Position numbers and translations under genes: made by a program | DNA from: Nonlabens sp. YIK11 | Lineage (GTDB): Bacteria; Bacteroidota; Bacteroidia; Flavobacteriales; Flavobacteriaceae | NCBI RefSeq assembly: GCF_001413925.1 | Contig: NZ_LBMJ01000001.1 | Location: forward strand, 372,001 to 436,000 | Direction: 5' to 3' | DNA length: 64,000 nt | Notes under the pieces: model-generated | Told to the model about the DNA's origin: nothing | Databases searched by the model: none | The model's input: only the letters and a program-made list of their open reading frames with translations | Part shown: positions 1-64,000 of the stretch, one piece after another | Layout: each line of letters starts with the position of its first letter | Position numbering within the stretch: position 1 is the stretch's first letter

Positions 1-5
1 CTGTA

Positions 6-605
6 ATGGAAATACAGCCAAAATTAATCGTGTTTAGCGCACCGTCAGGAGCAGGAAAAACAACTCTAGTAAGGCATCTATTAAAACAAAAGGAACTCAA
101 CCTCGCTTTCTCTATCAGTGCTGCCTCTAGAGAACCTAGAACAGGAGAAGTTGACGGTAAGGATTACTACTTTCTTGGCTTGAAAGAGTTTAAGAACAGG
201 ATAAGAAAAGAAGAGTTCCTAGAATTTGAAGAAGTCTATAGAGATCAGTTTTATGGTACTTTGAAGTCAGAAGTAGAGCGTATTTGGGCCTTAGGTAAAC
301 ACGTTATTTTTGATATTGACGTAGTAGGTGGATTGAGGCTTAAGAAAAAATTCCCAGAACGTACTTTGGCCATTTTTGTAAAGCCACCTTCTATTAATGA
401 GCTTCAGATAAGACTCAAAAAGCGTAAGACCGAAACCCCAGAAAAAATTGCTATGCGCGTTGCAAAAGCCAGTACAGAAATGGCCACCGCACCGCAGTTT
501 GATATCATTATTAAGAATGACGATCTTAATTTAGCCAAAGAACGCGCCATTCAAGTAGTAAAAGACTTTATCAATCAACCAGTACCTAGAGATGAAGAAG
601 AGTAA
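6..605 (+). CDS. gmk: Guanylate kinase
   Basis: Cytosolic enzyme that phosphorylates GMP (and dGMP) to GDP with ATP, a step of purine nucleotide supply. The 199-residue protein has the P-loop SAPSGAGKTT at residues 11-20 (Lys18) and the SREPRTGEVDGKDYYF segment of the GMP-binding region near residue 40, and its length is normal for the family. The ATG overlaps a TAA at 4-6 that appears to end an upstream gene just outside the window; in many bacteria that neighbour is a YicC-family gene, but only two codons are visible here. The 3' end overlaps nadD by 14 bp, so the genes are probably co-transcribed. Confidence 0.97.
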   Translation: MEIQPKLIVFSAPSGAGKTTLVRHLLKQKELNLAFSISAASREPRTGEVDGKDYYFLGLKEFKNRIRKEEFLEFEEVYRDQFYGTLKSEVERIWALGKHVIFDIDVVGGLRLKKKFPERTLAIFVKPPSINELQIRLKKRKTETPEKIAMRVAKASTEMATAPQFDIIIKNDDLNLAKERAIQVVKDFINQPVPRDEEE

Positions 606-1179
606 GGTAGGACTCTATTTTGGCACGTTCAATCCTATTCACATAGGCCACTTGGCCATTGCAAATTATCTGGTGGAAAACAGCGATTTGAAGGAAATCT
701 GGATGGTAGTCACACCTCATAATCCTTTAAAAAAGAAGAGTACCTTATTAGATGATTATCAACGGCTGCACATGGTACATCTTGCCGTAGACGATTATCT
801 AAAAATCAAGCCCAGTCAGATAGAGTTCAATTTACCACAGCCCAATTACACGGTAAACACCTTAGCACATCTAAAGGAAAAATATCCTGATACAGATTTT
901 GTCCTGATCATGGGTGAAGATAATTTGAAGAGCCTACCTAAGTGGAAGAATTACAAAGTGCTTCTAGAAGACTACAGCATCATTGTCTATCCTAGAATAT
1001 CTGCTGGCGAGGTACCGTTGGAATTGATCGACCATCCCAGCATACAAAAAATTGATGCTCCTATCATGGAGATTTCTTCTACCATGATTAGAAATGGAAT
1101 CGCCAGTGGCCAAGACCTTAGATACTTCTTGCATCAAGAAGTAAACACCTACATCACAGAGATGAACTTCTACCAGTAA
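592..1179 (+). CDS. nadD: Nicotinate-nucleotide adenylyltransferase
   Basis: Transfers AMP from ATP to nicotinic acid mononucleotide, giving deamido-NAD in NAD synthesis. The 195-residue protein has the nucleotidyltransferase motif GTFNPIHIGH at residues 11-20 and the C-terminal ISSTMIR motif that closes the ATP site. The start lies inside the end of gmk (14-bp overlap), which suggests translational coupling. It ends at an inverted repeat shared with the convergent lipoprotein gene. Length and motifs are typical, so the call is firm. Confidence 0.97.
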   Translation: MKKSKVGLYFGTFNPIHIGHLAIANYLVENSDLKEIWMVVTPHNPLKKKSTLLDDYQRLHMVHLAVDDYLKIKPSQIEFNLPQPNYTVNTLAHLKEKYPDTDFVLIMGEDNLKSLPKWKNYKVLLEDYSIIVYPRISAGEVPLELIDHPSIQKIDAPIMEISSTMIRNGIASGQDLRYFLHQEVNTYITEMNFYQ

Positions 1180-1183
1180 AAAA

Positions 1184-1216
1184 CCGCCCGCAACCTTTTG
1201 AAAGGTTTACAGGCGG
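1184..1216 (-). terminator. Rho-independent terminator between convergent genes
   Basis: An inverted repeat (CCGCCCGCAACCTTT, then AAAGGTTTACAGGCGG) forms a GC-rich stem with a two-base loop. Read on the minus strand it is followed by a T run (TTTTTT over 1178-1183), so it should end transcription of the lipoprotein gene; on the plus strand it lacks a T run and would only be a weak stop for nadD. Confidence 0.8.
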
Positions 1217-1257
1217 CTTCCAACCAACCAAATCTTCAGTTTCTTAACTAGAAACTT

Positions 1258-2151
1258 TTATTTTTCTTTTCTTGCGCGATCTACATCCAGTAATCTAGAT
1301 TTTGTAGCCACGCTACTCTTGTACTGTATAAAGTTTCTACCCTTGAATTCATAGGTAGTACCAGATGATATATGATATAATTCTATCGTTTTATCATCGA
1401 TCACGTAAAGGTCGAAATAATCATTGCCTAAAAAATCATAATCGAGCGTTAAATGCTTGTTAAGTGAGCCTGGTGAGGCGTCCTCAACCCAGTATTCACC
1501 GTTGTAATCCCAAAATATACTTCCAGTCGTCATCGCATTGCGATCTTGTGAGCTCTGAAATACATCTGCATTGGTTCCAGGTCTAAATCTTAAGTAGTTT
1601 TCCTGGTCAAATTCATTGATCGCACCTGCATTGCTGGTATAGGTTTTTTCCCAGGCACCATACTCCTGCAAGAAATACTGGATGTTGTTGTAAAATAATT
1701 TATCATAGTCAAACGTACTCGTGCTGTACCCATCCAGAAAGTATCGAGTGCCACTATAGGTATCCCTAAGTTCAATGCGGTTAAAGCTGTTGACATACAC
1801 ATCAAATTCATGAACGCCATCAATGTCGTGATCAATAGTCAACGTATCAAAGTAAGTATCATAAACACCTACATCAATGCCTATTCCAGATCCTGCACGA
1901 CCCAATCCCACAAGATTATTGTTGGCATAGAGCGTTCCATATTCAAATGTCAAGGTAAAGGCACGAGTCATGAATGGAATGTCCAGGTTACCTTGGGCAC
2001 TATTCAAGTCCAGATACCATACATCATGAGAAGAAAGAACCTCGTTAAGTGTAGGTTCTACTACTGGATCGCCTATGATAAGTTCTGCATCACAACTTAC
2101 AAGGGTGATGGCAAGGGCAAATCCGCCTAAGAGAGTAGTTATTGATTTCAT
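1258..2151 (-). CDS. Predicted lipoprotein of unknown function
   Basis: I do not recognise the function. The 297-residue product begins with a lipoprotein signal (hydrophobic residues 5-17 and lipobox LVSC, Cys20), so it is probably anchored in an envelope membrane. The rest is rich in Asp, Tyr and Thr with alternating hydrophobic residues, suggesting a beta-rich fold, and it carries two similar halves (a DVWYLDLN-like start and an IFWDYNGEYW segment, each followed by LTLDYDF/LTFEYG and TIELYHISSGTTY/RIELRDTYSGTRY strings), which points to an internal duplication of about 130 residues. It is convergent with nadD; related flavobacterial genes have sometimes inherited a nadD-like name from this adjacency, which the protein does not support. 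Confidence 0.75.
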   Translation of the reverse strand: MKSITTLLGGFALAITLVSCDAELIIGDPVVEPTLNEVLSSHDVWYLDLNSAQGNLDIPFMTRAFTLTFEYGTLYANNNLVGLGRAGSGIGIDVGVYDTYFDTLTIDHDIDGVHEFDVYVNSFNRIELRDTYSGTRYFLDGYSTSTFDYDKLFYNNIQYFLQEYGAWEKTYTSNAGAINEFDQENYLRFRPGTNADVFQSSQDRNAMTTGSIFWDYNGEYWVEDASPGSLNKHLTLDYDFLGNDYFDLYVIDDKTIELYHISSGTTYEFKGRNFIQYKSSVATKSRLLDVDRARKEK

Positions 2152-2243
2152 ATCGGTATCCTTTTAAAGTTCACTACAACGTTTTCGAAAATCGTGCCAT
2201 TATTATATCGTATTGATTTACTGATGGTTATGAATGATTGTTT

Positions 2244-2259
2244 CGCTTTCGCGAAAGCG
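2244..2259. repeat. Palindromic repeat copy 1 (perfect, intergenic)
   Basis: Perfect CGCTTTCGCGAAAGCG, flanked by TT and AA so the symmetry extends to 20 bp. It lies between the divergent lipoprotein gene and gpsA, upstream of both. Confidence 0.95.
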
Positions 2260-2357
2260 AACTCTCTCCATCGCCTCATTTAACCATTCCATAGGTTGAC
2301 AAATTCTCAAAAAACAGTCCTTTCAAAAATGGTATCTTTACAAATACACACTTTTCT

Positions 2358-3353
2358 ATGGAAAAAACACTCAAAATAGCCGTCCTAGGTGGCGGTAGCT
2401 GGGCCACAGCAATTGTAAAAATGCTTACCGAAAGTATGGATGAAGTTGGGTGGTACATGCGCAGTGTGTATGCCATCGAGCACATCAAGCGCAACGATCA
2501 TAATCCCAGTTATTTAAGCAGTGTAGAATTTGATGTGGACAGGCTCAAGCTATCCAATGACATCAATGAAATAGTGGCGTATGCAGATGTGTGCATATTT
2601 GCCATTCCCAGTGCCTTTTTGCATTCAGAGCTTTCTGCGCTTACCGTTTCTTTTGAGGGTAAACGCGTCGTGTCTGCCATTAAAGGTATCGTTCCAGAAA
2701 CCGGTCTTATTGTAGGTGAATATTTCAACCAGCATCACAACGTAGACATGGATGATATAGGCGTCCTAACTGGACCTTGCCATGCAGAAGAAGTGGCTCT
2801 GGAAAGACTATCGTATCTCACCGTGGCCTTTGCAGATGAGACCAAGGCAAAAGAGCTTGCCGAATATTTTGAGAACGATTACATCAATTGTAAGATAAGT
2901 GATGACATCATAGGTACTGAATATGCCGCCGTACTCAAAAATATCTATGCCATTGCCGCAGGTATTGCTCACGGATTGGGCTATGGTGATAATTTCCAGA
3001 GTGTGTTGATGTCAAACGCCATAAGAGAGATGAAGCGCTACATCAAGAAAGTGCACAAAATGAAGCGCAACATCAATGATAGCGCCTATCTAGGTGATTT
3101 GCTAGTGACAGGTTATTCTATTTTTTCCCGTAATCGATTATTCGGCAACATGCTGGGAAAAGGGTACACCGTACGCAGTGCACAATTAGAAATGAGCATG
3201 ATTGCCGAAGGTTATTACGCCACTAAAAGTGCCTATGAGCTCAATCAAAAACAAGGTGCCAAAACACCTATTCTTGATGCCGTTCACGACATCTTATATG
3301 AAAACAAGAATCCAAAAAAGATCTTCAAAAAACTAGCTGAGAAGCTGGACTAA
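2358..3353 (+). CDS. gpsA: Glycerol-3-phosphate dehydrogenase [NAD(P)+]
   Basis: Reduces dihydroxyacetone phosphate to sn-glycerol-3-phosphate, the backbone for phospholipid synthesis; cytosolic. The 331-residue protein has a Rossmann motif LGGGSWA at residues 10-16, the LTGPCHAEEV segment near residue 137, and the AAVLKNIYAIAAG segment that holds the catalytic Lys. Length is normal. A TATCTTTA box at 2333-2340 resembles the Bacteroidota -7 element but no matching -33 element was found at the right distance. The aldehyde dehydrogenase gene follows after 18 bp. Confidence 0.96.
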   Translation: MEKTLKIAVLGGGSWATAIVKMLTESMDEVGWYMRSVYAIEHIKRNDHNPSYLSSVEFDVDRLKLSNDINEIVAYADVCIFAIPSAFLHSELSALTVSFEGKRVVSAIKGIVPETGLIVGEYFNQHHNVDMDDIGVLTGPCHAEEVALERLSYLTVAFADETKAKELAEYFENDYINCKISDDIIGTEYAAVLKNIYAIAAGIAHGLGYGDNFQSVLMSNAIREMKRYIKKVHKMKRNINDSAYLGDLLVTGYSIFSRNRLFGNMLGKGYTVRSAQLEMSMIAEGYYATKSAYELNQKQGAKTPILDAVHDILYENKNPKKIFKKLAEKLD

Positions 3354-3371
3354 ATTTTAAAATCAAAGTAC

Positions 3372-4925
3372 ATGTCAAACGTAGCCAAGGATTTTGGTAT
3401 AGAAGAAGCGCTCCAACAATTGGGCGTTCAAAACACAAATAAAGGAACTTCAACAGGTAATCACCATTTTGGAAGTGGAGAAGAAATCATTTCTTCATCA
3501 CCAGTAGACGGTCAGGAAATAGCAAGAGTGACCACTACGACTGCAGCCGATTTTGAGAAAGTTGTAAACGCCGCTCAAGGTGCTTTTAAAGACTGGAGAA
3601 TGATGCCAGCGCCGTTGCGTGGTGAGATTGTTCGTCAGTTTGGAGAAGAGCTGCGCAGGTTGAAAGAACCACTAGGTAAATTGGTTTCCTATGAAATGGG
3701 GAAATCCTATCAAGAAGGATTAGGCGAGGTACAAGAAATGATTGACATCTGTGATTTTGCGGTAGGTCTTTCCAGACAATTGCACGGTCTCACAATGCAC
3801 AGTGAGCGACCAGGTCACAGAATGTATGAGCAATATCACCCATTGGGAATCGTGGGCATTATTAGCGCTTTTAACTTCCCAGTAGCGGTTTGGGCTTGGA
3901 ATACGGCACTTGCCTGGGTTTGTGGTGATGTATGTATCTGGAAGCCAAGTGAGAAAACACCGCTTTGTGGTATCGCTTGTCAAAACATTATCGCAAAAGT
4001 GCTTAAGGATAATGACCTTCCAGAAGGTATTTCTTGTCTAGTCAATGGTGATTATAAAGTAGGCGAAATGATGACTACAGATAAGCGCGTGCCTTTAATC
4101 AGTGCCACCGGTTCTACTCGTATGGGTAAAATCGTTGCGAGTAAGGTTGGTGAAAGATTAGGCAAGTCCTTACTAGAATTAGGTGGTAACAATGCCATCA
4201 TCGTCACTCCAGATGCAGATATTAAAATGACGGTAATAGGTGCCGTATTTGGTGCGGTGGGAACGGCTGGCCAACGTTGTACCTCAACGCGTCGTTTGAT
4301 CATTCATGAATCCATGTATGATAAAGTGAAGAATGCAGTGGTAGATGCTTATAAACAATTAAAAATTGGAAACCCACTGGATGAGAAAAACCACGTAGGA
4401 CCGTTGATCGATAAAGATGCGGTTAAAGGCTATCAAAATGCCTTGACTAAAGTGGTTGAAGAAGGCGGCAAAATCATAGTAGAAGGTGGTGTTTTAGAAG
4501 GTGCTGGTTATGAAAGTGGTTGCTATGTAAAACCAGCGATCGCCGAAGCTGAGAACTCTTTTGAGATTGTTCAGCACGAGACCTTTGCTCCTGTTTTATA
4601 TTTATTAAAATACAGTGGCGATGTAGGAAACGCTTTGGAACTTCAAAATGGTGTGAATCAAGGTCTATCTAGCGCCATCATGACGAATAACCTAAGAGAA
4701 GCAGAACGCTTCCTAAGCGTTGCAGGATCTGATTGTGGTATTGCAAACGTCAATATAGGAACCAGCGGTGCTGAGATAGGTGGAGCCTTTGGTGGTGAGA
4801 AAGATACCGGTGGCGGTCGTGAATCTGGTAGTGATGCTTGGAAGGTTTACATGAGACGACAAACCAACACTATTAACTACACGACAGAGCTTCCGCTCGC
4901 GCAGGGAATTAAATTTGATCTGTAA
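3372..4925 (+). CDS. Aldehyde dehydrogenase, ALDH7 (antiquitin-like) type
   Basis: NAD-dependent aldehyde dehydrogenase. The 517-residue protein has the catalytic Cys303 in GTAGQRCTSTRR, the general base Glu269 in LLELGGNNA and the AFNFPVAVWAWN segment. The overall pattern matches the ALDH7 group, whose best-known member oxidises alpha-aminoadipic semialdehyde in lysine breakdown. That substrate is an inference, because no other lysine catabolic gene is nearby. It starts 18 bp after gpsA and may share its transcript. A strong terminator follows at 4951-5003. Confidence 0.92.
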   Translation: MSNVAKDFGIEEALQQLGVQNTNKGTSTGNHHFGSGEEIISSSPVDGQEIARVTTTTAADFEKVVNAAQGAFKDWRMMPAPLRGEIVRQFGEELRRLKEPLGKLVSYEMGKSYQEGLGEVQEMIDICDFAVGLSRQLHGLTMHSERPGHRMYEQYHPLGIVGIISAFNFPVAVWAWNTALAWVCGDVCIWKPSEKTPLCGIACQNIIAKVLKDNDLPEGISCLVNGDYKVGEMMTTDKRVPLISATGSTRMGKIVASKVGERLGKSLLELGGNNAIIVTPDADIKMTVIGAVFGAVGTAGQRCTSTRRLIIHESMYDKVKNAVVDAYKQLKIGNPLDEKNHVGPLIDKDAVKGYQNALTKVVEEGGKIIVEGGVLEGAGYESGCYVKPAIAEAENSFEIVQHETFAPVLYLLKYSGDVGNALELQNGVNQGLSSAIMTNNLREAERFLSVAGSDCGIANVNIGTSGAEIGGAFGGEKDTGGGRESGSDAWKVYMRRQTNTINYTTELPLAQGIKFDL

Positions 4926-4950
4926 AACAGATCCCGAAAATCTCTAAATT

Positions 4951-5003
4951 AGCTTTTCAAATAGAATCCGTTAAAATGGAAGTTCTATTTGAAAAGCTTT
5001 TTT
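4951..5003 (+). terminator. Strong rho-independent terminator after the aldehyde dehydrogenase gene
   Basis: A perfect 16-bp stem (4951-4966 AGCTTTTCAAATAGAA pairs with 4983-4998) has a 16-nt loop and is followed by six T residues at 4998-5003. It ends only about 20 bp before the next start codon, so it separates the two genes unless transcription reads through. Confidence 0.88.
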
Positions 5004-5022
5004 GTTAACCAACCATTTTCTC

Positions 5023-5508
5023 ATGAAATTCAAAACACTCCTTTTGGCTATTTCCTTAATTGGCACGTCACTTGTCCAGGCACAAGATGCGGTACCTGTA
5101 AGCACTCAATCACCCATCTACATGTACCAAACAGTAACCGTGGTAGAATCTATTATCCCAAGTGGTCTAGGAAGATCTCGTATGATTTTTGGGACTGAAC
5201 AACGCGATTATCGCGATTTCACAAGCACACGCAGCGAGGAAGATGACGAGCGCAACTCTTCTGACCGTAGTGACATACGTGTCAAGGATTTTGAAGAGAC
5301 CAAACTGCTCAACTTTTTCAATATCGCTGGAATTAGATTTCAGAATATCGCGGCAAACGATGCCGTAGTGACTTCTAAAATCAATGACCTGGCCTCTCAA
5401 GGTTGGGAACTTGCCTTTGTAAACAGTGGTGTAGAAAGCTATAGTGGCGATGGAGACTCCAACGGTATCTACGTGACCCGCTATATTTTCAAGAAAATCA
5501 CCAATTAA
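5023..5508 (+). CDS. Secreted protein with a DUF4177-like C-terminus
   Basis: The 161-residue product has a signal peptide (MKFKTLLLAISLIGTSLVQA, cleavage after VQA). The C-terminal segment NDLASQGWELAFVNSG followed by a YVTRYIFKK strand resembles the small DUF4177 fold. The middle (about residues 65-95) is charged and probably disordered. Function is unknown; it should be periplasmic or exported. I chose the ATG at 5023 rather than the in-frame TTG at 5002, because the former starts the signal peptide and the latter lies inside the upstream terminator T run. A promoter for it must lie in or before that hairpin, or it depends on read-through. Confidence 0.75.
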   Translation: MKFKTLLLAISLIGTSLVQAQDAVPVSTQSPIYMYQTVTVVESIIPSGLGRSRMIFGTEQRDYRDFTSTRSEEDDERNSSDRSDIRVKDFEETKLLNFFNIAGIRFQNIAANDAVVTSKINDLASQGWELAFVNSGVESYSGDGDSNGIYVTRYIFKKITN

Positions 5509-5537
5509 AGTCGTAGGATTAAGTATGGTTTGAAGTT

Positions 5538-5553
5538 CGCTTTCGCGAAAGCG
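5538..5553. repeat. Palindromic repeat copy 2 (perfect, intergenic)
   Basis: Perfect core inside a fully symmetric 24-bp palindrome at 5534-5557 (core flanked by AGTT and AACT). It sits between the convergent secreted-protein and zinc-ribbon genes and is the most complete copy in the window. It has no T run, so a terminator role is possible but unproven. Confidence 0.95.
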
Positions 5554-5567
5554 AACTCATTCCATCC

Positions 5568-6662
5568 TCATTTCAAATTCACAACATAAGCGATGACGGC
5601 AATCAGGATCAACCCTGCCAAAACCGCCAAGAATATCTTCCAAAACGAATAAGGTCGATCGCCGTGAATCGCACCAGTCTGGCCGTTGACATAAAAATGG
5701 TAACGCTTGCCGTTGTAATTATAGGAACTGATATATAGTGGCAGTAAAATGTGCTTGAACGTTTCCTGTGTAAGATCAATGTTCATGCTGGTGATGCGCT
5801 GCTCGTCACCACCTATGTCGCGGCGTATCCAGTTTTTGGCAATTTCCTCTGCTTTGTCGGTAGCTACTAAATGGCCGTCTTTTAAAGGAATCGTATACTT
5901 TTCAGTGACGTAGCCCGCTAGGTATCGAGTATCAAAGGTTTTGAGGTCACTCAATTTCCAGCTGGCGATAGCATTGGGAATTTTTATTTTTTGATTGTTG
6001 GTCGCTTTGACCAGCGTATCGTCCACAAAACCACTCACATTTCCTGATGCATTAGACCATCTCGTACGACGTTCTTGAACCGTGCGTTTGTTCTTTCCAG
6101 ACCCACGCGTCACGGTGACATAATAATAATCACCTCGCTGTCCAGAATAACTGGACGCGAGCTGTGCGTCAAAGGTCCAATAGGGAACGTACAAACCTTT
6201 AGTATACTCTGGACTTAAACTGGCGCGTTGCAGATTATTAGGTGCCCACCACAAACCATCGACCCACGTTTTGAAAATCTGGTGCGCCTTGTTTACCTTA
6301 AAGGAAAATGGCAGCACAGCTCCTGGCAGGATCCATTCCTCGGTATATTGGTCTTCTATGATCAATGGCATCGTGCAATACACGCAATGCAATGATTTGT
6401 AATTATCCTCAATGTGCTGGGTAGCGCCGCAATTATTGCATTGCAACATGGTCAATTCCATGGAGTGCGATTGTGCACCCATAGATTCCAAGTATTTCAA
6501 CAGCTCTAATTCCTGAAACGGTTGGACTTCTTGATCGATTTGCTCCACATGACCGCAATAATCACAAGTGATCGTATCAGTACCAGGTTCATAGGTAAGC
6601 TCTGCGCCACAGTTGACACAGGACTTTTTTCGTTCGGAAATTGATGTGGCCTTAGGGTTCAA
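5568..6662 (-). CDS. Membrane-anchored double zinc-ribbon protein
   Basis: The 364-residue protein has two CxxC-CxxC zinc ribbons (Cys15/18/33/36 and Cys75/78/93/96), a beta-rich middle region with YVPYWTFDAQ and LLPLYISSYNYNGKRYHFYVNG segments, and one transmembrane helix at about residues 341-361. It is probably tail-anchored with the zinc ribbons in the cytosol. Members of this family are sometimes mislabelled as primosomal protein N' or helicases because of the ribbons, but no helicase motif is present. It lies about 230 bp downstream of the SPFH-GYF_2 gene on the same strand, and a shared role at the membrane is likely but unproven. Confidence 0.8.
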   Translation of the reverse strand: MNPKATSISERKKSCVNCGAELTYEPGTDTITCDYCGHVEQIDQEVQPFQELELLKYLESMGAQSHSMELTMLQCNNCGATQHIEDNYKSLHCVYCTMPLIIEDQYTEEWILPGAVLPFSFKVNKAHQIFKTWVDGLWWAPNNLQRASLSPEYTKGLYVPYWTFDAQLASSYSGQRGDYYYVTVTRGSGKNKRTVQERRTRWSNASGNVSGFVDDTLVKATNNQKIKIPNAIASWKLSDLKTFDTRYLAGYVTEKYTIPLKDGHLVATDKAEEIAKNWIRRDIGGDEQRITSMNIDLTQETFKHILLPLYISSYNYNGKRYHFYVNGQTGAIHGDRPYSFWKIFLAVLAGLILIAVIAYVVNLK

Positions 6663-6890
6663 ATAATGATGATTACTTATTCACTTGCTGTTGGGTAAGA
6701 AATATAGAGTTCAAAAAATCCCAATTCTTGATTTGGCTATAGTTTGCTGAACCTCTTTGTCGATTCCTTATTACGCTTAAGCCTTTAAAAATTCAAATGC
6801 TTTATGCTGCTTTGAAATTTCCTTCGCAAACTCTTTAATAGCAATCCATTCGCAATTAATACGTCAAAACAGGAATAGAGAGATTTAGAG

Positions 6891-8021
6891 TTATGGTAAA
6901 GGCGGTGGCGTGTTGCCGCCTAAGAACGTTTTCAACTCTTCAACCTCATTAAGCGGCTTCCAGGTTTCCATACCACTTTTCCAGATAAGTGTGTCTCTAT
7001 TGATCGTTCTACCTGCAAAAAGGGCTCGCAGCTGTTCAAAAGGAACTGGTCCGGCCTGTGCACCATTGCTCGCATAAAAATACTGCACCGCTTGAGGCAT
7101 AGGTGGCGGCCCTGCCGCCGCTTGCTGTTGTGGTGTGGCTTGTTGTCCACCCATTTGAGGATTCATCATGCCGCCCATTTGCTGCGCGAGCACAAATCCC
7201 ATTCCCATTCCCATACCAGCACCAGCTGTTCCACCTTCATTTGCAGCAGCGGCTTCAATTGCTTTGGCTGTTTTGAATTTAGTTAATTTATCAAGGTCGA
7301 TTTTATCGATACGGCTATATTCAAAGATCTCTTTCTTAAGATCTTCTGGCATGGAAACATTCTCTATATAGAATTTCTCCAATGAAATTCCAACGCTTAA
7401 GAATTCTGGTTGCATCACTTCCTGACAGGTTTCAGAAAGTTCTGAAGTGTTTGCGGCGTATAGTTCTATGGGTAAATTGGCCTCACCTACGGTATCTGTA
7501 AATCTAGTAGCGATAAGACTTTTGAGATGCTCATTGATCTCAAAATTGGTGAAGTTATTATCGGTTCCCACGATATCAACAATGAACTTACCAGCATCTG
7601 CAATTTTGAACGCATAGGTCCCGAACGCTCTAATCTCGACCAAACCAAATCGCTCGTCGCTAAGAGTAATCGGGTTTTTAGTACCCCATTTTTCATCTGT
7701 AAATAGATGGGTATTCGCAAAATAAACCTCTGCTTTGAATGGCGAATTAAATCCATATTTCCATCCTTTAAGCGTGGAAAGAATAGGCAAGTTTTGAGTG
7801 GTCAGGTCATAGGTTCCTGGTTTGAAAACATCGGCTAGTTGTCCTTCATTGACAAAAACAGCAGTTTGTCCTTCACGCACGATAAGCTTTGCTCCATTTT
7901 TAATCTCATTTTGATAGCGTTCAAAACGGTGGGCGATGGTATCATCTGTATAATCCAGCCACTCGACAATGTCGATAAATTCGTGACTGAGCTTTTCTTT
8001 TATCTTATCAAAGATTCCCAT
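6891..8021 (-). CDS. SPFH-domain protein with C-terminal GYF_2 domain (YdjI-like)
   Basis: The 376-residue protein starts with an SPFH/band-7-like domain (about residues 30-240, including LIVREGQTAVFVNEGQLADVF and the ISLEKFYIENVSMPED stretch). It continues through a Gly/Met/Gln/Pro-rich linker (about 265-312) to a GYF_2 domain with the pattern FYASNGAQAGPVPFEQL ... LIWKSGMETWKPL (about 313-365). Family knowledge links SPFH proteins of this type to membrane-associated assemblies, and GYF domains to binding proline-rich peptides. No transmembrane helix is visible. The zinc-ribbon membrane protein downstream is the likely partner. Confidence 0.85.
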   Translation of the reverse strand: MGIFDKIKEKLSHEFIDIVEWLDYTDDTIAHRFERYQNEIKNGAKLIVREGQTAVFVNEGQLADVFKPGTYDLTTQNLPILSTLKGWKYGFNSPFKAEVYFANTHLFTDEKWGTKNPITLSDERFGLVEIRAFGTYAFKIADAGKFIVDIVGTDNNFTNFEINEHLKSLIATRFTDTVGEANLPIELYAANTSELSETCQEVMQPEFLSVGISLEKFYIENVSMPEDLKKEIFEYSRIDKIDLDKLTKFKTAKAIEAAAANEGGTAGAGMGMGMGFVLAQQMGGMMNPQMGGQQATPQQQAAAGPPPMPQAVQYFYASNGAQAGPVPFEQLRALFAGRTINRDTLIWKSGMETWKPLNEVEELKTFLGGNTPPPLP

Positions 8022-8103
8022 ATTGGTTGATTTTTAAGGTTCTACACTTCAAGTTACGTTTATTAGTAGAAATTTAGAAGAAAGTGTTACGCTTTTGAGT
8101 TTA

Positions 8104-8119
8104 CCTGTCGGCAGACAGG
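8104..8119. repeat. Second repeat family: CCTGTCGGCAGACAGG
   Basis: An imperfect palindrome, with CCTGTC and GACAGG arms, between the metallophosphatase and SPFH genes. The same sequence in the other orientation is found inserted inside a copy of the main palindrome at 53082-53101, so this is a second dispersed repeat family. Confidence 0.75.
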
Positions 8120-8139
8120 AACGCGTCATAGTTCAAACC

Positions 8140-8883
8140 CTAGTTGCGACCATCCTCGTTAGGATACAAGTCTGGCAACGGGTCGCTTTGCCATATTTCC
8201 TTAGTTTCCACGCATAATGCGGTCAAAGGTCCTGTAAACGCAGCTCCAGTATCGACATTCCAGATGTTTGCAGCATGAATGGGTTTTGTAGATTCCAATC
8301 GTGTGGTAGGCGTATGACCTATAAAAATCTCTGTGTACAATTTGAGACGGTTGGGAAATCTGGGATCGTCCTGTGAGAGATTTGGGTCTATGCACAGTGC
8401 CATTTCCCAAAGCGATCGATCCCAATAAGGCAGATTTTTATAGTACTCATGATGCGGTCCATTCAAATTATGAAAACCCGCGTGAAAATAGCCATTACCA
8501 TCCAGCTCTAGGAAATCCTCCAGTTCTTCGGTCAGAAAGGCCACGTGTCTGGCAATATCTTCATCGGATCGTTTGGAATAGCTTGTAACGGTACTGCTGC
8601 CGCCATGGAATAACCACTGTTTGTTCTGTTGTCCCTTTACCAGAAAATTGAGGACGAGCTCATCATGATTTCCTCTAAGGTAGATGGGTGCAGTATGATT
8701 GTTTTTGGCACGCTTTCGCTTGAGCGATATCAACTCTTCAATGACCTCATAACTTTGTGACCAGCCGTCTACATAGTCGCCTAGGAATATAAGACGGTCG
8801 TCTGGTTGTGGATCTATTCTTTCCAATAATTGGGTCAAGGCTCTATGGCCACCGTGTATGTCTCCTATTGCTAATGTTCTCAA
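8140..8883 (-). CDS. Metallophosphatase of the serine/threonine phosphatase (PPP-like) family
   Basis: The 247-residue protein shows the dinuclear-metal phosphatase motifs GDIHGG (residues 7-12), GDYVDGW (35-41) and GNHDE (71-75), with later His-containing segments FHAGFHN and FIGHTPTT. This pattern fits phosphoprotein phosphatases and diadenosine tetraphosphatases; the substrate cannot be decided from sequence. Its ATG overlaps the stop of the upstream AlbA_2 gene by four bases (8880-8883), so the two should be translationally coupled. Confidence 0.88.
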   Translation of the reverse strand: MRTLAIGDIHGGHRALTQLLERIDPQPDDRLIFLGDYVDGWSQSYEVIEELISLKRKRAKNNHTAPIYLRGNHDELVLNFLVKGQQNKQWLFHGGSSTVTSYSKRSDEDIARHVAFLTEELEDFLELDGNGYFHAGFHNLNGPHHEYYKNLPYWDRSLWEMALCIDPNLSQDDPRFPNRLKLYTEIFIGHTPTTRLESTKPIHAANIWNVDTGAAFTGPLTALCVETKEIWQSDPLPDLYPNEDGRN

Positions 8884-10016
8884 GAATTGTATTTTACTTT
8901 TCTCAATATACGCAAGGACTCCTTATATGCCTTGTAGGTATCTGGAAAATTTTTGAGGTGCGTGCGTGCCGCCTTCATTTTTTCTATAGGCTCGCCCACA
9001 TTGTTGAAGTGGCAAATGAGCATGGTTTCTGGCAAATTGCGCAAATCGACCAAGGATTGTTCCTTGAGCTGTACATCATTGCTGATCTTATTGAGCAGTG
9101 ATAAATTGGTATTATAGATATGATGCAAGGTGCGACGATCGTAATATGGCGGGTTGAATAAAATCTTACTCTCCAGTTTATAGGTGCCATTAGGGAAAAA
9201 TCGCAACGTTTGACGCTCCAGTGGATGGTACGCATGGCGGTCGCCCAATCCTAATTCCACAAACTCCAGGATGCTAAAACTATCCTCGTCATAGGAGATT
9301 TGAACCTCATCCAGTGCGCTATAAAACAATCGTACCTGCTCATTGACCATCTCTATATCGACTCGATAATAGTACTCACGATCTTTTTTGCGTTTGATTT
9401 TTCCAGACCAGCAAATGACAAACTGTTCCTTGAACACTTTGTAAAAAGCTTCCAAACCATTCTCACGCCTATTCATAAAATCTTGAACTCGGTCCAGCGT
9501 GAGTTCAATATTATTGCTCGCATTTTTCTCGATTTCATTCACGATGGGTGAGTTGACATCGCTTGCCCTGATCCCAAAATCCTTAGGCATGGACATGCTG
9601 CCATCTCTAAAGAATACGGCGCCACCATAGTATTTCCAGATATTCTTGCGCAGCGCCACGACGCCCTTTTGCGCGCGTATCGTCACAAGACCTACCACTT
9701 TATCTACCGGTAAATGCGGGAAAGGCACGTTCTCATACATGACCAGTGGCGGGTTGTCCAGATAGGCGTTGATGAGATTCTGCAATTTTGAATCGTCAAA
9801 AAAGTCTACGCCTATAATCTCGTTCTTGCGGTCGTCTACGCCCACGACGATGTAACTGTTGTTTGCAGGATTTGAATTTGAGAGCGCACAAATGTGTTTG
9901 AGAAACTTAGCCTTGCCTTCTTTGGTAGACAAATCCACTCGCAATTTCTTGTCATAAAAGCTATTCTCGTCATTATGAGCGAGTAGGTTCTTAACGAGAA
10001 GTCGCTTATTGATCAT
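8880..10016 (-). CDS. AlbA_2 (Schlafen-type) domain protein
   Basis: The 378-residue protein has an N-terminal AlbA_2/Schlafen-type domain (about residues 10-130) with the characteristic ENSFYDKK start, the KAKFLKHICALSNSNP segment and the YIVVGVDD-KNEIIGV strand pair. The rest is not recognised; it has alternating charged and aromatic stretches (LRFFPNGTYKL, NPPYYDRRTLHHIYN). Related domains bind nucleic acid or act as nucleases in Schlafen proteins, and they also occur in stress and defence loci. Coupling to a phosphatase gene by a 4-bp overlap suggests joint action. Function is unassigned. Confidence 0.8.
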   Translation of the reverse strand: MINKRLLVKNLLAHNDENSFYDKKLRVDLSTKEGKAKFLKHICALSNSNPANNSYIVVGVDDRKNEIIGVDFFDDSKLQNLINAYLDNPPLVMYENVPFPHLPVDKVVGLVTIRAQKGVVALRKNIWKYYGGAVFFRDGSMSMPKDFGIRASDVNSPIVNEIEKNASNNIELTLDRVQDFMNRRENGLEAFYKVFKEQFVICWSGKIKRKKDREYYYRVDIEMVNEQVRLFYSALDEVQISYDEDSFSILEFVELGLGDRHAYHPLERQTLRFFPNGTYKLESKILFNPPYYDRRTLHHIYNTNLSLLNKISNDVQLKEQSLVDLRNLPETMLICHFNNVGEPIEKMKAARTHLKNFPDTYKAYKESLRILRKVKYNS

Positions 10017-10053
10017 GGACTTAAATATAGTTCAAGGAGATGGAAATTGATAT

Positions 10054-10069
10054 CGCTTTCGCGAAAGCG
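10054..10069. repeat. Palindromic repeat copy 3 (perfect, intergenic)
   Basis: Perfect core between the divergent AlbA_2 gene and lpxH, with the right half continuing as AACT like the 24-bp form at 5534-5557. Confidence 0.95.
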
Positions 10070-10148
10070 AACTACCGCTTAACACTATGGTAACTGTAGG
10101 CAAAATATGGGCCATTAGATATGTTGCGGGATTGCTATCTTTGAACCC

Positions 10149-10907
10149 ATGCAGATTCCAGAAGGTAAAAAAATCTATTTTTCCAGTGACAATCATCTGG
10201 GAGCACCTACACAGGAGCTGAGCAAACCGCGTGAGAAAATATTCCTGCAATGGCTGGATATGATTAAGGAAGATGCTGCCGCGATCTTTTTACTGGGCGA
10301 TTTGTTCGATTTCTGGTTTGAGTACAAAACAGTGGTTCCTAAAGGACAGGTGCGTGTGTTGGGCAAGCTAGCCGAAATACGCGATAGCGGTATACCTATT
10401 TATTTTTTTGTGGGTAACCATGACTTATGGATGTTCGGGTATTTTGAAGAAGAACTGGGCATTCCCGTTTATCACGATCCACAAGTTTTTGAGTTTAACG
10501 ACAAGAAGTTTTTTATAGGTCATGGCGATGGTAAAGGACCTGGCGACAAGGGTTACAAACGCATGAAAAAGATTTTTACAAGTCCTTTTTTTCAATGGTG
10601 TTTTAAGTGGATCCATCCAGATATAGGCATCAGGCTGGCGCGGCACCTTTCTGTAAAGAACAAATTGATCTCTGGCGATGATGATGCGGTTTTTTTGGGC
10701 GATGAGAAAGAATGGCTGGCGCAATACGCCAAGCGTAAAACGGAGCAAGAGCATTTTGATTATTTCATTTTTGGCCACAGGCATCTACCTATGGAGATCT
10801 CCATTTCTGAAAACGCCATATACTACAATCTAGGTGACTGGATCTCTTATTATACTTATGGTGACTTTGACGGGAAATCCTTCAGATTAAAGCGTTTTAA
10901 GGACTAA
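10149..10907 (+). CDS. lpxH: UDP-2,3-diacylglucosamine diphosphatase-type phosphoesterase
   Basis: Hydrolyses UDP-2,3-diacylglucosamine to lipid X in lipid A synthesis, at the inner face of the membrane. The 252-residue calcineurin-like protein has metal-binding motifs SSDNHLG (Asp14, His16), LLGDLFDFW (Asp51), GNHDLW (residues 89-94), GHGDG (124-128) and FGHRHLP near the C-terminus, all expected for LpxH. A TATCTTTG box (10136-10143) ends only five bases before the ATG, so the message may have almost no leader if this is the -7 element. There is no lpx neighbour, but family resemblance is strong. Confidence 0.88.
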   Translation: MQIPEGKKIYFSSDNHLGAPTQELSKPREKIFLQWLDMIKEDAAAIFLLGDLFDFWFEYKTVVPKGQVRVLGKLAEIRDSGIPIYFFVGNHDLWMFGYFEEELGIPVYHDPQVFEFNDKKFFIGHGDGKGPGDKGYKRMKKIFTSPFFQWCFKWIHPDIGIRLARHLSVKNKLISGDDDAVFLGDEKEWLAQYAKRKTEQEHFDYFIFGHRHLPMEISISENAIYYNLGDWISYYTYGDFDGKSFRLKRFKD

Positions 10908-11053
10908 AGAGTCGGTCATCGGCCGCCATTAACATTCCTATTGTGTTTTTAGTCTGATTTATTTACTTTTAATCGATAAATCCGTTTAGGTGATAATTAC
11001 GTAGATTTTATTGGCTGAAACCTTTTACCTTTAATAGGAAAACACCCCTAAAA

Positions 11054-12880
11054 ATGGATCAATCTCTTCAATTTCAAGCTATTTGGCAAGCTCCTATTGC
11101 GATAGCGTATCTAGACACTGATCTTAATTACATCGCTTATTCTGCAAAATGGTTGAATGACTATAATTTACCTCAAGAGGATATTATTGGGAAAAATCAC
11201 TATGACGTCTTTCCAGAAATAGGAGAAGAATGGAAACAACTACATCAGGATATCCTGAAAAATGGAAATACAGAATCCAGCCCAGCAGATTTATTTGTAA
11301 GATCTGATGGTAGCCTTCAATGGATCAAATGGACTGTAGGACCAACTTTTAACGAACGTGGTGAAATAAGCGGTATGGTAATGTCAACTGAGGACATTAC
11401 GGAAACCATGAATGCCAAAAGTAAAGTCGATCGTGAGCATCAACTCCTTCTAGATGCGGCAGACAAGGCAAAAATAGGTACCTGGGAAATGAATCATAAT
11501 ACCGGTGAGCTTTACTGGTCTAGAGTCACAAAAAAGATACATGAGGTTCATAAAGATTTTGTTCCTGATGTTGCCACTGGTATTGACTTTTACAAACCTG
11601 GAGTCAATCAAGAAATAGTTTCTGACTTGTTTTCTAGATCATACAACACAGGAGAACGTTTTGAGGCAGAGTTACAGATCATCACTGCAAAAGGTCATGA
11701 GCGATGGGTGCGCAGCGTTATGAAGGCAGAAATAGTCGACGGCAAATGCATTAGACAATATGGAACTTTTGAAGACATCACCGAGAAGGTCGAGTCTGAA
11801 AAAAACTATAGACTGGCGCTACGTAAGTTTCACGATGTTTTTGAGGCATCCGGAGTTGGGATGATGGTCGTAGATCCTATTGATCTAAGCATTACTGAAG
11901 TGAACCCAAAGATTTGTGAGCTGCTCAATTATCATAGCGACCATATCAAAACTTCTTCTCTTGAAAGATTTGTTCTCAAAGCAGATTTTCCAAAATTATT
12001 CAATTCCGTCACTGATCTTTTAAATAATAAGATTGATGGTATTGAACTGGACATTCACTTGAAGAAATCTACAGGAAGGTTTGTGATTTGTTCAGTAATA
12101 GGGACATTGATCGATGACGATCAAGGTAACCCTATCGACCTAGTGATCCAAGTCATAGATATATCTGGGATCAAAAAGAAAGAAGAAGAGTTGCGAGCCT
12201 TTACCAAGTACGTAGAGCAACAAAATGAGAGGCTTCTCAATTTTGCACATATTGTCTCCCATAATTTGAGATCACATTCCAGCAATTTTGAAGTCTTGCT
12301 CAACTTGTATCATCAAGAAACAGATGTTGAGGATCAAAATAATATCATCAAACTCCTATCTTCTTCCAGTTCTCAACTGGCTGAAACCATAAGCCACCTG
12401 AACGATGTGGTTGCGGTCAACACCAAGAAGATAGAATTGAGTCCCATCTATCTTAAGGAAAACATTTTTAAGGTGATGGAAAACATATCTTCCCAGATCA
12501 AGGAATATCACATCAATGTAGATGTAGAAATAGATGATGATTTTACCGTTGCAGCATCACCGGCTTACCTGGAAAGTATTATTCTAAATTTGCTTACCAA
12601 CAGCATCAAGTATAGGAAAAAAGATGTACCCAGTAGAATCACCATCAAGGCCTATAAACACAAAGGGAAATCTAGGATCATCTTTGAAGACAATGGTATA
12701 GGTATTGATATGAAGCTTAATGGACATAAGATCTTTGGAATGTATAAAACATTTCACGGGAACAAAGATGCTCGCGGTATAGGTCTTTATATGACAAAAA
12801 ATCAAATAGAAGCCATGGGCGGAACGATTAGAGTCGAGAGTGAAAAAAATGTAGGTACTAAATTCAAAATCACTCTGTAG
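11054..12880 (+). CDS. Soluble PAS-domain sensor histidine kinase
   Basis: The 608-residue kinase has three PAS/PAC units (about residues 1-118, 125-250 and 255-378; two end in EDITE and the third in IDISG). These are followed by a dimerisation/phosphoacceptor helix with His403 in HIVSHNLRS, and a HATPase domain from about 495 with N-box LLTNSIKYR, EDNGIGI and ARGIGLYMTKNQ. No transmembrane helix or signal peptide is seen, so it senses a cytosolic signal. A single-domain response regulator begins two bases after its stop, making a two-component pair. A TACCTTTA box at 11026-11033 may be part of its promoter. Confidence 0.93.
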   Translation: MDQSLQFQAIWQAPIAIAYLDTDLNYIAYSAKWLNDYNLPQEDIIGKNHYDVFPEIGEEWKQLHQDILKNGNTESSPADLFVRSDGSLQWIKWTVGPTFNERGEISGMVMSTEDITETMNAKSKVDREHQLLLDAADKAKIGTWEMNHNTGELYWSRVTKKIHEVHKDFVPDVATGIDFYKPGVNQEIVSDLFSRSYNTGERFEAELQIITAKGHERWVRSVMKAEIVDGKCIRQYGTFEDITEKVESEKNYRLALRKFHDVFEASGVGMMVVDPIDLSITEVNPKICELLNYHSDHIKTSSLERFVLKADFPKLFNSVTDLLNNKIDGIELDIHLKKSTGRFVICSVIGTLIDDDQGNPIDLVIQVIDISGIKKKEEELRAFTKYVEQQNERLLNFAHIVSHNLRSHSSNFEVLLNLYHQETDVEDQNNIIKLLSSSSSQLAETISHLNDVVAVNTKKIELSPIYLKENIFKVMENISSQIKEYHINVDVEIDDDFTVAASPAYLESIILNLLTNSIKYRKKDVPSRITIKAYKHKGKSRIIFEDNGIGIDMKLNGHKIFGMYKTFHGNKDARGIGLYMTKNQIEAMGGTIRVESEKNVGTKFKITL

Positions 12881-12882
12881 AG

Positions 12883-13293
12883 ATGGCAATAGATTACACG
12901 TGGATCATAGACGATGACAGTATATTTACCTTTACGGTAAAAAAACTCCTGCAAATAAATAATTTGACCCATAGGATTGACACGTTTTCCAATGGTCTGG
13001 AGGCAAAGCAGCAACTGGATTTCCGCAGGGAAAATAATCTGCCTTATCCTAATATCATCTTGCTAGACATCAATATGCCTATTCTGGATGGCTGGCAGTT
13101 TATGGATGAATTCTCACAGTTTGCTGACAAAAAAGAAATTATCGTTTACTTAATCAGCTCATCTATTGATCCCAATGACCGGATCAAGGCTAAAAAGTAC
13201 GAGGACATCAAAGACTTTGTGGTCAAACCAGTTACCATAAGTGCACTCTTACAATTGATTGCAAATGCAAAATCCTTAATGGATATCCCTTAA
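12883..13293 (+). CDS. Single-domain response regulator
   Basis: The 136-residue protein is a receiver domain only: acidic triad Asp10-Asp11-Asp12, phosphoacceptor Asp62 in LLDINMP, Ser92-94 after a YLI strand, and Lys115 in VVKPV. It has no output domain, so it probably acts by protein contact or in a phosphorelay. It starts two bases after the PAS kinase and is its likely partner. Its last 18 bp overlap the end of the convergent recJ gene. Confidence 0.93.
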   Translation: MAIDYTWIIDDDSIFTFTVKKLLQINNLTHRIDTFSNGLEAKQQLDFRRENNLPYPNIILLDINMPILDGWQFMDEFSQFADKKEIIVYLISSSIDPNDRIKAKKYEDIKDFVVKPVTISALLQLIANAKSLMDIP

Positions 13294-14970
13294 CCTAAGT
13301 TGTAGACTAGTGACTTTATTCCAGGTATTCTCATCAATGGAATAAGCCATCTCAAATGTTTGATTTTCATTGATCAAACTTATTCTATCTCCTAAATTAA
13401 ATCCTATCGCATTATATTTTACAGCAGAATTCTTTCCCGTAGTAATGCAGGCCTTGAGATGTTTTCCATCTGCGCCAACCGCTTTTGCATAACCAGTATC
13501 CATCACGTTATCGGTAAAAAAAACGGGCGTCATGTTACCAGGACCAAAAGGTTCCATTTGTTTTAGGATCCTGTAGAACTTAGGTGAGATCGATGTTAAC
13601 GGCAGCTTCATGTCAATAGTGACCTCTTCAGTGCGATCTTGATTTTTGATGGTGGCACAAACTACTTCTTCAAATCGCTTTTTGAAACCTTCATAGTGTT
13701 CCTCCTTTATGGTCAAACCAGCCGCATATTTATGACCACCATACTGTTCAATATATTCAGAACATTGCTCTAGCGCATTGTAAACATCAAAACCTTTAAC
13801 GCTACGTACACTGGCTGCCAGCTTATCGCCGCTTTTAGTAAAGACGACGGTAGGTCTGTAATAAGTTTCTATAAGTCTGGAGGCTACAATACCTATAACA
13901 CCTTTGTGCCAGCTGGGATCATAAACGACCGTAGAGAAACCATTCTTCTCTTCATTGGCAATGATCTGCTCTAGCGCTGCATCAGTGATCCATTTATCGG
14001 TTTCTTTGCGATCTGTGTTGTTTTGTTCAATAGCTTTGGCGAGCGTTATTGCTGTGTCAAGATCTTCGGCAGTGAGTAATTCAACAGCAAACAAACCGTG
14101 TTTCATTCTTCCCGCGGCATTAATGCGTGGTGCAATAGTAAAAACAACATCTGTAGACGTGAGCGAGCTTTTGGTGAGCTGGGAAATGATCGCCTGAAAT
14201 CCTGGTCGTGGACAGGTATTGATCACATGCAGCCCATGATAGGTTAGTATCCTATTTTCATCTACCATGGGAACGATGTCTGCGCCTATCGCGGTGGCTA
14301 CTAGATCCAGATAAGGAATCAATATCTCAAAATCCCATCCTTTGACCTTTGTGATCGCTTGGCACAATTTGAACCCAACACCACAACCGCACAATTCATC
14401 AAACGGATAGTTACAATCTTCTCGCTTTGGGTCCAATACAGCTACCGCATCTGGTAATTCCTTACCTGGCCTATGGTGGTCACAGATAATAAAATCAATT
14501 CCCTTTTCTCGCGCATAGGCCACTTTATCTATCGCCTTCACGCCGCAATCCAGGGCAATGATGAGAGTAAAATTATTGTCACTAGCATAATCAATCCCTT
14601 TGTAACTAACGCCATAACCTTCATCATAACGATCTGGAATATAGGTCGATACTTGAGGATAAAAGCTCTGTAAAAAAGTGGAAATGAGCGCAACGCTAGT
14701 CGTTCCGTCGACATCATAATCTCCATATACCATGATGTTTTCACCGTTTTCTACCGCTTGCAGAATTCGATCCACCGCAAGTTGCATATCTGCCATTAAG
14801 AATGGATCATGCAATTCTTTAAGAGATGGTCTGAAGAAGGATTTCGCTTTCGCGAAAGCGTCTATACCACGCTGCACCAGCAAACCCGCCAGCACCGGAT
14901 CAATATTGAGATCTTGGGCTAGTTGTTCCTGTTTTTCAGGATCTGGTGGTGGTTTGAGTGTCCAGCGCAA
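13276..14970 (-). CDS. recJ: Single-stranded-DNA-specific exonuclease RecJ
   Basis: A 5'-to-3' single-strand exonuclease used in recombination and mismatch or base-excision repair. The 564-residue DHH-family protein has motif I YGDYDVDGTT (Asp84, Asp86, Asp88), DCGVKA near residue 141, the DHH motif at 164-166 and the DHHA1 region with GGHKYAAGL. Length is typical. A copy of the palindromic repeat at 14845-14860 encodes AFAKA at residues 38-42, in the N-terminal part before the catalytic core, where it should be tolerated. Its 3' end overlaps the response regulator by 18 bp. Confidence 0.96.
   Translation of the reverse strand: MRWTLKPPPDPEKQEQLAQDLNIDPVLAGLLVQRGIDAFAKAKSFFRPSLKELHDPFLMADMQLAVDRILQAVENGENIMVYGDYDVDGTTSVALISTFLQSFYPQVSTYIPDRYDEGYGVSYKGIDYASDNNFTLIIALDCGVKAIDKVAYAREKGIDFIICDHHRPGKELPDAVAVLDPKREDCNYPFDELCGCGVGFKLCQAITKVKGWDFEILIPYLDLVATAIGADIVPMVDENRILTYHGLHVINTCPRPGFQAIISQLTKSSLTSTDVVFTIAPRINAAGRMKHGLFAVELLTAEDLDTAITLAKAIEQNNTDRKETDKWITDAALEQIIANEEKNGFSTVVYDPSWHKGVIGIVASRLIETYYRPTVVFTKSGDKLAASVRSVKGFDVYNALEQCSEYIEQYGGHKYAAGLTIKEEHYEGFKKRFEEVVCATIKNQDRTEEVTIDMKLPLTSISPKFYRILKQMEPFGPGNMTPVFFTDNVMDTGYAKAVGADGKHLKACITTGKNSAVKYNAIGFNLGDRISLINENQTFEMAYSIDENTWNKVTSLQLRLRDIH
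14845..14860. repeat. Palindromic repeat copy 4 (perfect, in recJ)
   Basis: Perfect core, read in the AFAKA frame in the N-terminal part of RecJ. Confidence 0.95.
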
Positions 14971-15006
14971 AATGGTGTTTTAAGACATCAAAGATAAGTT
15001 CATTTA

Positions 15007-15939
15007 TCAACTGGTCTGAATATCTGCCTTCTTATCCTTCAGTTCCACTCGCGTTCTGGGGAAACTCTCTGGATAGTTCTTTTGAATGAACTCAATCATC
15101 TTTTCACGCACAAATACCCGTAAATCCCAGGCTGTAGGAGAGTTTTTAGCGCTTACAAGAATTCTGGATTCAATAGAAAATTCTTTGGAGTCTGTCACCT
15201 GTAATACATTCACCTCGCCGTCCCATAAGTCGGTTGACTGCAATACTCTGGTGAGCTCTGCACGCAGCTCTGCAAAAGGAACGCTATAGTCTGTGTATAA
15301 AAAAACCGTGCCTATGATGTCTGCGCTATTTTTAGTCCAGTTCTGGAATGGCTTTTCCAAAAAGTAGCTAGATGGCAACACCAGCCTTCTCTTATCCCAT
15401 ATTCTAACGACAACATAGGTAAGGTTGATCTCTTCAATCCAACCCCATTCACCTTCTACCACGACAGCATCACCTAGTCTAAACGGTTGGGTGATGGCAA
15501 TCTGTATGCCTGCGAGCAAGGCTCCTACCATTTTCTGGGCAGATAGACCTATGATGATCCCAGCCACACCAGCAGATGCAAAAAGGCCTATTCCTATTTC
15601 CTTTATATTTTCAAAAGAAAGTAATATGAGACCAGTCGCTATGAGAAAGGTTATGAAAATGAGGATCTTTTCAAGGATACCAACTTGGGTGTGAATCTTT
15701 CTGGCTCTAAGGTTGTTTTCCTCTTGAATATCAAATCTTTTGAGGAATTTGCTTTTGATCTTGCGCAGGACGAATACAAATAGGAATGCTAAGCCGAGAA
15801 TGATAAAGTTTCGGCTTTGATTGGCAAATCTCACGAAGTCCAATTCCGTCAAGGAATTCATCCATGATAGGATAGGTCGCCATAATGTACCTACTACCAA
15901 AAAGAATACACCTAAGAATAAAGCCAACCTATTTCTCAT
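15007..15939 (-). CDS. MscS-family mechanosensitive ion channel
   Basis: The 310-residue protein has hydrophobic segments near residues 5-22, 45-62, 90-108 and 115-150. It then shows the MscS pore-lining and beta-domain signature, with GIIIGLSAQKMVGALLAGI, ITQPFRLGDAVVVEGEWGWIEEI and RRLVLPSSYF. It should act in the inner membrane as a pressure-release or small-ion channel. Next to the start is a TACCTTTA box (minus strand) with an upstream TTTG, a possible promoter. It stands alone, downstream of nothing on its strand. Confidence 0.92.
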   Translation of the reverse strand: MRNRLALFLGVFFLVVGTLWRPILSWMNSLTELDFVRFANQSRNFIILGLAFLFVFVLRKIKSKFLKRFDIQEENNLRARKIHTQVGILEKILIFITFLIATGLILLSFENIKEIGIGLFASAGVAGIIIGLSAQKMVGALLAGIQIAITQPFRLGDAVVVEGEWGWIEEINLTYVVVRIWDKRRLVLPSSYFLEKPFQNWTKNSADIIGTVFLYTDYSVPFAELRAELTRVLQSTDLWDGEVNVLQVTDSKEFSIESRILVSAKNSPTAWDLRVFVREKMIEFIQKNYPESFPRTRVELKDKKADIQTS

Positions 15940-15957
15940 AATCGCAATTTAATTGCA

Positions 15958-15986
15958 TAAAGGTAAACGTGAAAAAATGAATCAAA
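15958..15986 (-). promoter_or_regulatory. Possible promoter of the MscS-type gene
   Basis: On the minus strand TTTG (15983-15986), a 17-nt spacer and TACCTTTA (15958-15965) resemble the Bacteroidota promoter pattern TTTG-N19-TAnnTTTG with one base off in the -7 box and a shorter spacer. It lies about 20 bp upstream of the start codon. Evidence is pattern only. Confidence 0.4.
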
Positions 15987-16022
15987 GAATTTCTCTAACT
16001 TTCCAGATCATCCTATTGAAAT

Positions 16023-16613
16023 ATGCCATTAGTAACTCCATTACCACCAGATCACGATCCAGAAACTAAAGAACTTGCTGCGTTTTTTAATGAGACTTTG
16101 GGCTTTTGCCCTAACTCAGTATTGACCATGCAACGTAGACCAGCGATCTCAAAAGCATTCATAAACCTCAACAAGGCCGTTATGGCAAATGAAGGTCGCG
16201 TTAGCAGCGCCTTGAAGCGAATGATCGCTTGGGTTTCCAGTAATGCTACAGGTTGCCGCTATTGTCAGGCACACGCCATTCGAGCAGCAGAACGTTACGG
16301 CGCAGAGCAGGAACAGCTTGATAATATCTGGGAATATAGAACACATCCCGCATTTTCTGCGGCGGAAAGAGCAGCACTAGATTTTTCTCTTGCAGCGAGT
16401 CAAATTCCCAATGCCGTTGATGCTAATATAAAGAAGAACTTGCATGAATATTGGGACGATGGCGAGATCGTAGAAATGTTGGGCGTCATCTCACTCTTTG
16501 GTTACCTCAACCGGTGGAACGATAGCATGGCGACCACGCTAGAAGGTGATGCCATTGATAGTGGCAAGCAATTTTTAGGAAAACACGGGTTTGAGGTAGG
16601 AAAGCATCAGTGA
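16023..16613 (+). CDS. Carboxymuconolactone decarboxylase family protein (AhpD/peroxidase-related type)
   Basis: The 196-residue protein carries the AhpD-type redox motif Cys78-RY-Cys81 with His84 (CRYCQAH), within a helical bundle typical of the CMD family. Proteins of this subgroup are peroxidase-related enzymes, often with alkylhydroperoxidase activity; the true substrate is unknown. No ahpC or reductase partner is adjacent. Its stop codon directly abuts the stop codon of the convergent secreted-protein gene. Confidence 0.85.
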   Translation: MPLVTPLPPDHDPETKELAAFFNETLGFCPNSVLTMQRRPAISKAFINLNKAVMANEGRVSSALKRMIAWVSSNATGCRYCQAHAIRAAERYGAEQEQLDNIWEYRTHPAFSAAERAALDFSLAASQIPNAVDANIKKNLHEYWDDGEIVEMLGVISLFGYLNRWNDSMATTLEGDAIDSGKQFLGKHGFEVGKHQ

Positions 16614-17453
16614 TTATTTTTTGGCAAGCACGATACGTTGGGTAGTACCATTTTGATCAAATTCGATCACAAAATTATTACCATCTTGAAAGCCGAGGCC
16701 TGTAAAAGATTCCGCAGTGATAAGGTAAACCCCAGCAGCAGATTTACGTCCAGAACCCACTACTTCTCCATTCTTGAATAATTGGAAGGTATCCTTTGAA
16801 TTGTCGAATTTGATCGATAAGCCGGTGATGGTTTTATCTTCATAGTCCATTTTGATGGCTTCGGGAAGCGCGCTAGATGCTTCCTTTAGATTGTCTGGTG
16901 TAGTCTTCGATTTTTCCTCAGCAGTAACATCTACCGTTTTATTTTCTTTTGGCTTAGTTTCCTTCGCCTTATTGAGTTGTTGCTCTTCTTGAATGGTAAG
17001 TAGTCTGGTAGGTGCGATATATTGATCATCACCTGTATATTGATAATTCAGATCTTCAAACGACTTAAAGGATTCACGAACAGTGGAAAAATAATCCTTA
17101 CGGAAATCCTTTGTATTGCTGCGAGCGGATGGTGTAGTGAATAACACCTCTCCATCGCAGTTTACTAATTCTGCATACAATTCCGTTGACAACCAGCCAG
17201 ATTTGTACACATTTAGCTTTAAAGAATTGCATAAGCCGCGATTCAAGTCGGCAGGTAAAATTTCAGAGTTACGATAGGCATTGAACCCATACTTTTTTAA
17301 TTCAAAAACCATCAACTCATTTAAGCGGTACTCGTTTGCCTCATTTTGAAACTCATACTGATTATCGACCACCACGTATTTGTAATCATTAATGGATTGT
17401 GCGCCAGCATAAAAAAAGCAGGAAAACAAGAGGACAGCTATCAGTTTCTTCAT
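16614..17453 (-). CDS. Secreted protein of unknown function
   Basis: The 279-residue product has a signal peptide (about residues 1-19, ending AGAQ) and so should be periplasmic or exposed on the outer membrane. Residues 20-135 form a domain with YKYVVVDNQYEFQNEANEYRL; similar starts occur in flavobacterial proteins of unknown role. Residues 160-205 are Lys/Glu/Thr-rich and probably disordered. The C-terminal 70 residues look like a small beta domain (FQLFKNGEVVGSG ... FVIEFDQNGTTQRI). No function is proposed. Confidence 0.7.
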   Translation of the reverse strand: MKKLIAVLLFSCFFYAGAQSINDYKYVVVDNQYEFQNEANEYRLNELMVFELKKYGFNAYRNSEILPADLNRGLCNSLKLNVYKSGWLSTELYAELVNCDGEVLFTTPSARSNTKDFRKDYFSTVRESFKSFEDLNYQYTGDDQYIAPTRLLTIQEEQQLNKAKETKPKENKTVDVTAEEKSKTTPDNLKEASSALPEAIKMDYEDKTITGLSIKFDNSKDTFQLFKNGEVVGSGRKSAAGVYLITAESFTGLGFQDGNNFVIEFDQNGTTQRIVLAKK

Positions 17454-17542
17454 GTCAAAAATCTATTTATAATAAGAGTAAGGTAAAGATAATGGATTGC
17501 TTATCATGCGATGAACACCATCGTGCAAAAGCATACTCAATC

Positions 17543-17573
17543 TTTGTGCCGTTTGACTAACTTTATACCTTTG
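17543..17573 (+). promoter_or_regulatory. Predicted promoter of recQ
   Basis: TTTG at 17543-17546, exactly 19 nt of spacer and TACCTTTG at 17566-17573 match the Bacteroidota primary sigma-factor consensus (TTTG-N19-TAnnTTTG) at every specified base. Transcription would start near 17580, about 28 nt before the recQ ATG. Confidence 0.75.
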
Positions 17574-17607
17574 CATTGCTTCAACGCCAGATCAACAAAT
17601 TCACGCC

Positions 17608-19767
17608 ATGACAAAATTAGAATTACTCAAAAAACACTTTGGGTACGACAGCTTTAGACCTCTTCAAGAAAAGATCATCGACAACGTTCTTGACGGCAAT
17701 GACCTGATGGTGGTCATGCCTACGGGTGGCGGTAAGTCCATGTGTTTCCAGCTGCCTTCACTCATTCTACCCGGTATTACGCTGGTGATTTCACCACTTA
17801 TTGCATTAATGAAGGATCAGGTAGATGCGCTTAATGCAAATGGCATTGCGGCTGGATTTTTCAATAGTTCACAGGAGACAGCAGACCAAGATGAGGTCAT
17901 TAAAAAACTGCAAAGCAATCAGCTACAACTGCTATACGTGGCTCCAGAAAGTATCTCGCTGTTGCAAAATCATTTAAACGAAGTCAAAGTCTCACTTATC
18001 GCTGTGGATGAGGCACACTGTATCTCGACATGGGGACATGATTTTAGGCCTGCCTATACGCAACTTTCCTACCTTAAGAAATCCTTTCCAGAAGCCAGTC
18101 TCATTGCACTCACCGCAACCGCTGACCGTGCCACTCGAGCCGATATAAAAAGGCAACTGGCTATCGATAACGCAAGAGAGTTTGTCGCCTCGTTTGACAG
18201 GCCCAATATCATGCTGGAAGTGCGTCCCGGCAACAACCGCATGACGCAAATCTTTAGGTTTTTGAACCATCATAAGGAAAACTCTGGGATCATTTATTGT
18301 TTGAGCCGCAAGAGCTGCGAGAATATTGCAGCAAAGTTGAAGGGACAAGGATTCTCTGCCGCTGCCTACCATGCTGGATTGGAAAACCGCTTTCGCGAAA
18401 GCGTACAAGAACAATTCATAAAGGACGAGATCAAGATTGTGGTAGCGACGATCGCCTTTGGGATGGGAATCGATAAGTCCAATGTACGTTTTGTCATCCA
18501 TTACAACATGCCTAAAAACGTCGAAGGCTACTATCAAGAAATAGGACGCGCTGGTCGTGACGGTCTTGACTCGCAAGCTTTGCTGTTTCACAGCTATGCA
18601 GACGTGATCCAGCTGCGCAAGTTTGCAGAAGGTAGCGGGAATAGCGAGGTGCAGATCGCAAAACTGGAACGAATGAAACAATTTGCCGAGGCGCTCACCT
18701 GCCGCAGGCGCATGTTGTTGTCCTATTTCAATGAGTTTCTGGAACAAGATTGTGGCAACTGTGATGTGTGCCTCAACAAGCCAGACTTTATGGATGGTAC
18801 ACGACAGGCACAAATGGCTTTGAGTGCCGTGTATCGCATGGATCAAAGAGCTACTCTTAATTTGCTGGTAGATGTATTGCGAGGTGCCAATAATGCTGGA
18901 GTCATGGAAAGTGGCTTTGATAAAATCAAGACCTATGGTGCAGGAAAAGAAACCTCATGGAACGACTGGCAACAGTACATCATTCAATTGATCAATCAGG
19001 GATTACTGGAGATTGCGTTTCATGAAAACAACCATTTAAAACTTACTCCTGAATCTGAAAAGGTTTTGTTTGAGGACAAGCCCGTTAGACTAGCCGTAAT
19101 CCCTAAACCAGAGCAGCGTGCTGCCGCAGCGCAATTGCAAGAATTACCCGAAGAGGTTCACAAGGAGTTGTTCAAAGAATTAAAAGAATTGCGTTTAAGC
19201 CTTGCGAAGGAAGAAAATCTGGCGCCATACATGGTTTTTAGTGACGCAACCCTTAAGGATATGGCAGCCCGATTACCACTAGATGATAACGAGTTTGCAG
19301 ATATTACTGGAGTTGGTGTCCATAAACATGATAAATACGGTCAACAATTTTTAAAAGTGGTAGAACAACACAAAGAATCTAGACCATCCAGCTTTATCTA
19401 TCGTGCGGCAACTAAAAAGAAAAAGAAGAAACGCTCTAATATCAGCGGATTATCTGATACAGTGATGGAGAGCGTAGAAGCTTTCTGGGCTGGAAAATCC
19501 ATTGAAGAAATTGCAGAGGAACGTTCCCTAAAAGCAGATACCATTCTATCACATCTAGGTAAACGTTATGCTTCGCACCGTGATGTGGAAGTGGACCCAT
19601 TACTGGATGGTGTTGACCTAGAAAAGCTGGAAAACATGCTGCCCAACTTCAAAAAGGACCGTTCCATGAAACCGGTGTTTGACTATTTTGATGGTAAAAT
19701 AGGTTATGGAAAACTGCACCTGGGAATGGCCGTTGTTGAAACTAGAACCATGGAACCACAACGATGA
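17608..19767 (+). CDS. recQ: ATP-dependent DNA helicase RecQ
   Basis: A 3'-to-5' helicase for recombination and fork repair. The 719-residue protein has P-loop MPTGGGKSM (Lys43), DEAH box AVDEAHC (Asp134-His137), and LTATADRATR. It then shows helicase motif VI (QEIGRAGRDG), the zinc-binding RQC cysteines (CRRRMLLSYF ... DCGNCDVCL), an RQC winged helix, an HRDC domain near 505-580, and a basic KKKKKKRS linker leading to a C-terminal helix-turn-helix segment. The palindrome at 18388-18403 encodes RFRES at residues 261-265, between motifs IV and V on the helicase surface. The methyltransferase gene overlaps its stop by four bases. Confidence 0.97.
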   Translation: MTKLELLKKHFGYDSFRPLQEKIIDNVLDGNDLMVVMPTGGGKSMCFQLPSLILPGITLVISPLIALMKDQVDALNANGIAAGFFNSSQETADQDEVIKKLQSNQLQLLYVAPESISLLQNHLNEVKVSLIAVDEAHCISTWGHDFRPAYTQLSYLKKSFPEASLIALTATADRATRADIKRQLAIDNAREFVASFDRPNIMLEVRPGNNRMTQIFRFLNHHKENSGIIYCLSRKSCENIAAKLKGQGFSAAAYHAGLENRFRESVQEQFIKDEIKIVVATIAFGMGIDKSNVRFVIHYNMPKNVEGYYQEIGRAGRDGLDSQALLFHSYADVIQLRKFAEGSGNSEVQIAKLERMKQFAEALTCRRRMLLSYFNEFLEQDCGNCDVCLNKPDFMDGTRQAQMALSAVYRMDQRATLNLLVDVLRGANNAGVMESGFDKIKTYGAGKETSWNDWQQYIIQLINQGLLEIAFHENNHLKLTPESEKVLFEDKPVRLAVIPKPEQRAAAAQLQELPEEVHKELFKELKELRLSLAKEENLAPYMVFSDATLKDMAARLPLDDNEFADITGVGVHKHDKYGQQFLKVVEQHKESRPSSFIYRAATKKKKKKRSNISGLSDTVMESVEAFWAGKSIEEIAEERSLKADTILSHLGKRYASHRDVEVDPLLDGVDLEKLENMLPNFKKDRSMKPVFDYFDGKIGYGKLHLGMAVVETRTMEPQR
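18388..18403. repeat. Palindromic repeat copy 5 (perfect, in recQ)
   Basis: Perfect core, read as RFRES at residues 261-265 of RecQ, in the second RecA-like domain. This is an insertion or substitution inside a well-folded catalytic domain, which makes it a good test of how the repeat is accommodated. Confidence 0.95.
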
Positions 19768-20252
19768 TAGATCCATTAGAGAATAGCTTTTTTGGTATTG
19801 GGATAGAAAATGGAAAGACGCCAGAAAATCTAGGTGTACTGTGGCGCAGTGCTCAGAATTTTGGAGCGAGTTTTATTTTCACGATTGGGAATCGTTATGC
19901 AAAACAAGCCAGCGACACTCATAATGCGGTCAATGCCATTCCCTATTTTCACTACAAAACATTTGACGAGTTTTATAAGCACCTTCCTAAAGGTGCCATG
20001 CTCATAGGTGTTGAGCTGGCAGAACAAGCAACCCGATTGGAAGAATTTCACCATCCACGTAATGCGGTGTATTTGCTAGGTGCAGAAGATCACGGATTGA
20101 GCAAAAAAGCGGTTGAAAAGTCACACCATCTCATCAAGTTTGAGACGCCTAAAAGTCTCAATGTTTCTGTGGCTGGCAGCATCGTGATGTATGACCGAAG
20201 TGTCAAAGGAACAACCATTTACATCGATGGCACACCTAAATTACCATCATAA
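19764..20252 (+). CDS. SpoU/TrmH-family RNA 2'-O-methyltransferase
   Basis: The 162-residue protein is the minimal SPOUT methyltransferase. It has the N-terminal NLGVLWRSAQNFGA segment (motif 1, with the conserved Asn and Arg), YLLGAEDHGLS (motif 2) and LNVSVAGSIVMYD (motif 3, the SAM-binding knot). It is probably a tRNA or rRNA ribose methylase; the target cannot be fixed. The ATG overlaps the recQ stop by four bases (ATGA), indicating coupled translation. Confidence 0.9.
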   Translation: MIDPLENSFFGIGIENGKTPENLGVLWRSAQNFGASFIFTIGNRYAKQASDTHNAVNAIPYFHYKTFDEFYKHLPKGAMLIGVELAEQATRLEEFHHPRNAVYLLGAEDHGLSKKAVEKSHHLIKFETPKSLNVSVAGSIVMYDRSVKGTTIYIDGTPKLPS

Positions 20253-20298
20253 AAGCCCATCAATACTGGAAAAAGTAAATAATTTAAGTTATTAACAA

Positions 20299-20326
20299 TT
20301 TGGTTCAAAGAATCTTATTATGTTTG
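20299..20326 (+). promoter_or_regulatory. Possible promoter of the cold-shock gene
   Basis: TTTG (20299-20302) and TATGTTTG (20319-20326) match both elements of the Bacteroidota promoter, but the spacer is 16 nt rather than 19. Transcription would start near 20333, giving a leader of about 20 nt. Confidence 0.5.
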
Positions 20327-20352
20327 TGGCTTAATTATTACAATTTTTTATA

Positions 20353-20547
20353 ATGAAACAAGGTACCGTAAAATTTTTCAATGAGTCAAAAGGCTTCGGC
20401 TTTATCGTTGAAGATGGAACAAATCAAGACTGCTTCGTGCACGTAACTGGACTAATCGATGAGGTTAGAGAAGGTGACAAAGTGGAATACGAAGAAAAAG
20501 AAGGAAAAAAAGGGATGAATGCTGTTAACGTTAGAGTTATCCAGTAA
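20353..20547 (+). CDS. Cold-shock domain protein
   Basis: The 64-residue protein is a single CSD beta-barrel with the RNA-binding motifs KGFGFI (RNP1) and DCFVHVTGL (RNP2-like). It binds single-stranded RNA or DNA and acts as an RNA chaperone. It is monocistronic: it has its own possible promoter, and a strong terminator follows its stop by about 25 bp. Confidence 0.96.
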   Translation: MKQGTVKFFNESKGFGFIVEDGTNQDCFVHVTGLIDEVREGDKVEYEEKEGKKGMNAVNVRVIQ

Positions 20548-20572
20548 TACATATTTATATTTCTTACATCTA

Positions 20573-20602
20573 AAAGCCCGTTCGTTGAACGGGCTTTTTT
20601 TA
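20573..20602 (+). terminator. Rho-independent terminator of the cold-shock gene
   Basis: An 11-bp stem AAAGCCCGTTC/GAACGGGCTTT with a 3-nt loop runs into a seven-base T run. It lies between convergent genes and has only a short A/T run on the other side, so it mainly serves the plus strand. Confidence 0.93.
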
Positions 20603-20626
20603 TGCTTTGATGTTGTGTTTCAAACA

Positions 20627-20815
20627 CTAATGGCAACCACAGTCACCATCGCCGCAATTATTGGAATTATAACGTGACGGGAATAATTTTTTTCTAAACA
20701 GCCATACCACGGCTGCAATCAATAGCAAAATAACGATACCGTACTGCAGATAGATTTGTAATTCGCTTTCGCGAAAGCGAACTAAAAACAAGAAATGTTG
20801 CAACAAGACGTTCAT
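20627..20815 (-). CDS. FeoB-associated Cys-rich small membrane protein
   Basis: The 62-residue product has one transmembrane helix (about residues 24-40), a basic stretch RKK and a Cys-rich tail (Cys54, Cys59, Cys61, ending CGCH). This is the layout of FeoB-associated Cys-rich membrane proteins, which probably help FeoB-dependent ferrous iron uptake. The ATG at 20815 overlaps the TAA of feoB by one base, which decides the start against a longer reading frame from 20893 that lies inside feoB. The palindromic repeat (20764-20779) encodes RFRES at residues 13-17 and so supplies part of the N-terminal extension before the helix. Confidence 0.85.
   Translation of the reverse strand: MNVLLQHFLFLVRFRESELQIYLQYGIVILLLIAAVVWLFRKKLFPSRYNSNNCGDGDCGCH
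20764..20779. repeat. Palindromic repeat copy 6 (perfect, in the FeoB-associated gene)
   Basis: Perfect core flanked by TT and AACT; read as RFRES in the N-terminal tail of the small membrane protein. Confidence 0.95.
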
Positions 20816-22926
20816 TACTGCAGGATTTGAAAGGCACCCAACGCCGCAAAATAGGCGATCAAGGTCATTGCCGTGAATTGAACAGCAGGCCATTTCCAGC
20901 CATTAGTTTCCCGTTTAACAATCGCCAGCGTACTCATGCACTGCATGGCAAAGGCATAGAATAACAGCAGGGAAATACCGCTGGCAAAAGTGAACAATGG
21001 ACCACCTAGAATGGGGTTGGTCTCTGCCTGCATTCGGTTTTTAATGGTTTCTTCTTCGCTACTTTCCACACTGTAAATAGTCGCCAGTGTTCCCACAAAG
21101 ACTTCACGCGCGGCAAAGGAACTCACTATCGCAATGCCAATTTTCCAGTCATAACCTAGCGGTCTTACGGCTGGCTCGATCGCTTTACCTATATAACCTA
21201 TAAAACTGTGTTCCAGTTCGTGAGATGCAATTTTTTGATCCAGTTCAGTTTGAGATAAATTCTGACTTGCATATTGCTGGGTGACGATTTCTTCGGCATT
21301 TGTGAATTGCTCTCCAAAACCATAACTGGCAAGTACCCACAAAACAATGCTGATGGCCATGATGATCTTACCAGCACCTAAAACAAAACTTTTCGTTTTC
21401 TCGATAACAGTGATCAATACATTTTTGCCCATAGGTAATTTGTAGGCCGGCATTTCCATAACAAAGAAGGTCTTTCTCTTAATGGGAAGTACTTTATTCA
21501 ATACCCAAGCTGAAAAAATAGCCGCACCAAATCCCAATAAATACAAAAGCATCAACGTCAAACCTTGTAGATTGAAAATCCACCACAAATCCTGATCTGG
21601 AATCACGAGCGCGATGATGATTAAATATACCGGTAATCTTGCGCTACAGGTTGTAAATGGCACCACCAGAATGGTGATCAATCGTTCTTTCCAGTCCTCG
21701 ATATTACGGGTGGCCATAACGGCTGGTATGGCACAAGCAGTTCCTGAAACCAACGGTACAACGCTCTTACCACTCAATCCAAATTTTTTCATGATGTGGT
21801 CCATCAGGAACACCACACGACTCATATAACCGCTTTCTTCCAACAGCGAAATAAAGAAGAATAGAAAAGCAATTTGTGGAATAAAAATCACGATACCACC
21901 CAATCCTGGAATGATACCTTCGGCAATGAGGCTGGTTAGTGGTCCTGCAGGCAAACTTGATGCTGTAATGGCACTGAAGGATGCAAATAATTGATCGATC
22001 CAATCCATTGGGTAGGAAGACCAATCATAAATCGCTTGAAAAATAACCAGCAAGATCAAGAAGAAAATGAGGTAACCCCAAACCTTGTGCAATAGCACAC
22101 GATCCAACTTACTGCGTAAATCCTTAGCATGCATTTGATCTACAGTAAGCACTTTTTTGAGCAACCCATTGATAAACTGATAACGTACTACGGTTTCTTT
22201 GTGCTGTAACCGTTTTAAATCTTCTTCTGATTTTATATTGAATGAACCTGATTTGAGTTGATCAAAGTCACGATTACGATCTACTTTTCCAAAATTCACA
22301 TCTTGTGTAATCACCAGCCACAATTTGTAAACTAGCTGTTGCGGATAAGCTTTTCTTAGACGCTCAAAATATTCAGGATCTATAACGCTTGCATTGACAC
22401 AAGGATCTGTTTTGAGCGTTTTATATTGTGTGATGGCATCTTTTAGGTCGTCGATACCTCGGTTCTTACGAGCACTTATCAATACCACTTTTGTATTGAG
22501 CTCAATTTCCATCTGTTCTATGTCCAAGGTAATGGCTTTGCGCTCCATGCGGTCTGCCATATTGATCACAAGAATGGTAGGAATCTCAAGATCCTTAATT
22601 TGGGTAAAGAGAAGAAGGTTGCGCTTAATGTTTTCAATGTCACTCACCACTACTGCAACATCAGGGAAGTCTCGCGAGTTCCTATTGAGTAATGTTTCCA
22701 CAACCACACTTTCATCCAGTGATGATGTGTTCAAACTATAAGTTCCTGGAAGGTCAAGGATATGCGCTTTAAGTCCGCGATCCAGTTTACAGATACCTTC
22801 TTTTTTCTCAACCGTGATTCCAGGATAGTTTCCTACTTTCTGATTAAGTCCTGTTAACCTATTAAATAAGGAAGTTTTACCCGTATTTGGGTTACCTATA
22901 AGTGCAACGTTTATAGATCTAGACAT
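20815..22926 (-). CDS. feoB: Ferrous iron transporter FeoB
   Basis: GTPase-coupled inner-membrane Fe(II) permease. The 703-residue protein has an N-terminal G domain (G1 GNPNTGKTSL, G3 DLPGTYSL, G4 NMAD), a helical linker, and a large C-terminal membrane domain with Gate motifs including VPLVSGTACAIPAV and TTCSARLPVYLI. I place the start at the ATG at 22926, which overlaps feoA by eight bases; an in-frame ATG at 22938 would add four residues. It forms the operon feoA-feoB-small Cys-rich protein. Regulation by iron is expected, but no Fur-like box was recognised. Confidence 0.96.
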   Translation of the reverse strand: MSRSINVALIGNPNTGKTSLFNRLTGLNQKVGNYPGITVEKKEGICKLDRGLKAHILDLPGTYSLNTSSLDESVVVETLLNRNSRDFPDVAVVVSDIENIKRNLLLFTQIKDLEIPTILVINMADRMERKAITLDIEQMEIELNTKVVLISARKNRGIDDLKDAITQYKTLKTDPCVNASVIDPEYFERLRKAYPQQLVYKLWLVITQDVNFGKVDRNRDFDQLKSGSFNIKSEEDLKRLQHKETVVRYQFINGLLKKVLTVDQMHAKDLRSKLDRVLLHKVWGYLIFFLILLVIFQAIYDWSSYPMDWIDQLFASFSAITASSLPAGPLTSLIAEGIIPGLGGIVIFIPQIAFLFFFISLLEESGYMSRVVFLMDHIMKKFGLSGKSVVPLVSGTACAIPAVMATRNIEDWKERLITILVVPFTTCSARLPVYLIIIALVIPDQDLWWIFNLQGLTLMLLYLLGFGAAIFSAWVLNKVLPIKRKTFFVMEMPAYKLPMGKNVLITVIEKTKSFVLGAGKIIMAISIVLWVLASYGFGEQFTNAEEIVTQQYASQNLSQTELDQKIASHELEHSFIGYIGKAIEPAVRPLGYDWKIGIAIVSSFAAREVFVGTLATIYSVESSEEETIKNRMQAETNPILGGPLFTFASGISLLLFYAFAMQCMSTLAIVKRETNGWKWPAVQFTAMTLIAYFAALGAFQILQ

Positions 22927-23149
22927 AGGGATCAACATTTATCTTTGCCGCAGTTTCCCGTCGAATGGCTAGATGCGTACCGTTGATATTCAAATAAATC
23001 GGATCCTGAAAAGGTGCACTTTGCATCATCGTCACTAGATTGCCAGGCAGACAACCCATTTCCAGTAATTTTAAGGGAACGTCGGTCTCCTTAAAATTTT
23101 TAATGACCGCGATCTCGCCGCGCTTTAGATGTGCAATGGTCTTTTCCAA
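22919..23149 (-). CDS. feoA: FeoA-type protein of the ferrous iron transport system
   Basis: The 76-residue SH3-like FeoA protein has the expected start with LKRGEIAVIKNF, LLEMGCLPGNLVTMMQSAPF and the final NGTHLAIRRETAAKI strand. It is a cytosolic accessory of FeoB. It is the first gene of the feo operon and overlaps feoB by eight bases. The short upstream region toward the GH3 gene is AT-rich but shows no clear operator. Confidence 0.93.
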   Translation of the reverse strand: MEKTIAHLKRGEIAVIKNFKETDVPLKLLEMGCLPGNLVTMMQSAPFQDPIYLNINGTHLAIRRETAAKINVDPYV

Positions 23150-23240
23150 ACCTTATTTAGAATTATTTTGAATAAGCAAAAGTACTACGCAATCAAGGAA
23201 TAGGAAAATATTAACCGCTAAATCTTAAGGATTCAAAGTG

Positions 23241-24761
23241 TTAAACGTGGGCTTGCATTTCCAGCAACTCGTCTAGATAAACTCTGGTATTAGAAAGTCT
23301 TGGAATTTTATGCTGCCCACCTAATTTATTTTTGGACTTGAGCCAATTATAAAACAAGTCTGGTTGTGCAAAATGGATGGTAGGTTCCCGCAAGGTGGTG
23401 TTTAAGTAGCGCTTTGCGGCATAGTCGCTGTTGACCTCCTGCAAATGTTGATCCAGTAGCTCCTTAAAAGCCTCTTTATTTTCTGGAAGCTGGTCAAATT
23501 CTATAAGCCATTCATGGGCACCTTTCTCTTTGTCTTTCATAAAGATCGGCGCTACCGTGTAGTCTTTTATGACACAAGGAATTTTTTGAAGGGTTTTTTT
23601 GAGTGCTTGTTCTGCGTTTTCAATGATCAACTCTTCGCCAAAAACATTGATGTGATGCTTAGTTCTACCGGTCACTTTTATTCGGTATGGCGAGGTGCTG
23701 GTAAACCTCACAGTGTCACCTATTTTGTGACGCCACAACCCAGCGTTAGTGGTTATGATGATGGCATAATTCTCACCTATCTCGACTTGCTCCAATGGAA
23801 TGGCTACCTCATCAGGTGTTCCATAGGTTTTCATGGGAATGAACTCATAGAAGATGCCGTAATCCAGCATGAGCAGTAATTCCTTACTATCGTTTTGATC
23901 CTGTATGGCAAAAAACCCTTCGCTAGCGTTATAAGTCTCATAGTACTTGATATCACTACTGGGTAGTAATTTCTTAAAAGGTTCCTGATAAGGCTCAAAG
24001 CTTACGCCACCATGAAAGAACACTTCCATATGCGGCCATACTTGTAGGATATGATCTTTTCCTGTGGTCTCCAATACTTTATTGAGCAGCACCATCATCC
24101 ATGAAGGTACACCGGCAAGACTCGTGACATCTTCCTTAATCGTTTCTGCAACGATGGCTGGCATTTTGGTTTCCCAATCGGCCATTAAGGCGACCTCATT
24201 AGTAGGCGTAGAACTATAGTCTGCCCAAAACGGCATGTTGTCTATCAAAATGGAACTCAAATCTCCAGCTGATGTACCAGAGCTTTTATCCAAGGTCTTG
24301 CTGCCGCCTAATCGTAAACCACGACCCGTAAACAATCTGGATTCTGGATTGTTGTTAAGGTACATGCACAACAGGTCCTTAGCTGCTGCATAATGGCAGT
24401 CCTGTAATGACTGCTGGCTTACCGGTATGAATTTGCTGCGAGAGCTGGTTGTACCGCTGGACATCGCAAAAAATTTAATCTCTTCTGGCCAGAATATATT
24501 GTTGACGCCACGACGGGTACGTTCCAGATCTTCTTGTACATCGCTATAATTTGAAATAGGCACTTGATCCCTAAATCGTTCATAGCTGGTAATGGATTGA
24601 AAGCCGTATTTTTTCCCAACCTCGGTATTCTTAGCCTGCTGCACCAGCTCCAGCAATAAGTTGTTTTGCAGTTCTTGTGGGTGTTTCATAAACAACTCCA
24701 TGTCGTGAATTCTCTTTTTCAAGAACCAGGAAACTACAGAATTGACTAAAGGTATGGCCAC
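23241..24761 (-). CDS. GH3-family acyl-adenylate enzyme
   Basis: The 506-residue protein belongs to the GH3 family, which adenylates carboxylic acids and, in plants, conjugates them to amino acids. The ATP-binding motif AMSSGTTSSRSKFIPVS (residues 99-115), the YETYNASEGFFAIQD segment and the GLWRHKIGDTVRFTS motif are present. The bacterial substrate is unknown. It is divergent from the DUF2797 gene (64 bp apart) and so may share a control region. Confidence 0.88.
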   Translation of the reverse strand: MAIPLVNSVVSWFLKKRIHDMELFMKHPQELQNNLLLELVQQAKNTEVGKKYGFQSITSYERFRDQVPISNYSDVQEDLERTRRGVNNIFWPEEIKFFAMSSGTTSSRSKFIPVSQQSLQDCHYAAAKDLLCMYLNNNPESRLFTGRGLRLGGSKTLDKSSGTSAGDLSSILIDNMPFWADYSSTPTNEVALMADWETKMPAIVAETIKEDVTSLAGVPSWMMVLLNKVLETTGKDHILQVWPHMEVFFHGGVSFEPYQEPFKKLLPSSDIKYYETYNASEGFFAIQDQNDSKELLLMLDYGIFYEFIPMKTYGTPDEVAIPLEQVEIGENYAIIITTNAGLWRHKIGDTVRFTSTSPYRIKVTGRTKHHINVFGEELIIENAEQALKKTLQKIPCVIKDYTVAPIFMKDKEKGAHEWLIEFDQLPENKEAFKELLDQHLQEVNSDYAAKRYLNTTLREPTIHFAQPDLFYNWLKSKNKLGGQHKIPRLSNTRVYLDELLEMQAHV

Positions 24762-24825
24762 GCTCTACTGGGTTTAGGGTATTTTTGGGGCAATATAATT
24801 CAATTTCTTTCAACCTATACCCAAA

Positions 24826-25620
24826 ATGATTGTAAGCGGCACCATTCGTAAAATGCAAACAGAACTTCAGGAAACCGTTCAATACTATATGGTTTTTAGA
24901 GATGAGTTTGTGCATGCCAACCAGTTACTCGACCATCATATCACGATCAAGCACGTGGCAAATGAGTGCCTCAATTGCGGGCTGGACAAGAAAATATGGC
25001 GTCAGGGATTTTGTTACGACTGTTTTTCCAGCATACCTCAAGCGGGTGATTGGATCATGAAACCAGAACTGAGCCGCGCCCATCTGGATGAGGAAGATCG
25101 CGATCTGGAATATGAAAAGAAAGTACAACTCAAGCCTCACATCGTTTATTTGGCAAACTCCAGCAACATCAAGGTAGGCGTCACTCGTCAGACCCAAATT
25201 CCTACTAGATGGATCGATCAAGGTGCCCACGAGGCCGTTGCGATTCTCGAGGCACCCAATCGTTACCTCGCCGGAATCACAGAGGTAGCTTTAAAAGAAA
25301 AAGTTGCCGACAAGACCAATTGGAGAAAAATGCTCACCAATGATATTGAAGATGTTGATTTGTTACGCTTTCGCGAAAGCGTGCTCGACCTCATCCCAGA
25401 AGAAGCCCGAGAGTTTGTTCTACCCGTAAAGGAAGAAACGCATATTCATTTTCCCGTGCTGCAATACCCCAAAAAAGTAACCAGCGTCAATCTTTCAAAA
25501 ACACCTGAACATTCTGGAAAGTTGATAGGTATCAAAGGCCAATATTTCATTTTTGAAAATGGCAAAGTCATGAATATCCGCAGCCATGAAGGCTTTGTGG
25601 TGGATTTGAAGGTGGACTAA
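24826..25620 (+). CDS. DUF2797 family protein
   Basis: The 264-residue protein matches DUF2797. It has a zinc-binding pair of CxxC motifs (Cys48/51 and Cys63/66), the YLANSSNIKVGVTRQTQIPTR segment and a WIDQGA stretch, a pattern that resembles a GIY-YIG nuclease fold, though I cannot confirm catalytic residues. Function is unknown. A TATTTTTG box at 24780-24787 may be its -7 element. The palindromic repeat at 25366-25381 encodes RFRES at residues 181-185, in a charged loop. Confidence 0.85.
   Translation: MIVSGTIRKMQTELQETVQYYMVFRDEFVHANQLLDHHITIKHVANECLNCGLDKKIWRQGFCYDCFSSIPQAGDWIMKPELSRAHLDEEDRDLEYEKKVQLKPHIVYLANSSNIKVGVTRQTQIPTRWIDQGAHEAVAILEAPNRYLAGITEVALKEKVADKTNWRKMLTNDIEDVDLLRFRESVLDLIPEEAREFVLPVKEETHIHFPVLQYPKKVTSVNLSKTPEHSGKLIGIKGQYFIFENGKVMNIRSHEGFVVDLKVD
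25366..25381. repeat. Palindromic repeat copy 7 (perfect, in the DUF2797 gene)
   Basis: Perfect core read as RFRES within a LLRFRESVLD segment. Confidence 0.95.
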
Positions 25621-25647
25621 ATGGCAAATTTATAGCCTTGTCTAAAG

Positions 25648-26232
25648 TTATAAGTCAAAATTATATCCAAGGCTTAACTGGATAACTGTATTAGTCGCTT
25701 GCAGATCAACATCCCTAAATGGATCCCGTTGTTCGAACTGGACATCAATCAACTCGTTGAATCCTTGATATAGGTTGAGCTCAATAAAAAAGTCTTTAAT
25801 GTCGAAACCAACTCCTAAATTAAGACCGTAATCTACAGTCTTTAAATCTCCATAATCGCGGTCTCTTTTATCTGTGTCTATCAAGTAACCTATTTGCGGT
25901 CCAGCGAGAATATATGGCTGATTAAAGAACTTAAAATTCAATGGGGCATTGATGTAAGAGGTAGAATATTGAATACCTCTAACGTCGTCTTCACGATCAC
26001 CTTGTTGAGAATAAACCAATTTAGGTGCGAATGATATTTTATCTGTAACAACAGTTTCATAATTCACCCCAGCGTGGAAAACGAAAGAATCACTAGTGGT
26101 TATACCTATGGTTTCTAAAATGCCATCTGATAATGATACGGCACTGGCACCTGCAAATATTCCAATTTTATCTTGGGAAAAAGATAGAAACGGTAATAGG
26201 GCAAGGAATACAGCTATTGTGAAGGGTCTCAT
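25648..26232 (-). CDS. Outer-membrane beta-barrel protein
   Basis: The 194-residue protein has a signal peptide (about 1-20, ending SFSQ). It then shows alternating strands typical of a small outer-membrane barrel: KISFAPKLVYSQQGDRED, YILAGPQIGYLID, NLGVGFDIKDFFIELNLYQGF and a C-terminal LSLGYNFDL ending in an aromatic strand. Size and pattern suit the OmpX/PorT-like porin family of Bacteroidota. The role is unknown; no partner gene is obvious. It is 21 bp from the lipoprotein gene on the same strand, so they may be co-transcribed. Confidence 0.82.
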   Translation of the reverse strand: MRPFTIAVFLALLPFLSFSQDKIGIFAGASAVSLSDGILETIGITTSDSFVFHAGVNYETVVTDKISFAPKLVYSQQGDREDDVRGIQYSTSYINAPLNFKFFNQPYILAGPQIGYLIDTDKRDRDYGDLKTVDYGLNLGVGFDIKDFFIELNLYQGFNELIDVQFEQRDPFRDVDLQATNTVIQLSLGYNFDL

Positions 26233-26253
26233 GGGTTTTTCAATTGTATCCTG

Positions 26254-27012
26254 TTAGTAATACTCATATGTAATTGTTTCAGTGCCGTTGCTACTGGATA
26301 CTGGATAATCGTCACTGTCATAAGTGTATGTAAAATTAATAGTGGAGATCGTTGAATTATCTGACAGATCTGTCAAGGTTTGTGAAATGACATTGTTCTG
26401 AAAAGAATAGAAATCATCGATCAAGACAATACGGGATGTCACGTTATTAAAAGGATTGTTCTGGTTATCATAGGTTAAGGATAGTTCTTCTTCTGCGCTA
26501 GAATTACCTGTGTAGTTGATGATCAAGGCGCTCACATTACCGTTGGAATCGTATTGAAATGTGGATTTCTCTGAAAAGTTCGTTTGGTTTACTGCAAAAT
26601 ACCGTATCTCACTGACCAATGCATTTGAAAATTCGTATTCATACTTTTCATCCAATGTGTTCTCGTTAAAGTAATCTTCTCGTCCTACTAATTGGCCATT
26701 ATCATAAATGTATTGTTCAATGTTTCCATCGGGTATAGCATTTAAATCTTGAAATTCGGCTCTATCAATGTTGCCGTTCTCATAATAGAATTGTTTTATA
26801 AAGTCGTCGCCGGTTCCCTGACTTTGAATTTTGTCGATACTATTATTTTCATTGTAAAAAAAGTTCAAGGAAGACGAGCCATTACTGTCAGAAATCGTCA
26901 ACTTCTTTAGCAATTTCTCTGATTGGACCGTAATCTCGCCGCCATCATCAGGTGTACAGGATGAAATGATGATACAGGTTATAAAAAGTATGCTTAAATG
27001 TAGGTTTCTCAT
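26254..27012 (-). CDS. Lipoprotein with YD/RHS-like repeat strands
   Basis: The 252-residue lipoprotein has lipobox IISSC (Cys19) after a hydrophobic signal. The mature part repeats short beta motifs such as YDNGQLVGRE, YDSNGNVSAL, YDNQNNPF and TYTYDSDDYPV, which resemble RHS/YD-type repeat strands and occur in many Bacteroidota surface lipoproteins. Function is unknown. It may be the first gene of a pair with the beta-barrel gene. Confidence 0.75.
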   Translation of the reverse strand: MRNLHLSILFITCIIISSCTPDDGGEITVQSEKLLKKLTISDSNGSSSLNFFYNENNSIDKIQSQGTGDDFIKQFYYENGNIDRAEFQDLNAIPDGNIEQYIYDNGQLVGREDYFNENTLDEKYEYEFSNALVSEIRYFAVNQTNFSEKSTFQYDSNGNVSALIINYTGNSSAEEELSLTYDNQNNPFNNVTSRIVLIDDFYSFQNNVISQTLTDLSDNSTISTINFTYTYDSDDYPVSSSNGTETITYEYY

Positions 27013-27096
27013 AATAGATTATTCTGCTAAACTTTTCCAGTAAGGTTGCAAAATAACCACCAATGATTAGAAACTAACAAGAATGGCCTTGGAATA

Positions 27097-29775
27097 TTAA
27101 TTCCCAGTAGTATCCTTCTTTTTCTTCAGCAAACCGTTCAAAAGATTGCGGGCGGTTTCTTTAACTTGTTCCTTAGGTGCTGGTTTTGCAACAGAGTCTG
27201 TTGGTTTTTTAATAGCGGTAGTGTCTGTAGCTGCTGGTTTTTTACCGGTAAGCACATCTTTAATACCACCCAGTGGGTTTTTACCAGTGGTTAGGTCATC
27301 TATCGCTCCGCCTAGAGCATTCTCACCACGATCCTTAAGTTTCTGCTTTTGGATTTCTACGATTTGATTGGTTAAATTAGTAATCGCAGATTCCAAATTC
27401 ACTTGAACATTAGGAGCCGCAAAAGACCCTGAAAAACGCACAGGAACAGGCACGGTAAGATTCTCAATTTCACTATCCTGAAGTTTTGAAAGCAGCGCAG
27501 CGCCATCTTTACCCAAATACTTGGCAGGTACCTTTAGATCCATGGTATAATCCATCTCGTTAGTCAAACTGTGTCTACCACTAGCCGTCACAACGATGTC
27601 CTTGACCTTAAAATCAAACGGACTTACCTGTACCGCACCATCTTGAAATCTTAATTTGGTTTTAAGGTCAGTTAGATCGATGTCTTTGAGGCTTATAAAA
27701 CTTAATTTTTCATCCAGTTTATCCAGTAATGGTGCAGATCCAGGTAAAATCTCTTTGGTAAGTAATTCGGCTAGGGCATCACCACTTATGGAGGTTAATA
27801 TAGGTGACAGGTCATCTGTCAAGTTTCCTTTAATATCAATATTGGTATTGATTTTACCTTGTAAGGCTTGAATGATAGGAACGTAGGTCTGGAACATCTC
27901 AAAACCTTGAAAGGACTGCGCAATATCCAGACTGACCATGTTCAAATTCATGTTGAATTGCGGTGTCGCTCCTTTTGTACTCACAGATCCTGCTACCGTG
28001 ATCGCACCACCAAAAATATCCGTACTGGTATTGTTCAATGTCAAGGTTTCATCACGCACCATTGCGATTCCTTTTACATTTTTAAGAGTCAATCCATCGT
28101 ATAGCACTTGGCCTAAATTGAAGTCCAGTTGCGCATCAAGAAAAGCAGGAATCTTCACTGCCTCGCTAGTGGTTGCTGTAGAAGTTTGATTAGCACTGGC
28201 GACTTCAGTAGTTTCTTCCATAAAGTCAGAAACGTCAAAACTATTGGACCTCAAGTTGAAGTTTCCTTTCAAACCTTGATCTTGTAGCAAGAAGCCTATC
28301 AAATTATTGATGGTACCACTAGCTTTAATGTCTGTGTTACCAGTGATGGCATCAAAAGCATTAAGCTTTATGGTAGATGTATTCAAATCTATATCTGCCC
28401 TATTGATCAAAAATGGATTTTTAAACGCAGTACCTATGTATTTGAATTCAGTTAATGATGCGGTTCCTTTAGTTCTTACTCGTTCGTAGCGTTCCTTTTC
28501 AATGCTTTCCATATCAAATTGAGCTGCCATATCCAGCGCTAGCCTACCATCCAGATCTATGTCCTCTGGCAATGGAAAGGATTGTGAAAGGTTGCCTAAA
28601 TCCAGATTTCCCTGAGCATTGAGATCCACATTCATGTTTGAAGTAAGTGCCGTGATCATGGCGTTACCCTGCATGCGATCCTTACCTATGTTGAAAGAAG
28701 TATTGGCAATATTCAGATAAGTATCATCTACTTTACCTGTCGTGTTCATGAGTTGGGCATCAATATAGATATTGGTCACTTTTTGTGGTAAATCTGGATA
28801 TTTGAAAGACGCATTATCAGATTTAACTCTTATATCCAATAATGGGATCAACTCATCTGTCACTTGGCCCTTTATGGAACCGTCCACGGTAAAGTCACCT
28901 GTGGTGGTAATACCATCTAGATTAGATCTGTAGGTTTCTGGAATGATGGCAAAGAAGTTCTTAAAATCAGATGACGGTGCGTTAAAAGTGAGGTCCACAA
29001 TGGTGGATTCTTCTTCCAGATCAATGAAACCCTGTAGTTCCAGTTCCAGATCATTGACCAGTGCCTTGTTATCCTTGAGCGTATATTTTTGATTGTCCAG
29101 ATCCATCAGGATATCTGCATCCAGTTGCACGCGTTGTCCTGATAAATATTCAACATCATCCAGACTGTAGATTACCAGTGCTGACGTTTGTGTATCCAGC
29201 GTACTGCTCGCCAGTGAAAAATCACCATTACCGCTGTGTTGCAGGTCAGTTAGGACCAATACGTTTTTAGTGCTGATATCTTCATAGGAGAGTTCAGAAT
29301 TTGTTATCTCGTAATGTTTAAGGTCAAAAGTGAAGCCTGAAGAGGTGTCTTGAGGTTGTTGGGAGTCCGCTTTCGCGGAAGCGATATCCCAATTAGCCAC
29401 TTCTTCTTCATTGACTTTTAAACGTGAAACAGCATTATTGACAATAAGCTCATTGATACGAATGGGCTCGTCTGCCTTATTGAACACGTCAAAAAGTGGC
29501 AGGTCCAGGTAGGTTTGCTGGGCATAGAACAAAGTGTCGCCAGCAAAAGGCTCTTTGTTGATGATGGACAAATCCTCAATGTTGAGGCGCGCGTCTGGAA
29601 AGGCTTTGATAAAGCTTAAATCCACCTCGCCGAATTCAATCTGCGCATCCAGTGATGCATTGAGCTTATCCTTGACGGCCTGCGCGATTTGATCCTGAAA
29701 TAAAAATGGAGCGGCAACGATGGCCAGAACCAGTACTAGAATCACGATTCCCAGAATCTTAAAAAACTTTTTCAT
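27097..29775 (-). CDS. AsmA-like envelope protein
   Basis: The 892-residue protein has an N-terminal membrane anchor (residues 6-26, KILGIVILVLVLAIVAAPFL) and an AsmA N-terminal domain. A long periplasmic beta-rich region and an AsmA-like C-terminal domain follow, then a disordered Lys/Pro/Ala-rich tail that ends KKKKDTTGN. Members of this superfamily are thought to bridge inner and outer membranes for lipid transfer. The single-mismatch palindrome at 29368-29383 encodes ASAKA near residue 131. It is large but has no frameshift or stop. Confidence 0.88.
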   Translation of the reverse strand: MKKFFKILGIVILVLVLAIVAAPFLFQDQIAQAVKDKLNASLDAQIEFGEVDLSFIKAFPDARLNIEDLSIINKEPFAGDTLFYAQQTYLDLPLFDVFNKADEPIRINELIVNNAVSRLKVNEEEVANWDIASAKADSQQPQDTSSGFTFDLKHYEITNSELSYEDISTKNVLVLTDLQHSGNGDFSLASSTLDTQTSALVIYSLDDVEYLSGQRVQLDADILMDLDNQKYTLKDNKALVNDLELELQGFIDLEEESTIVDLTFNAPSSDFKNFFAIIPETYRSNLDGITTTGDFTVDGSIKGQVTDELIPLLDIRVKSDNASFKYPDLPQKVTNIYIDAQLMNTTGKVDDTYLNIANTSFNIGKDRMQGNAMITALTSNMNVDLNAQGNLDLGNLSQSFPLPEDIDLDGRLALDMAAQFDMESIEKERYERVRTKGTASLTEFKYIGTAFKNPFLINRADIDLNTSTIKLNAFDAITGNTDIKASGTINNLIGFLLQDQGLKGNFNLRSNSFDVSDFMEETTEVASANQTSTATTSEAVKIPAFLDAQLDFNLGQVLYDGLTLKNVKGIAMVRDETLTLNNTSTDIFGGAITVAGSVSTKGATPQFNMNLNMVSLDIAQSFQGFEMFQTYVPIIQALQGKINTNIDIKGNLTDDLSPILTSISGDALAELLTKEILPGSAPLLDKLDEKLSFISLKDIDLTDLKTKLRFQDGAVQVSPFDFKVKDIVVTASGRHSLTNEMDYTMDLKVPAKYLGKDGAALLSKLQDSEIENLTVPVPVRFSGSFAAPNVQVNLESAITNLTNQIVEIQKQKLKDRGENALGGAIDDLTTGKNPLGGIKDVLTGKKPAATDTTAIKKPTDSVAKPAPKEQVKETARNLLNGLLKKKKDTTGN
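29368..29383. repeat. Palindromic repeat copy 8 (one mismatch, in the AsmA-like gene)
   Basis: CGCTTTCGCGGAAGCG: one base differs from the core, changing the AFAKA peptide to ASAKA on the minus strand. It is one of three decayed copies, all of them in genes. Confidence 0.85.
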
Positions 29776-29790
29776 ATCACTTATAATGTA

Positions 29791-30489
29791 TTAATCAATT
29801 TGAATTTCTTGAGCCTGTTCCAGACGAAACAGTCTTCTAAATATATAGACACCGGCATATAGCAATGGTGTGTCAAACAAGGCCACGAGCACTTTAAAAA
29901 AGAAACCAGCGCCCAATAATGGCCAGAACTTATCCCAGGACAATATACCTGCATAACACAGCAATAACAGTACCGACATGGTATCTACAAACTGTGAGAA
30001 GAACGTGCTCAAATTATTACGCAGCCACAGCATCTTTCCCTTAGTAACCCTTTTCCAGAAATGGTAGATCTGTATGTCCACAAACTGGGCAAACAAATAA
30101 GCCATCATGCTGGAAATTACGGCCAGCGTGGTAGCGCCAAAAACCTTTGTAAACACATCGTCCTGTATGGCACTTTCTGGAATCGCCGGTGCAATATCTG
30201 CCACATAAATAATTCCCAAACTAAACACCGATGCAAAGATTCCTGCCAGAACCAGATCGTTTGCCTTGCGCCTGCCATAGATCTCACTCACGAGGTCAGT
30301 GATCAAAAAAGTAATGGGATACGGCAGCAAACCTACCGACAGTTCAAACCTGAACCACCCAAAGGGATTCCAATAAAAGAACTTCTGGAAGATCAAATTT
30401 GATACTACCAGCGAGCAAATAAACAAGGCGGCGAGCACCAGATAAATACGGTGAGCCAGTCGTAAATCCTTGCCTATGAGCTGTTTCAT
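29791..30489 (-). CDS. yhhQ: Queuosine precursor transporter (VUT/YhhQ family)
   Basis: The 232-residue multi-pass inner-membrane protein has about six hydrophobic segments and the family signatures LPYPITFLITDLVSEIYGRRKAN and FAQFVDIQIYHFWKR, with SQFVDTMSVLLLL near the end. Members take up 7-cyano- or 7-aminomethyl-7-deazaguanine for queuosine tRNA modification. The exact substrate is inferred from the family. No other queuosine gene and no obvious preQ1 riboswitch lies upstream. Confidence 0.88.
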   Translation of the reverse strand: MKQLIGKDLRLAHRIYLVLAALFICSLVVSNLIFQKFFYWNPFGWFRFELSVGLLPYPITFLITDLVSEIYGRRKANDLVLAGIFASVFSLGIIYVADIAPAIPESAIQDDVFTKVFGATTLAVISSMMAYLFAQFVDIQIYHFWKRVTKGKMLWLRNNLSTFFSQFVDTMSVLLLLCYAGILSWDKFWPLLGAGFFFKVLVALFDTPLLYAGVYIFRRLFRLEQAQEIQID

Positions 30490-30552
30490 AATGCTGCAAA
30501 AGTACCAAAGCAGTTCGCTAATATTCCTTAATTTGCTGCAAAAGTAATTGCC

Positions 30553-31767
30553 ATCACGCTACATCATAACCATAAGATTTTCATAGCATTAGGAAGTAAT
30601 CTAGGCGATAGGTTTGAGAACCTATGCGACGCCGTGGACCTTATTGAGCAGCAATTGGGACTCATTATCAAAGTGGCGCCGGTTTATGAAGTTCCTGCCA
30701 TGGGTTTTGACGGCAATGATTTTTTGAACAGCTGCATACTAGTTCATGCGATTAAAACACCTGTGGAAGCCCTAGAAATCTTGCAGGGCATCGAGAAGTC
30801 CATGGGACGACTGCCCAAAACTGGTGAGAGCTATGAAAACCGAGTCATTGACCTGGACATACTTCTTTATGACGATGTGATCATGGACGATCCACAGCTC
30901 ACGATACCGCATCCACATATGCTGGATCGGGATTTTGTCATGAAGCCTTTAAGCGCCATCGCCAGTGATGTAGAGCATCCTGTTCTCAAAAAAACGATAG
31001 GTTCACTGGCATTTTCAAAAGAACTAGAACATGTGGTTGGGGAAAGTGGAATATCGCTTTCGCGAAAGCAGATTGTCGACAATCTTATTTCCAATAGTAA
31101 AAGTAGCCTAGACAACGATCAACTCGCCTTGAACAGATTTCCCATTGATCAGCTCAACTTTATTGCGATTGAGGGAAATATAGGATCTGGAAAAACCAGC
31201 CTGGCCCATAAGATCAGTGAGGATTTTAAAGGTAAATGCGTACTGGAACGTTTTGCGGACAACCCGTTTTTACCGCTTTTCTATGAAGATAAAGAGCGCT
31301 ACAGCTTTCCGCTAGAGATGTCCTTTCTAGCAGATCGCTACCAACAGCTTAGTGATGATGTGGCACAGCATGAGTTGTTCTCCAACTTTACCGTGGCAGA
31401 TTATTATGTGATCAAGTCATTGATTTTTAGCAAAATCACCTTGCAGTCAGAAGAGTACGCGCTTTACAAACGTCTATTCAATATGATGTATAAGGAGTTG
31501 GTCAAGCCAGATCTTTACGTATACCTCTATCAAACCGAGGAGCGATTACTGGAAAACATCAAGAAACGCGGTCGCGACTATGAACAAAATATTGAAGCCA
31601 GTTATCTAGCGCAGATACAGCAAGGATATTCTGATTTTATAAGGTCACAGAAGGACTTAAAGATAAAAGTCATTGACGTGACAAATCTGGATTTTGTGAA
31701 TAATCAACAGGATTATCTCGAAGTACTGCGGCAAATCTCTGAAGCTATTAATTCTCAAGCTAAATGA
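30553..31767 (+). CDS. folK: FolK-deoxynucleoside kinase fusion with a non-standard start
   Basis: Two enzymes are fused. Residues about 1-155 are 2-amino-4-hydroxy-6-hydroxymethyldihydropteridine pyrophosphokinase (IALGSNLGDR, then YENRVIDLDILLYDD and IPHPHMLDRDFVMKPL) in folate synthesis. From about residue 200 is a deoxynucleoside kinase (P-loop IAIEGNIGSGKTS, ERFADNPFLP, LADRYQQL, KKRGRDYEQNI) for dNTP salvage. The GSNLGDR motif begins before the first GTG (30634), and no ATG, GTG or TTG occurs in frame after the TAA at 30529. The likely start is therefore ATT 30547, ATC 30553 or ATT 30577; I use 30553 (MTLHHNHKIFIALGSN-like). The repeat at 31055 lies in the inter-domain linker. Confidence 0.85.
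   Translation: MTLHHNHKIFIALGSNLGDRFENLCDAVDLIEQQLGLIIKVAPVYEVPAMGFDGNDFLNSCILVHAIKTPVEALEILQGIEKSMGRLPKTGESYENRVIDLDILLYDDVIMDDPQLTIPHPHMLDRDFVMKPLSAIASDVEHPVLKKTIGSLAFSKELEHVVGESGISLSRKQIVDNLISNSKSSLDNDQLALNRFPIDQLNFIAIEGNIGSGKTSLAHKISEDFKGKCVLERFADNPFLPLFYEDKERYSFPLEMSFLADRYQQLSDDVAQHELFSNFTVADYYVIKSLIFSKITLQSEEYALYKRLFNMMYKELVKPDLYVYLYQTEERLLENIKKRGRDYEQNIEASYLAQIQQGYSDFIRSQKDLKIKVIDVTNLDFVNNQQDYLEVLRQISEAINSQAK
31055..31070. repeat. Palindromic repeat copy 9 (one mismatch, in the folK-dNK linker)
   Basis: CGCTTTCGCGAAAGCA, with the last base changed. It is read as SLSRK in the linker between the two enzyme domains, where insertion would be harmless. Confidence 0.88.
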
Positions 31768-32267
31768 AAATTTATTGCTTCATACTCGTATTAGTATTAC
31801 TCTCCTGCAAAACAAACCATTCAATGGAAATTGCAGATTTAGATAGAACTGCGTATGCCATTAAAATAGATTCACTGAGAGAAAAGGGGTTACTTCAAAA
31901 AAGTTCTTTTGGTGCTAAATCAAAATGTGGCGGCGCGGTAGATGGTTATTACTTCAACGGTGAGCTAGTTTATATAGAAGCTACAAATGGTGGTGAATTA
32001 TCTTTTCAAAGAAGAATTATATATCTCAATGAAAAGAGTATTACTGATATTATCTATCAACCTTATGTGACATACGATAATCGTACAAGCAATAAAACTC
32101 CTGATTTTTCCATCTTAGACACAACTTATCAAATCCAATTCAGACCTGAAACTGTTTTTAACAAATATTATTCTGGTGAGGTTCTATCAAAAAATGTTGA
32201 TTCTGCTTTATTATCTAAATTGATAAGTTGTGGCGGGATCATGCTGTCAGAATTGCAAAAAAAATGA
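31764..32267 (+). CDS. Short lipoprotein of unknown function
   Basis: The 167-residue product has a lipoprotein signal with lipobox LLSC (Cys15) followed by a globular part of mixed charge. It contains KCGGAVDGYYFNGELVYIEATNGGELSFQ and a late CGGIM. Function is unknown. The ATG overlaps the stop of the folK-dNK gene by four bases, so it is coupled to it, although no functional link is evident. Confidence 0.7.
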   Translation: MKIYCFILVLVLLSCKTNHSMEIADLDRTAYAIKIDSLREKGLLQKSSFGAKSKCGGAVDGYYFNGELVYIEATNGGELSFQRRIIYLNEKSITDIIYQPYVTYDNRTSNKTPDFSILDTTYQIQFRPETVFNKYYSGEVLSKNVDSALLSKLISCGGIMLSELQKK

Positions 32268-32331
32268 AGAATAAGAGCTCTTAGACAGTTGTAAATTGAG
32301 CTAGTGAAATAAACTAGAAGGCCTCTAAAAC

Positions 32332-32880
32332 CTAAGACCTCAACTTACTAATCTTATTAAAGATATCATAGATCACGATCCCAGCACAAACCGAAATATT
32401 TAAACTGTGCTTGGTGCCAAATTGATCCAGTTCAATCACTTCCTTACAGGCATCTACCACGTCTTGTTGCACGCCTTTAACTTCATTGCCCAACACGATG
32501 GCGACTTTATCACCTATGGATGGTGAAAAATTATAGAGGTTTTGAGAGCGTTCTGCCTGCTCGATAGCGCATGTGGTATAACCGGCATCATTGAGTGCAT
32601 TGATGACATCCATGGTATTTTCTACATATTCCCAAGCGACACTTTCGGTTGCGCCCAATGCGGTCTTGCGTATCTCTCGATGCGGTGGCTGCGCGGTAAT
32701 GCCGCACAAATATATTTTCTCTACACGATAGGCATCTGCACTGCGGAAAACGCTTCCCACGTTGTTCAAACTGCGAACATTGTCAAGAACGATGATGAGT
32801 GGTGTTTTTTCGCTTTCGCGAAAGCGGTCTGGAGACAGCCTATCCAGCTCGTCATTGAGAAGTTTTCTGGTTTCGGACAA
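32332..32880 (-). CDS. SpoU/TrmH-family RNA 2'-O-methyltransferase
   Basis: The 182-residue SPOUT enzyme has motif 1 LDNVRSLNNVGSVFRSADAY, motif 2 VAIVLGNEVKGV and motif 3 HSLNISVCAGIVIYD, so SAM-dependent ribose methylation of rRNA or tRNA is expected. It starts at TTG 32880 (SETRKLLNDEL-like N-terminus), 11 bp after the stop of the PorP/SprF gene. A longer frame from TTG 32913 would overlap that gene and adds a non-family N-terminus. The palindrome at 32811-32826 encodes RFRES near residue 21, before the catalytic domain. Confidence 0.88.
   Translation of the reverse strand: MSETRKLLNDELDRLSPDRFRESEKTPLIIVLDNVRSLNNVGSVFRSADAYRVEKIYLCGITAQPPHREIRKTALGATESVAWEYVENTMDVINALNDAGYTTCAIEQAERSQNLYNFSPSIGDKVAIVLGNEVKGVQQDVVDACKEVIELDQFGTKHSLNISVCAGIVIYDIFNKISKLRS
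32811..32826. repeat. Palindromic repeat copy 10 (perfect, in the second SpoU gene)
   Basis: Perfect core, read as RFRES in the N-terminal helix (PDRFRESEKTP). Confidence 0.95.
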
Positions 32881-32891
32881 AACGGTAAGGC

Positions 32892-33893
32892 TTATAGATT
32901 CACCGCAGGGCAATTACAGCTCCAGCGATCCTTGGTACATAAGAAGTCAATTCCCAACGTGATCTGGTGAAAACCACCACTCGCAAACTGAACCTCGCCA
33001 AATTGCTGGCTGTAAGTATAGCCTACGGTAAAGCTGTCAAATTTAGCTCCTATGAAGGGTGACAGTAAGGAAAGGTTTTGTTGTTGGATATCGGCTCCAT
33101 TCTGGAATTCGGCTCCTTCAAAACTTTGACGGTAGGAAAGTCCCATGTAAAGGGTTGTGTCCTCATTCAAATCGTAGAAAGCTTTTGCATTAAGGTCTAC
33201 AAATTGTTCCTTGGTACGATCTGTACGCTGGTACAATACAGATGGTTCAAACTGCCAGTCAGATTTTCTGGGAGCGATCAAATAGCCGGCATTTACAATG
33301 TAGCGCAGCTGGTTGGTACTCTCAAAACCTTCTGAGTATATCTCACGATTTTGAAAAATGGGATTTTTCAACGTGGCATGAACAAAGAAATCCTTGTAAA
33401 GATAAGACATTCCAAAATCAATATTGAAATAGGAGTCACTAACGAGAACGCCAGTAATAATGGGGTCAAAGTTCGTACGGTCAAAGCTGGTCTCATCCAG
33501 GCGGCTTTGCACCAATCCTACATTTGCGCCAAAAGACAATCTGTTCAAATCCTCATAACCACCACCTACTTGCAAGTGATAGGCATAGGATAAGTAGGCA
33601 CCTGTCTGTGAGTGATACCCGTTTTTGTCATTAAATACAATCGCACCTATACCACTATTTTGACCTATCGCGGTATTAAAACTCAAGGTTTGCAAGTTAG
33701 GAGCATCCTCTTGATCAAACCATTGCTGTCTTGCCGTGGCTCTTACTTTACCGCAATTTGCCGCACCCGCCATGGATGGATGTAATAGGTACAGATTGTC
33801 CATCAAGTAATCCTGATACACCGGTATTCCTTCTTGAGCAGTGCTAAAATTAACAAGGCAGACAAATGAGAGGAAAAAGAAAAAATGCTTCAT
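32892..33893 (-). CDS. PorP/SprF-family type IX secretion membrane protein
   Basis: The 333-residue protein has a signal peptide (about 1-20, ending STAQ) and the PorP/SprF signature: YQDYLMDNLYLLHPSMAGA, TARQQWFDQEDAP, GIGAIVFNDKNGYHSQTGAYLSYAYHL. It ends with a barrel strand near QITLGIDF. Members are outer-membrane proteins associated with the type IX secretion and gliding machinery of Bacteroidota, often paired with a large surface adhesin. No such partner is seen here. I chose ATG 33893 over the track start at 33920, because only the former gives a normal signal peptide. Confidence 0.88.
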   Translation of the reverse strand: MKHFFFFLSFVCLVNFSTAQEGIPVYQDYLMDNLYLLHPSMAGAANCGKVRATARQQWFDQEDAPNLQTLSFNTAIGQNSGIGAIVFNDKNGYHSQTGAYLSYAYHLQVGGGYEDLNRLSFGANVGLVQSRLDETSFDRTNFDPIITGVLVSDSYFNIDFGMSYLYKDFFVHATLKNPIFQNREIYSEGFESTNQLRYIVNAGYLIAPRKSDWQFEPSVLYQRTDRTKEQFVDLNAKAFYDLNEDTTLYMGLSYRQSFEGAEFQNGADIQQQNLSLLSPFIGAKFDSFTVGYTYSQQFGEVQFASGGFHQITLGIDFLCTKDRWSCNCPAVNL

Positions 33894-34100
33894 CAAGTAA
33901 ATTCTACAGAAATAACGCAAGGCGGTGCTATTTGTTTTATGACAACAAATACAATTTGCTTGTTATTATCCATTGCCTCAAATATATCATATAATAGCAA
34001 CAATCAGGCAAGGCATCTGGTCTAGGTTGACGATTGTATTTGACCATTGAACCATAAAAGAATGCATTTACAAATAAAGCCGATTGATCTATGATCGCTC

Positions 34101-34108
34101 TATCTTTG
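34101..34108 (+). promoter_or_regulatory. Possible -7 promoter element of the NifU-type gene
   Basis: TATCTTTG matches the Bacteroidota -7 consensus 20 bp before the start codon. The -33 TTTG is not present at 19-nt spacing, so this is half a promoter by pattern. Confidence 0.35.
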
Positions 34109-34127
34109 CAAACATAATAATTAAGCT

Positions 34128-35036
34128 ATGAGCACACACACCATAAAAGTCGTTTCCACTACAAATGATGCTATCATTAAGTTTGAAAGCAACCAGTTTT
34201 TAGTGAAGAACCACAGTTATGAGTTTAAAAATATTGATGAGGCAAAGCCATCACCACTAGCACAACAGCTTTTCTACTTGCCGTTTGTGAAAACGGTTTA
34301 TATCGCCCAAAACTTTATCGCTATTGAACGCTATGACATTGTTGAATGGAGCGATGTACAGGATGAGGTGGCACAACAAATCGAACAATACCTCAACAGC
34401 GACAAGCCTCTACTACCAGAAGAAGGTGAAGTCAAGAAGGTTCCAGTAACTGTTTATGCAGAAGCTACTCCTAATCCGTCCGTGATGAAGTATGTCGCTA
34501 ATAAGAAGCTGACGGTCACCAGTCAGGAGTTTAAAACAATTGAGGATACTGAGTCTGGTTCGCTTTCGCGAAAGCTGTACACCTTTCCTTTTGTAAAAGA
34601 AATCTTTGTGGATGAGAACTACATATCTGTCACAAAGCACGATATTGTTGAGTGGCCAGAAATCACCAATGAAATCAGGTCATTTATAAAAGAGTTCATT
34701 GAAAACGGCCAAGAAATAGGGGTTTCCAAATACAGCGCGGGCACTTCCAAAGAGAAAGGCGAGGAAATGAGCTTGCCTAAGTTTGAGAATTTGAGTGAGG
34801 TCTCAAAAAAGATCGTAGAAATACTAGATGAATACATACGACCAGCCGTAGCCAGCGATGGTGGTAACATAGCCTTTGAAAGCTATGATGAAAACTCCCA
34901 AGAGGTAAACGTGATACTTCAAGGAGCTTGTAGCGGCTGTCCCAGTTCAACCATGACCTTAAAAAATGGAATCGAAACGATGTTGAAAGAAATGATTCCA
35001 GGTAAAATCAATAGAGTTGTGGCGACAAACGGGTAA
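34128..35036 (+). CDS. NifU-type iron-sulfur scaffold with two N-terminal Nfu domains
   Basis: The 302-residue protein has two consecutive Nfu N-terminal-like domains (about residues 1-100 and 105-195, each ending in a FxxHDIVEWP/ERYDIVEW stretch). A C-terminal NifU domain follows, with the scaffold motif Cys268-SG-Cys271 (GACSGCPSSTM). The scaffold domain carries Fe-S clusters for delivery to target proteins. The double Nfu_N arrangement is unusual: most family members have one. The single-mismatch palindrome at 34561 encodes SLSRK in the second Nfu_N domain. Confidence 0.88.
   Translation: MSTHTIKVVSTTNDAIIKFESNQFLVKNHSYEFKNIDEAKPSPLAQQLFYLPFVKTVYIAQNFIAIERYDIVEWSDVQDEVAQQIEQYLNSDKPLLPEEGEVKKVPVTVYAEATPNPSVMKYVANKKLTVTSQEFKTIEDTESGSLSRKLYTFPFVKEIFVDENYISVTKHDIVEWPEITNEIRSFIKEFIENGQEIGVSKYSAGTSKEKGEEMSLPKFENLSEVSKKIVEILDEYIRPAVASDGGNIAFESYDENSQEVNVILQGACSGCPSSTMTLKNGIETMLKEMIPGKINRVVATNG
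34561..34576. repeat. Palindromic repeat copy 11 (one mismatch, in the NifU-type gene)
   Basis: CGCTTTCGCGAAAGCT, last base changed; read as SLSRK before the conserved KLYTFPFVKEI strand. Confidence 0.88.
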
Positions 35037-35107
35037 TTATTTGGTCTCAACCAATTATGCGTATCACTGAGTAATGATCTCAAGTTATACATAATAAGGT
35101 TTTTGAA

Positions 35108-35131
35108 TAAAAAAGTAAATTCAAAATTTAC
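35108..35131 (-). terminator. Weak rho-independent terminator of tsaB
   Basis: On the minus strand a seven-base AT-rich stem (GTAAATT pairs with AATTTAC, loop TTG) is followed by a six-base T run. It lies about 10 bp after the tsaB stop codon and would end the efflux operon. The stem is low in GC, so strength is uncertain. Confidence 0.5.
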
Positions 35132-35141
35132 CTCAAAACAA

Positions 35142-35828
35142 TTAATTTGATTTAAACTCCTTCAAGTAAAAGGGTTCAAAATAAGCGATGTCTTCTGCGA
35201 CATCGCTTTTTTTATAGGCTACCATGGCAAGATCACACATAGTTAAGGCAGTAGGTAAAGCATCAACATAAGTATTCTTATTATCCTTATTGAGTTCTTT
35301 AAACTTCAAGGCTCCAGAACCTATGACAGTAACGTTACTTCTATTTAAAGTTTGCTGGAATGTGGTTGGTTCCAAGATGGTAGCTGTTGTTTCCTTGATC
35401 TTTTTATTGTTTTGAAAAACACTGGTATAAACCTCCATGCGACGAGCGTCTAACATCGGGATCACATAATTAGATGGTTTAGGAACTTGCAAGGCAAGTG
35501 ACTCCAATGTATCGATGGCGATTAATGGTATGTCTAATGCAAAGCATAAGCCTTTAGCACTTGCTACTCCTATTCGCAAACCCGTGTAAGAACCAGGACC
35601 TTTACTTACAGCTATGGCATCAAGGTCTGTGGTTGATAACGCATTCCTTTTGAGTATCTCGTCAATAAAAACGTGAAGTCGTTCTCCATGGCTGTAAGAG
35701 TCGCTTTGATCTTCACTAAGATCCAAGCAGTTCATCACGCCTAAATTATTTTCAAAACCACCTTGATCGGTTGCTAATGCAACAGAGCAATTGGTAGAAG
35801 AGGTTTCCAAGCAAAGAATCAAAGGCAT
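35142..35828 (-). CDS. tsaB: tRNA threonylcarbamoyladenosine biosynthesis protein TsaB
   Basis: The 228-residue ASKHA-fold protein has the LCLETSSTNCSVALATD start and AIAVSKGPGSYTGLRIGVASAKGLCFAL, the TsaB signature. It supports TsaD in making the t6A base in tRNAs that read ANN codons. It sits at the end of the efflux operon, 9 bp after the second adaptor; co-transcription is likely, but a functional link is not expected. Confidence 0.93.
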   Translation of the reverse strand: MPLILCLETSSTNCSVALATDQGGFENNLGVMNCLDLSEDQSDSYSHGERLHVFIDEILKRNALSTTDLDAIAVSKGPGSYTGLRIGVASAKGLCFALDIPLIAIDTLESLALQVPKPSNYVIPMLDARRMEVYTSVFQNNKKIKETTATILEPTTFQQTLNRSNVTVIGSGALKFKELNKDNKNTYVDALPTALTMCDLAMVAYKKSDVAEDIAYFEPFYLKEFKSN

Positions 35829-35837
35829 ACCAAATGA

Positions 35838-37112
35838 TTATTCAATGTCAGCTGGTTTTTTATCTGGCGTAGACTTGGCATTTACTTTGGTTCCGCTTTT
35901 GAGAACATCTGTAACCGTTCTATAAGGACCTGTGATCACCGTTTCACCAGGCTCCAAACCAGAAGTGATGACAATGTTTTTATCATCTTGAATGCCTGTT
36001 TTGACCACTTTCAATTTTGCCTTACCATTTTCCTCAACAAAGACACATTCAAACTTTTCAGTGTTCGATGTGACTTCTGGTTTTTTGTAGGAGCTTGTGG
36101 TGTCATTTTTTACTACAATCGCGCTTATAGGCACGGCAATAGCATCTTTGCGTTCTTTTGTAATGATATCTACAGTAGCAGTCATTCCAGGTTTGAACGG
36201 ACTATAGTTGTCTGGTTTTCCTTCGGTGAGATCTTTATAGGATTCAGAAAGGATTCTAATTTTAACTTTAAAGTTCGTCACTTGATCTGCGGTAAGTGTT
36301 CCAGTAGCCGTATTAGCTATCTCAGTTACTTGACCCTCAAATTCCTTTTTAAGGTACGCGTCAACTTCCACAATGGCTTTGTCGCCTACATTGATCTTTA
36401 CAATGTCATTTTCATTGACATCTACCTCAACTTCCATCTGCGAAAGATCTGCTACCCGCAACAATTCTGTACCAGCCATTTGCTGGGTTCCCACTACTCT
36501 TTCACCCAATTCAACGGCAAGGAGAGAGACGGTACCTGTCATAGGTGCATAAATACTGGTACGTCCCAAGTTATCTGCAGCTTCATTTACTGTTGCTGCC
36601 GCACTTTGAACACTAAAGTAGGCCGACCGTTCTGCTGCCTGAGCACGATCGTAATTAGCCAGCGCAGTATCGTAATCTGATTGCGATATGACTCCTTTCT
36701 TAAACAATTTTGAGCTGCGCTCAAAATTGGCTTTAGCTTCTGTAAGACTGGCCTGAGCTTGTGCATAGTTGGATCTGGAATTGGAAAGACCTGCTCTGGA
36801 TCTGTTAACACTAGACTCCAACAAATCAGGGTTGATCATAACTAGCAACTGACCTTTTTCTACAGCCTCGCCTTCCTTTACATTTAGCTGAATGATTTCT
36901 CCAGGAACTTCAGGTGATATACTCACCTCAATTTCTGGTTTGATTTTACCAGTAGCGCTAACGGTTTCAGTAACGTCCATTTTCTCAACGATCATGGTCT
37001 CCACCTTAGTACCTTCATCTGAAGATCCTATGACACCTAAAACCTTAAGCGCACCAAACCCGATTACCAGTACTCCAACAATAATTAATGCTATTAGTAA
37101 TTTTCTATTCAT
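35838..37112 (-). CDS. Periplasmic adaptor subunit of the efflux system (second adaptor)
   Basis: The 424-residue HlyD/MacA-type adaptor has an N-terminal membrane anchor (residues 5-25), a lipoyl half-motif GEIIQLNVKEGEAVEKGQLLVMI, and a helical hairpin rich in Ala/Glu (about 95-175). A second lipoyl half, VEVDVNENDIVKINVGDKAIVEV and membrane-proximal barrels follow, then a Lys-rich tail. It is a tripartite adaptor bridging an inner-membrane transporter and TolC. It lies between tolC-like and tsaB genes, four bases after the TolC-like stop region, and is the second of two adaptors in the operon. Confidence 0.88.
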   Translation of the reverse strand: MNRKLLIALIIVGVLVIGFGALKVLGVIGSSDEGTKVETMIVEKMDVTETVSATGKIKPEIEVSISPEVPGEIIQLNVKEGEAVEKGQLLVMINPDLLESSVNRSRAGLSNSRSNYAQAQASLTEAKANFERSSKLFKKGVISQSDYDTALANYDRAQAAERSAYFSVQSAAATVNEAADNLGRTSIYAPMTGTVSLLAVELGERVVGTQQMAGTELLRVADLSQMEVEVDVNENDIVKINVGDKAIVEVDAYLKKEFEGQVTEIANTATGTLTADQVTNFKVKIRILSESYKDLTEGKPDNYSPFKPGMTATVDIITKERKDAIAVPISAIVVKNDTTSSYKKPEVTSNTEKFECVFVEENGKAKLKVVKTGIQDDKNIVITSGLEPGETVITGPYRTVTDVLKSGTKVNAKSTPDKKPADIE

Positions 37113-37115
37113 CTT

Positions 37116-38582
37116 CTATAGTTTTAAATCTGTTGGTTCAATACCAAAGAACAATTCAAGCACTTTAAGTCTGAATAAGTAATTGAATTTGGCTTGATTC
37201 AGATTGATTTTTGAATTGTCATATCTCAACTTACTCTGGCTGAAATCAAAAGCATTGGTCAACCCAACATCGTATCGTTCTGTCGCATAGTTGTAAGCCA
37301 GTTCTTGAGATTCTACTGCCTTTTTTGCTGCTTCATAGGACTCGCGTGCACCTTTCACATCTACATAGGCTTGATAAACGTTACTCTCAAGATCCAGCTT
37401 TGCTTGCTCTAATTGATATTCAGTTCTTTTAAGGTTTACTTGGTTGCGCTGCACGTTGCTACGAACACTGAAACCATTGAATATGGGAATGCTTAATTGG
37501 AATCCATAAGCGATACCATCGTTTTGATACAACTGGTCAATAAATGGATCAGCACCACGTAAGGTGGCTATGGTGTTGGGAAATTCACCAACCACGGCTT
37601 GTCCAGTTTCTTGAACCACACCTATCTGTTCTATAGAAACAGGATTGTCTGGATCTACGGTTTGCGTAAAAGATGTTGCGTCCGTGTATCTTGTATCGTA
37701 GCCAAAAAATGCACTTAAACTAGGATAATAAGCACCTTTAGCGATTTGTAAGGACTTTTCTGCCAGCTCTACTTCCTTCTCGGCGATTTTAACTTCAGAG
37801 CGATTACTTTCTGCTCCAGCGATAATTTCGCTTACAGGTTTACTGGCAATGCTTTCATCAATAATTTCATAATCCTCGTCCGCAATGTCAAAAGTCTCGT
37901 AGTCCTTTATAAGAAGTAATTGCGCCAGGCTTATCTTACTAATGGTCACGGCATTTTGGGCATTGATAATTTGCTGCTGCTCTGATGCGTTGGTCGCTTG
38001 GATCTCAAGAAGGTCACCTTTAGGCAATTGTCCAGCATCCACTAATTCTTGTGTGCGCTCGATTTGATCTAGGGTAACTTGATTTTGAGATTGAAGTACT
38101 TCTAGGTTTGCCTTGTTCGTAAGAATTTCCAAATAACTATTTGCCACAAATAAGGATATATCATCCTTCATTTTGTCCAGCCTGTACAGGCTAGCGATCT
38201 GAGCGATTTTAGCTTGTTGTAGCTGTCTCACATTTCTCAAACCATCAAATAGCGTATAACCTATGTTGATTCTACCAGTCACCGATAGGAACGTGGTGGT
38301 TTGAGCATTGTTTGTTACCGGGTTAAAACTAAGACCCGTGTTTTCTGAAACACCACCAGATGCATTTGCTGTAGGCAAAAAGTTTCCAAAGGCGTTTAGT
38401 CTATCGGCATCTGCAGATTCTATGTCCAGCTGGCTTTGCTTGATGGATATGTTGTTTTCCAGTGCGTATTGCACACACTCGCTCAAGGTCCATTGCTTAT
38501 TGTTAGTAGAGGCTGTTGGGGTTTGCGCTTTCGCGAAAGCGAAACAACCAAAAACTGCCATGCAAATAATTAAGTTCTTCAT
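37116..38582 (-). CDS. TolC-family outer-membrane efflux protein
   Basis: The 488-residue protein has a signal peptide and two TolC-like helical repeats (for example SLFVANSYLEILTNKANLEVLQSQ and ESYEAAKKAVESQELAYNYATERYDVGLTN). It forms the outer-membrane exit duct. Its signal peptide ends in AFAKA (residues 15-19), and this stretch is encoded by the palindrome at 38526-38541, so signal-peptidase cleavage after Ala19 falls in repeat-derived sequence. It lies between the two adaptor genes. Confidence 0.9.
   Translation of the reverse strand: MKNLIICMAVFGCFAFAKAQTPTASTNNKQWTLSECVQYALENNISIKQSQLDIESADADRLNAFGNFLPTANASGGVSENTGLSFNPVTNNAQTTTFLSVTGRINIGYTLFDGLRNVRQLQQAKIAQIASLYRLDKMKDDISLFVANSYLEILTNKANLEVLQSQNQVTLDQIERTQELVDAGQLPKGDLLEIQATNASEQQQIINAQNAVTISKISLAQLLLIKDYETFDIADEDYEIIDESIASKPVSEIIAGAESNRSEVKIAEKEVELAEKSLQIAKGAYYPSLSAFFGYDTRYTDATSFTQTVDPDNPVSIEQIGVVQETGQAVVGEFPNTIATLRGADPFIDQLYQNDGIAYGFQLSIPIFNGFSVRSNVQRNQVNLKRTEYQLEQAKLDLESNVYQAYVDVKGARESYEAAKKAVESQELAYNYATERYDVGLTNAFDFSQSKLRYDNSKINLNQAKFNYLFRLKVLELFFGIEPTDLKL
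38526..38541. repeat. Palindromic repeat copy 12 (perfect, in the TolC-like signal peptide)
   Basis: Perfect core read as AFAKA at residues 15-19, giving an AXA signal-peptidase site with Gln20 at +1. Confidence 0.95.
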
Positions 38583-38635
38583 AATCTGGTAATGTCTATA
38601 GGTAGTTCTTAATTGGTATTTGTTACAAGATTTTT

Positions 38636-39805
38636 CTAACCGCCGTAATTAGTTGCTGTTGCCGCTGGTTTCAAGGCGTTCCAGACTTTGATACGATCGT
38701 TGCTGGTAATACCACTTTTGATTTCTACATAAATACCGTTACTCAATCCCAACTCTATATCTCTCTTTTCAAATTCCTGATCTCCAACGGCTACTTCTAC
38801 AAATGGCTTTTTGGTAGTTGGGTCGTATTGTACCAAAGCTTCTTTGATCGCGAGAACATCTTCTGCCTTATCCAGAATGATGCTAGCATTTGCGCTTAAG
38901 CCTGCACGTACAAAGGAATTATCTTCGCTTTGCTTTAATGTTCCTTTTATGGCAAATTGTATGGCGCCGTTTTCTGCAACACCTTTAGGAGCGATGTAAT
39001 CCAGTACGGCATCAAATTTTTTATTGTCATAGGCACCAACGGTAATTTCCAGTGGTAATCCTTCTTTGATTTTACCTACTTCAGACTCGTCAACTTTTCC
39101 TTCAAAGATCATTTTATTAACGTCTGCAATAAGTGCAATCGCTGTACCTTCATTGAAGTTGTTTGCTTCTATGACCTGGTTACCAACTTTAACTGGTACG
39201 TCTAGGACCATTCCAGATACTGTGGCTCTCACATTGGTATTGGCATATTCTCCTAATCCTGCGGTGGTACCCGTACGTATGATGTCATAGTTTTGGCTAG
39301 CGCCAGTCAAAGCTACCTTTTCCTGATCATAGCGTTGTCTAGCATTGTTGTAGTTGTTTTGGGCAATGTCAAAATCGTTTGCAGAAATCACTCCTTTATT
39401 AAAAAGTTCCTTTTGTCTGTTATAGATCGCGGTCTGATTGTCAAATGCCAGTTTTGCTGTTTCCACAGCATTTCTTTGAGAGGCAATGCTGTTTTTAGCA
39501 CTGGTCAAAGAACTTACATTAGGTACCACTTTAATATCTGCAATAAGGTCTCCAGCCTCGACATATTCACCAGCTTCTACGTGGATCGTCTCAATAACTC
39601 CAGAAATGTTGGGTTTAATGTTGACTTCTTCCTTAGGAACAATGCTTCCTGTGGCAACCGTCTCTTTTACAATCGTTCTTTGTTCTGGCATTTCTGTAGC
39701 ATATTCTACAGGATCTTCCAGGTCTTTAACGACGATGTACCATATTCCAGCGATGACTGAGAGCACGATAACGGACAGTAGTATGATGGTTCCTTTACGT
39801 TTCAT
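38636..39805 (-). CDS. Periplasmic adaptor subunit of the efflux system (first adaptor)
   Basis: The 389-residue HlyD/MacA-type protein has an N-terminal anchor (residues 5-25), the lipoyl half GVIETIHVEAGEYVEAGDLIADI, a coiled-coil hairpin (about 90-160) and the second lipoyl half ANTNVRATVSGMVLDVPVKVGNQV. It continues with a beta-barrel region. It is the first adaptor after the two permease genes and the better candidate for the MacA-like partner of the MacB-like permeases. A coiled coil long enough to reach TolC is present. Confidence 0.88.
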   Translation of the reverse strand: MKRKGTIILLSVIVLSVIAGIWYIVVKDLEDPVEYATEMPEQRTIVKETVATGSIVPKEEVNIKPNISGVIETIHVEAGEYVEAGDLIADIKVVPNVSSLTSAKNSIASQRNAVETAKLAFDNQTAIYNRQKELFNKGVISANDFDIAQNNYNNARQRYDQEKVALTGASQNYDIIRTGTTAGLGEYANTNVRATVSGMVLDVPVKVGNQVIEANNFNEGTAIALIADVNKMIFEGKVDESEVGKIKEGLPLEITVGAYDNKKFDAVLDYIAPKGVAENGAIQFAIKGTLKQSEDNSFVRAGLSANASIILDKAEDVLAIKEALVQYDPTTKKPFVEVAVGDQEFEKRDIELGLSNGIYVEIKSGITSNDRIKVWNALKPAATATNYGG

Positions 39806-39834
39806 TTCTAGTTGAGTTTATTCTTTTTGTTTAT

Positions 39835-41094
39835 TTATTCTGTTCTTAATGCGTCCACTGGCTTCATTTGTGTCGCTCTAGATGCTGGTATGAATCCAGC
39901 TAGCAAACCAGCGATTACCAAAATGGCCAAGGCGATGAAAATGACATTGATATTTACGGTTGGGTTGGCAAAATTCTCCACAGGACCATTCTGATCCAGG
40001 ATGAAATTCATGATCCAAATGACTCCAGCAGAAAAAGCAATTCCTGCAAAACCAGCAGCTAAGGTTAGAACAACACTTTCCTGCAGGATCTGTGCCTTGA
40101 TATCCCAAGGTGTTGCTCCCAACGCTCGACGTACACCTATTTCATTAGTTCTTTCCTTAACGACAATCAACATAATATTGCTGATTCCTATTCCTCCTGA
40201 AATCAAGATTAATCCGCCAACGAAAAAGCCAACAAACGATAGAATATTGAACAGGCCGTTGACTTTGGCAAACTGCTCAGCGATATCATAGTTTCCTAGG
40301 GCACGCTCATCGTTAGGATGCACACTGCGCTGTTCTTTGATGGTAGCCAGTATTTGTGGTTTGAGCTCTGTAATATTATAGTCATCATAAGCGGTAATCG
40401 CCATGAATCCAACATTGTCTCCAGAATTAAAGGATTTTGCGAATGTGGTAAATGGTAGATAAATGGTATTAGCCTCTTCTTCAGAGTCTCCTGAACTGTT
40501 AGGGTTTTGAAACACGCCTACCACTTTAAAATTGACACCATTGATGGAGATGTACGTATCTATAGGATCTACACCTACATCGTATAAAGTCTTTACTACA
40601 TCTACACCTATCACTGCAGACTTTAAATTATTATCGATATCTGAGTAACTAATGAATCTACCCTTAATGATATCCATAGGTTGCTGATTGATAAATTCTG
40701 GGTAGTCACCGCTGATCTCAAAAGCTCCAGTTTTCTCATTACGAGTAACATTATTAGAACCACGATATCCACCTAATCTAAATCTAGGAGAGACGTATTT
40801 AAGTTCTGGAAATTTGCGTTTGAGCACATCTACATCGCCTACTTTCAAATCAAAACGACGTCCTTTCTCAAAACCTTTATAGGGCATGGAAGTTCTTTGA
40901 GCCCACATGAACATGGAGTTGGTGGCAAAATCACCGAAATCTTTACTAACACCCGTCTTAAGACCATTAGTCATGGCCAGCAATAACACCAAAATGAGAA
41001 TACCCCAAAATACACCAAATGCCGTCAAAAAGGTCCTGAACCTATTTGCGTTGAGCGCTTCTAATATTTCATTCCATCGGTCCTTGCTAAACAT
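39835..41094 (-). CDS. MacB/FtsX-type ABC transporter permease (second)
   Basis: The 419-residue protein has an N-terminal transmembrane segment (about 23-43), a large periplasmic MacB-PCD domain (about 55-265) and three C-terminal helices with the FtsX-like signature GISNIMLIVVKERTNEIGVRRALGATPWDI. It pairs with the adjacent permease and ATPase to form a mechanotransmission-type exporter. It starts two bases downstream of the first permease gene's stop. The substrate could be a peptide, drug or lipid and is not known. Confidence 0.92.
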   Translation of the reverse strand: MFSKDRWNEILEALNANRFRTFLTAFGVFWGILILVLLLAMTNGLKTGVSKDFGDFATNSMFMWAQRTSMPYKGFEKGRRFDLKVGDVDVLKRKFPELKYVSPRFRLGGYRGSNNVTRNEKTGAFEISGDYPEFINQQPMDIIKGRFISYSDIDNNLKSAVIGVDVVKTLYDVGVDPIDTYISINGVNFKVVGVFQNPNSSGDSEEEANTIYLPFTTFAKSFNSGDNVGFMAITAYDDYNITELKPQILATIKEQRSVHPNDERALGNYDIAEQFAKVNGLFNILSFVGFFVGGLILISGGIGISNIMLIVVKERTNEIGVRRALGATPWDIKAQILQESVVLTLAAGFAGIAFSAGVIWIMNFILDQNGPVENFANPTVNINVIFIALAILVIAGLLAGFIPASRATQMKPVDALRTE

Positions 41095-41095
41095 A

Positions 41096-42343
41096 TTATT
41101 CGTCTCTTAAAGCTTCAATTGGTTTGATGTTTGCCGCTCTGCGGGCTGGAATGTATCCTGCGATCGCTCCAGCTATGATCAAAATGATCACCGTAGTAAG
41201 CGAGGTCTTGAGGTCTGCTTTAGGATACTTAAGAAAATCGGTTTCTACTAAAGGACCAATAGCTTCCATGGCAAGAACACCGGCAAACAATCCAATGAAT
41301 CCTGCGATAGCCGTGATAAAAATGGCTTCTTGAAGAATCATTCCTGTGATCGCAGAAGGCAGTGCTCCCAAAGCCTTGCGTATCCCTATTTCCTTGGTTC
41401 GTTCTTTTACAATAATCAGCATGATGTTACTAACGCCTACAATACCAGCGATGATGGTTCCAATTCCTATGAACCAGAACACGGCTCTAATGGTATCGAT
41501 AAGTCCGTAGATTTTTTGTGCCTGCTCTAGAGTATTGTCCACACGTACTGCAGAGCGGTCGTCTGGTGCGACGGAGAATCTACTTCTTAAATCCTGATCA
41601 ATGGACTGTGACATTGCCATACTTAAATCCACAGCCTCATCAAAATTATCACTCATTTTTACCGTATAGGCAATACTGCGTATGTTATCTCCAGCATTAA
41701 ATACTTGCTGTGCAGTGGTCAAAGGAATAAACAATCTAGACTCTTCTCGATTGCCGCCTGGATCTGTATAAACACCTACCACTCTAAAGTTGATGTTGTT
41801 ATTCAGTAAAATGGTTTTGTTGATGGGATCTTCATCTTTGAACAAATCCAGTTTCATCTGGTTACCGATGACGGCAACCTTTTTCTTTTCTTCAAGATCC
41901 GTTTGATTGAGAAAACGACCGACGACCATGGATTGGTTTTCTATGAATTGCTGGTCGGCATTGGCACCTTCAATACGATAATTGCCTTGCTGCTGCTTGT
42001 AATTTACCTGGCCACCCCAAGTGGAGTAGGTTCCCGTTTTATATTCGATCTGGTCTTCATACCGCTGGCTTAAATTATCATAATCGCCGTTACGCAACTG
42101 CAGATTCCTACCTGGATTGAGACCGTTATAACTTTTAGTTGTGGTTCCCGTACGTATGGATATTCTATTGGTGGCATCGCTCTCAAATTCTGACTTCACA
42201 CCATTCTCAATGCCATTGGAGAATCCCATGAGAATGACTAGAATAAAGATTCCCAAAAACACAGAAAACGCCGTGAGAAACGTGCGTAGTTTGTTCTTGC
42301 GTATGGTTTCAAAAATTTCTTGCCAGCTTTCTATACTAAACAT
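41096..42343 (-). CDS. MacB/FtsX-type ABC transporter permease (first)
   Basis: The 415-residue protein has the same plan as its neighbour: transmembrane helix near 20-42, a periplasmic domain and the three-helix C-terminus with GVSNIMLIIVKERTKEIGIRKALGALPSAI. The two permeases are probably a heterodimer rather than two copies of one transporter. The ATG lies eight bases inside the end of the ATPase gene, so all three ABC genes are translationally linked. Confidence 0.92.
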   Translation of the reverse strand: MFSIESWQEIFETIRKNKLRTFLTAFSVFLGIFILVILMGFSNGIENGVKSEFESDATNRISIRTGTTTKSYNGLNPGRNLQLRNGDYDNLSQRYEDQIEYKTGTYSTWGGQVNYKQQQGNYRIEGANADQQFIENQSMVVGRFLNQTDLEEKKKVAVIGNQMKLDLFKDEDPINKTILLNNNINFRVVGVYTDPGGNREESRLFIPLTTAQQVFNAGDNIRSIAYTVKMSDNFDEAVDLSMAMSQSIDQDLRSRFSVAPDDRSAVRVDNTLEQAQKIYGLIDTIRAVFWFIGIGTIIAGIVGVSNIMLIIVKERTKEIGIRKALGALPSAITGMILQEAIFITAIAGFIGLFAGVLAMEAIGPLVETDFLKYPKADLKTSLTTVIILIIAGAIAGYIPARRAANIKPIEALRDE

Positions 42344-43037
42344 GAGCCAAGGCTTTTACTTGATCCACCATAGTGTCGTCAATGATGCGACCGTCTTTAA
42401 GGTTCACGATGCGCTTTGTCATTTGTGCAATATCAGGCTCGTGGGTAACGACTAGAATCGTGCGACCTTCTTCATTGATTCCTTGGATCAAATCCATGAC
42501 TTCATAAGAGGTTTTGGTATCAAGGGCACCCGTAGGTTCATCTGCCAGTAGTACTTTGGGGTCACTCGCCAGTGCTCGGGCGATGGCAACACGTTGCTTT
42601 TGTCCACCAGAAAGTTGGTTGGGAAGATGGTCTGCCCATTCTGCAAGGCCTACTTTTTCCAGATAATGCATGGCCTTTTCTTCTCGTTCTTTACGAGAGA
42701 TCTTTTGGTAATACAGCGGCAAAGCAACGTTATCGATTGCATTTTTGTAGCCAATCAAATTAAAAGATTGGAATATGAAGCCCAAGAATTTGTTGCGGTA
42801 ACGCGCTGCGATCTTTTCATTAAGGTTTTTAATGGGTGTCCCGTCCAGAGTGTAGCTGCCTTCATCTGCCTCATCCAGCATTCCCAGAATATTCAACAGT
42901 GTTGACTTACCAGATCCTGAAGATCCCATGATGGAGACCAACTCACCTTCTTTAACGCTAAAATTGATTCCCTTGAGTACGTGTAGCGAGTTACTACCTG
43001 TTTTGTAGGACTTATGGAGGTCTTTGATTTCAATCAT
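42336..43037 (-). CDS. ABC transporter ATP-binding protein of the MacB/LolD type
   Basis: The 233-residue ATPase has Walker [12 protein letters not shown], signature [15 protein letters not shown], Walker [12 protein letters not shown] and the H-loop VVTHEPD. It energises the two MacB-type permeases that follow. I chose ATG 43037 ([14 protein letters not shown] start), the usual N-terminus, rather than the frame that begins at 43067. It is the first gene of the operon ATPase, permease, permease, adaptor, TolC-like, adaptor, tsaB. Confidence 0.95.
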
Positions 43038-43120
43038 GGGCAAATATTTCAGCGCACAAAAGTGCACCTATATAGACTCCAATAAAATCCAATAGTTACA
43101 TAATGCTTGTTAAATATGCG

Positions 43121-43339
43121 TTAATTCACCTTTTTGCGTGTGGTACTGCGATAGATCATGTAAATAATTCCGCCTACCAGTAGGTATGGGAAAATCATGA
43201 GATAGGTGATTCCATTGTTTAATCCTTCAGCTTCGGCAGTGCTACCGCCACTTTCAATAACGGCACGGCACATGGCACATTGCGCTTTCGCGAAAGCGGA
43301 AAAAAGAAGAACTACAATAAGAGTAACGAGCTTTTTCAA
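43121..43339 (-). CDS. Small exported membrane protein of the cytochrome oxidase cluster
   Basis: The 72-residue product starts at TTG 43339, five bases after the DUF420 stop; longer frames overlap that gene. It has a signal peptide with the repeat-derived AFAKA (residues 15-19) before Gln20 and Cys21, then CAMC and a single C-terminal helix (LMIFPYLLVGGIIYMIY) with a basic end. The Cys pair in CAMC could bind metal or a thiol, but that is not shown. It is the last gene of the oxidase cluster and is likely co-transcribed. Confidence 0.75.
   Translation of the reverse strand: MKKLVTLIVVLLFSAFAKAQCAMCRAVIESGGSTAEAEGLNNGITYLMIFPYLLVGGIIYMIYRSTTRKKVN
43283..43298. repeat. Palindromic repeat copy 13 (perfect, in a signal peptide)
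   Basis: Perfect core read as AFAKA at residues 15-19, at the same distance from the start as in the TolC-like protein. Confidence 0.95.
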
Positions 43340-43344
43340 GGTAT

Positions 43345-43866
43345 TTAATAATAAGGTTGCATGAACACGTAAACCAAAACACCGGTGATGGCAATGTATA
43401 GCCAAATAGGAAAGGTCCAACGTGCTATTTTCTTGTGTCGTTCAAATCGCTTATTCCATGCAAAATACATGGTATATAATACGAGTGGCAAGATGATACC
43501 AGATAGCACAATGTGCGTGATCAAGATAAACAGATACACCATGCGCAACGGTGCATCTTCTGGATAGGCAACAGGTTCATTGCTTATTTTTGAGATGACA
43601 TAGCTCACGAGAAAAATCGCGCTCAATACAAATGCTGTTGTCATTACAGCACGGTGCGCCTTGCGATTGCCTGATTTGATTAGGGTCAAACCTGTGATAA
43701 GCAATAAAGCAGTACTACCATTTAAAATGGCGTGGAACAATGGAAAAAGTCCAGATTCTACTCCTAGAAAGTTGTAACGCTCTGGCATGAACATGAGCAC
43801 TACCACGACTAGCGGTACGATAATTGAAATTGCGATAATGATCGCTGGGCCACGTTTTTCTAACAT
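43345..43866 (-). CDS. DUF420 membrane protein
   Basis: The 173-residue inner-membrane protein has about four transmembrane helices and matches DUF420 (YozB-like), with conserved His residues in LFHAILNGSTALLLI, KAHRAVMTTAF, THIVLSGIILP and RHKKIARWTFPIWLYI. The family is linked by genome context to cytochrome c oxidase assembly, perhaps haem or copper delivery. It starts two bases after the SCO gene's stop. Confidence 0.85.
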   Translation of the reverse strand: MLEKRGPAIIIAISIIVPLVVVVLMFMPERYNFLGVESGLFPLFHAILNGSTALLLITGLTLIKSGNRKAHRAVMTTAFVLSAIFLVSYVISKISNEPVAYPEDAPLRMVYLFILITHIVLSGIILPLVLYTMYFAWNKRFERHKKIARWTFPIWLYIAITGVLVYVFMQPYY

Positions 43867-43868
43867 GA

Positions 43869-44570
43869 TTATTTATTCAAAAGGGTTTCTGCGTCTTCTG
43901 TAATCTCCTTGATCATGGCAGGAAAGCCATTTTCTTCAATGCCACTATATACTTTGATCCAATTCCCAAAGGCATCCTTACGGGATCTTATATAACCTTC
44001 CTGATCTACAAGTGCAAAGTTACCGCTGTGCTCAAAACGTATGGCTGGATCGTCGCTTTCCCCAACAAAGGAGCTGAATCCTTCTCGCGCAAGCTGATAG
44101 GTCGCTGCTTTATCTCCTGTCAAAAAATGCCAGATGGAATCATTAGCATTGTAGCGCGCGGCGTACTCTTTCAAAACTGCTGGAGTATCGTTTTCTGGAT
44201 CTATACTTATAGAAACTGATCTATAATCATCGTATTTGGCGAGTTTCTCTGTAACGATCGATAGATTGCGACTCATAGGAGTGCATATAGTAGGACAAGT
44301 AGTGAAGAAAAAATCTACGATATATACTTTACCTAAAAGAGTTTCATTAGTGATGGTGTCGCCATTTTGATTGACAAATTCAAAGTCTGGAACCTTATTG
44401 AACTTGTATAAAAATTTGTCTGCCACTGGATCACGGTCCTCGCTGCGGTTGCTGTCCACGACTTTATCCTTCTGGACGTAATCTATAATATTGGTAACAG
44501 CAAAATAACCGAAGATCAAAATAATGATCCCAAGTCCTATATAATAAGGCGTGTTGTTTTCTTTACTCAT
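43869..44570 (-). CDS. SCO family copper chaperone
   Basis: The 233-residue membrane-anchored thioredoxin-fold protein has an N-terminal helix (about 10-28), the copper-binding CPTIC motif (Cys92 and Cys96) and the distal His181 in FEHSG. These are the expected ligands for copper delivery to the CuA site of cytochrome c oxidase. It sits in the oxidase operon and its start overlaps the end of the SCO-like gene by eight bases. Confidence 0.92.
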   Translation of the reverse strand: MSKENNTPYYIGLGIIILIFGYFAVTNIIDYVQKDKVVDSNRSEDRDPVADKFLYKFNKVPDFEFVNQNGDTITNETLLGKVYIVDFFFTTCPTICTPMSRNLSIVTEKLAKYDDYRSVSISIDPENDTPAVLKEYAARYNANDSIWHFLTGDKAATYQLAREGFSSFVGESDDPAIRFEHSGNFALVDQEGYIRSRKDAFGNWIKVYSGIEENGFPAMIKEITEDAETLLNK

Positions 44571-45261
44571 CGTCCTTTATTTGATCGTCGCGGTTTTTCT
44601 TGAAGGCAAATCTATATTCTGCCAGCAGCACTCGCATATCATCGATCATTGTTTTTTGTAATGCTGCGATGCTTTCTGTGTTATATCCGTAAAGTGCTGG
44701 ATCTTCGTCATCTGCCTCGCGACCGCGCAATGCGCCATTTTTATCAAAGATAAAGGCGTAGTTGGATGAAAGATCTTCGTTAAGATCGAGTCCTGAATCT
44801 AAGGATGCATAAAAGTCCTTGATTTGTTGGTCCGTTGCCGTTACAAAATGCCAGTCTTCAATGTCTGTAGTGCCACGCATCTGGGAACGCATCTCTTCAA
44901 TATCTGCAACACCAGCTTGTGGTATGATAGAAATCATTTGAAAGGTGTCAAACTCGTGAAACTCCTTATAGATCTTCTCATTAATATTCGAAACGTATCC
45001 CAACCTCGTATAAGGATTACTTCCTAATAACGTGATGACACTAACACTATCTTGAAGCTGGACTCTATCACCTTGTAAGGTTCTAAAACTCTCTAATGAA
45101 CCAACGGATTCATTCATTACGGGAAGTGTATCAAAATGATGCTTTCCTCCCAAAAAGAATAAGTAGGCTACCAATGGTAGCGCAAACAATACCACCAAGA
45201 CAAAATACTTGGCAAACGGATTCGTTTTCTTGATATCGTAAGTGTCCTTTTTTGCTGACAT
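44563..45261 (-). CDS. SCO-like membrane protein without the CxxxC motif
   Basis: The 232-residue protein has an N-terminal transmembrane helix (about 18-37) and a thioredoxin-like domain with VQLQDSVSVITLLGSNPY, but the copper-binding Cys pair is absent: that position reads LGSNPYTRLGY. A conserved later block, NYAFIFDKNGALRGREADDED, is kept. It may be a scaffold or a partner of the true SCO protein just downstream. Family resemblance is moderate. Confidence 0.75.
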   Translation of the reverse strand: MSAKKDTYDIKKTNPFAKYFVLVVLFALPLVAYLFFLGGKHHFDTLPVMNESVGSLESFRTLQGDRVQLQDSVSVITLLGSNPYTRLGYVSNINEKIYKEFHEFDTFQMISIIPQAGVADIEEMRSQMRGTTDIEDWHFVTATDQQIKDFYASLDSGLDLNEDLSSNYAFIFDKNGALRGREADDEDPALYGYNTESIAALQKTMIDDMRVLLAEYRFAFKKNRDDQIKDDE

Positions 45262-45319
45262 GTTGTGGTATAAAAAAGGACGGAAAAACCGTCCTTTATA
45301 TGTTTGTAATTAGTATCGC

Positions 45320-45724
45320 CTAGAAGTCAAAACTTACAGCGGCGTTCTTATAAACTTCATATATGTAATCACCTTCTACCAGTAGGATCGCTATCAAATA
45401 AATGATTAGGAATACTCCTGTCCAGACAACGGCACGACGCAAGCCGCTTACCTCATCTCTCATGTGCATAAAGTCCCAAGTGATGTAATAGGCTTTTACT
45501 AAAGTCAGGATGATAAATATCCAGTTCAAATATTTCAAAGCTAAAAATTGACCGTTCAAAAAGTCAGGTTTGATATACCCTAAAGCTACTTCTACCGTGG
45601 TCACAATGGAAAGAAAAATCAGGACTCCCCAAATTTTCTGCACGTTATTCTTAAACTTCAATCTACCTCTAAAGATTGCCAGTTTATGTTCGTTATGTTC
45701 TGCGTGTGATGCGTGATCTGCCAT
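45320..45724 (-). CDS. Cytochrome c oxidase subunit IV family protein
   Basis: The 134-residue protein has three hydrophobic segments (about 32-52, 63-82 and 96-118) and the His-rich N-terminus and KIWGVLIFLSIVTTVEVALGYI pattern of the subunit IV/COX4-prokaryotic family. It stabilises the haem-copper oxidase. It lies 17 bp downstream of the larger subunit III gene and is part of the same operon. Confidence 0.88.
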   Translation of the reverse strand: MADHASHAEHNEHKLAIFRGRLKFKNNVQKIWGVLIFLSIVTTVEVALGYIKPDFLNGQFLALKYLNWIFIILTLVKAYYITWDFMHMRDEVSGLRRAVVWTGVFLIIYLIAILLVEGDYIYEVYKNAAVSFDF

Positions 45725-45741
45725 CTTGATATCTTAAAAAA

Positions 45742-46740
45742 TTAAACGAGGTAGAAGAATGTAAATACAAATACCCATACGAGGTCTACAAAGTGCCAGT
45801 ACAAACCGACCTTTTCTACCATCTCATAGCTACCTCTGCGCTCATAGGTTCCCAACAAAACATTGAAGAAAATAATGAGGTTGAATATAACTCCAGAGAA
45901 AACGTGGAAACCGTGAAATCCTGTGATAAAGAAGAAGAAATCTGCAAACAACGGCGCACCGTATTCGTTTTCAGTCAAATTAGCACCTTCAACAACGCTT
46001 ACGGCTTGATTCTCTAGTTTGAATTGAGATTCTTCTCTAGACAAAATGGTTTTTTCTGATGCTCCAGTTTCTTCGTTTACAATGATTTGCTGCGTGCGGA
46101 TCAATAGATCTGGACGAGCGGCAAATCCTTGTTGAACTTCTGCAAGTGTATATGTCGCATTTTCTGCGCCAGAGGATTGATACCAGATTCCTTCACTATC
46201 ACCATAAGGTGTCACTTCTCTAGGTCCAACACTTACGAACTCTTCGAGTGCTACTCTTTCGCCTTGAGCGTCAACAAACTGAAGAATTTTTCCTCCTTTT
46301 GTTTTTACTGCACCGTACTCACCAGCGATGAAGTTTTTCCATTCCCAAGCTTGTGAACCAACGAATATCAAACCACCTATAACGGTCAATAATAAATAGA
46401 AGGCCACCTTCTTACGATTCATGTGGTGTCCAGCATCTACGGCAAGTACCATAGTTACAGACGAACCGATAAGGATAAACGTCATCAATGCTACATAGAA
46501 CATAGGTGCGTCTACACCATGCATAAACGGGAAGTGGTTGAATACCTCATCTGCGATAGGCCATTCCTCGATAAACTTAAATCTGGAAAAACCATATGCG
46601 GCAAGAAATCCAGAAAAGGTAAGTGCATCAGACAGGATGAAGAACCACATCATCATCTTTCCATAACTCGCGTTGAGTGGTCGTGTGCCGCCACCCCATT
46701 TTTGGCCTTCTGTACCAGTAGCAGCTACTGTCGTTTCCAT
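45742..46740 (-). CDS. Cytochrome c oxidase subunit III (longer form)
   Basis: The 332-residue protein matches the haem-copper oxidase subunit III family: KMMMWFFILSDALTFSGFLAAYGFSRF, SVTMVLAVDAGHHMNRK, TGFHGFHVFSGV and a C-terminal YWHFVDLVWVFVFTFFYL. An inserted stretch of about 120 residues (about 145-265) between helices is rich in Glu, Gln and Thr, and is unusual for the family. Genes for subunits I and II are not in the window. It lies directly upstream of the subunit IV gene. Confidence 0.9.
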   Translation of the reverse strand: METTVAATGTEGQKWGGGTRPLNASYGKMMMWFFILSDALTFSGFLAAYGFSRFKFIEEWPIADEVFNHFPFMHGVDAPMFYVALMTFILIGSSVTMVLAVDAGHHMNRKKVAFYLLLTVIGGLIFVGSQAWEWKNFIAGEYGAVKTKGGKILQFVDAQGERVALEEFVSVGPREVTPYGDSEGIWYQSSGAENATYTLAEVQQGFAARPDLLIRTQQIIVNEETGASEKTILSREESQFKLENQAVSVVEGANLTENEYGAPLFADFFFFITGFHGFHVFSGVIFNLIIFFNVLLGTYERRGSYEMVEKVGLYWHFVDLVWVFVFTFFYLV

Positions 46741-46777
46741 ATCTTCAGATTAGTTGTAATAAGTGGCAAAAATAGGT

Positions 46778-47368
46778 CTAAAAAATATCTTTAGCAAAAA
46801 CTAAAAACAATAGTAAATAGATCCAAAGTACATCTACAAAATGCCAAAACATGGACCCCAACTCAAAACCTAACAAGCTCTCACTGGTATATTTACCTCT
46901 TATGGTCTGGATAGTCATCACCAGTAAGCATATCAATCCAGCTACAATGTGTGCCAAGTGCGCGACCACAATCACATAGATAAAAGACGCGTTCACATTA
47001 CTTGCCGCGCCTGTAAAGCGGTAACCCATCTCAATGATGGAATTGAATCCCATGAACTGCATGACCACAAATGTGGTTCCCAGGACAAAAGTCACGACGG
47101 TAAAAATCATCGCAGCACTTTTATTATCCTTTTTAATGAGGCTTTTAGCCAGCCATAGCGTCAAGCTACTTAATAAAATCACACCTGTACTATAGAAGAA
47201 CTCCGACGGCATATCAATATCAACCCAGTCTCTTCTACTACTACTTACCACATAAGCACTGGTCAATCCTGCAAACATCATAACAAGACTTGCTATGGCA
47301 AACCACATCATCTGTTTTTTGGATCGAGCTAACTTTTGCTCAATGGGTAATTCCGTTACGTCTGTCAT
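46778..47368 (-). CDS. Cytochrome c oxidase subunit III (shorter form)
   Basis: The 196-residue protein has the subunit III pattern without the insert: KKQMMWFAIASLVMMFAGLTSAYVV, a GYRFTGAASNVNASFIYVIVVAHLAHIVAG region and a final GSMFWHFVDVLWIYLLLFLVF. It is paralogous to the longer gene 37 bp downstream. The two may be parts of one oxidase or serve two isoforms. Its ATG overlaps the ctaB stop by one base. Confidence 0.9.
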   Translation of the reverse strand: MTDVTELPIEQKLARSKKQMMWFAIASLVMMFAGLTSAYVVSSSRRDWVDIDMPSEFFYSTGVILLSSLTLWLAKSLIKKDNKSAAMIFTVVTFVLGTTFVVMQFMGFNSIIEMGYRFTGAASNVNASFIYVIVVAHLAHIVAGLICLLVMTIQTIRGKYTSESLLGFELGSMFWHFVDVLWIYLLLFLVFAKDIF

Positions 47369-48261
47369 TATCTTAAAAATTTATCTACTACGTAGATGAT
47401 CTGTATTAAAGTTATATAGCTCACACTCACCAGCATCAGCTTGCGCGCGACCACATTGGTTCGTTCTCTAAACAATTTGACCGAATAGTATAGAAACCAA
47501 AGTCCCAGCAACAAAATGATCGCTGCACTCCATATCGTCATATATAAAGAACCGGTCACACCAAAGGCTGGTATCAACGATACCGCGATGGTCCAGATGG
47601 TATACAAAATAATTTGTATCGCCGTTCCACGGTCTGCACCGCCAGTAGGCAACATCTTGAAACCACCTGCTTTGTAGTCGCTCTCAAGCATCCATCCTAT
47701 CGCCCAGAAGTGCGGAAATTGCCAGAAAAACTGCAACATAAACAAGGTTCCAGGCTCTATGCCGAAGCTGCCGCTCGCAGCCACCCAACCCAGCATGTAG
47801 GGAATCGCACCAGGAAATGCACCCACAAAGACACAAAGCGGTGTTCTCGTCTTCAGCGGCGTGTAAACCGCAGCATAAAGAATGATGCTCAGCGCACCAA
47901 AAAATGCTGTAGGCCAATTGATCAAATACAATAAGTAAACACCCGTAAGCGCCATGGTCAACCCAAATATCCAGGCATGATTCACAGCAATACGACCCGT
48001 GGGAATAGGTCGGTTCATGGTGCGTTTCATGAGCGCATCTCGATCACGCTCAATGATTTGATTAAACACGTTTGAAGACCCCACTAGAAAGTAGCCACCT
48101 ATACAAAGCAGGACAATCGTCAACCAGTCATAGGTCACGGCGCCTAAAAAGTATCCGGCAATGGAAGAAAACACCACGACTATAGACAAGCGTGGCTTTG
48201 TGATTTCCACATAGTTTGCCAGCATTCCGGGAGATTTCGCTATGGCTTGTGCCTCACTCAA
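47368..48261 (-). CDS. ctaB: Protoheme IX farnesyltransferase (haem o synthase)
   Basis: Adds a farnesyl group to haem b, giving haem o for cytochrome oxidase. The 297-residue UbiA-family membrane protein has about eight helices, the prenyl-diphosphate binding motif NVFNQIIERDRDALMKRTMNRPIP and a second TRTPLCVFVGAFPGAIPYMLGW. The predicted promoter at 48284-48314 rules out the longer frame starting at 48318. I use TTG 48261; ATG 48225 is an alternative. It heads the oxidase operon. Confidence 0.9.
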   Translation of the reverse strand: MSEAQAIAKSPGMLANYVEITKPRLSIVVVFSSIAGYFLGAVTYDWLTIVLLCIGGYFLVGSSNVFNQIIERDRDALMKRTMNRPIPTGRIAVNHAWIFGLTMALTGVYLLYLINWPTAFFGALSIILYAAVYTPLKTRTPLCVFVGAFPGAIPYMLGWVAASGSFGIEPGTLFMLQFFWQFPHFWAIGWMLESDYKAGGFKMLPTGGADRGTAIQIILYTIWTIAVSLIPAFGVTGSLYMTIWSAAIILLLGLWFLYYSVKLFRERTNVVARKLMLVSVSYITLIQIIYVVDKFLR

Positions 48262-48283
48262 AAGTGTCGTTTTTAAGGGTTTG

Positions 48284-48314
48284 CAAAGATACCCTACAAC
48301 CACTTTGTAGCAAA
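48284..48314 (-). promoter_or_regulatory. Predicted promoter of the ctaB-oxidase operon
   Basis: On the minus strand TTTG (48311-48314), exactly 19 nt and TATCTTTG (48284-48291) match the Bacteroidota promoter consensus at every specified base. Transcription would start near 48277, about 16 nt before TTG 48261 or 52 nt before ATG 48225. Confidence 0.75.
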
Positions 48315-48355
48315 GCAATTAACAGCCTTTCAAAGGTCTTGTTAAAAGATGTTTT

Positions 48356-48371
48356 CGCTTTCGCGAAAGCG
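48356..48371. repeat. Palindromic repeat copy 14 (perfect, intergenic)
   Basis: Perfect core flanked by TTTT and AGG, upstream of the ctaB promoter and just before the repeat cluster. Confidence 0.95.
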
Positions 48372-48415
48372 AGGAATGAACAAGCTTATTTGCAAGTGAC
48401 AAGAATGACGTTTTG

Positions 48416-48940
48416 AAATCGCTCCTTCTCGACTGCCGCTCGAAGCGGCTTACAGAGTGTGAAACTAATGCCTGTAAATTATATCGAACGTCAACATTGC
48501 AATGATCATGAAACCAGTGTCGAGCGATAGCGTTGCGGTGAGCTTGTCGAAGTGTCAAGACATGGTTCATGCACAATCCCAGTCACCACCTGTCATCCTG
48601 AACTCGTTCTCAGGATCTTTTAGGTTATAGTTCCCATGACGTTTTACACCCAAGATCCACAAGACGCTGAAATAAATTCAGCGTGACAGTTCGTTAATTG
48701 ACTCTGAGATGCTTTCAAACGGTGAGACAACAATGCTCCTGAACCAGTTTCGAGCGATGGCGTTGCGGTGAGCTTGTCGAAGTGTCGAGACATGGTTCTT
48801 GCACAATCTTCATAACAAGAAAATCGCTCCTTCTCGACTCTCGCTCGAAGCGGCTTACATTGTGCGAAACTACAATAGTCTTAAACCATTGTCGAGCGAT
48901 AGCGTTGCGGTGAGCTTGTCGAAGTGTCGAGACATGGTTT
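48416..48940. repeat. Cluster of mosaic intergenic repeats between ctaB and leuS
   Basis: The region holds no gene. Unit A (about 40 bp, AAATCGCTCCTTCTCGACT then CTCGAAGCGGCTTACA) occurs at 48416-48454 and 48821-48860. In the first copy GCCGCT and AGCGGC pair across a 3-base loop. Unit B (about 60 bp, AACCAGTGTCGAGCGATAGC, then GTTGCGGTGAGCTTGTCGAA, ending GACATGGTT) occurs at 48511-48568, 48741-48797 and 48884-48940 with few changes. A separate element (48591-48690) opens with TGTCATCCTGAAC and closes with TTCAGCGTGACA, and includes a small GCTGAA/TTCAGC hairpin. No open reading frame of family type runs through the cluster, so these look like dispersed palindromic or REP-type elements. Confidence 0.85.
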
Positions 48941-48952
48941 TAGTCCTATGTA

Positions 48953-51900
48953 TTATCCCACCACAAAATTCACAATCTTACCGGGAACAATGATGGTCTT
49001 GCGTACCACTTTTCCTTCCAGCTGCTCTTGGACTTTTTCGTTTTCCAATACCATTTTTTCTAGATCGTCTTTAGAAATGTCAACCGGTAGGTCCAGTGTG
49101 AATTTCATCTTGCCGTTAAACGAAATAGGATAGGTCTTGCTGCTCTCGACCAAATATTTCTCCTCAAAAACCGGGAACGGCGCCTCGCTGATGGATTCGT
49201 TGTGTCCCAACAATGACCATAATTCCTCGGCAATGTGTGGTGCGTACGGTGATACCAGAATCGCCAGTGGTTCCAGCACCTCGCGGTGGTTGCATTTTTG
49301 AGCGGTCAATTCGTTCACTGCAATCATAAAGCTACTCACGCTGGTGTTGAATGAGAAGTTCTCAATATCCTCACGGGTTTTCTTGATGGTCTTATGCAGG
49401 GTTTTCATGCTGTCTGGCGAGGCTTTCTCGTCAGAAACATTGAATCCATTCTCGTCATGATAGAGTTTCCACAGTTTTTTCATAAAGCCGTAAACGCCAG
49501 TAATTCCTGCGGTGTTCCATGGTTTGGCCTGCTCTAGCGGACCTAAAAACATCTCGTACAAACGCAAAGTATCTGCGCCATATTGATCACAGATGTCGTC
49601 CGGATTAACGACGTTGTATTTAGACTTGGACATTTTTTCAACCTCACGATTAACTTGCCACTTAGACTCTTTAAATAAAGGTTGGAGCTTACCGTCAACG
49701 TAATCCAAAAACGTAGCCTCACGATATCCTTTATTAGAATAGTAATCTCTAAAATTATTTATATCCATCCTATTTTCTTGAACTAAGGAAATGTCTATTC
49801 TAATTTTTGATATCGTAAATTCAGGTTGTTTAGGTAAGTGCTGGGCGTTTTCTGAAATATGATACTTTAGAATTTCATCAATATTACCATTGTCTTTGAG
49901 ATCATCGGCTGATTGTTCTTTTTCCCACAATGAAAACACGTAATCGCTTATAAATATGGCACTCTTCATACCGATAAGATACTGCTGATTATCGCTTACA
50001 TAATAAGGATTCAAACGGTAAATGAAGGCGCCTTCCCCAAGTATCATTCCTTGATTGATCATCTTTTGGAACGGCTCGTTGACGGTGACTTTGCCCAAAT
50101 CGTGCAGCAACTTCACCCAAAACCTACTATATAATAAGTGGCCCGTAGCGTGCTCGCTACCGCCTATGTATAGATCGACGTTTTGCCAGTATTCCTGCGC
50201 TTCTTTAGAGAACATTTCGTTCTCGTTGTTGGCATCCATGTATCTAAACATGTACCAAGAACTTCCTGCCCAACCTGGCATGGTGTTCAACTCTAATGGA
50301 TACACACAATCGCGATTATCATCATTGGAAACCACTTTGTTTTCTTTGGTACACCAGCTCCATGTGGTCGCACGACCTAGTGGCGGTGCGCCATCTTCAG
50401 TAGGTAGGTATTCGTCAACTTCTGGCAATTCCAGTGGCAGATGCTTGCGATCGATCATTTGTGGTAAACCGTCCTTATAATATACTGGGAACGGCTCGCC
50501 CCAATAACGTTGTCTGGAGAACACCGCATCTCGCAAACGGTAATTGGTTTTGCCTTTTCCAGCACCTACTTCTTCCAATTTGTCGATAGCAGCTGCCATC
50601 GCACCAGAGGCGTAACTCATCCCGTTGAGGAAATCGCTATTGGTGAGTTTTGTGTCGTCCTTAGCCGCATAGGCTTCCTCACTTACATCTACCTCTTTGA
50701 AAATGTTTTTGATTTCAGGCATCCCTTTTTGACCCGCAAAGAAATTGGCAAACGCATGATCGCGCTCATCGCCGCATGGTACGGCCATCACGGCGCCTGT
50801 TCCATAACCCGCCAAAACATAATCACCTATCCACACAGGAATTTTTTCACCACTTAAAGGATGCGTGGCATAAGCACCCGTAAACACACCAGAAATCGTC
50901 TTCACATCTGCCATGCGCTCGCGCTCTGATCGCGCTGCGGTGGCTTTTTTGTAGGCCTCGACCGCTTCTTTTTGTTCTGGTGTTGTGATGATGTCGACCA
51001 GCTCATGTTCTGGTGCCAGCGTCATAAACGTGACTCCATAGATAGTATCTGGACGTGTCGTAAAGACATCAATTTTAGCCCCATTGCCTGCGGCATTTCC
51101 CCCAAGGGGAAAGTTCCCTTCAAGTTTGAAAGAAACCATGGAACCAATAGATTTTCCAATCCAGTTGCGTTGGATTTCTTTGATGGATTCACTCCAGTCG
51201 AGGTCTTCTAGGTCGTTCAGTAATCGCTCTGCAAACGCGCTGATTCTCATCATCCACTGGCGCATTTTCTTGCGCACCACAGGATGGCCGCCACGCTCGC
51301 TCACACCGTTGACGATTTCATCATTGGCCAGTACCGTTCCCAGCGCTGGACACCAGTTCACTTCGGTATCAGCCAGGAATGTCAGACGATAATCCAGTAG
51401 GATTTTCTGTTGTTCCTGATCGGTGTACGAGTTCCAATCTGCTGCTGTGAATTGTTTCAGATCTTCATCTGTTGCAGCGTTGATGGAGGTTGTTCCGCTT
51501 TCGCGAAAGCGAGCTACCAATTCTTCTATAGGACGTGCTTTATTTGCGTCGTTATCGTACCAGCTCTCAAACAACAGGATAAAAATCTCTTGCGTGTATT
51601 TGTAATAGCTGGGATCGCTGGTCTTGACCTCGCGCGACCAGTCAAAACTAAAACCGATGCGGTCCATCTGCTCGCGGTATCTCGCAATGTTTTCCTTAGT
51701 CGTGATGGCTGGATGCTGTCCGGTCTGTATCGCGTACTGTTCTGCCGGCAAGCCAAAGCTGTCATAACCCATAGGATGCAGGACATTGAAGCCTGTGTGG
51801 CGCTTGTATCTGGAGACGATGTCACTCGCAATGTAACCCAATGGATGACCCACGTGCAGTCCAGCGCCACTGGGATATGGGAACATATCCAGCGCATAGA

Positions 51901-52000
51901 ATTTAGGCTTGTCAGAGTGGTTTTGAGCGTGGAACGTGCCGTTTTGAGCCCAATAGTTTTGCCATTTCTTCTCAATTTCCTTGTGGTCGTACAGTAGCAT
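48953..52000 (-). CDS. leuS: Leucyl-tRNA synthetase
   Basis: Charges tRNA-Leu and edits mischarged tRNA. The 1015-residue class I enzyme has the HIGH-type motif HVGH (residues 49-52), CP1 editing domain with TTRPDTIYGVTFM and GTGAVMAVPCGDERD, zinc-free catalytic core and KMSKS (residues 789-793). It is roughly 70-90 residues longer than typical Bacteroidota LeuS; the extra length lies mostly between about 655 and 785, in front of KMSKS. The palindrome at 51496-51511 encodes RFRES around residue 164. No frameshift is seen. It is divergent from ftsX. Confidence 0.95.
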   Translation of the reverse strand: MLLYDHKEIEKKWQNYWAQNGTFHAQNHSDKPKFYALDMFPYPSGAGLHVGHPLGYIASDIVSRYKRHTGFNVLHPMGYDSFGLPAEQYAIQTGQHPAITTKENIARYREQMDRIGFSFDWSREVKTSDPSYYKYTQEIFILLFESWYDNDANKARPIEELVARFRESGTTSINAATDEDLKQFTAADWNSYTDQEQQKILLDYRLTFLADTEVNWCPALGTVLANDEIVNGVSERGGHPVVRKKMRQWMMRISAFAERLLNDLEDLDWSESIKEIQRNWIGKSIGSMVSFKLEGNFPLGGNAAGNGAKIDVFTTRPDTIYGVTFMTLAPEHELVDIITTPEQKEAVEAYKKATAARSERERMADVKTISGVFTGAYATHPLSGEKIPVWIGDYVLAGYGTGAVMAVPCGDERDHAFANFFAGQKGMPEIKNIFKEVDVSEEAYAAKDDTKLTNSDFLNGMSYASGAMAAAIDKLEEVGAGKGKTNYRLRDAVFSRQRYWGEPFPVYYKDGLPQMIDRKHLPLELPEVDEYLPTEDGAPPLGRATTWSWCTKENKVVSNDDNRDCVYPLELNTMPGWAGSSWYMFRYMDANNENEMFSKEAQEYWQNVDLYIGGSEHATGHLLYSRFWVKLLHDLGKVTVNEPFQKMINQGMILGEGAFIYRLNPYYVSDNQQYLIGMKSAIFISDYVFSLWEKEQSADDLKDNGNIDEILKYHISENAQHLPKQPEFTISKIRIDISLVQENRMDINNFRDYYSNKGYREATFLDYVDGKLQPLFKESKWQVNREVEKMSKSKYNVVNPDDICDQYGADTLRLYEMFLGPLEQAKPWNTAGITGVYGFMKKLWKLYHDENGFNVSDEKASPDSMKTLHKTIKKTREDIENFSFNTSVSSFMIAVNELTAQKCNHREVLEPLAILVSPYAPHIAEELWSLLGHNESISEAPFPVFEEKYLVESSKTYPISFNGKMKFTLDLPVDISKDDLEKMVLENEKVQEQLEGKVVRKTIIVPGKIVNFVVG
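51496..51511. repeat. Palindromic repeat copy 15 (perfect, in leuS)
   Basis: Perfect core, read as RFRES in LeuS (EELVARFRESGTT), before the CP1 region. Confidence 0.95.
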
Positions 52001-52126
52001 GCGAGTGGTTTTGTAAAGCGCAAAAATAATCCCTTTGCAACAAGTAGGAAACTTATAGCGTTGTAAACCCAGACAGTTCGGGAACTTTGTTATTTTTGTT
52101 CTCTTAATTCATTGCAACAGCGATTT

Positions 52127-53005
52127 ATGGCATCCTCTTCTTCCTATCAAAAACGCCGCTTGTTCAGCTCCTATTTTTGGGTCGTGATCAGTGTTTTCTT
52201 GGTACTTTTTATGTTGGGCCTGCAAGGCTTTTTCTTGCTGAATAGCCAGAAGTTGGCAGATTACTTCCGTGAGCAGGTGCCCATGTCCATTTATTTTAAG
52301 GATAGCGCCAAGGATGTAGAGATGCAACAACTGGAGAAATCCCTGCAAATGGCCGACTATACTAAAAGTGCGGTTTTTGTAAGTAGTGAAGAAGGCGCCA
52401 AACAAACCATGGAAGATCTGGGCGAGGATTTTGTGGCAAAACTGGATGGTTTTAACCCTATTCCCAATTCCATCGACGTGCGTTTGAACGCTAGTTTTGT
52501 GGACGATAGCCAGATCCAGCAAATCGCTGATGATCTTGCCGCTAAGGATTTTGTGCAGGAAGTGAGTTATGATAAGCCGCTGGTTTCTTTGCTTAACGAG
52601 AACGTCAAGCGCATCTCGTTCTGGATGTTGATCGTAAGCGGTGTCTTTATATTTATCGCATTTTTATTGATCAACAGTTCCATCAGGCTATCGATTTATG
52701 CCAAGCGTTTCACCATCAAAACCATGCAAATGGTAGGTGCGACCAAAGGTTTTATACGCAAACCCTTTATCCTGACCAGCATCAAATTGGGCATTATAGG
52801 TGCCTTGCTGGCACTGGTAGCGCTGGGCGCCGTGGTCTACTGGATGGATGGTTATGTGCCAGAACTGGAAATTTTACAGAACTATAAAATGCTGGCGATT
52901 TTGTTTGTGGGCGTTTTGGTTTTTGGTGTGTTGATCAGTTTGATCAGTACCTTTTTTGCAACGACCAGGTATTTGAATTTGAGAACGGATCAGTTGTATT
53001 ATTAA
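52127..53005 (+). CDS. ftsX: Cell division ABC permease FtsX
   Basis: The 292-residue inner-membrane protein has four helices, with an N-terminal cytosolic tail of about 20 residues, an extracytoplasmic loop (about 45-165) and the C-terminal FtsX/MacB-type helices. It recruits septal peptidoglycan hydrolases and partners with FtsE, which is not adjacent here. I chose ATG 52127 over the in-frame TTG 52112. A TATTTTTG box at 52091-52098 may be its -7 element. The layout ftsX-DUF3098-uppP-truB is typical of Flavobacteriia. Confidence 0.9.
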   Translation: MASSSSYQKRRLFSSYFWVVISVFLVLFMLGLQGFFLLNSQKLADYFREQVPMSIYFKDSAKDVEMQQLEKSLQMADYTKSAVFVSSEEGAKQTMEDLGEDFVAKLDGFNPIPNSIDVRLNASFVDDSQIQQIADDLAAKDFVQEVSYDKPLVSLLNENVKRISFWMLIVSGVFIFIAFLLINSSIRLSIYAKRFTIKTMQMVGATKGFIRKPFILTSIKLGIIGALLALVALGAVVYWMDGYVPELEILQNYKMLAILFVGVLVFGVLISLISTFFATTRYLNLRTDQLYY

Positions 53006-53075
53006 AGGAGTATAGATCGCTACGCTGCTAGAATATAGAGCATAGACCTATTATTGAAGTCTGATATGGGTATAT

Positions 53076-53111
53076 CGCTTTCCTGTCTGCCGACAGGCAG
53101 GCGCGAAAGCG
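53076..53111. repeat. Palindromic repeat copy 16 split by a second palindromic element
   Basis: The core halves CGCTTTC (53076-53082) and GCGAAAGCG (53103-53111) are separated by exactly 20 bp, of the CCTGTCTGCCGACAGG family also present at 8104-8119. Without the 20 bp the site is a perfect CGCTTTCGCGAAAGCG. Insert boundaries are ambiguous by one base. Confidence 0.9.
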
Positions 53112-53128
53112 AAATTTTAAAAAGCATT

Positions 53129-53413
53129 ATGAGTAAAAAAGTCAAAAAGAACGAACCCGTCCAAAGCAACGAGCCTGATTATGTCAAGCCGGTTTTTGGA
53201 TTTGTGTTTAAGAAGAAAAACTACACGTGGATGATCATAGGTCTTGCCGTAATCGCGCTAGGATTTATTCTCATGATAGGTGGTGGCAGTGATGATCCTG
53301 CTGTTTTCAATCCAGATATCTTTCACTGGCGACGTATACGACTGGCGCCAGCGCTAGTGATTATTGGGTTTGGGATACAAGTTTATGCGATCCTTTTAGA
53401 TCCTGACAAATAA
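53129..53413 (+). CDS. DUF3098 small membrane protein
   Basis: The 94-residue protein has two transmembrane helices (about 34-54 and 70-90) and a lysine-rich N-terminus (MSKKVKKNEP). It matches the DUF3098 family of Bacteroidota; role unknown, perhaps cell envelope. ATG 53129 is the best start; the frame extends back through the split repeat to 53054, but that N-terminus is repeat-derived. The final TAA overlaps the uppP ATG by one base, so translation is coupled. Confidence 0.85.
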   Translation: MSKKVKKNEPVQSNEPDYVKPVFGFVFKKKNYTWMIIGLAVIALGFILMIGGGSDDPAVFNPDIFHWRRIRLAPALVIIGFGIQVYAILLDPDK

Positions 53414-54210
53414 TGGAGGCTATTGATGCGATGATCCTAGGAGTCATTCAAGGATTAACGGAATTCCTACCGGTTTCTTCCAGCGGTCATTTAGAATTAG
53501 GCAAAGCCATTCTAGGCGATAACTCGGTTCCTGAAGAAAGTTTGATGTTTACGGTGGTGCTCCACTTTGCGACGGCATTGAGTACGATTGTGGTTTTTAG
53601 AAAAGACATTTTAGAATTGCTGAAAGGTGTTTTCTCCTTTCAGTGGAATGAGGAAACCCAGTTTGCCGCAAAAATCGTGTTGTCGATGATCCCAGCAGTG
53701 TTTGTCGGGTTGATGTTTGAAGAAGAGTTGGAGTCGCTTTTTGGCGGTAACGTGTTGCTCGTGGGCTTTATGCTGATCGTAACAGGTTTGTTACTATTTC
53801 TCGCTGGCCGAGCAAAAAACACGGGCAAAGCTGTGACCTGGAAAGATGCTGTTATTATAGGTGTGGCTCAAGCGATTGCTATTTTGCCAGGCGTTTCACG
53901 TAGTGGCGCCACTATTTCTACATCGGTATTATTAGGAAACGATCGTACCAAAGCAGCTCGATTTTCATTTTTGATGGTGGTGCCGTTGATCTTGGGTAAA
54001 ATCGCCAAAGACGTGATGAGCGGCGACCTCAATTATGAAAGCAGCGCCAGCTTGCCGTTGCTTTTTGGCTTTATTGCGGCGTTTATCACTGGTTTGATCG
54101 CGTGTACCTGGATGATCTCTTTAGTCAAGAAAGCTAAGTTGCACTACTTCTCCTATTATTGTTTTGCAGTAGGTATTATAGCCATCATCGCCGGAAGCCT
54201 AGCTGCCTAA
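53413..54210 (+). CDS. uppP: Undecaprenyl-diphosphatase
   Basis: Recycles undecaprenyl pyrophosphate, the lipid carrier for peptidoglycan and polysaccharide synthesis. The 265-residue membrane protein has the BacA/UppP motifs QGLTEFLPVSSSGHLELG near residue 14 and LPGVSRSGATISTSVLLG near 157. About seven helices are visible and length is normal. It is coupled to the DUF3098 gene by a one-base overlap and is followed by truB after 34 bp. Confidence 0.95.
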   Translation: MEAIDAMILGVIQGLTEFLPVSSSGHLELGKAILGDNSVPEESLMFTVVLHFATALSTIVVFRKDILELLKGVFSFQWNEETQFAAKIVLSMIPAVFVGLMFEEELESLFGGNVLLVGFMLIVTGLLLFLAGRAKNTGKAVTWKDAVIIGVAQAIAILPGVSRSGATISTSVLLGNDRTKAARFSFLMVVPLILGKIAKDVMSGDLNYESSASLPLLFGFIAAFITGLIACTWMISLVKKAKLHYFSYYCFAVGIIAIIAGSLAA

Positions 54211-54244
54211 CCGCAGCCCAACTATTCATTAGAAATTTAAAGTA

Positions 54245-54946
54245 TTGAGTTCCCAAGTTCTTGATAATTCCTATCTCACCGGTAAAGTCCTGCTATTTGA
54301 CAAGCCTTTAAACTGGACGTCGTTTCAAGTGGTCAACAAAGTGCGCTGGATGATCAAACAGCGCTACGGATTGAAGAAAATCAAGGTCGGTCACGCTGGA
54401 ACCTTGGATCCACTAGCGACTGGTTTGCTCATTATATGCACAGGAAAGGAAACCAAAAATATCACCACCTATCAAGCTCAAGAAAAAGAGTATACGGGAA
54501 CCATAACTTTAGGAGCTACCACACCTAGTTATGATCTGGAAACCGAGATTGATCAAACCTTTTCTACCGACCACTTAACAGAAGATCTACTCCAGCAAAC
54601 CACCGAACAATTCACTGGTGATATCCAGCAACGACCGCCCATTTTTAGTGCTATAAAACAAGAAGGAAAGAGATTGTACGAGCTGGCTCGAGAAGGAAAA
54701 ACAACCGAGATTCCAACTCGTGCGGTTCATGTTTCTGCGTTTGAACTCACTAAAATAGAACTACCCGAAGTAGATTTTAGAATCGCCTGTAGTAAAGGAA
54801 CCTACATTAGGTCACTGGCAAATGATTATGGTGCGGCCTTAAATAATGGAGGTCACTTGAGCGCGTTGCGCCGGACCAAAATTGGTAACTACAACGTGCA
54901 GGATGCGATGGGTCTTGAAGAGTTTGAGAAATTACTTTCTTTTTAG
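54245..54946 (+). CDS. truB: tRNA pseudouridine synthase B
   Basis: Makes pseudouridine 55 in the T-loop of tRNA. The 233-residue protein has the catalytic Asp in GHAGTLDPLATG near residue 58, and the RPPIFSAIKQEGKRLYELAREG and CSKGTYIRSLANDYG segments. It begins at TTG 54245; no ATG before the conserved domain exists in frame. The distance to uppP (34 bp) suggests one operon. Confidence 0.95.
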   Translation: MSSQVLDNSYLTGKVLLFDKPLNWTSFQVVNKVRWMIKQRYGLKKIKVGHAGTLDPLATGLLIICTGKETKNITTYQAQEKEYTGTITLGATTPSYDLETEIDQTFSTDHLTEDLLQQTTEQFTGDIQQRPPIFSAIKQEGKRLYELAREGKTTEIPTRAVHVSAFELTKIELPEVDFRIACSKGTYIRSLANDYGAALNNGGHLSALRRTKIGNYNVQDAMGLEEFEKLLSF

Positions 54947-54994
54947 AACAGCATTACAAAATATTCTATCTTACGCTTCTCTAATTCAGGAGCT

Positions 54995-55498
54995 ATGAAA
55001 TTAAAATTGATCTATGCACTAGCTTTATGCATCAGCGTATCTGCATGCAAGACGCAACAGGATAGCGACACGATAGCACAAACTCCAGAGCTGGAAGAAA
55101 TGAGTCGTTTTGCCGAGGCTAAAATAGGTGTTGGCGACGCTTCGACTTTTCAGCTGGCGGTAACGGAATCATCTCTTTTAAATGCCGCAACTAAATTTAT
55201 TATGGAGAGTAATGACGGCAATTTAGTTTCCTATACCTACAAGATAGAAAACATTGACGGGAATAGGTTTTTGAGATTGTACAGAGAAGATGGAAAGATT
55301 ACTACCATAGCAATTGATTATAATTCTGAAAAAGCAGCCTATTATACGGGCAACACTATATGCACCTCAAGTTCCAGTTCAAAGGGTTGCATACCAGACG
55401 GTAAAGCCTGCTCCAAAATTGAGAATACAGATGCAACTGGCCAGTGCACTAGAACTTCCATTGCATTTTATGACGACGATCTATCCAAAGAAGGATAA
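54995..55498 (+). CDS. Lipoprotein of unknown function
   Basis: The 167-residue product has a lipoprotein signal with lipobox SVSAC (Cys18) and a mature part with a Ser-rich stretch (about 125-135) flanked by cysteines (CTSSSSSKGC ... CSKIENTDATGQC). These suggest disulfides in the periplasm or at the surface. Function is not recognised. It ends one base before the convergent XRE/S24 gene. Confidence 0.7.
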   Translation: MKLKLIYALALCISVSACKTQQDSDTIAQTPELEEMSRFAEAKIGVGDASTFQLAVTESSLLNAATKFIMESNDGNLVSYTYKIENIDGNRFLRLYREDGKITTIAIDYNSEKAAYYTGNTICTSSSSSKGCIPDGKACSKIENTDATGQCTRTSIAFYDDDLSKEG

Positions 55499-55499
55499 A

Positions 55500-56258
55500 T
55501 TAACTCGTCAACTTTCGTAATTCCTCCATCTGTTGTTGAAGGGCATTCATTTTGCTCGATATATCATTAGCAATTTCAGGCAGTCGACGGTAAAAGACAT
55601 AACGTGCGCGCCATACTTGCTTGACTTGTGATAATTCCAGCGTCATGTCTTCAATCTTATTGTGGTCAGCCCTTAAGGTCAACTTCTTGCCGGTAAGGTA
55701 CATTCTACGCAAAATAAATTGATCTGCTGTCACGACCAGGACCATGGTGCCAGCATTAAGTTTAGAAACGACATTAGAAGGAACAAACTCGGCAATCACA
55801 ATATCTTTAGGGAACAAGCCCTCGTCGCGGCTTGTCATTTCCAGACTGTCAACGGTGTAAGCTATAAACCGTTTATCTAGATTAATGGGTAATTGGAGCT
55901 GCGGCATGTCCTGCATAAATTGCTCATTCAGGCTGTATTCTAGGTAATCGCCAGCATTATTAGGCGTGATGCAGGGCACACTAGCAAACTTCTCACGCTC
56001 CAGCTCTTCGGGTGAAACGGTAAGTTGATCATTAAATCGTAATAATTGGTTCACCGTTAATTCGGCAGTTAACATGTCGTCTATTGAAATGCTAAAATAA
56101 TTAGCAATTGTAATAATAGTCTCAATCTTTGGTTCACTACGACCTTCTTCATAAGCGCCTAAAGTACCGCGTTTTAAGTCAAACATATCGGCAAATGCCT
56201 GTTGAGACAAACCCTTAACACCACGTATCTTTTTTATGTTTTTACCAAAAAACGACAT
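55500..56258 (-). CDS. XRE-type regulator with an S24-like domain lacking the catalytic Lys
   Basis: The 252-residue protein has a helix-turn-helix (about residues 5-60, LSQQAFADMFDLKRGTLGAYEEGRSEPK), a middle linker and an S24/LexA-like C-terminus. The Ser position is kept (VDSLEMTS), but the usual Lys site reads ILRRMYLTG, with Arg in place of Lys. Self-cleavage is therefore unlikely, and the domain may bind a ligand or a partner instead. The DNA-binding half is intact. It is divergent from the YbjN-PspA-flotillin operon and is its probable regulator; TTGCTAA repeats lie in the shared region. Confidence 0.82.
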   Translation of the reverse strand: MSFFGKNIKKIRGVKGLSQQAFADMFDLKRGTLGAYEEGRSEPKIETIITIANYFSISIDDMLTAELTVNQLLRFNDQLTVSPEELEREKFASVPCITPNNAGDYLEYSLNEQFMQDMPQLQLPINLDKRFIAYTVDSLEMTSRDEGLFPKDIVIAEFVPSNVVSKLNAGTMVLVVTADQFILRRMYLTGKKLTLRADHNKIEDMTLELSQVKQVWRARYVFYRRLPEIANDISSKMNALQQQMEELRKLTS

Positions 56259-56262
56259 TATT

Positions 56263-56342
56263 TTGCTAATTTTATTTGCAATTAAAACTTTTTGTATATA
56301 TTTACACTAACAATATTAGCAATATATATTGGATGTTGCTAA
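56263..56342. promoter_or_regulatory. Putative operator: TTGCTAA half-sites
   Basis: Three copies of TTGCTAA or its complement lie in the intergenic region: TTGCTAA at 56263-56269 (ending six bases before the XRE start codon), TTAGCAA at 56316-56322 and TTGCTAA at 56336-56342. The last two form an inverted pair separated by 13 nt. The region is AT-rich. They could be the operators of the adjacent XRE/S24 regulator, controlling its own gene and the divergent operon. The rest of the 315-bp gap holds one palindrome copy (56420-56435), and no gene I can support. Confidence 0.4.
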
Positions 56343-56419
56343 TTATTTGAACATTAATGTGCAGATTTGACTGTTACCGATCAACAAACTAGAACGATGC
56401 AATAGGCCAGTGCATAGTT

Positions 56420-56435
56420 CGCTTTCGCGAAAGCG
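56420..56435. repeat. Palindromic repeat copy 17 (perfect, intergenic)
   Basis: Perfect core flanked by AGTT and AAAT, near the start of the YbjN-PspA operon. Confidence 0.95.
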
Positions 56436-56573
56436 AAATAGTAAAAGTTTAAAAATCTATCCAACTTAAAACTACATCTATGACCACACTTATTCTACTT
56501 TACCTTCAAGAATGCCTTACGGTTTTCCTGTGATCTCGCAAGAGCTTTTCGTAATATTAAACCAGTAATAAAA

Positions 56574-56975
56574 ATGCCTATGGACAACTATTTTAATACA
56601 ATTAAGGATTTCTTACAGGAACTTAATTTTGAGATTACCAGAGAAAACCGGACTGACGGCATTCTTGTCATTGAAAAAGAAAGTGTAGGCGTCAAGAACC
56701 TTATTCTAGGTATCGCGCCACCTATCCTAATTATGGAGCAGTACATTTTCAAGATCAACAATAAAAACGAAGAGGTATTTAAAAGCCTGCTTCAAAAAAA
56801 CAGAGACATCATTCACGGCGCTTTTGTCCTGGACGAGAGTGGAACTAAAGTCATCTTTAGAGACACCCTACAAATAGAAAACATCGACCTGAATGAGCTT
56901 GAAGGCACCCTTAACTCGTTAAGCTTGCTCTTAAGTGAGTACTCTGACCAGATTATTAAATTTTCAAAATACTAA
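56574..56975 (+). CDS. YbjN-like protein (type III chaperone-like fold)
   Basis: The 133-residue protein resembles the YbjN/CesT-type chaperone-like fold, with a MEQYIFKINNK strand and a C-terminal SLLLSEYSDQIIKFSKY helix. No signal peptide or membrane helix is visible, so it is cytosolic. Such proteins are often first in PspA operons, where they may assist complex assembly. It is 11 bp upstream of pspA. Confidence 0.7.
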   Translation: MPMDNYFNTIKDFLQELNFEITRENRTDGILVIEKESVGVKNLILGIAPPILIMEQYIFKINNKNEEVFKSLLQKNRDIIHGAFVLDESGTKVIFRDTLQIENIDLNELEGTLNSLSLLLSEYSDQIIKFSKY

Positions 56976-56986
56976 AAACGAACATC

Positions 56987-57700
56987 ATGAACATATTCAA
57001 ACGACTTTTCAAAATAGGACAGGCAGAAGCAAACGCAGCAGTCAACAACATGGAAGATCCCATCAAAATGACCGAACAAGGAATTCTTGACATGAAAGAG
57101 GACCTCAACAAAAGTGTCGAGGCAATGGCACAAGTCAAGGCACTCGCCATACGCTCTAAAAATGACAAGGAAGAGCATGCTGCTACCGCAAAGGATTATG
57201 AACAAAAAGCGATTATCATCCTTAAAAAAGCCCATAGTGGCGAGATGGATAGTGCAGAGGCAGATCGCCTTGCAAAAGAAGCACTGGCCAAAAAAGAGGC
57301 AGCACAGCTTAATGTGGAACGCGCCCAGAAAGAAAGTGAGAAATTTGAAAACAACGTGGCTCAATTAAAATCGACCATTGACACGATCAAGTCAAACATC
57401 ACCAACTGGGAAAATGAATTAAAAACATTGAAGGCTCGTGTCAAAGTGAGCGATGCTACAAAAAACGTCAACAAGCAAATGGCAGAACTGGACAGCACTG
57501 GCACGGTAAGCATGCTGGAACGCATGAAGGAAAAGGTAGCACAAGACGAAGCGCTTGCCGAAGCCTACAGCGAGATGGCTGGCTCTAAAACAAGTGTAGA
57601 TGATGAAATCGATGCTGCGGCAGATACAAAACAAGCCAAAGTAGAAGATGATCTTGCCAAGTTGAAAGAGCAACTAGGCATTAAAAAGGATGAGGCGTAG
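56987..57700 (+). CDS. pspA: PspA/IM30 family membrane-stress protein
   Basis: The 237-residue protein is a long coiled coil with the PspA signature: MNIFKRLFKIGQAEANAAVNNMEDPIKMTEQGILDMKEDL, then AKKEAAQLNVERAQKESEKFE. It ends in a short acidic/Lys-rich tail. PspA proteins polymerise on damaged inner membrane and support membrane integrity. Here it is in an operon with YbjN-like, NfeD-type and flotillin genes, and no PspF-type activator is seen. Confidence 0.9.
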   Translation: MNIFKRLFKIGQAEANAAVNNMEDPIKMTEQGILDMKEDLNKSVEAMAQVKALAIRSKNDKEEHAATAKDYEQKAIIILKKAHSGEMDSAEADRLAKEALAKKEAAQLNVERAQKESEKFENNVAQLKSTIDTIKSNITNWENELKTLKARVKVSDATKNVNKQMAELDSTGTVSMLERMKEKVAQDEALAEAYSEMAGSKTSVDDEIDAAADTKQAKVEDDLAKLKEQLGIKKDEA

Positions 57701-57856
57701 GTTTCTATTGCCAGCGCAAGTTGTCAGTCTAAGCCTGTCTAATAAGTGTCGTTACGCAACAACAAGCCTTTGTGCAGTCGCATTTCAACAAGCTTGTGCT
57801 GAGTTTATCGAAATGCTCAGAGTGACAGGAAAATTCTAACCATTAACAACCAACCA
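57701..57856. repeat. Intergenic REP-like sequence
   Basis: The gap between pspA and the OB-fold gene has a dyad-rich stretch (57770-57828, with TCAACAAGCTTGTGCTGAGT and ATGCTCAGAGTGACAGG) of the same general type as the 48.5 kb cluster, in which GAGCTTGTCGAA-like words recur. A further word of this type occurs after the OB-fold gene at 58581-58600. No gene or T-run terminator is visible. Confidence 0.55.
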
Positions 57857-58564
57857 TTGGAAAACTATTTCAACATACTATTTTCTGAAGTGAACATCAC
57901 ACTTACCGTGCTGCTGCTCATCCTCATTATCTATTGGATTTTTACCATGATTAGCGGTATTGATCTTGACCTGGATATAGACGTTGACATCGATGTAGAT
58001 GCAGATCTGGACATGGATTTTGACAGCATTGAAGGTGGTAACCTTGATTTTGAAGATGTTGCCAATGCAGAGGTAGATCGCGAGCATGTCGTCAATAAGC
58101 GCACGCGCCAGCTCAAATGGTGGCAAATCATCTTGATTTACTTCAATTTTGTGGGTTTGCCGTTCATGTTCACCTTTACCTTTTGGATCTTCATATGGTG
58201 GCTCATGAGCGTTTTAACCACAGCCGTTACGGGAAGCTATGACAACATTTTTGGTTTCATCATCGTGCTGGTAGCTATCCTTCCAGCGCTATTTGTGACT
58301 AAAGTAGTGACCACGCCTTTTAAGGCCTTTTTCAAAAATCTTAATAAAGATGGAGACAAAGCAGTGGACTTTTTGGGCCGCAGCGCTATCTTGATGTCCT
58401 CTATTTCTGGAGACAAATTGGGCAATGCTGAAGTGCTTGCCGATGGAAACCCGATGAGTATTTATGTCAAGTCCCTGGATGGATCAGAATTACGCTTTCG
58501 CGAAAGCGTGCTCATCATCAAGCAATCAGACGATAAGAATTATTTTTTAGTGAGTAAAGCGTAA
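57857..58564 (+). CDS. NfeD/YqiJ-like OB-fold membrane protein
   Basis: The 235-residue protein starts at TTG 57857. It has a first transmembrane helix (about 14-33), an acidic region (about 35-60) rich in alternating Asp (D-L-D-I-D-V-D pattern), two helices (about 92-150) and a C-terminal OB-type domain. It resembles YqiJ, the partner of flotillin-like YqiK in E. coli, and lies directly before the flotillin gene, so a membrane complex with flotillin is likely. The palindrome at 58493-58508 encodes RFRES in the OB domain. The Asp run may bind divalent metal. Confidence 0.82.
   Translation: MENYFNILFSEVNITLTVLLLILIIYWIFTMISGIDLDLDIDVDIDVDADLDMDFDSIEGGNLDFEDVANAEVDREHVVNKRTRQLKWWQIILIYFNFVGLPFMFTFTFWIFIWWLMSVLTTAVTGSYDNIFGFIIVLVAILPALFVTKVVTTPFKAFFKNLNKDGDKAVDFLGRSAILMSSISGDKLGNAEVLADGNPMSIYVKSLDGSELRFRESVLIIKQSDDKNYFLVSKA
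58493..58508. repeat. Palindromic repeat copy 18 (perfect, in the OB-fold gene)
   Basis: Perfect core read as RFRES (SELRFRESVLII), inside a beta strand-loop of the OB-type domain. Confidence 0.95.
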
Positions 58565-58668
58565 TCCATCAAAATGTAAGTCTGAGCTTGTCGACGACAT
58601 TTCACAATTAAAAAAATCAATTAATAATAACCACCGCAGAAATCCTTCTGCACAACCAAAAAACAACT

Positions 58669-60741
58669 ATGGACGGAATTTTAGGAATTATTGTAACAGG
58701 ACTGGGAATTCTCCTTTTCCTAGTCATCGTTTACTTCGCAATCATTGCGATGTTTTACAAAAAAGTACATCAAGGACAGGCGCTGGTGCGTACTGGTTTT
58801 GGAGGTACAAAAGTCGCTACAGACAAAGGATTGTATGTAGTGCCGGTTTTCCACCGTGTGGAGACCATGGATATTTCAGTTAAGAAAATTCAGATTGAGC
58901 GTATGGGCGTGGAAGGTTTGATATGTAAGGACAACATGCGAGCCGATATTAAAGTGGCCTTTTTTGTACGCGTCAACAATGAGGTAGAGTACATCAAGAA
59001 AGTGGCGCAAACCATAGGTGTGCAACGCGCTTCTCGCATTGAAACGCTAGAAGATCTTTTTGAAGCCAAGTTTTCTGAGGCACTAAAAACAGTTGGGAAA
59101 AAATTCCAGTTCATTGACCTTTATGAAGCACGTCGCGAGTTCCGTGATGAGATTGTAGACATCATTGGAACTGACCTGAATGGTTACACACTAGAAGACT
59201 GTGCCATTGACTTTTTAGAGCAAACCAGTGTAGAATTCTTGAAAAAAGACAACATTCTGGATGCAGAAGGTATCAAGAAGATTACTGAATTAACGGCAGC
59301 TCAAAACATCAAGGCCAACTTGATCACACGCGATGAAGAAAAAACCATTCGCAAGCAAGATGTAGAAGCGCGTGAAGCCATCCTTGAACTGGACAAACAA
59401 CTGGCAGAAAAAGAAGAGCAACAAAAACGTGAGATTGCAAACATAAAATCTCGTGAGGAAGCAGAAACCCTAAAAGTCTCTGAAGAAGAACGACTCAAAT
59501 CAGAAACTGCTCGTATAGCAACTGAGGAAAAAGTAAAAATTGCCGAAGAGAACATGCAGCGTCAGATTATCGTGGCAGAAAAGAACAAGCAACGTACCGA
59601 TGCTGTAGAAACTGAGCGTGTAGAAAAAGACCGATTACTAGAAGCCACAGAACGTGAAAGAGTGGTTACTCTAGCTCAAATTGAGAAAGAAAAGGTAGTT
59701 GAGGTTGAGAAGAAGAACATTCAGGATGTTATTAGAGATCGAGTAGTTCTTGAAAAAGGAGTGGTAGAAGAGCAGGAAAACATGAAAGACATTGAGGCTT
59801 TCAAATCTGCAGATCGTGCAAAACAAGTGGCTATCACTAATGCAGAGGCCAAAGCGCAGGACGAGTTAATAAGAATCACCATTGCTGCAGAGGCTTCTAA
59901 ACAAGCAGCTATTCAAAAAGCAGAAGAAATTAATATCGAAGCACTAGCTCACAAAGAAGCCAGTGAAAAAGAGGCAGATGCCCGTAAGATTCTTGCTGAG
60001 GCGCAAGCTAAAGAAGAAGCTACTGTAGGTCTTTCTGAAGCACAAGTAATGCATGCAAAAGCAGAGGCTAGCGAGCGTCAAGGAATTGTAGATGCACTCA
60101 TCATCCAGAAAAAAGCAGAAGCCGAAGCAAGCGGAATTACCGCCAAAGCTGCTGCAAAACGTCAAGATGGACTCGCAGAGGCAGAAGTAATCAAAGAAAA
60201 AGCCCTTGCAGATGCCGCTGGTATTGAGGAGAAAGCAAATGCCATGAAGAAACTGGACGGTGTAGGTAAGGACCATGAAGAGTTCAAACTACGTCTGGAT
60301 AAGGAGCTTCAAGTAGACCTGGCACAAATCAACATACAGAAAGATATTGCAGACGCACAAGCGCAGGTGATAGGAGATGCATTAAAAGCAGCTAAGATTG
60401 ACATTGTAGGTGGCGAGACCATGTTCTTTGAACAAATCATAGGCCAGATCACTAAGGCTAAAGGCTATGACAGACTGGTCAAGCATTCTGAAACCGTATC
60501 TGAAGTCAAAGACGCCATTCTAGGAAGCGACGATGTAAAAGGAAATCTACTCGATAAAGTAAAGGACTTTGCAGACCGTTACGACATCAGTTCTGAAGAC
60601 ATCAAGAACCTGACGATTGCTAATTTGTTGATCGATCTACAGGCTAGAGTTGACAATAATGAAGACCAGAACATGTTGACCAACCTCATGAATCTTGCTA
60701 AAGGAATGGGGTTATCCAACAAAAAGTTGGGGAATATCTAG
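58669..60741 (+). CDS. Flotillin-like SPFH protein (YqiK-type)
   Basis: The 690-residue protein has an N-terminal helix (residues 5-28), an SPFH domain (about 30-210, with the GQALVRTGFGGTKVATDKG start), a very long Ala/Glu-rich coiled coil (about 210-555) and a flotillin-type C-terminus. It should form ring or lattice assemblies on the membrane. It follows the YqiJ-like gene, as in the E. coli yqiJK pair, and is followed by the giant coiled-coil gene. The sequence is continuous with no break. Confidence 0.93.
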   Translation: MDGILGIIVTGLGILLFLVIVYFAIIAMFYKKVHQGQALVRTGFGGTKVATDKGLYVVPVFHRVETMDISVKKIQIERMGVEGLICKDNMRADIKVAFFVRVNNEVEYIKKVAQTIGVQRASRIETLEDLFEAKFSEALKTVGKKFQFIDLYEARREFRDEIVDIIGTDLNGYTLEDCAIDFLEQTSVEFLKKDNILDAEGIKKITELTAAQNIKANLITRDEEKTIRKQDVEAREAILELDKQLAEKEEQQKREIANIKSREEAETLKVSEEERLKSETARIATEEKVKIAEENMQRQIIVAEKNKQRTDAVETERVEKDRLLEATERERVVTLAQIEKEKVVEVEKKNIQDVIRDRVVLEKGVVEEQENMKDIEAFKSADRAKQVAITNAEAKAQDELIRITIAAEASKQAAIQKAEEINIEALAHKEASEKEADARKILAEAQAKEEATVGLSEAQVMHAKAEASERQGIVDALIIQKKAEAEASGITAKAAAKRQDGLAEAEVIKEKALADAAGIEEKANAMKKLDGVGKDHEEFKLRLDKELQVDLAQINIQKDIADAQAQVIGDALKAAKIDIVGGETMFFEQIIGQITKAKGYDRLVKHSETVSEVKDAILGSDDVKGNLLDKVKDFADRYDISSEDIKNLTIANLLIDLQARVDNNEDQNMLTNLMNLAKGMGLSNKKLGNI

Positions 60742-60752
60742 GTAGATTTTAG

Positions 60753-60880
60753 GACGCTCCACTATTCTTTCTTGAGAAAGAATAGTGTCGGGCTATCCGC
60801 TTAATCTTTTGAATATCTCACAGGTTTTAATAACCTGTGAGATCTCAAAAAGGATGTCGCTGCTATCCCTAGCGCTAGCA
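60753..60880. repeat. Composite hairpin element after the flotillin gene
   Basis: Two perfect 12-bp stems sit in tandem: CACTATTCTTTC at 60760-60771 pairs with 60776-60787, and ATCTCACAGGTT at 60815-60826 pairs with 60832-60843 (5-nt loop). The second is nested in a longer imperfect inverted repeat: GGGCTATCCGCTTAATCTTT on the left and the complement of AAAAAGGATGTCGCTGCTAT on the right align with only a few differences. A CTAGCGCTAG palindrome closes the element. There is no T run, so it is not a standard terminator. It resembles intergenic palindromic elements I have seen in flavobacteria, but I cannot confirm this. Confidence 0.6.
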
Positions 60881-60959
60881 GAATGATTTACCACTAGAAC
60901 AAGAGTTTCATCAACCTCTATGGCTCTATTAACCATCAATTACTACTATTCTACTTTCA

Positions 60960-63900
60960 ATGGCAGATAAAGAACTAAAAGACACCACCCAACTGGACTC
61001 AGGAACCTATGAGATCATCCAGAGTCGTTTGCTCAAGCAAAAAAATGACTTGCAGCAGCGTCTGGCAGCACTCAATGACGAGCGTAAAAAAGTCTTCGGT
61101 TCGCTAGAGACGCGGCTTATTGCAAATGATCGCGTCAATACAGAGAACAACTGTATCGCTCGGGATATTGTGACCATTGGCAATTACAGCCTCTTTGGGT
61201 ACAACGTACACTTTGGCCTGCGTACAGAGATCAAGTTGAGCGACGTTTTTAATGTCTATGAGTTTGATCGTGATGGTGAGGCTGGTGATGCATTACGCTT
61301 TCGCGAAAGCGGAACAAAGCTTCAAATCATTGAGGATCCTATCTTTCAAACCGATTTTGAAAACCTTTACAAATACTACCGCAATACCATATTCTCCAAG
61401 TTTGCCATTGTTGGGAATTACTTGCACATGGTGTTTCAGCTTAGTGATTCCGTGACTGATATCAAGACCTTTAAATGGTTGATCAAGGAGAACGAACTAC
61501 AATACATAGACAATCGCAGCGAGCACGAGTATAGATTTCCGCCGCAATATGGATTCCAGTGGAAGGAAGCCGGACGTGACAATCAGCGATCTGGAAGGCA
61601 TGGTCACGTGTCTATTTTGGACAAGGTTTTTGTAGAAACCATAGGTGGTGACCTCACGATTAAGGTCGAGGATAATACAGATGATGGTCAAGGGATTTAC
61701 CGCGAGGACGTAGAACATCGCGACCAGACACTGGACGATGGTCAGTACCGCTATGCAGATTTAGGCAACTTGATAATTCTTGAGATCAAACCCTTCCAGG
61801 AAGAACCACGCTATTTTGTCTACAATCACAAGATCAAAGAAGTTCAAAAAATAGACAGCATTGCGCAGGCAGCTGTACTGCTTCCAGACGAGCAAGGAAT
61901 TATATTTCCTAGCGGTTATTACCTACAAACTGGAGAATACAACGTATTTCCCAGCGACGCTGGCAAACTAAAGTTTGAGCAAAAGATAGCTTCACCTAAT
62001 GGCGAGGATCATTTATATGTATTCTACAATGCCGCTCAAGGGTTGTATGCATTGATGTCGTATAACGTGATTGACCAGACGGTCAAGACACCTATAATCT
62101 GCAGTGGTTTTACGATTTTGGAACGTGGTGAGCTGTGTTACTTTAGAGCTGGAGAAGAGCAGACTAAGCATCACATCATGCAAATATGGCAAACACCCTA
62201 TTTGAAAGGTGATATCATGCCGTCTGAGCATCAAGATACTATGCTCTATAAAATTGGTAACAAAGACATTGTAAAAGCCATGGCCGAAGCCAATGAGCTT
62301 TTGACGCTATTAAACAAGGAAGATAGTTATGCCGGTTTGTACGATGATATCGCTCGTACTTCTAAAGATATTCTCGATGCCTATTACTGGTTGTCTGAAG
62401 ATGAAACCCAGCAAATCAACATACCGCTTCTTGAAATCAACAAAGCGTCTAACGCAGCTATTGATGAGTTTGAGAAAGTCAAGCAAATGCGTAAACAAGC
62501 CGCTGCCGACACTAAAGATATTTCAAAAAAAGCCGATGCACTTTTCAGCAAAATAAAAAGTACGTCGTTCAAGTCCATTAATGATTTTGTAGAGCTTTTG
62601 ACCCAACTGCGCAGTTTGCGTGGTGAAGCCATAGGTCTATATGAAATACGATATGTAGATACCGATTTCATCAAAGGAATTGAGGAGCAGATCGTTGAGC
62701 AAAACGAGGTAATATCACGTCGTGCAGTAACTTTCTTGCTGGATGATAAAGCACTAGCTCCATACCATGATGCCGTTGCCCAAAAACAAAAAGCACTAGA
62801 CGACACTAAAAAAGTCATCGAGATTAAAAACCTAGAGAAAGAGGTCAATCAGATTGCAGAAGATCTGGAGCTACTTATAGAAATAGTTTCTAACCTAGAC
62901 ATTGAGGATACCTCGCATTCAACCAAAATTATTGAGAACATCTCTTTGATTTTTGCGACCATCAATCAGGTAAAGGCTGCTATTAAGAATAAGATTAAAA
63001 CCGTAGGTAAAAAAGAAGCACAAGCCGATTTTGCAGCACAGTTAAAGTTGATCGATCAGAGTATCATCAATTATCTAGACATTGCAAATACACCTGAAAA
63101 ATGCGATGAATTCCTAACTAAAGTTTCTATTCAGCTAGAAGAGCTGGAAGGAAAGTTTGCCGATTATGACGAGTATATCACAGAGATTATTGCTAAACGT
63201 GAAGAAGTCTATGCCGCTTTTGATAACCGTAAGAGCAGCCTGGTAGAAGCACGTAATAAGAAAGCTATTTCTTATCAAAATGCTGCAGAACGCATCATCA
63301 AAGGTGTCCAAAAACGAGCGCAATCACTAGATAGCATCACAGAAATCAATGGTTATTTTGCCAGTGATTTAATGATCAATAAGGTGCGAGACATTGTCGC
63401 GCAATTAAAGGAGCTGGACGACGCTGGTAAAGCGGAAGCTATTGAAACCGCCCTAAAAGTAGCTCGTGAAGATGCCTTGAGAAAACTTAAGGATAAAAAT
63501 GAACTGTATGAAGATGGTGATAATATCATTAAGCTGGGTAAGCATAAATTTGGCGTCAATAAACAACAGCTGGATTTAACCATCGTCTTCAAGGATAACG
63601 CGCTGTTCTACCATCTTACTGGTACAGATTTTTATCAAGAATTACACAATGAAATCCTGACACAGTCTAAAGAAATCTGGAATCAAGAACTGGTTTCAGA
63701 AAATGCTCAGGTATATCGATCTGCCTACCTCGCCTACTCAATTTTCAAAAATGGAGATCAAGAAGCCTTAAGAACGATGAGTCCGGCAGACTTGTTAGTT
63801 CACGTTCAAGAAATAGCTAGTGGGAACTATTCTGGTGGTTATGTAAAAGGTGTTCATGATCATGATGCCGCACAGATCTTAAGTGTGCTTTTACATAAGG

Positions 63901-64000
63901 ACCATGATTTAGGATTACTCACCTATGCGCCACAAGTACGTGCACAAGCGCAATTTTTCTGGAATAGTCTTGATGATCAACGACGCCTCCATCTTAACCG
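60960..64000 (+). CDS. Giant coiled-coil protein, probably a DNA repair ATPase-type protein (3' end beyond window)
   Basis: An open reading frame begins at ATG 60960 and runs with no stop to the window end (1013 codons so far). The start fits MADKELKDTTQLDSGTYEII. Residues about 80-420 are mixed alpha/beta with YEFDRDGEAGDALRFRESGT, and about 430-880 is helical and likely coiled coil. The visible part has no Walker motif; in related Bacteroidota proteins annotated as DNA repair ATPases an AAA domain lies further on, so that label is inferred from length, order and neighbours. It is probably the last gene of the flotillin operon. The palindrome at 61296 encodes RFRES at residues 113-117. Confidence 0.75.
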   Translation, partial: MADKELKDTTQLDSGTYEIIQSRLLKQKNDLQQRLAALNDERKKVFGSLETRLIANDRVNTENNCIARDIVTIGNYSLFGYNVHFGLRTEIKLSDVFNVYEFDRDGEAGDALRFRESGTKLQIIEDPIFQTDFENLYKYYRNTIFSKFAIVGNYLHMVFQLSDSVTDIKTFKWLIKENELQYIDNRSEHEYRFPPQYGFQWKEAGRDNQRSGRHGHVSILDKVFVETIGGDLTIKVEDNTDDGQGIYREDVEHRDQTLDDGQYRYADLGNLIILEIKPFQEEPRYFVYNHKIKEVQKIDSIAQAAVLLPDEQGIIFPSGYYLQTGEYNVFPSDAGKLKFEQKIASPNGEDHLYVFYNAAQGLYALMSYNVIDQTVKTPIICSGFTILERGELCYFRAGEEQTKHHIMQIWQTPYLKGDIMPSEHQDTMLYKIGNKDIVKAMAEANELLTLLNKEDSYAGLYDDIARTSKDILDAYYWLSEDETQQINIPLLEINKASNAAIDEFEKVKQMRKQAAADTKDISKKADALFSKIKSTSFKSINDFVELLTQLRSLRGEAIGLYEIRYVDTDFIKGIEEQIVEQNEVISRRAVTFLLDDKALAPYHDAVAQKQKALDDTKKVIEIKNLEKEVNQIAEDLELLIEIVSNLDIEDTSHSTKIIENISLIFATINQVKAAIKNKIKTVGKKEAQADFAAQLKLIDQSIINYLDIANTPEKCDEFLTKVSIQLEELEGKFADYDEYITEIIAKREEVYAAFDNRKSSLVEARNKKAISYQNAAERIIKGVQKRAQSLDSITEINGYFASDLMINKVRDIVAQLKELDDAGKAEAIETALKVAREDALRKLKDKNELYEDGDNIIKLGKHKFGVNKQQLDLTIVFKDNALFYHLTGTDFYQELHNEILTQSKEIWNQELVSENAQVYRSAYLAYSIFKNGDQEALRTMSPADLLVHVQEIASGNYSGGYVKGVHDHDAAQILSVLLHKDHDLGLLTYAPQVRAQAQFFWNSLDDQRRLHLN
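61296..61311. repeat. Palindromic repeat copy 19 (perfect, in the giant gene)
   Basis: Perfect core read as RFRES (DALRFRESGTK) at residues 113-117. Confidence 0.95.

What the first reader, a model, noticed from the sequence alone, without database searches (positions are those of the whole stretch)
2244..61311. A 16-bp palindrome occurs 19 times, spaced more evenly than chance
CGCTTTCGCGAAAGCG or a one-base or split variant is found at 2244, 5538, 10054, 14845, 18388, 20764, 25366, 29368, 31055, 32811, 34561, 38526, 43283, 48356, 51496, 53076, 56420, 58493 and 61296. Fifteen are perfect. A 16-base string is expected far less than once in 64 kb by chance. The mean gap is about 3.3 kb, and no gap is below 1.58 kb. 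With a Poisson model the chance that all 18 gaps exceed 1.58 kb is about 2 in 10,000 (hand estimate). Even spacing suggests a chromosome-wide function (protein binding, nucleoid structure, methylation or DNA uptake signal), or a spreading mechanism with local exclusion. The parallel is HIP1 in cyanobacteria, by inference only.
Basis: partly seen in the sequence, partly recalled or inferred. Interest (0 to 1): 0.85.

Follow-up and report, generated by a model that had tools for sequence, protein, structure and literature searches.

The report
Evenly spaced palindromes tagging Nonlabens genomes
A marine bacterium and its close relatives carry hundreds of copies of one 16-letter mirror-image DNA word, spaced a few thousand letters apart and protected from mutation, which looks like a genome-wide tag that the cell reads, probably to recognise its own DNA.

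Summary
CGCTTTCGCGAAAGCG occurs 680 times in this 3.26 Mb genome (genus Nonlabens), reversed control 0, and 180-737 times in 22 of 22 congeners. Of 395 sampled family genomes only Nonlabens and two other genera have more than 21 copies of the 12-bp core. Spacing is not random: 1 of 99 gaps is under 1 kb, 21 expected; gene-aware nulls agree.

New here: (1) about 17 bp on each side are C-poor and G/T-rich on the strand 5' of the palindrome, with a 3-base rhythm, giving a ~50-bp two-fold element. (2) In the two genes traced, the site arose in place, without indels, changing protein sequence. (3) Perfect sites barely change while surroundings diverge ~5%. (4) The plasmid and two Nonlabens phages have none; two groups of tailed phages carry several.

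Best reading: a DUS-like self-DNA tag spread and kept by recombination, in bacteria mostly lacking type IV pilus ATPases. The reader protein is unknown.

The parts
2244..2259 (.). perfect palindrome, intergenic between divergent genes
5538..5553 (.). perfect palindrome, intergenic between convergent genes
10054..10069 (.). perfect palindrome, intergenic between divergent genes; L003 has a perfect copy at the matching place
14845..14860 (.). perfect palindrome inside recJ (ORF 13276-14970, -), encodes AFAKA; the same codons carry it in 6 of 7 Nonlabens and, with one mismatch, in G226
18388..18403 (.). perfect palindrome inside a recQ helicase gene (ORF 17608-19767, +), encodes RFRES; 15 of 22 Nonlabens orthologs carry it with 0-2 mismatches
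20764..20779 (.). perfect palindrome, intergenic between convergent genes
25366..25381 (.). perfect palindrome inside a DUF2797 gene, encodes RFRES
29368..29383 (.). one-mismatch copy inside an AsmA-family gene
31055..31070 (.). one-mismatch copy inside an HPPK/deoxynucleoside kinase fusion gene, encodes LSRK
32811..32826 (.). perfect palindrome inside a SpoU methylase gene
34561..34576 (.). one-mismatch copy inside an Nfu/NifU gene
38526..38541 (.). perfect palindrome near the start of an outer-membrane efflux protein gene, encodes AFAKA in a stretch that looks by eye like a signal peptide
43283..43298 (.). perfect palindrome, intergenic
48356..48371 (.). perfect palindrome, intergenic
51496..51511 (.). 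perfect palindrome inside the leucyl-tRNA synthetase gene; same position in 7 of 7 Nonlabens LeuRS loci returned
53076..53111 (.). split copy: CGCTTT (53076-53081), 20-bp palindromic insert (53082-53101), CGCGAAAGCG (53102-53111)
56420..56435 (.). perfect palindrome, intergenic between divergent genes
58493..58508 (.). perfect palindrome near the 3' end of ORF 57857-58564 (no Pfam match), encodes RFRES
61296..61311 (.). perfect palindrome inside a long ORF (function not searched), encodes RFRES; in G004 the same site is interrupted by the 20-bp insert
2227..2276 (.). example of the ~50-bp extended element: about 17 C-poor, G/T-rich bases 5' of the palindrome on each strand (a statistical property of many sites)

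Best explanation
A genome-wide self-DNA recognition tag that works like a DNA uptake sequence. A sequence-reading protein or complex binds the ~50-bp two-fold element (16-bp palindrome plus about 17 C-poor, G/T-rich bases 5' of it on each strand). DNA that carries the tag is favoured in uptake or recombination, so tags are copied into homologous places and broken tags are replaced. One tag per recombining fragment (a few kb) is enough, so close neighbours are redundant and spacing becomes even. Shown: abundance, exclusion, extended motif, in-place gain (two genes traced), purity, absence from the one plasmid seen. Inferred: that uptake or recombination is the biased step.
For: Even spacing with exclusion below ~1 kb. 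Perfect sites nearly immutable: of the 42 sites (of 114 sampled) with aligned G004 DNA, 36 are perfect in G000 and 35 of these are identical in G004; 1 changed base in 576 core bases, 4-6% around. In the two genes traced the site appears in place with many base changes and no indel (RecQ HEERENV to HRFRESV; RecJ [FY][EDN]xA-type to FAKA); gain with too many changes for point mutation is reported for Neisseria DUS (PMC2397512, passages). Density falls in low-GC stretches (Spearman 0.56, n=23). Of 10 proteins tested from stretches picked because they are motif-poor, hits include Wadjet, STAND, Rhs, glycosyltransferase and type I restriction proteins. No site within 2 mismatches on the plasmid and none within 3 in two Nonlabens phages. 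9 of 10 loci with stray copies in other genera share DNA with one metal-resistance-like island, as expected of DNA exported from a tagged lineage. ComEC in 11 of 11 motif genomes tested. Self-DNA preference in transformation is reported for Riemerella columbina, described there as a member of Flavobacteriaceae (PMC7965970, listing and section 16).
Against: No T2SSE (type IV pilus/secretion ATPase) match above cut-off in 10 of 11 motif genomes, so the known DUS route seems absent. Known DUS/USS are not palindromic (recalled) and USS are about 5 times denser (~1 kb spacing, PMC7811141, passages). Two groups of tailed phages carry several copies, some kept at the same position, more natural for a signal that acts on resident DNA. 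Divergence between G000 and G004 shows no trend with distance to a site. One motif-poor stretch contains the core gene bipA, and two of the 10 tested proteins had no match. ComEC is also in 20 of 21 non-motif genomes tested. No transformation data exist here.
Confidence: 0.4

Rival explanations
1. A Chi-like recombination signal, unusual in being palindromic and so active from either side: a helicase-nuclease stops degrading at the element and RecA is loaded on the 3'-ended strand whose last bases are the G/T-rich flank.
For: Density of one per 4.8 kb is close to E. coli Chi, one per 5 kb, and Chi is also richer in core genome (PMC8022716, passages). The flank 5' of the palindrome on each strand is G/T-rich with information peaks every 3 bases over 15 bases (P 0.0017 in G000, 0.015 in G242, 0.074 in G226), as expected if read in RecA-like triplets (my inference). 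Phages that carry it would gain protection from degradation (inference).
Against: Known Chi sites are 5-8 bases and not palindromic (recalled) and are polarised (PMC8022716, passages). No RecC family match in any of 32 genomes, motif-bearing or not, with E. coli as working control. AddAB was not examined. Even spacing is not a Chi property known to me. The G226 rhythm is not significant.
Confidence: 0.2
2. Binding site of a chromosome-organising or segregation protein, with spacing selected for.
For: Two-fold ~50-bp element, genic and intergenic, in every sampled stretch of the chromosome, strongly conserved; resident phages would need it too.
Against: No extra ParB-type gene specific to motif genomes (a second match in 2 of 11 motif genomes and 5 of 21 others). 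G004 tolerates 20- and 34-kb stretches without a perfect site (positions), though near-matches occur there. No protein was identified.
Confidence: 0.2
3. A HIP1-like repeat created and kept by methylation plus biased mismatch repair.
For: Same form as HIP1: palindrome, in genes and between genes; a methylation and mismatch-repair model exists for HIP1 (PMC4390886, passages).
Against: 16 bp and C-poor flanks exceed what a methyltransferase usually reads (recalled); the RecQ site differs from its site-less homologs at many of 16 bases (RecJ 6-11), not the trace of a single-base ratchet. No methylation data.
Confidence: 0.08
4. A mobile palindromic element (REP/RPE-like) with target exclusion.
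For: Short palindrome in many copies; a second 20-bp palindrome does insert into it.
Against: In RecQ and RecJ the site replaces existing codons without length change; sites are conserved at the same place across species; flanks carry compositional structure.
Confidence: 0.04

Closest known systems
DNA uptake sequences (Neisseriaceae DUS, Pasteurellaceae USS)
   Same: Very many near-identical copies, relatively even spacing, core-rich and poor in recently acquired DNA, gained with many changes (PMC2397512 and PMC7811141, passages); dialects between relatives (PMC3630211, listing); weak extended flanks of USS (recalled).
   Different: 16-bp palindrome, two-fold flanks, about one per 4.8 kb rather than about 1 kb for USS, and no T2SSE ATPase in 10 of 11 genomes tested.
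HIP1 (GCGATCGC) of cyanobacteria
   Same: Highly iterated palindrome, in coding and non-coding DNA (recalled), lineage-limited, function unsettled.
   Different: Longer, rarer (recalled), C-poor flanks with a triplet rhythm, strong exclusion below 1 kb, methyltransferase link not tested.
Chi recombination sites
   Same: Similar density, core-genome bias (only sampled here), G/T-rich surroundings (recalled for Chi).
   Different: Chi is short, asymmetric and strand-biased; no RecC here.
ParB/Noc-type binding sites
   Same: 14-16 bp palindromes with TTTC...GAAA character, chromosomal (recalled).
   Different: Tens of sites (recalled) rather than ~680; no extra ParB paralogue specific to motif genomes.

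Membership tests
DNA uptake sequence (DUS/USS) | Strong genome-wide over-representation | tested here: met
   680 copies, control 0
DNA uptake sequence (DUS/USS) | Relatively even spacing | tested here: met
DNA uptake sequence (DUS/USS) | Core-enriched, poor in recently acquired DNA | tested here: inconclusive
   Supported by plasmid, two phages, GC trend and 10 proteins from motif-poor stretches; no full core/accessory partition was made and two phage groups carry sites
DNA uptake sequence (DUS/USS) | Competence machinery: ComEC channel | tested here: met
   11 of 11 motif genomes, but also 20 of 21 others
DNA uptake sequence (DUS/USS) | Type IV pilus uptake machine | tested here: not met
   T2SSE family over cut-off in 1 of 11 motif genomes (G015) and 3 of 21 others
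DNA uptake sequence (DUS/USS) | Motif enhances DNA uptake | not testable with these tools
   needs an uptake experiment
HIP1-type highly iterated palindrome | Over-represented palindrome in coding and non-coding DNA | tested here: met
   65 genic and 49 intergenic of 114 sites with at most one mismatch, by my own gene calls
HIP1-type highly iterated palindrome | Sequence GCGATCGC | tested here: not met
   core CTTTCGCGAAAG
HIP1-type highly iterated palindrome | Internal methyltransferase site | not tested
   no modification data
Chi site | Core-genome over-representation at about one per 5 kb | tested here: inconclusive
   density met; core bias only sampled
Chi site | Asymmetric, polarised to the leading strand | tested here: not met
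   perfect palindrome, so no polarity is possible
Chi site | RecBCD with RecC | tested here: not met
   RecC family 0 of 32; AddAB not tested
Noc/ParB site | Dedicated ParB-family protein | tested here: not met
   no motif-specific extra copy
Mobile palindromic repeat (REP/RPE) | Copies arrive by insertion | tested here: not met
   RecQ and RecJ: substitution in place, no indel; other sites not traced

The most novel reading that the evidence does not exclude
A new kind of genome address: a ~50-bp, two-fold symmetric element whose palindromic centre fixes a register and whose C-poor arms are read in base triplets on the 3'-ended strand by a recombinase-type reader from either side. Host and tailed phages would use it to mark DNA as self for recombination or protection from degradation, and its one-per-fragment logic would produce the regular spacing. 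It would be neither a classical pilus-read DUS nor an asymmetric Chi.
Probability: 0.15. Interest if true: 0.9.

Novelty: new variant of a known kind. Interest (0 to 1): 0.76.

Why it matters
Self-DNA signals are known in only a few bacterial families and are tied to type IV pili (partly recalled). Another, palindromic system in marine Flavobacteriaceae that mostly lack the pilus ATPase would make an old question testable again: whether such tags spread by biased uptake, by recombination or by selection for chromosome order. The motif may also serve as a fingerprint of DNA that left this lineage, as in metal-resistance-like islands of other genera, and as a host marker for phage contigs.

Tried and rejected
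Terminator reading: sites lie between convergent, divergent and tandem genes and 65 of 114 lie in genes, so termination is at most a side use. Artefact of gene layout: rejected. Dialects in other genera: 20 kb from each of 20 other genera showed no comparable palindrome; repeated words in L160, L167 and L168 were not palindromes and were not followed. Horizontal spread of a reader among three unrelated genera: my first reading of the LeuRS tree (30 of 35 searched genomes had loci returned), weakened because a tree of LeuRS plus RecJ does not reject one clade for the nine motif genomes (p-AU 0.196, quick tree) and RecJ FAKA is in eight of these nine and in none of 21 others. ParB paralogue, type IV pilus and RecC as readers: no motif-specific match. 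Divergence against distance to a site: no trend. Function bias of site-bearing genes was not tested. Literature: exact 16-mer and 14-mer gave 0 papers; Nonlabens with palindrom gave 7 papers that by title and abstract start do not treat it; Flavobacteri or Bacteroidetes with DNA uptake sequence gave 2 and 5; one search asked for 4 of 6 terms, found 25 papers and listed 15, each with 0 occurrences of the 10-mer. Searches were for background. Most subscription-journal papers are not held.

Results against my reading are in the Against line.
Full report
Check. The window holds 15 perfect copies, 3 one-mismatch copies and one split copy at the stated places. Shuffles give 0.17 on average at up to three mismatches. 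The window is G000:C1:372001-436000 of a 3.26 Mb genome in which the exact 16-mer occurs 680 times and the reversed control 0; 803 places match with at most one mismatch. The genus is Nonlabens, from RecQ matches to named contigs (7 of 13 loci are named Nonlabens or BBFL7, at 70-78% identity; counting BBFL7 as Nonlabens is mine).

Range. 22 of 22 congeners have 180-737 copies; one other family member and 15 of 15 order-level genomes have 0. In 299 family genomes 38 have the 16-mer, but only five exceed 100 copies: three Nonlabens, G242 (630) and G226 (153); the other 33 have 1-13. With the 12-mer core 116 of 395 have a match, six exceed 100 (four Nonlabens, G242 917, G226 445), and the next has 21. 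Stray copies were looked at in 11 stretches from 9 of those 33 genomes; of the 10 stretches compared with L057, 9 share its DNA and L066 does not. That DNA looks by eye like a heavy-metal resistance island with sites inside its pump and P-type ATPase genes (names recalled, not searched).

Spacing. For the first 100 listed sites (99 gaps) CV is 0.48 and 1 gap is under 1 kb, 21 expected; G004 has 2 of 93, 16 expected, although its large gaps make its overall CV (0.87, P 0.11) unremarkable. With the 12-mer core, G242 has 2 of 53 and G226 0 of 28 gaps under 1 kb, within 20-kb stretches. In the sampled 464 kb of G000 the deficit holds against two gene-aware nulls. Gene calls are from my own simple hexamer finder, not a standard annotation.

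Extended element. In 96 perfect sites with full 150-base flanks, C is 2-9% at 13 of the 15 positions 3-17 bases 5' of the palindrome on each strand (14-18% at 13 and 14); beyond 30 bases it is 18-22%. It is the same in genes (7.2%, n=47, equal on both sides of the coding strand; 21.4% at 31-40) and between genes (5.5%, n=36; 16.0% at 31-40); sites near a gene edge were left out of that split. G242 repeats it (6.6%; background 19.8%); G226 is weaker (15.8%; background 22.6%), and only 18 of its 43 core sites have C..G as the outermost pair. Information peaks at distances 3, 6, 9, 12 and 15: chance of five random positions doing as well 0.0017 in G000, 0.015 in G242, 0.074 in G226. C counts of the two arms are nearly uncorrelated (0.13, 0.14, -0.09).

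Context. Of 114 sites with at most one mismatch, 65 are in genes and 49 between genes, with 86% of the sequence coding, so intergenic DNA is preferred but genes are not avoided. In genes all three frames occur (AFAKA 33, RFRES 18, LSRK 14); 12 of the 13 sites in the first tenth of a gene use the AFAKA frame, probably because signal peptides tolerate it (inference). Density falls in low-GC stretches (Spearman 0.56, P 0.005, n=23). From stretches picked for few sites, 10 proteins were searched: Wadjet (two proteins), STAND-like, Rhs, two glycosyltransferases, type I restriction, the core gene bipA, and two without match.

Evolution. RecQ: 15 of 22 Nonlabens orthologs have the site within two mismatches at the same codons (10 perfect, 4 with one, 1 with two); 7 have SxEER-type residues nearer to the outgroups, and no indel separates the two states. 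Among carriers that encode them, the two site Arg codons and the Glu and Ser codons are identical (elsewhere in RecQ 0.35, 0.61, 0.43); the Phe codon varies (0.64; elsewhere 0.73). RecJ: 6 of 7 Nonlabens carry the site (4 perfect, 2 with one mismatch), G008 does not (8 mismatches); G226 has it with one mismatch and G242 a four-mismatch version still coding FAKA; the 21 other genera differ by 6-11 bases. LeuRS: same place in 7 of 7 Nonlabens loci returned (G012, an incomplete genome, gave only weak matches); G242 has a site about 30 bases away. Between G000 and G004, 42 of the 114 sites had aligned DNA: 35 of 36 perfect ones are identical, the other is interrupted by a 20-bp palindrome; mean local divergence is 5.4%; 1 of 576 core bases differs. 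Of the six one-mismatch copies five are unchanged and one has a further change. The 17 arm bases diverge by 4.4%, like the surroundings (4.2-5.8%), so arms are kept by composition rather than exact sequence. Of 19 ortholog pairs between G000 and G242 samples, six have a G000 site and two of these share a near-identical position; of 7 pairs with G226 only RecJ has a site, and it is shared.

Mobile DNA. The second contig is a plasmid (Rep3, Mob_Pre; ~8 kb end overlap makes it a circle of about 21 kb) with no site within two mismatches. Two Nonlabens phages, close relatives of each other and lytic as I recall, have none within three mismatches. In 2.9 million viral contigs 41 stretches hold the 16-mer; some have C-rich flanks and may be chance in GC-rich DNA. 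Two groups are real tailed phages by portal, head, terminase, tape-measure or baseplate matches. The first is five contigs 99-100% alike in the portal protein, so nearly one phage; counting copies with up to two mismatches its sites lie 4.5-6.1 kb apart in L265 and L268. The second is less regular (gaps 1.8-8.7 kb in L269); its site at the start of the portal gene is kept in two relatives at 74% terminase identity (0 and 1 mismatch), but its terminase site is not, and a relative at 34% has none. The first group encodes SieB, which suggests but does not prove a temperate life; no integrase search was made.

Mechanism. Even spacing, purity, in-place gain with many changes and signs of accessory depletion are together what recombination-linked uptake sequences show (PMC2397512 and PMC7811141, passages). 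T2SSE ATPases are missing above cut-off in 10 of 11 motif genomes and ComEC is present in 11 of 11. Riemerella columbina shows self-DNA preference (PMC7965970, section 16), so an unknown pilus-free reader is possible. The triplet arms and the phages keep a recombination-signal reading alive. I commit to the self-DNA tag at 0.4 and give Chi-like and chromosome-organising readings 0.2 each.

Noticed in passing
window 53082-53101; L079, L094, L095; G004 L179, L180, L196; G242 L070; G226 L229: A 20-bp GC-rich palindrome (CCTGCCTGCCGGCAGGCAGG type) sits inside the 16-bp motif in 4 of 7 copies in sampled G000 DNA, 3 of 4 in G004, 1 of 4 in G242 and 1 of 5 in G226; 0 copies in 400 kb of 20 other genera (the window copy and G004 L179 are probably the same site). 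G000 at window 61296 is the empty site of a filled one in G004. It seems to target the motif.
   Followed up: partly
L057-L065, L067: A metal-resistance-like island shared by several flavobacterial genera carries motif copies inside its genes, as if it came from a motif-bearing lineage.
   Followed up: partly
L197, L198: Nonlabens phages P12024S and P12024L have no TCGCGA and only 9 and 10 CGCG in ~35.6 kb, fewer than composition suggests by my estimate; possible restriction avoidance.
   Followed up: no
L274-L275 (G000 contig C2): Plasmid with Rep3 and Mob_Pre genes also encodes an AbiEii-like protein and a CAP12/Pycsar-type TIR protein; its contig has about 8 kb of end redundancy.
   Followed up: no
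L193 3247-7796: Wadjet-like genes (JetD and an SbcC/SMC-like ATPase) in a motif-poor stretch of G004.
   Followed up: no
L160: A stretch of genome G049 holds 26-29 copies of 10-12-base words within 20 kb; array type not determined.
   Followed up: no
L285 4472-12325: A 2618-residue open frame built of ~390-bp tandem repeats on a small contig of G004.
   Followed up: no
L283, L284: Small contigs of G016 are inverted duplicates of themselves, probably assembly artefacts, so motif counts on them are doubled.
   Followed up: partly
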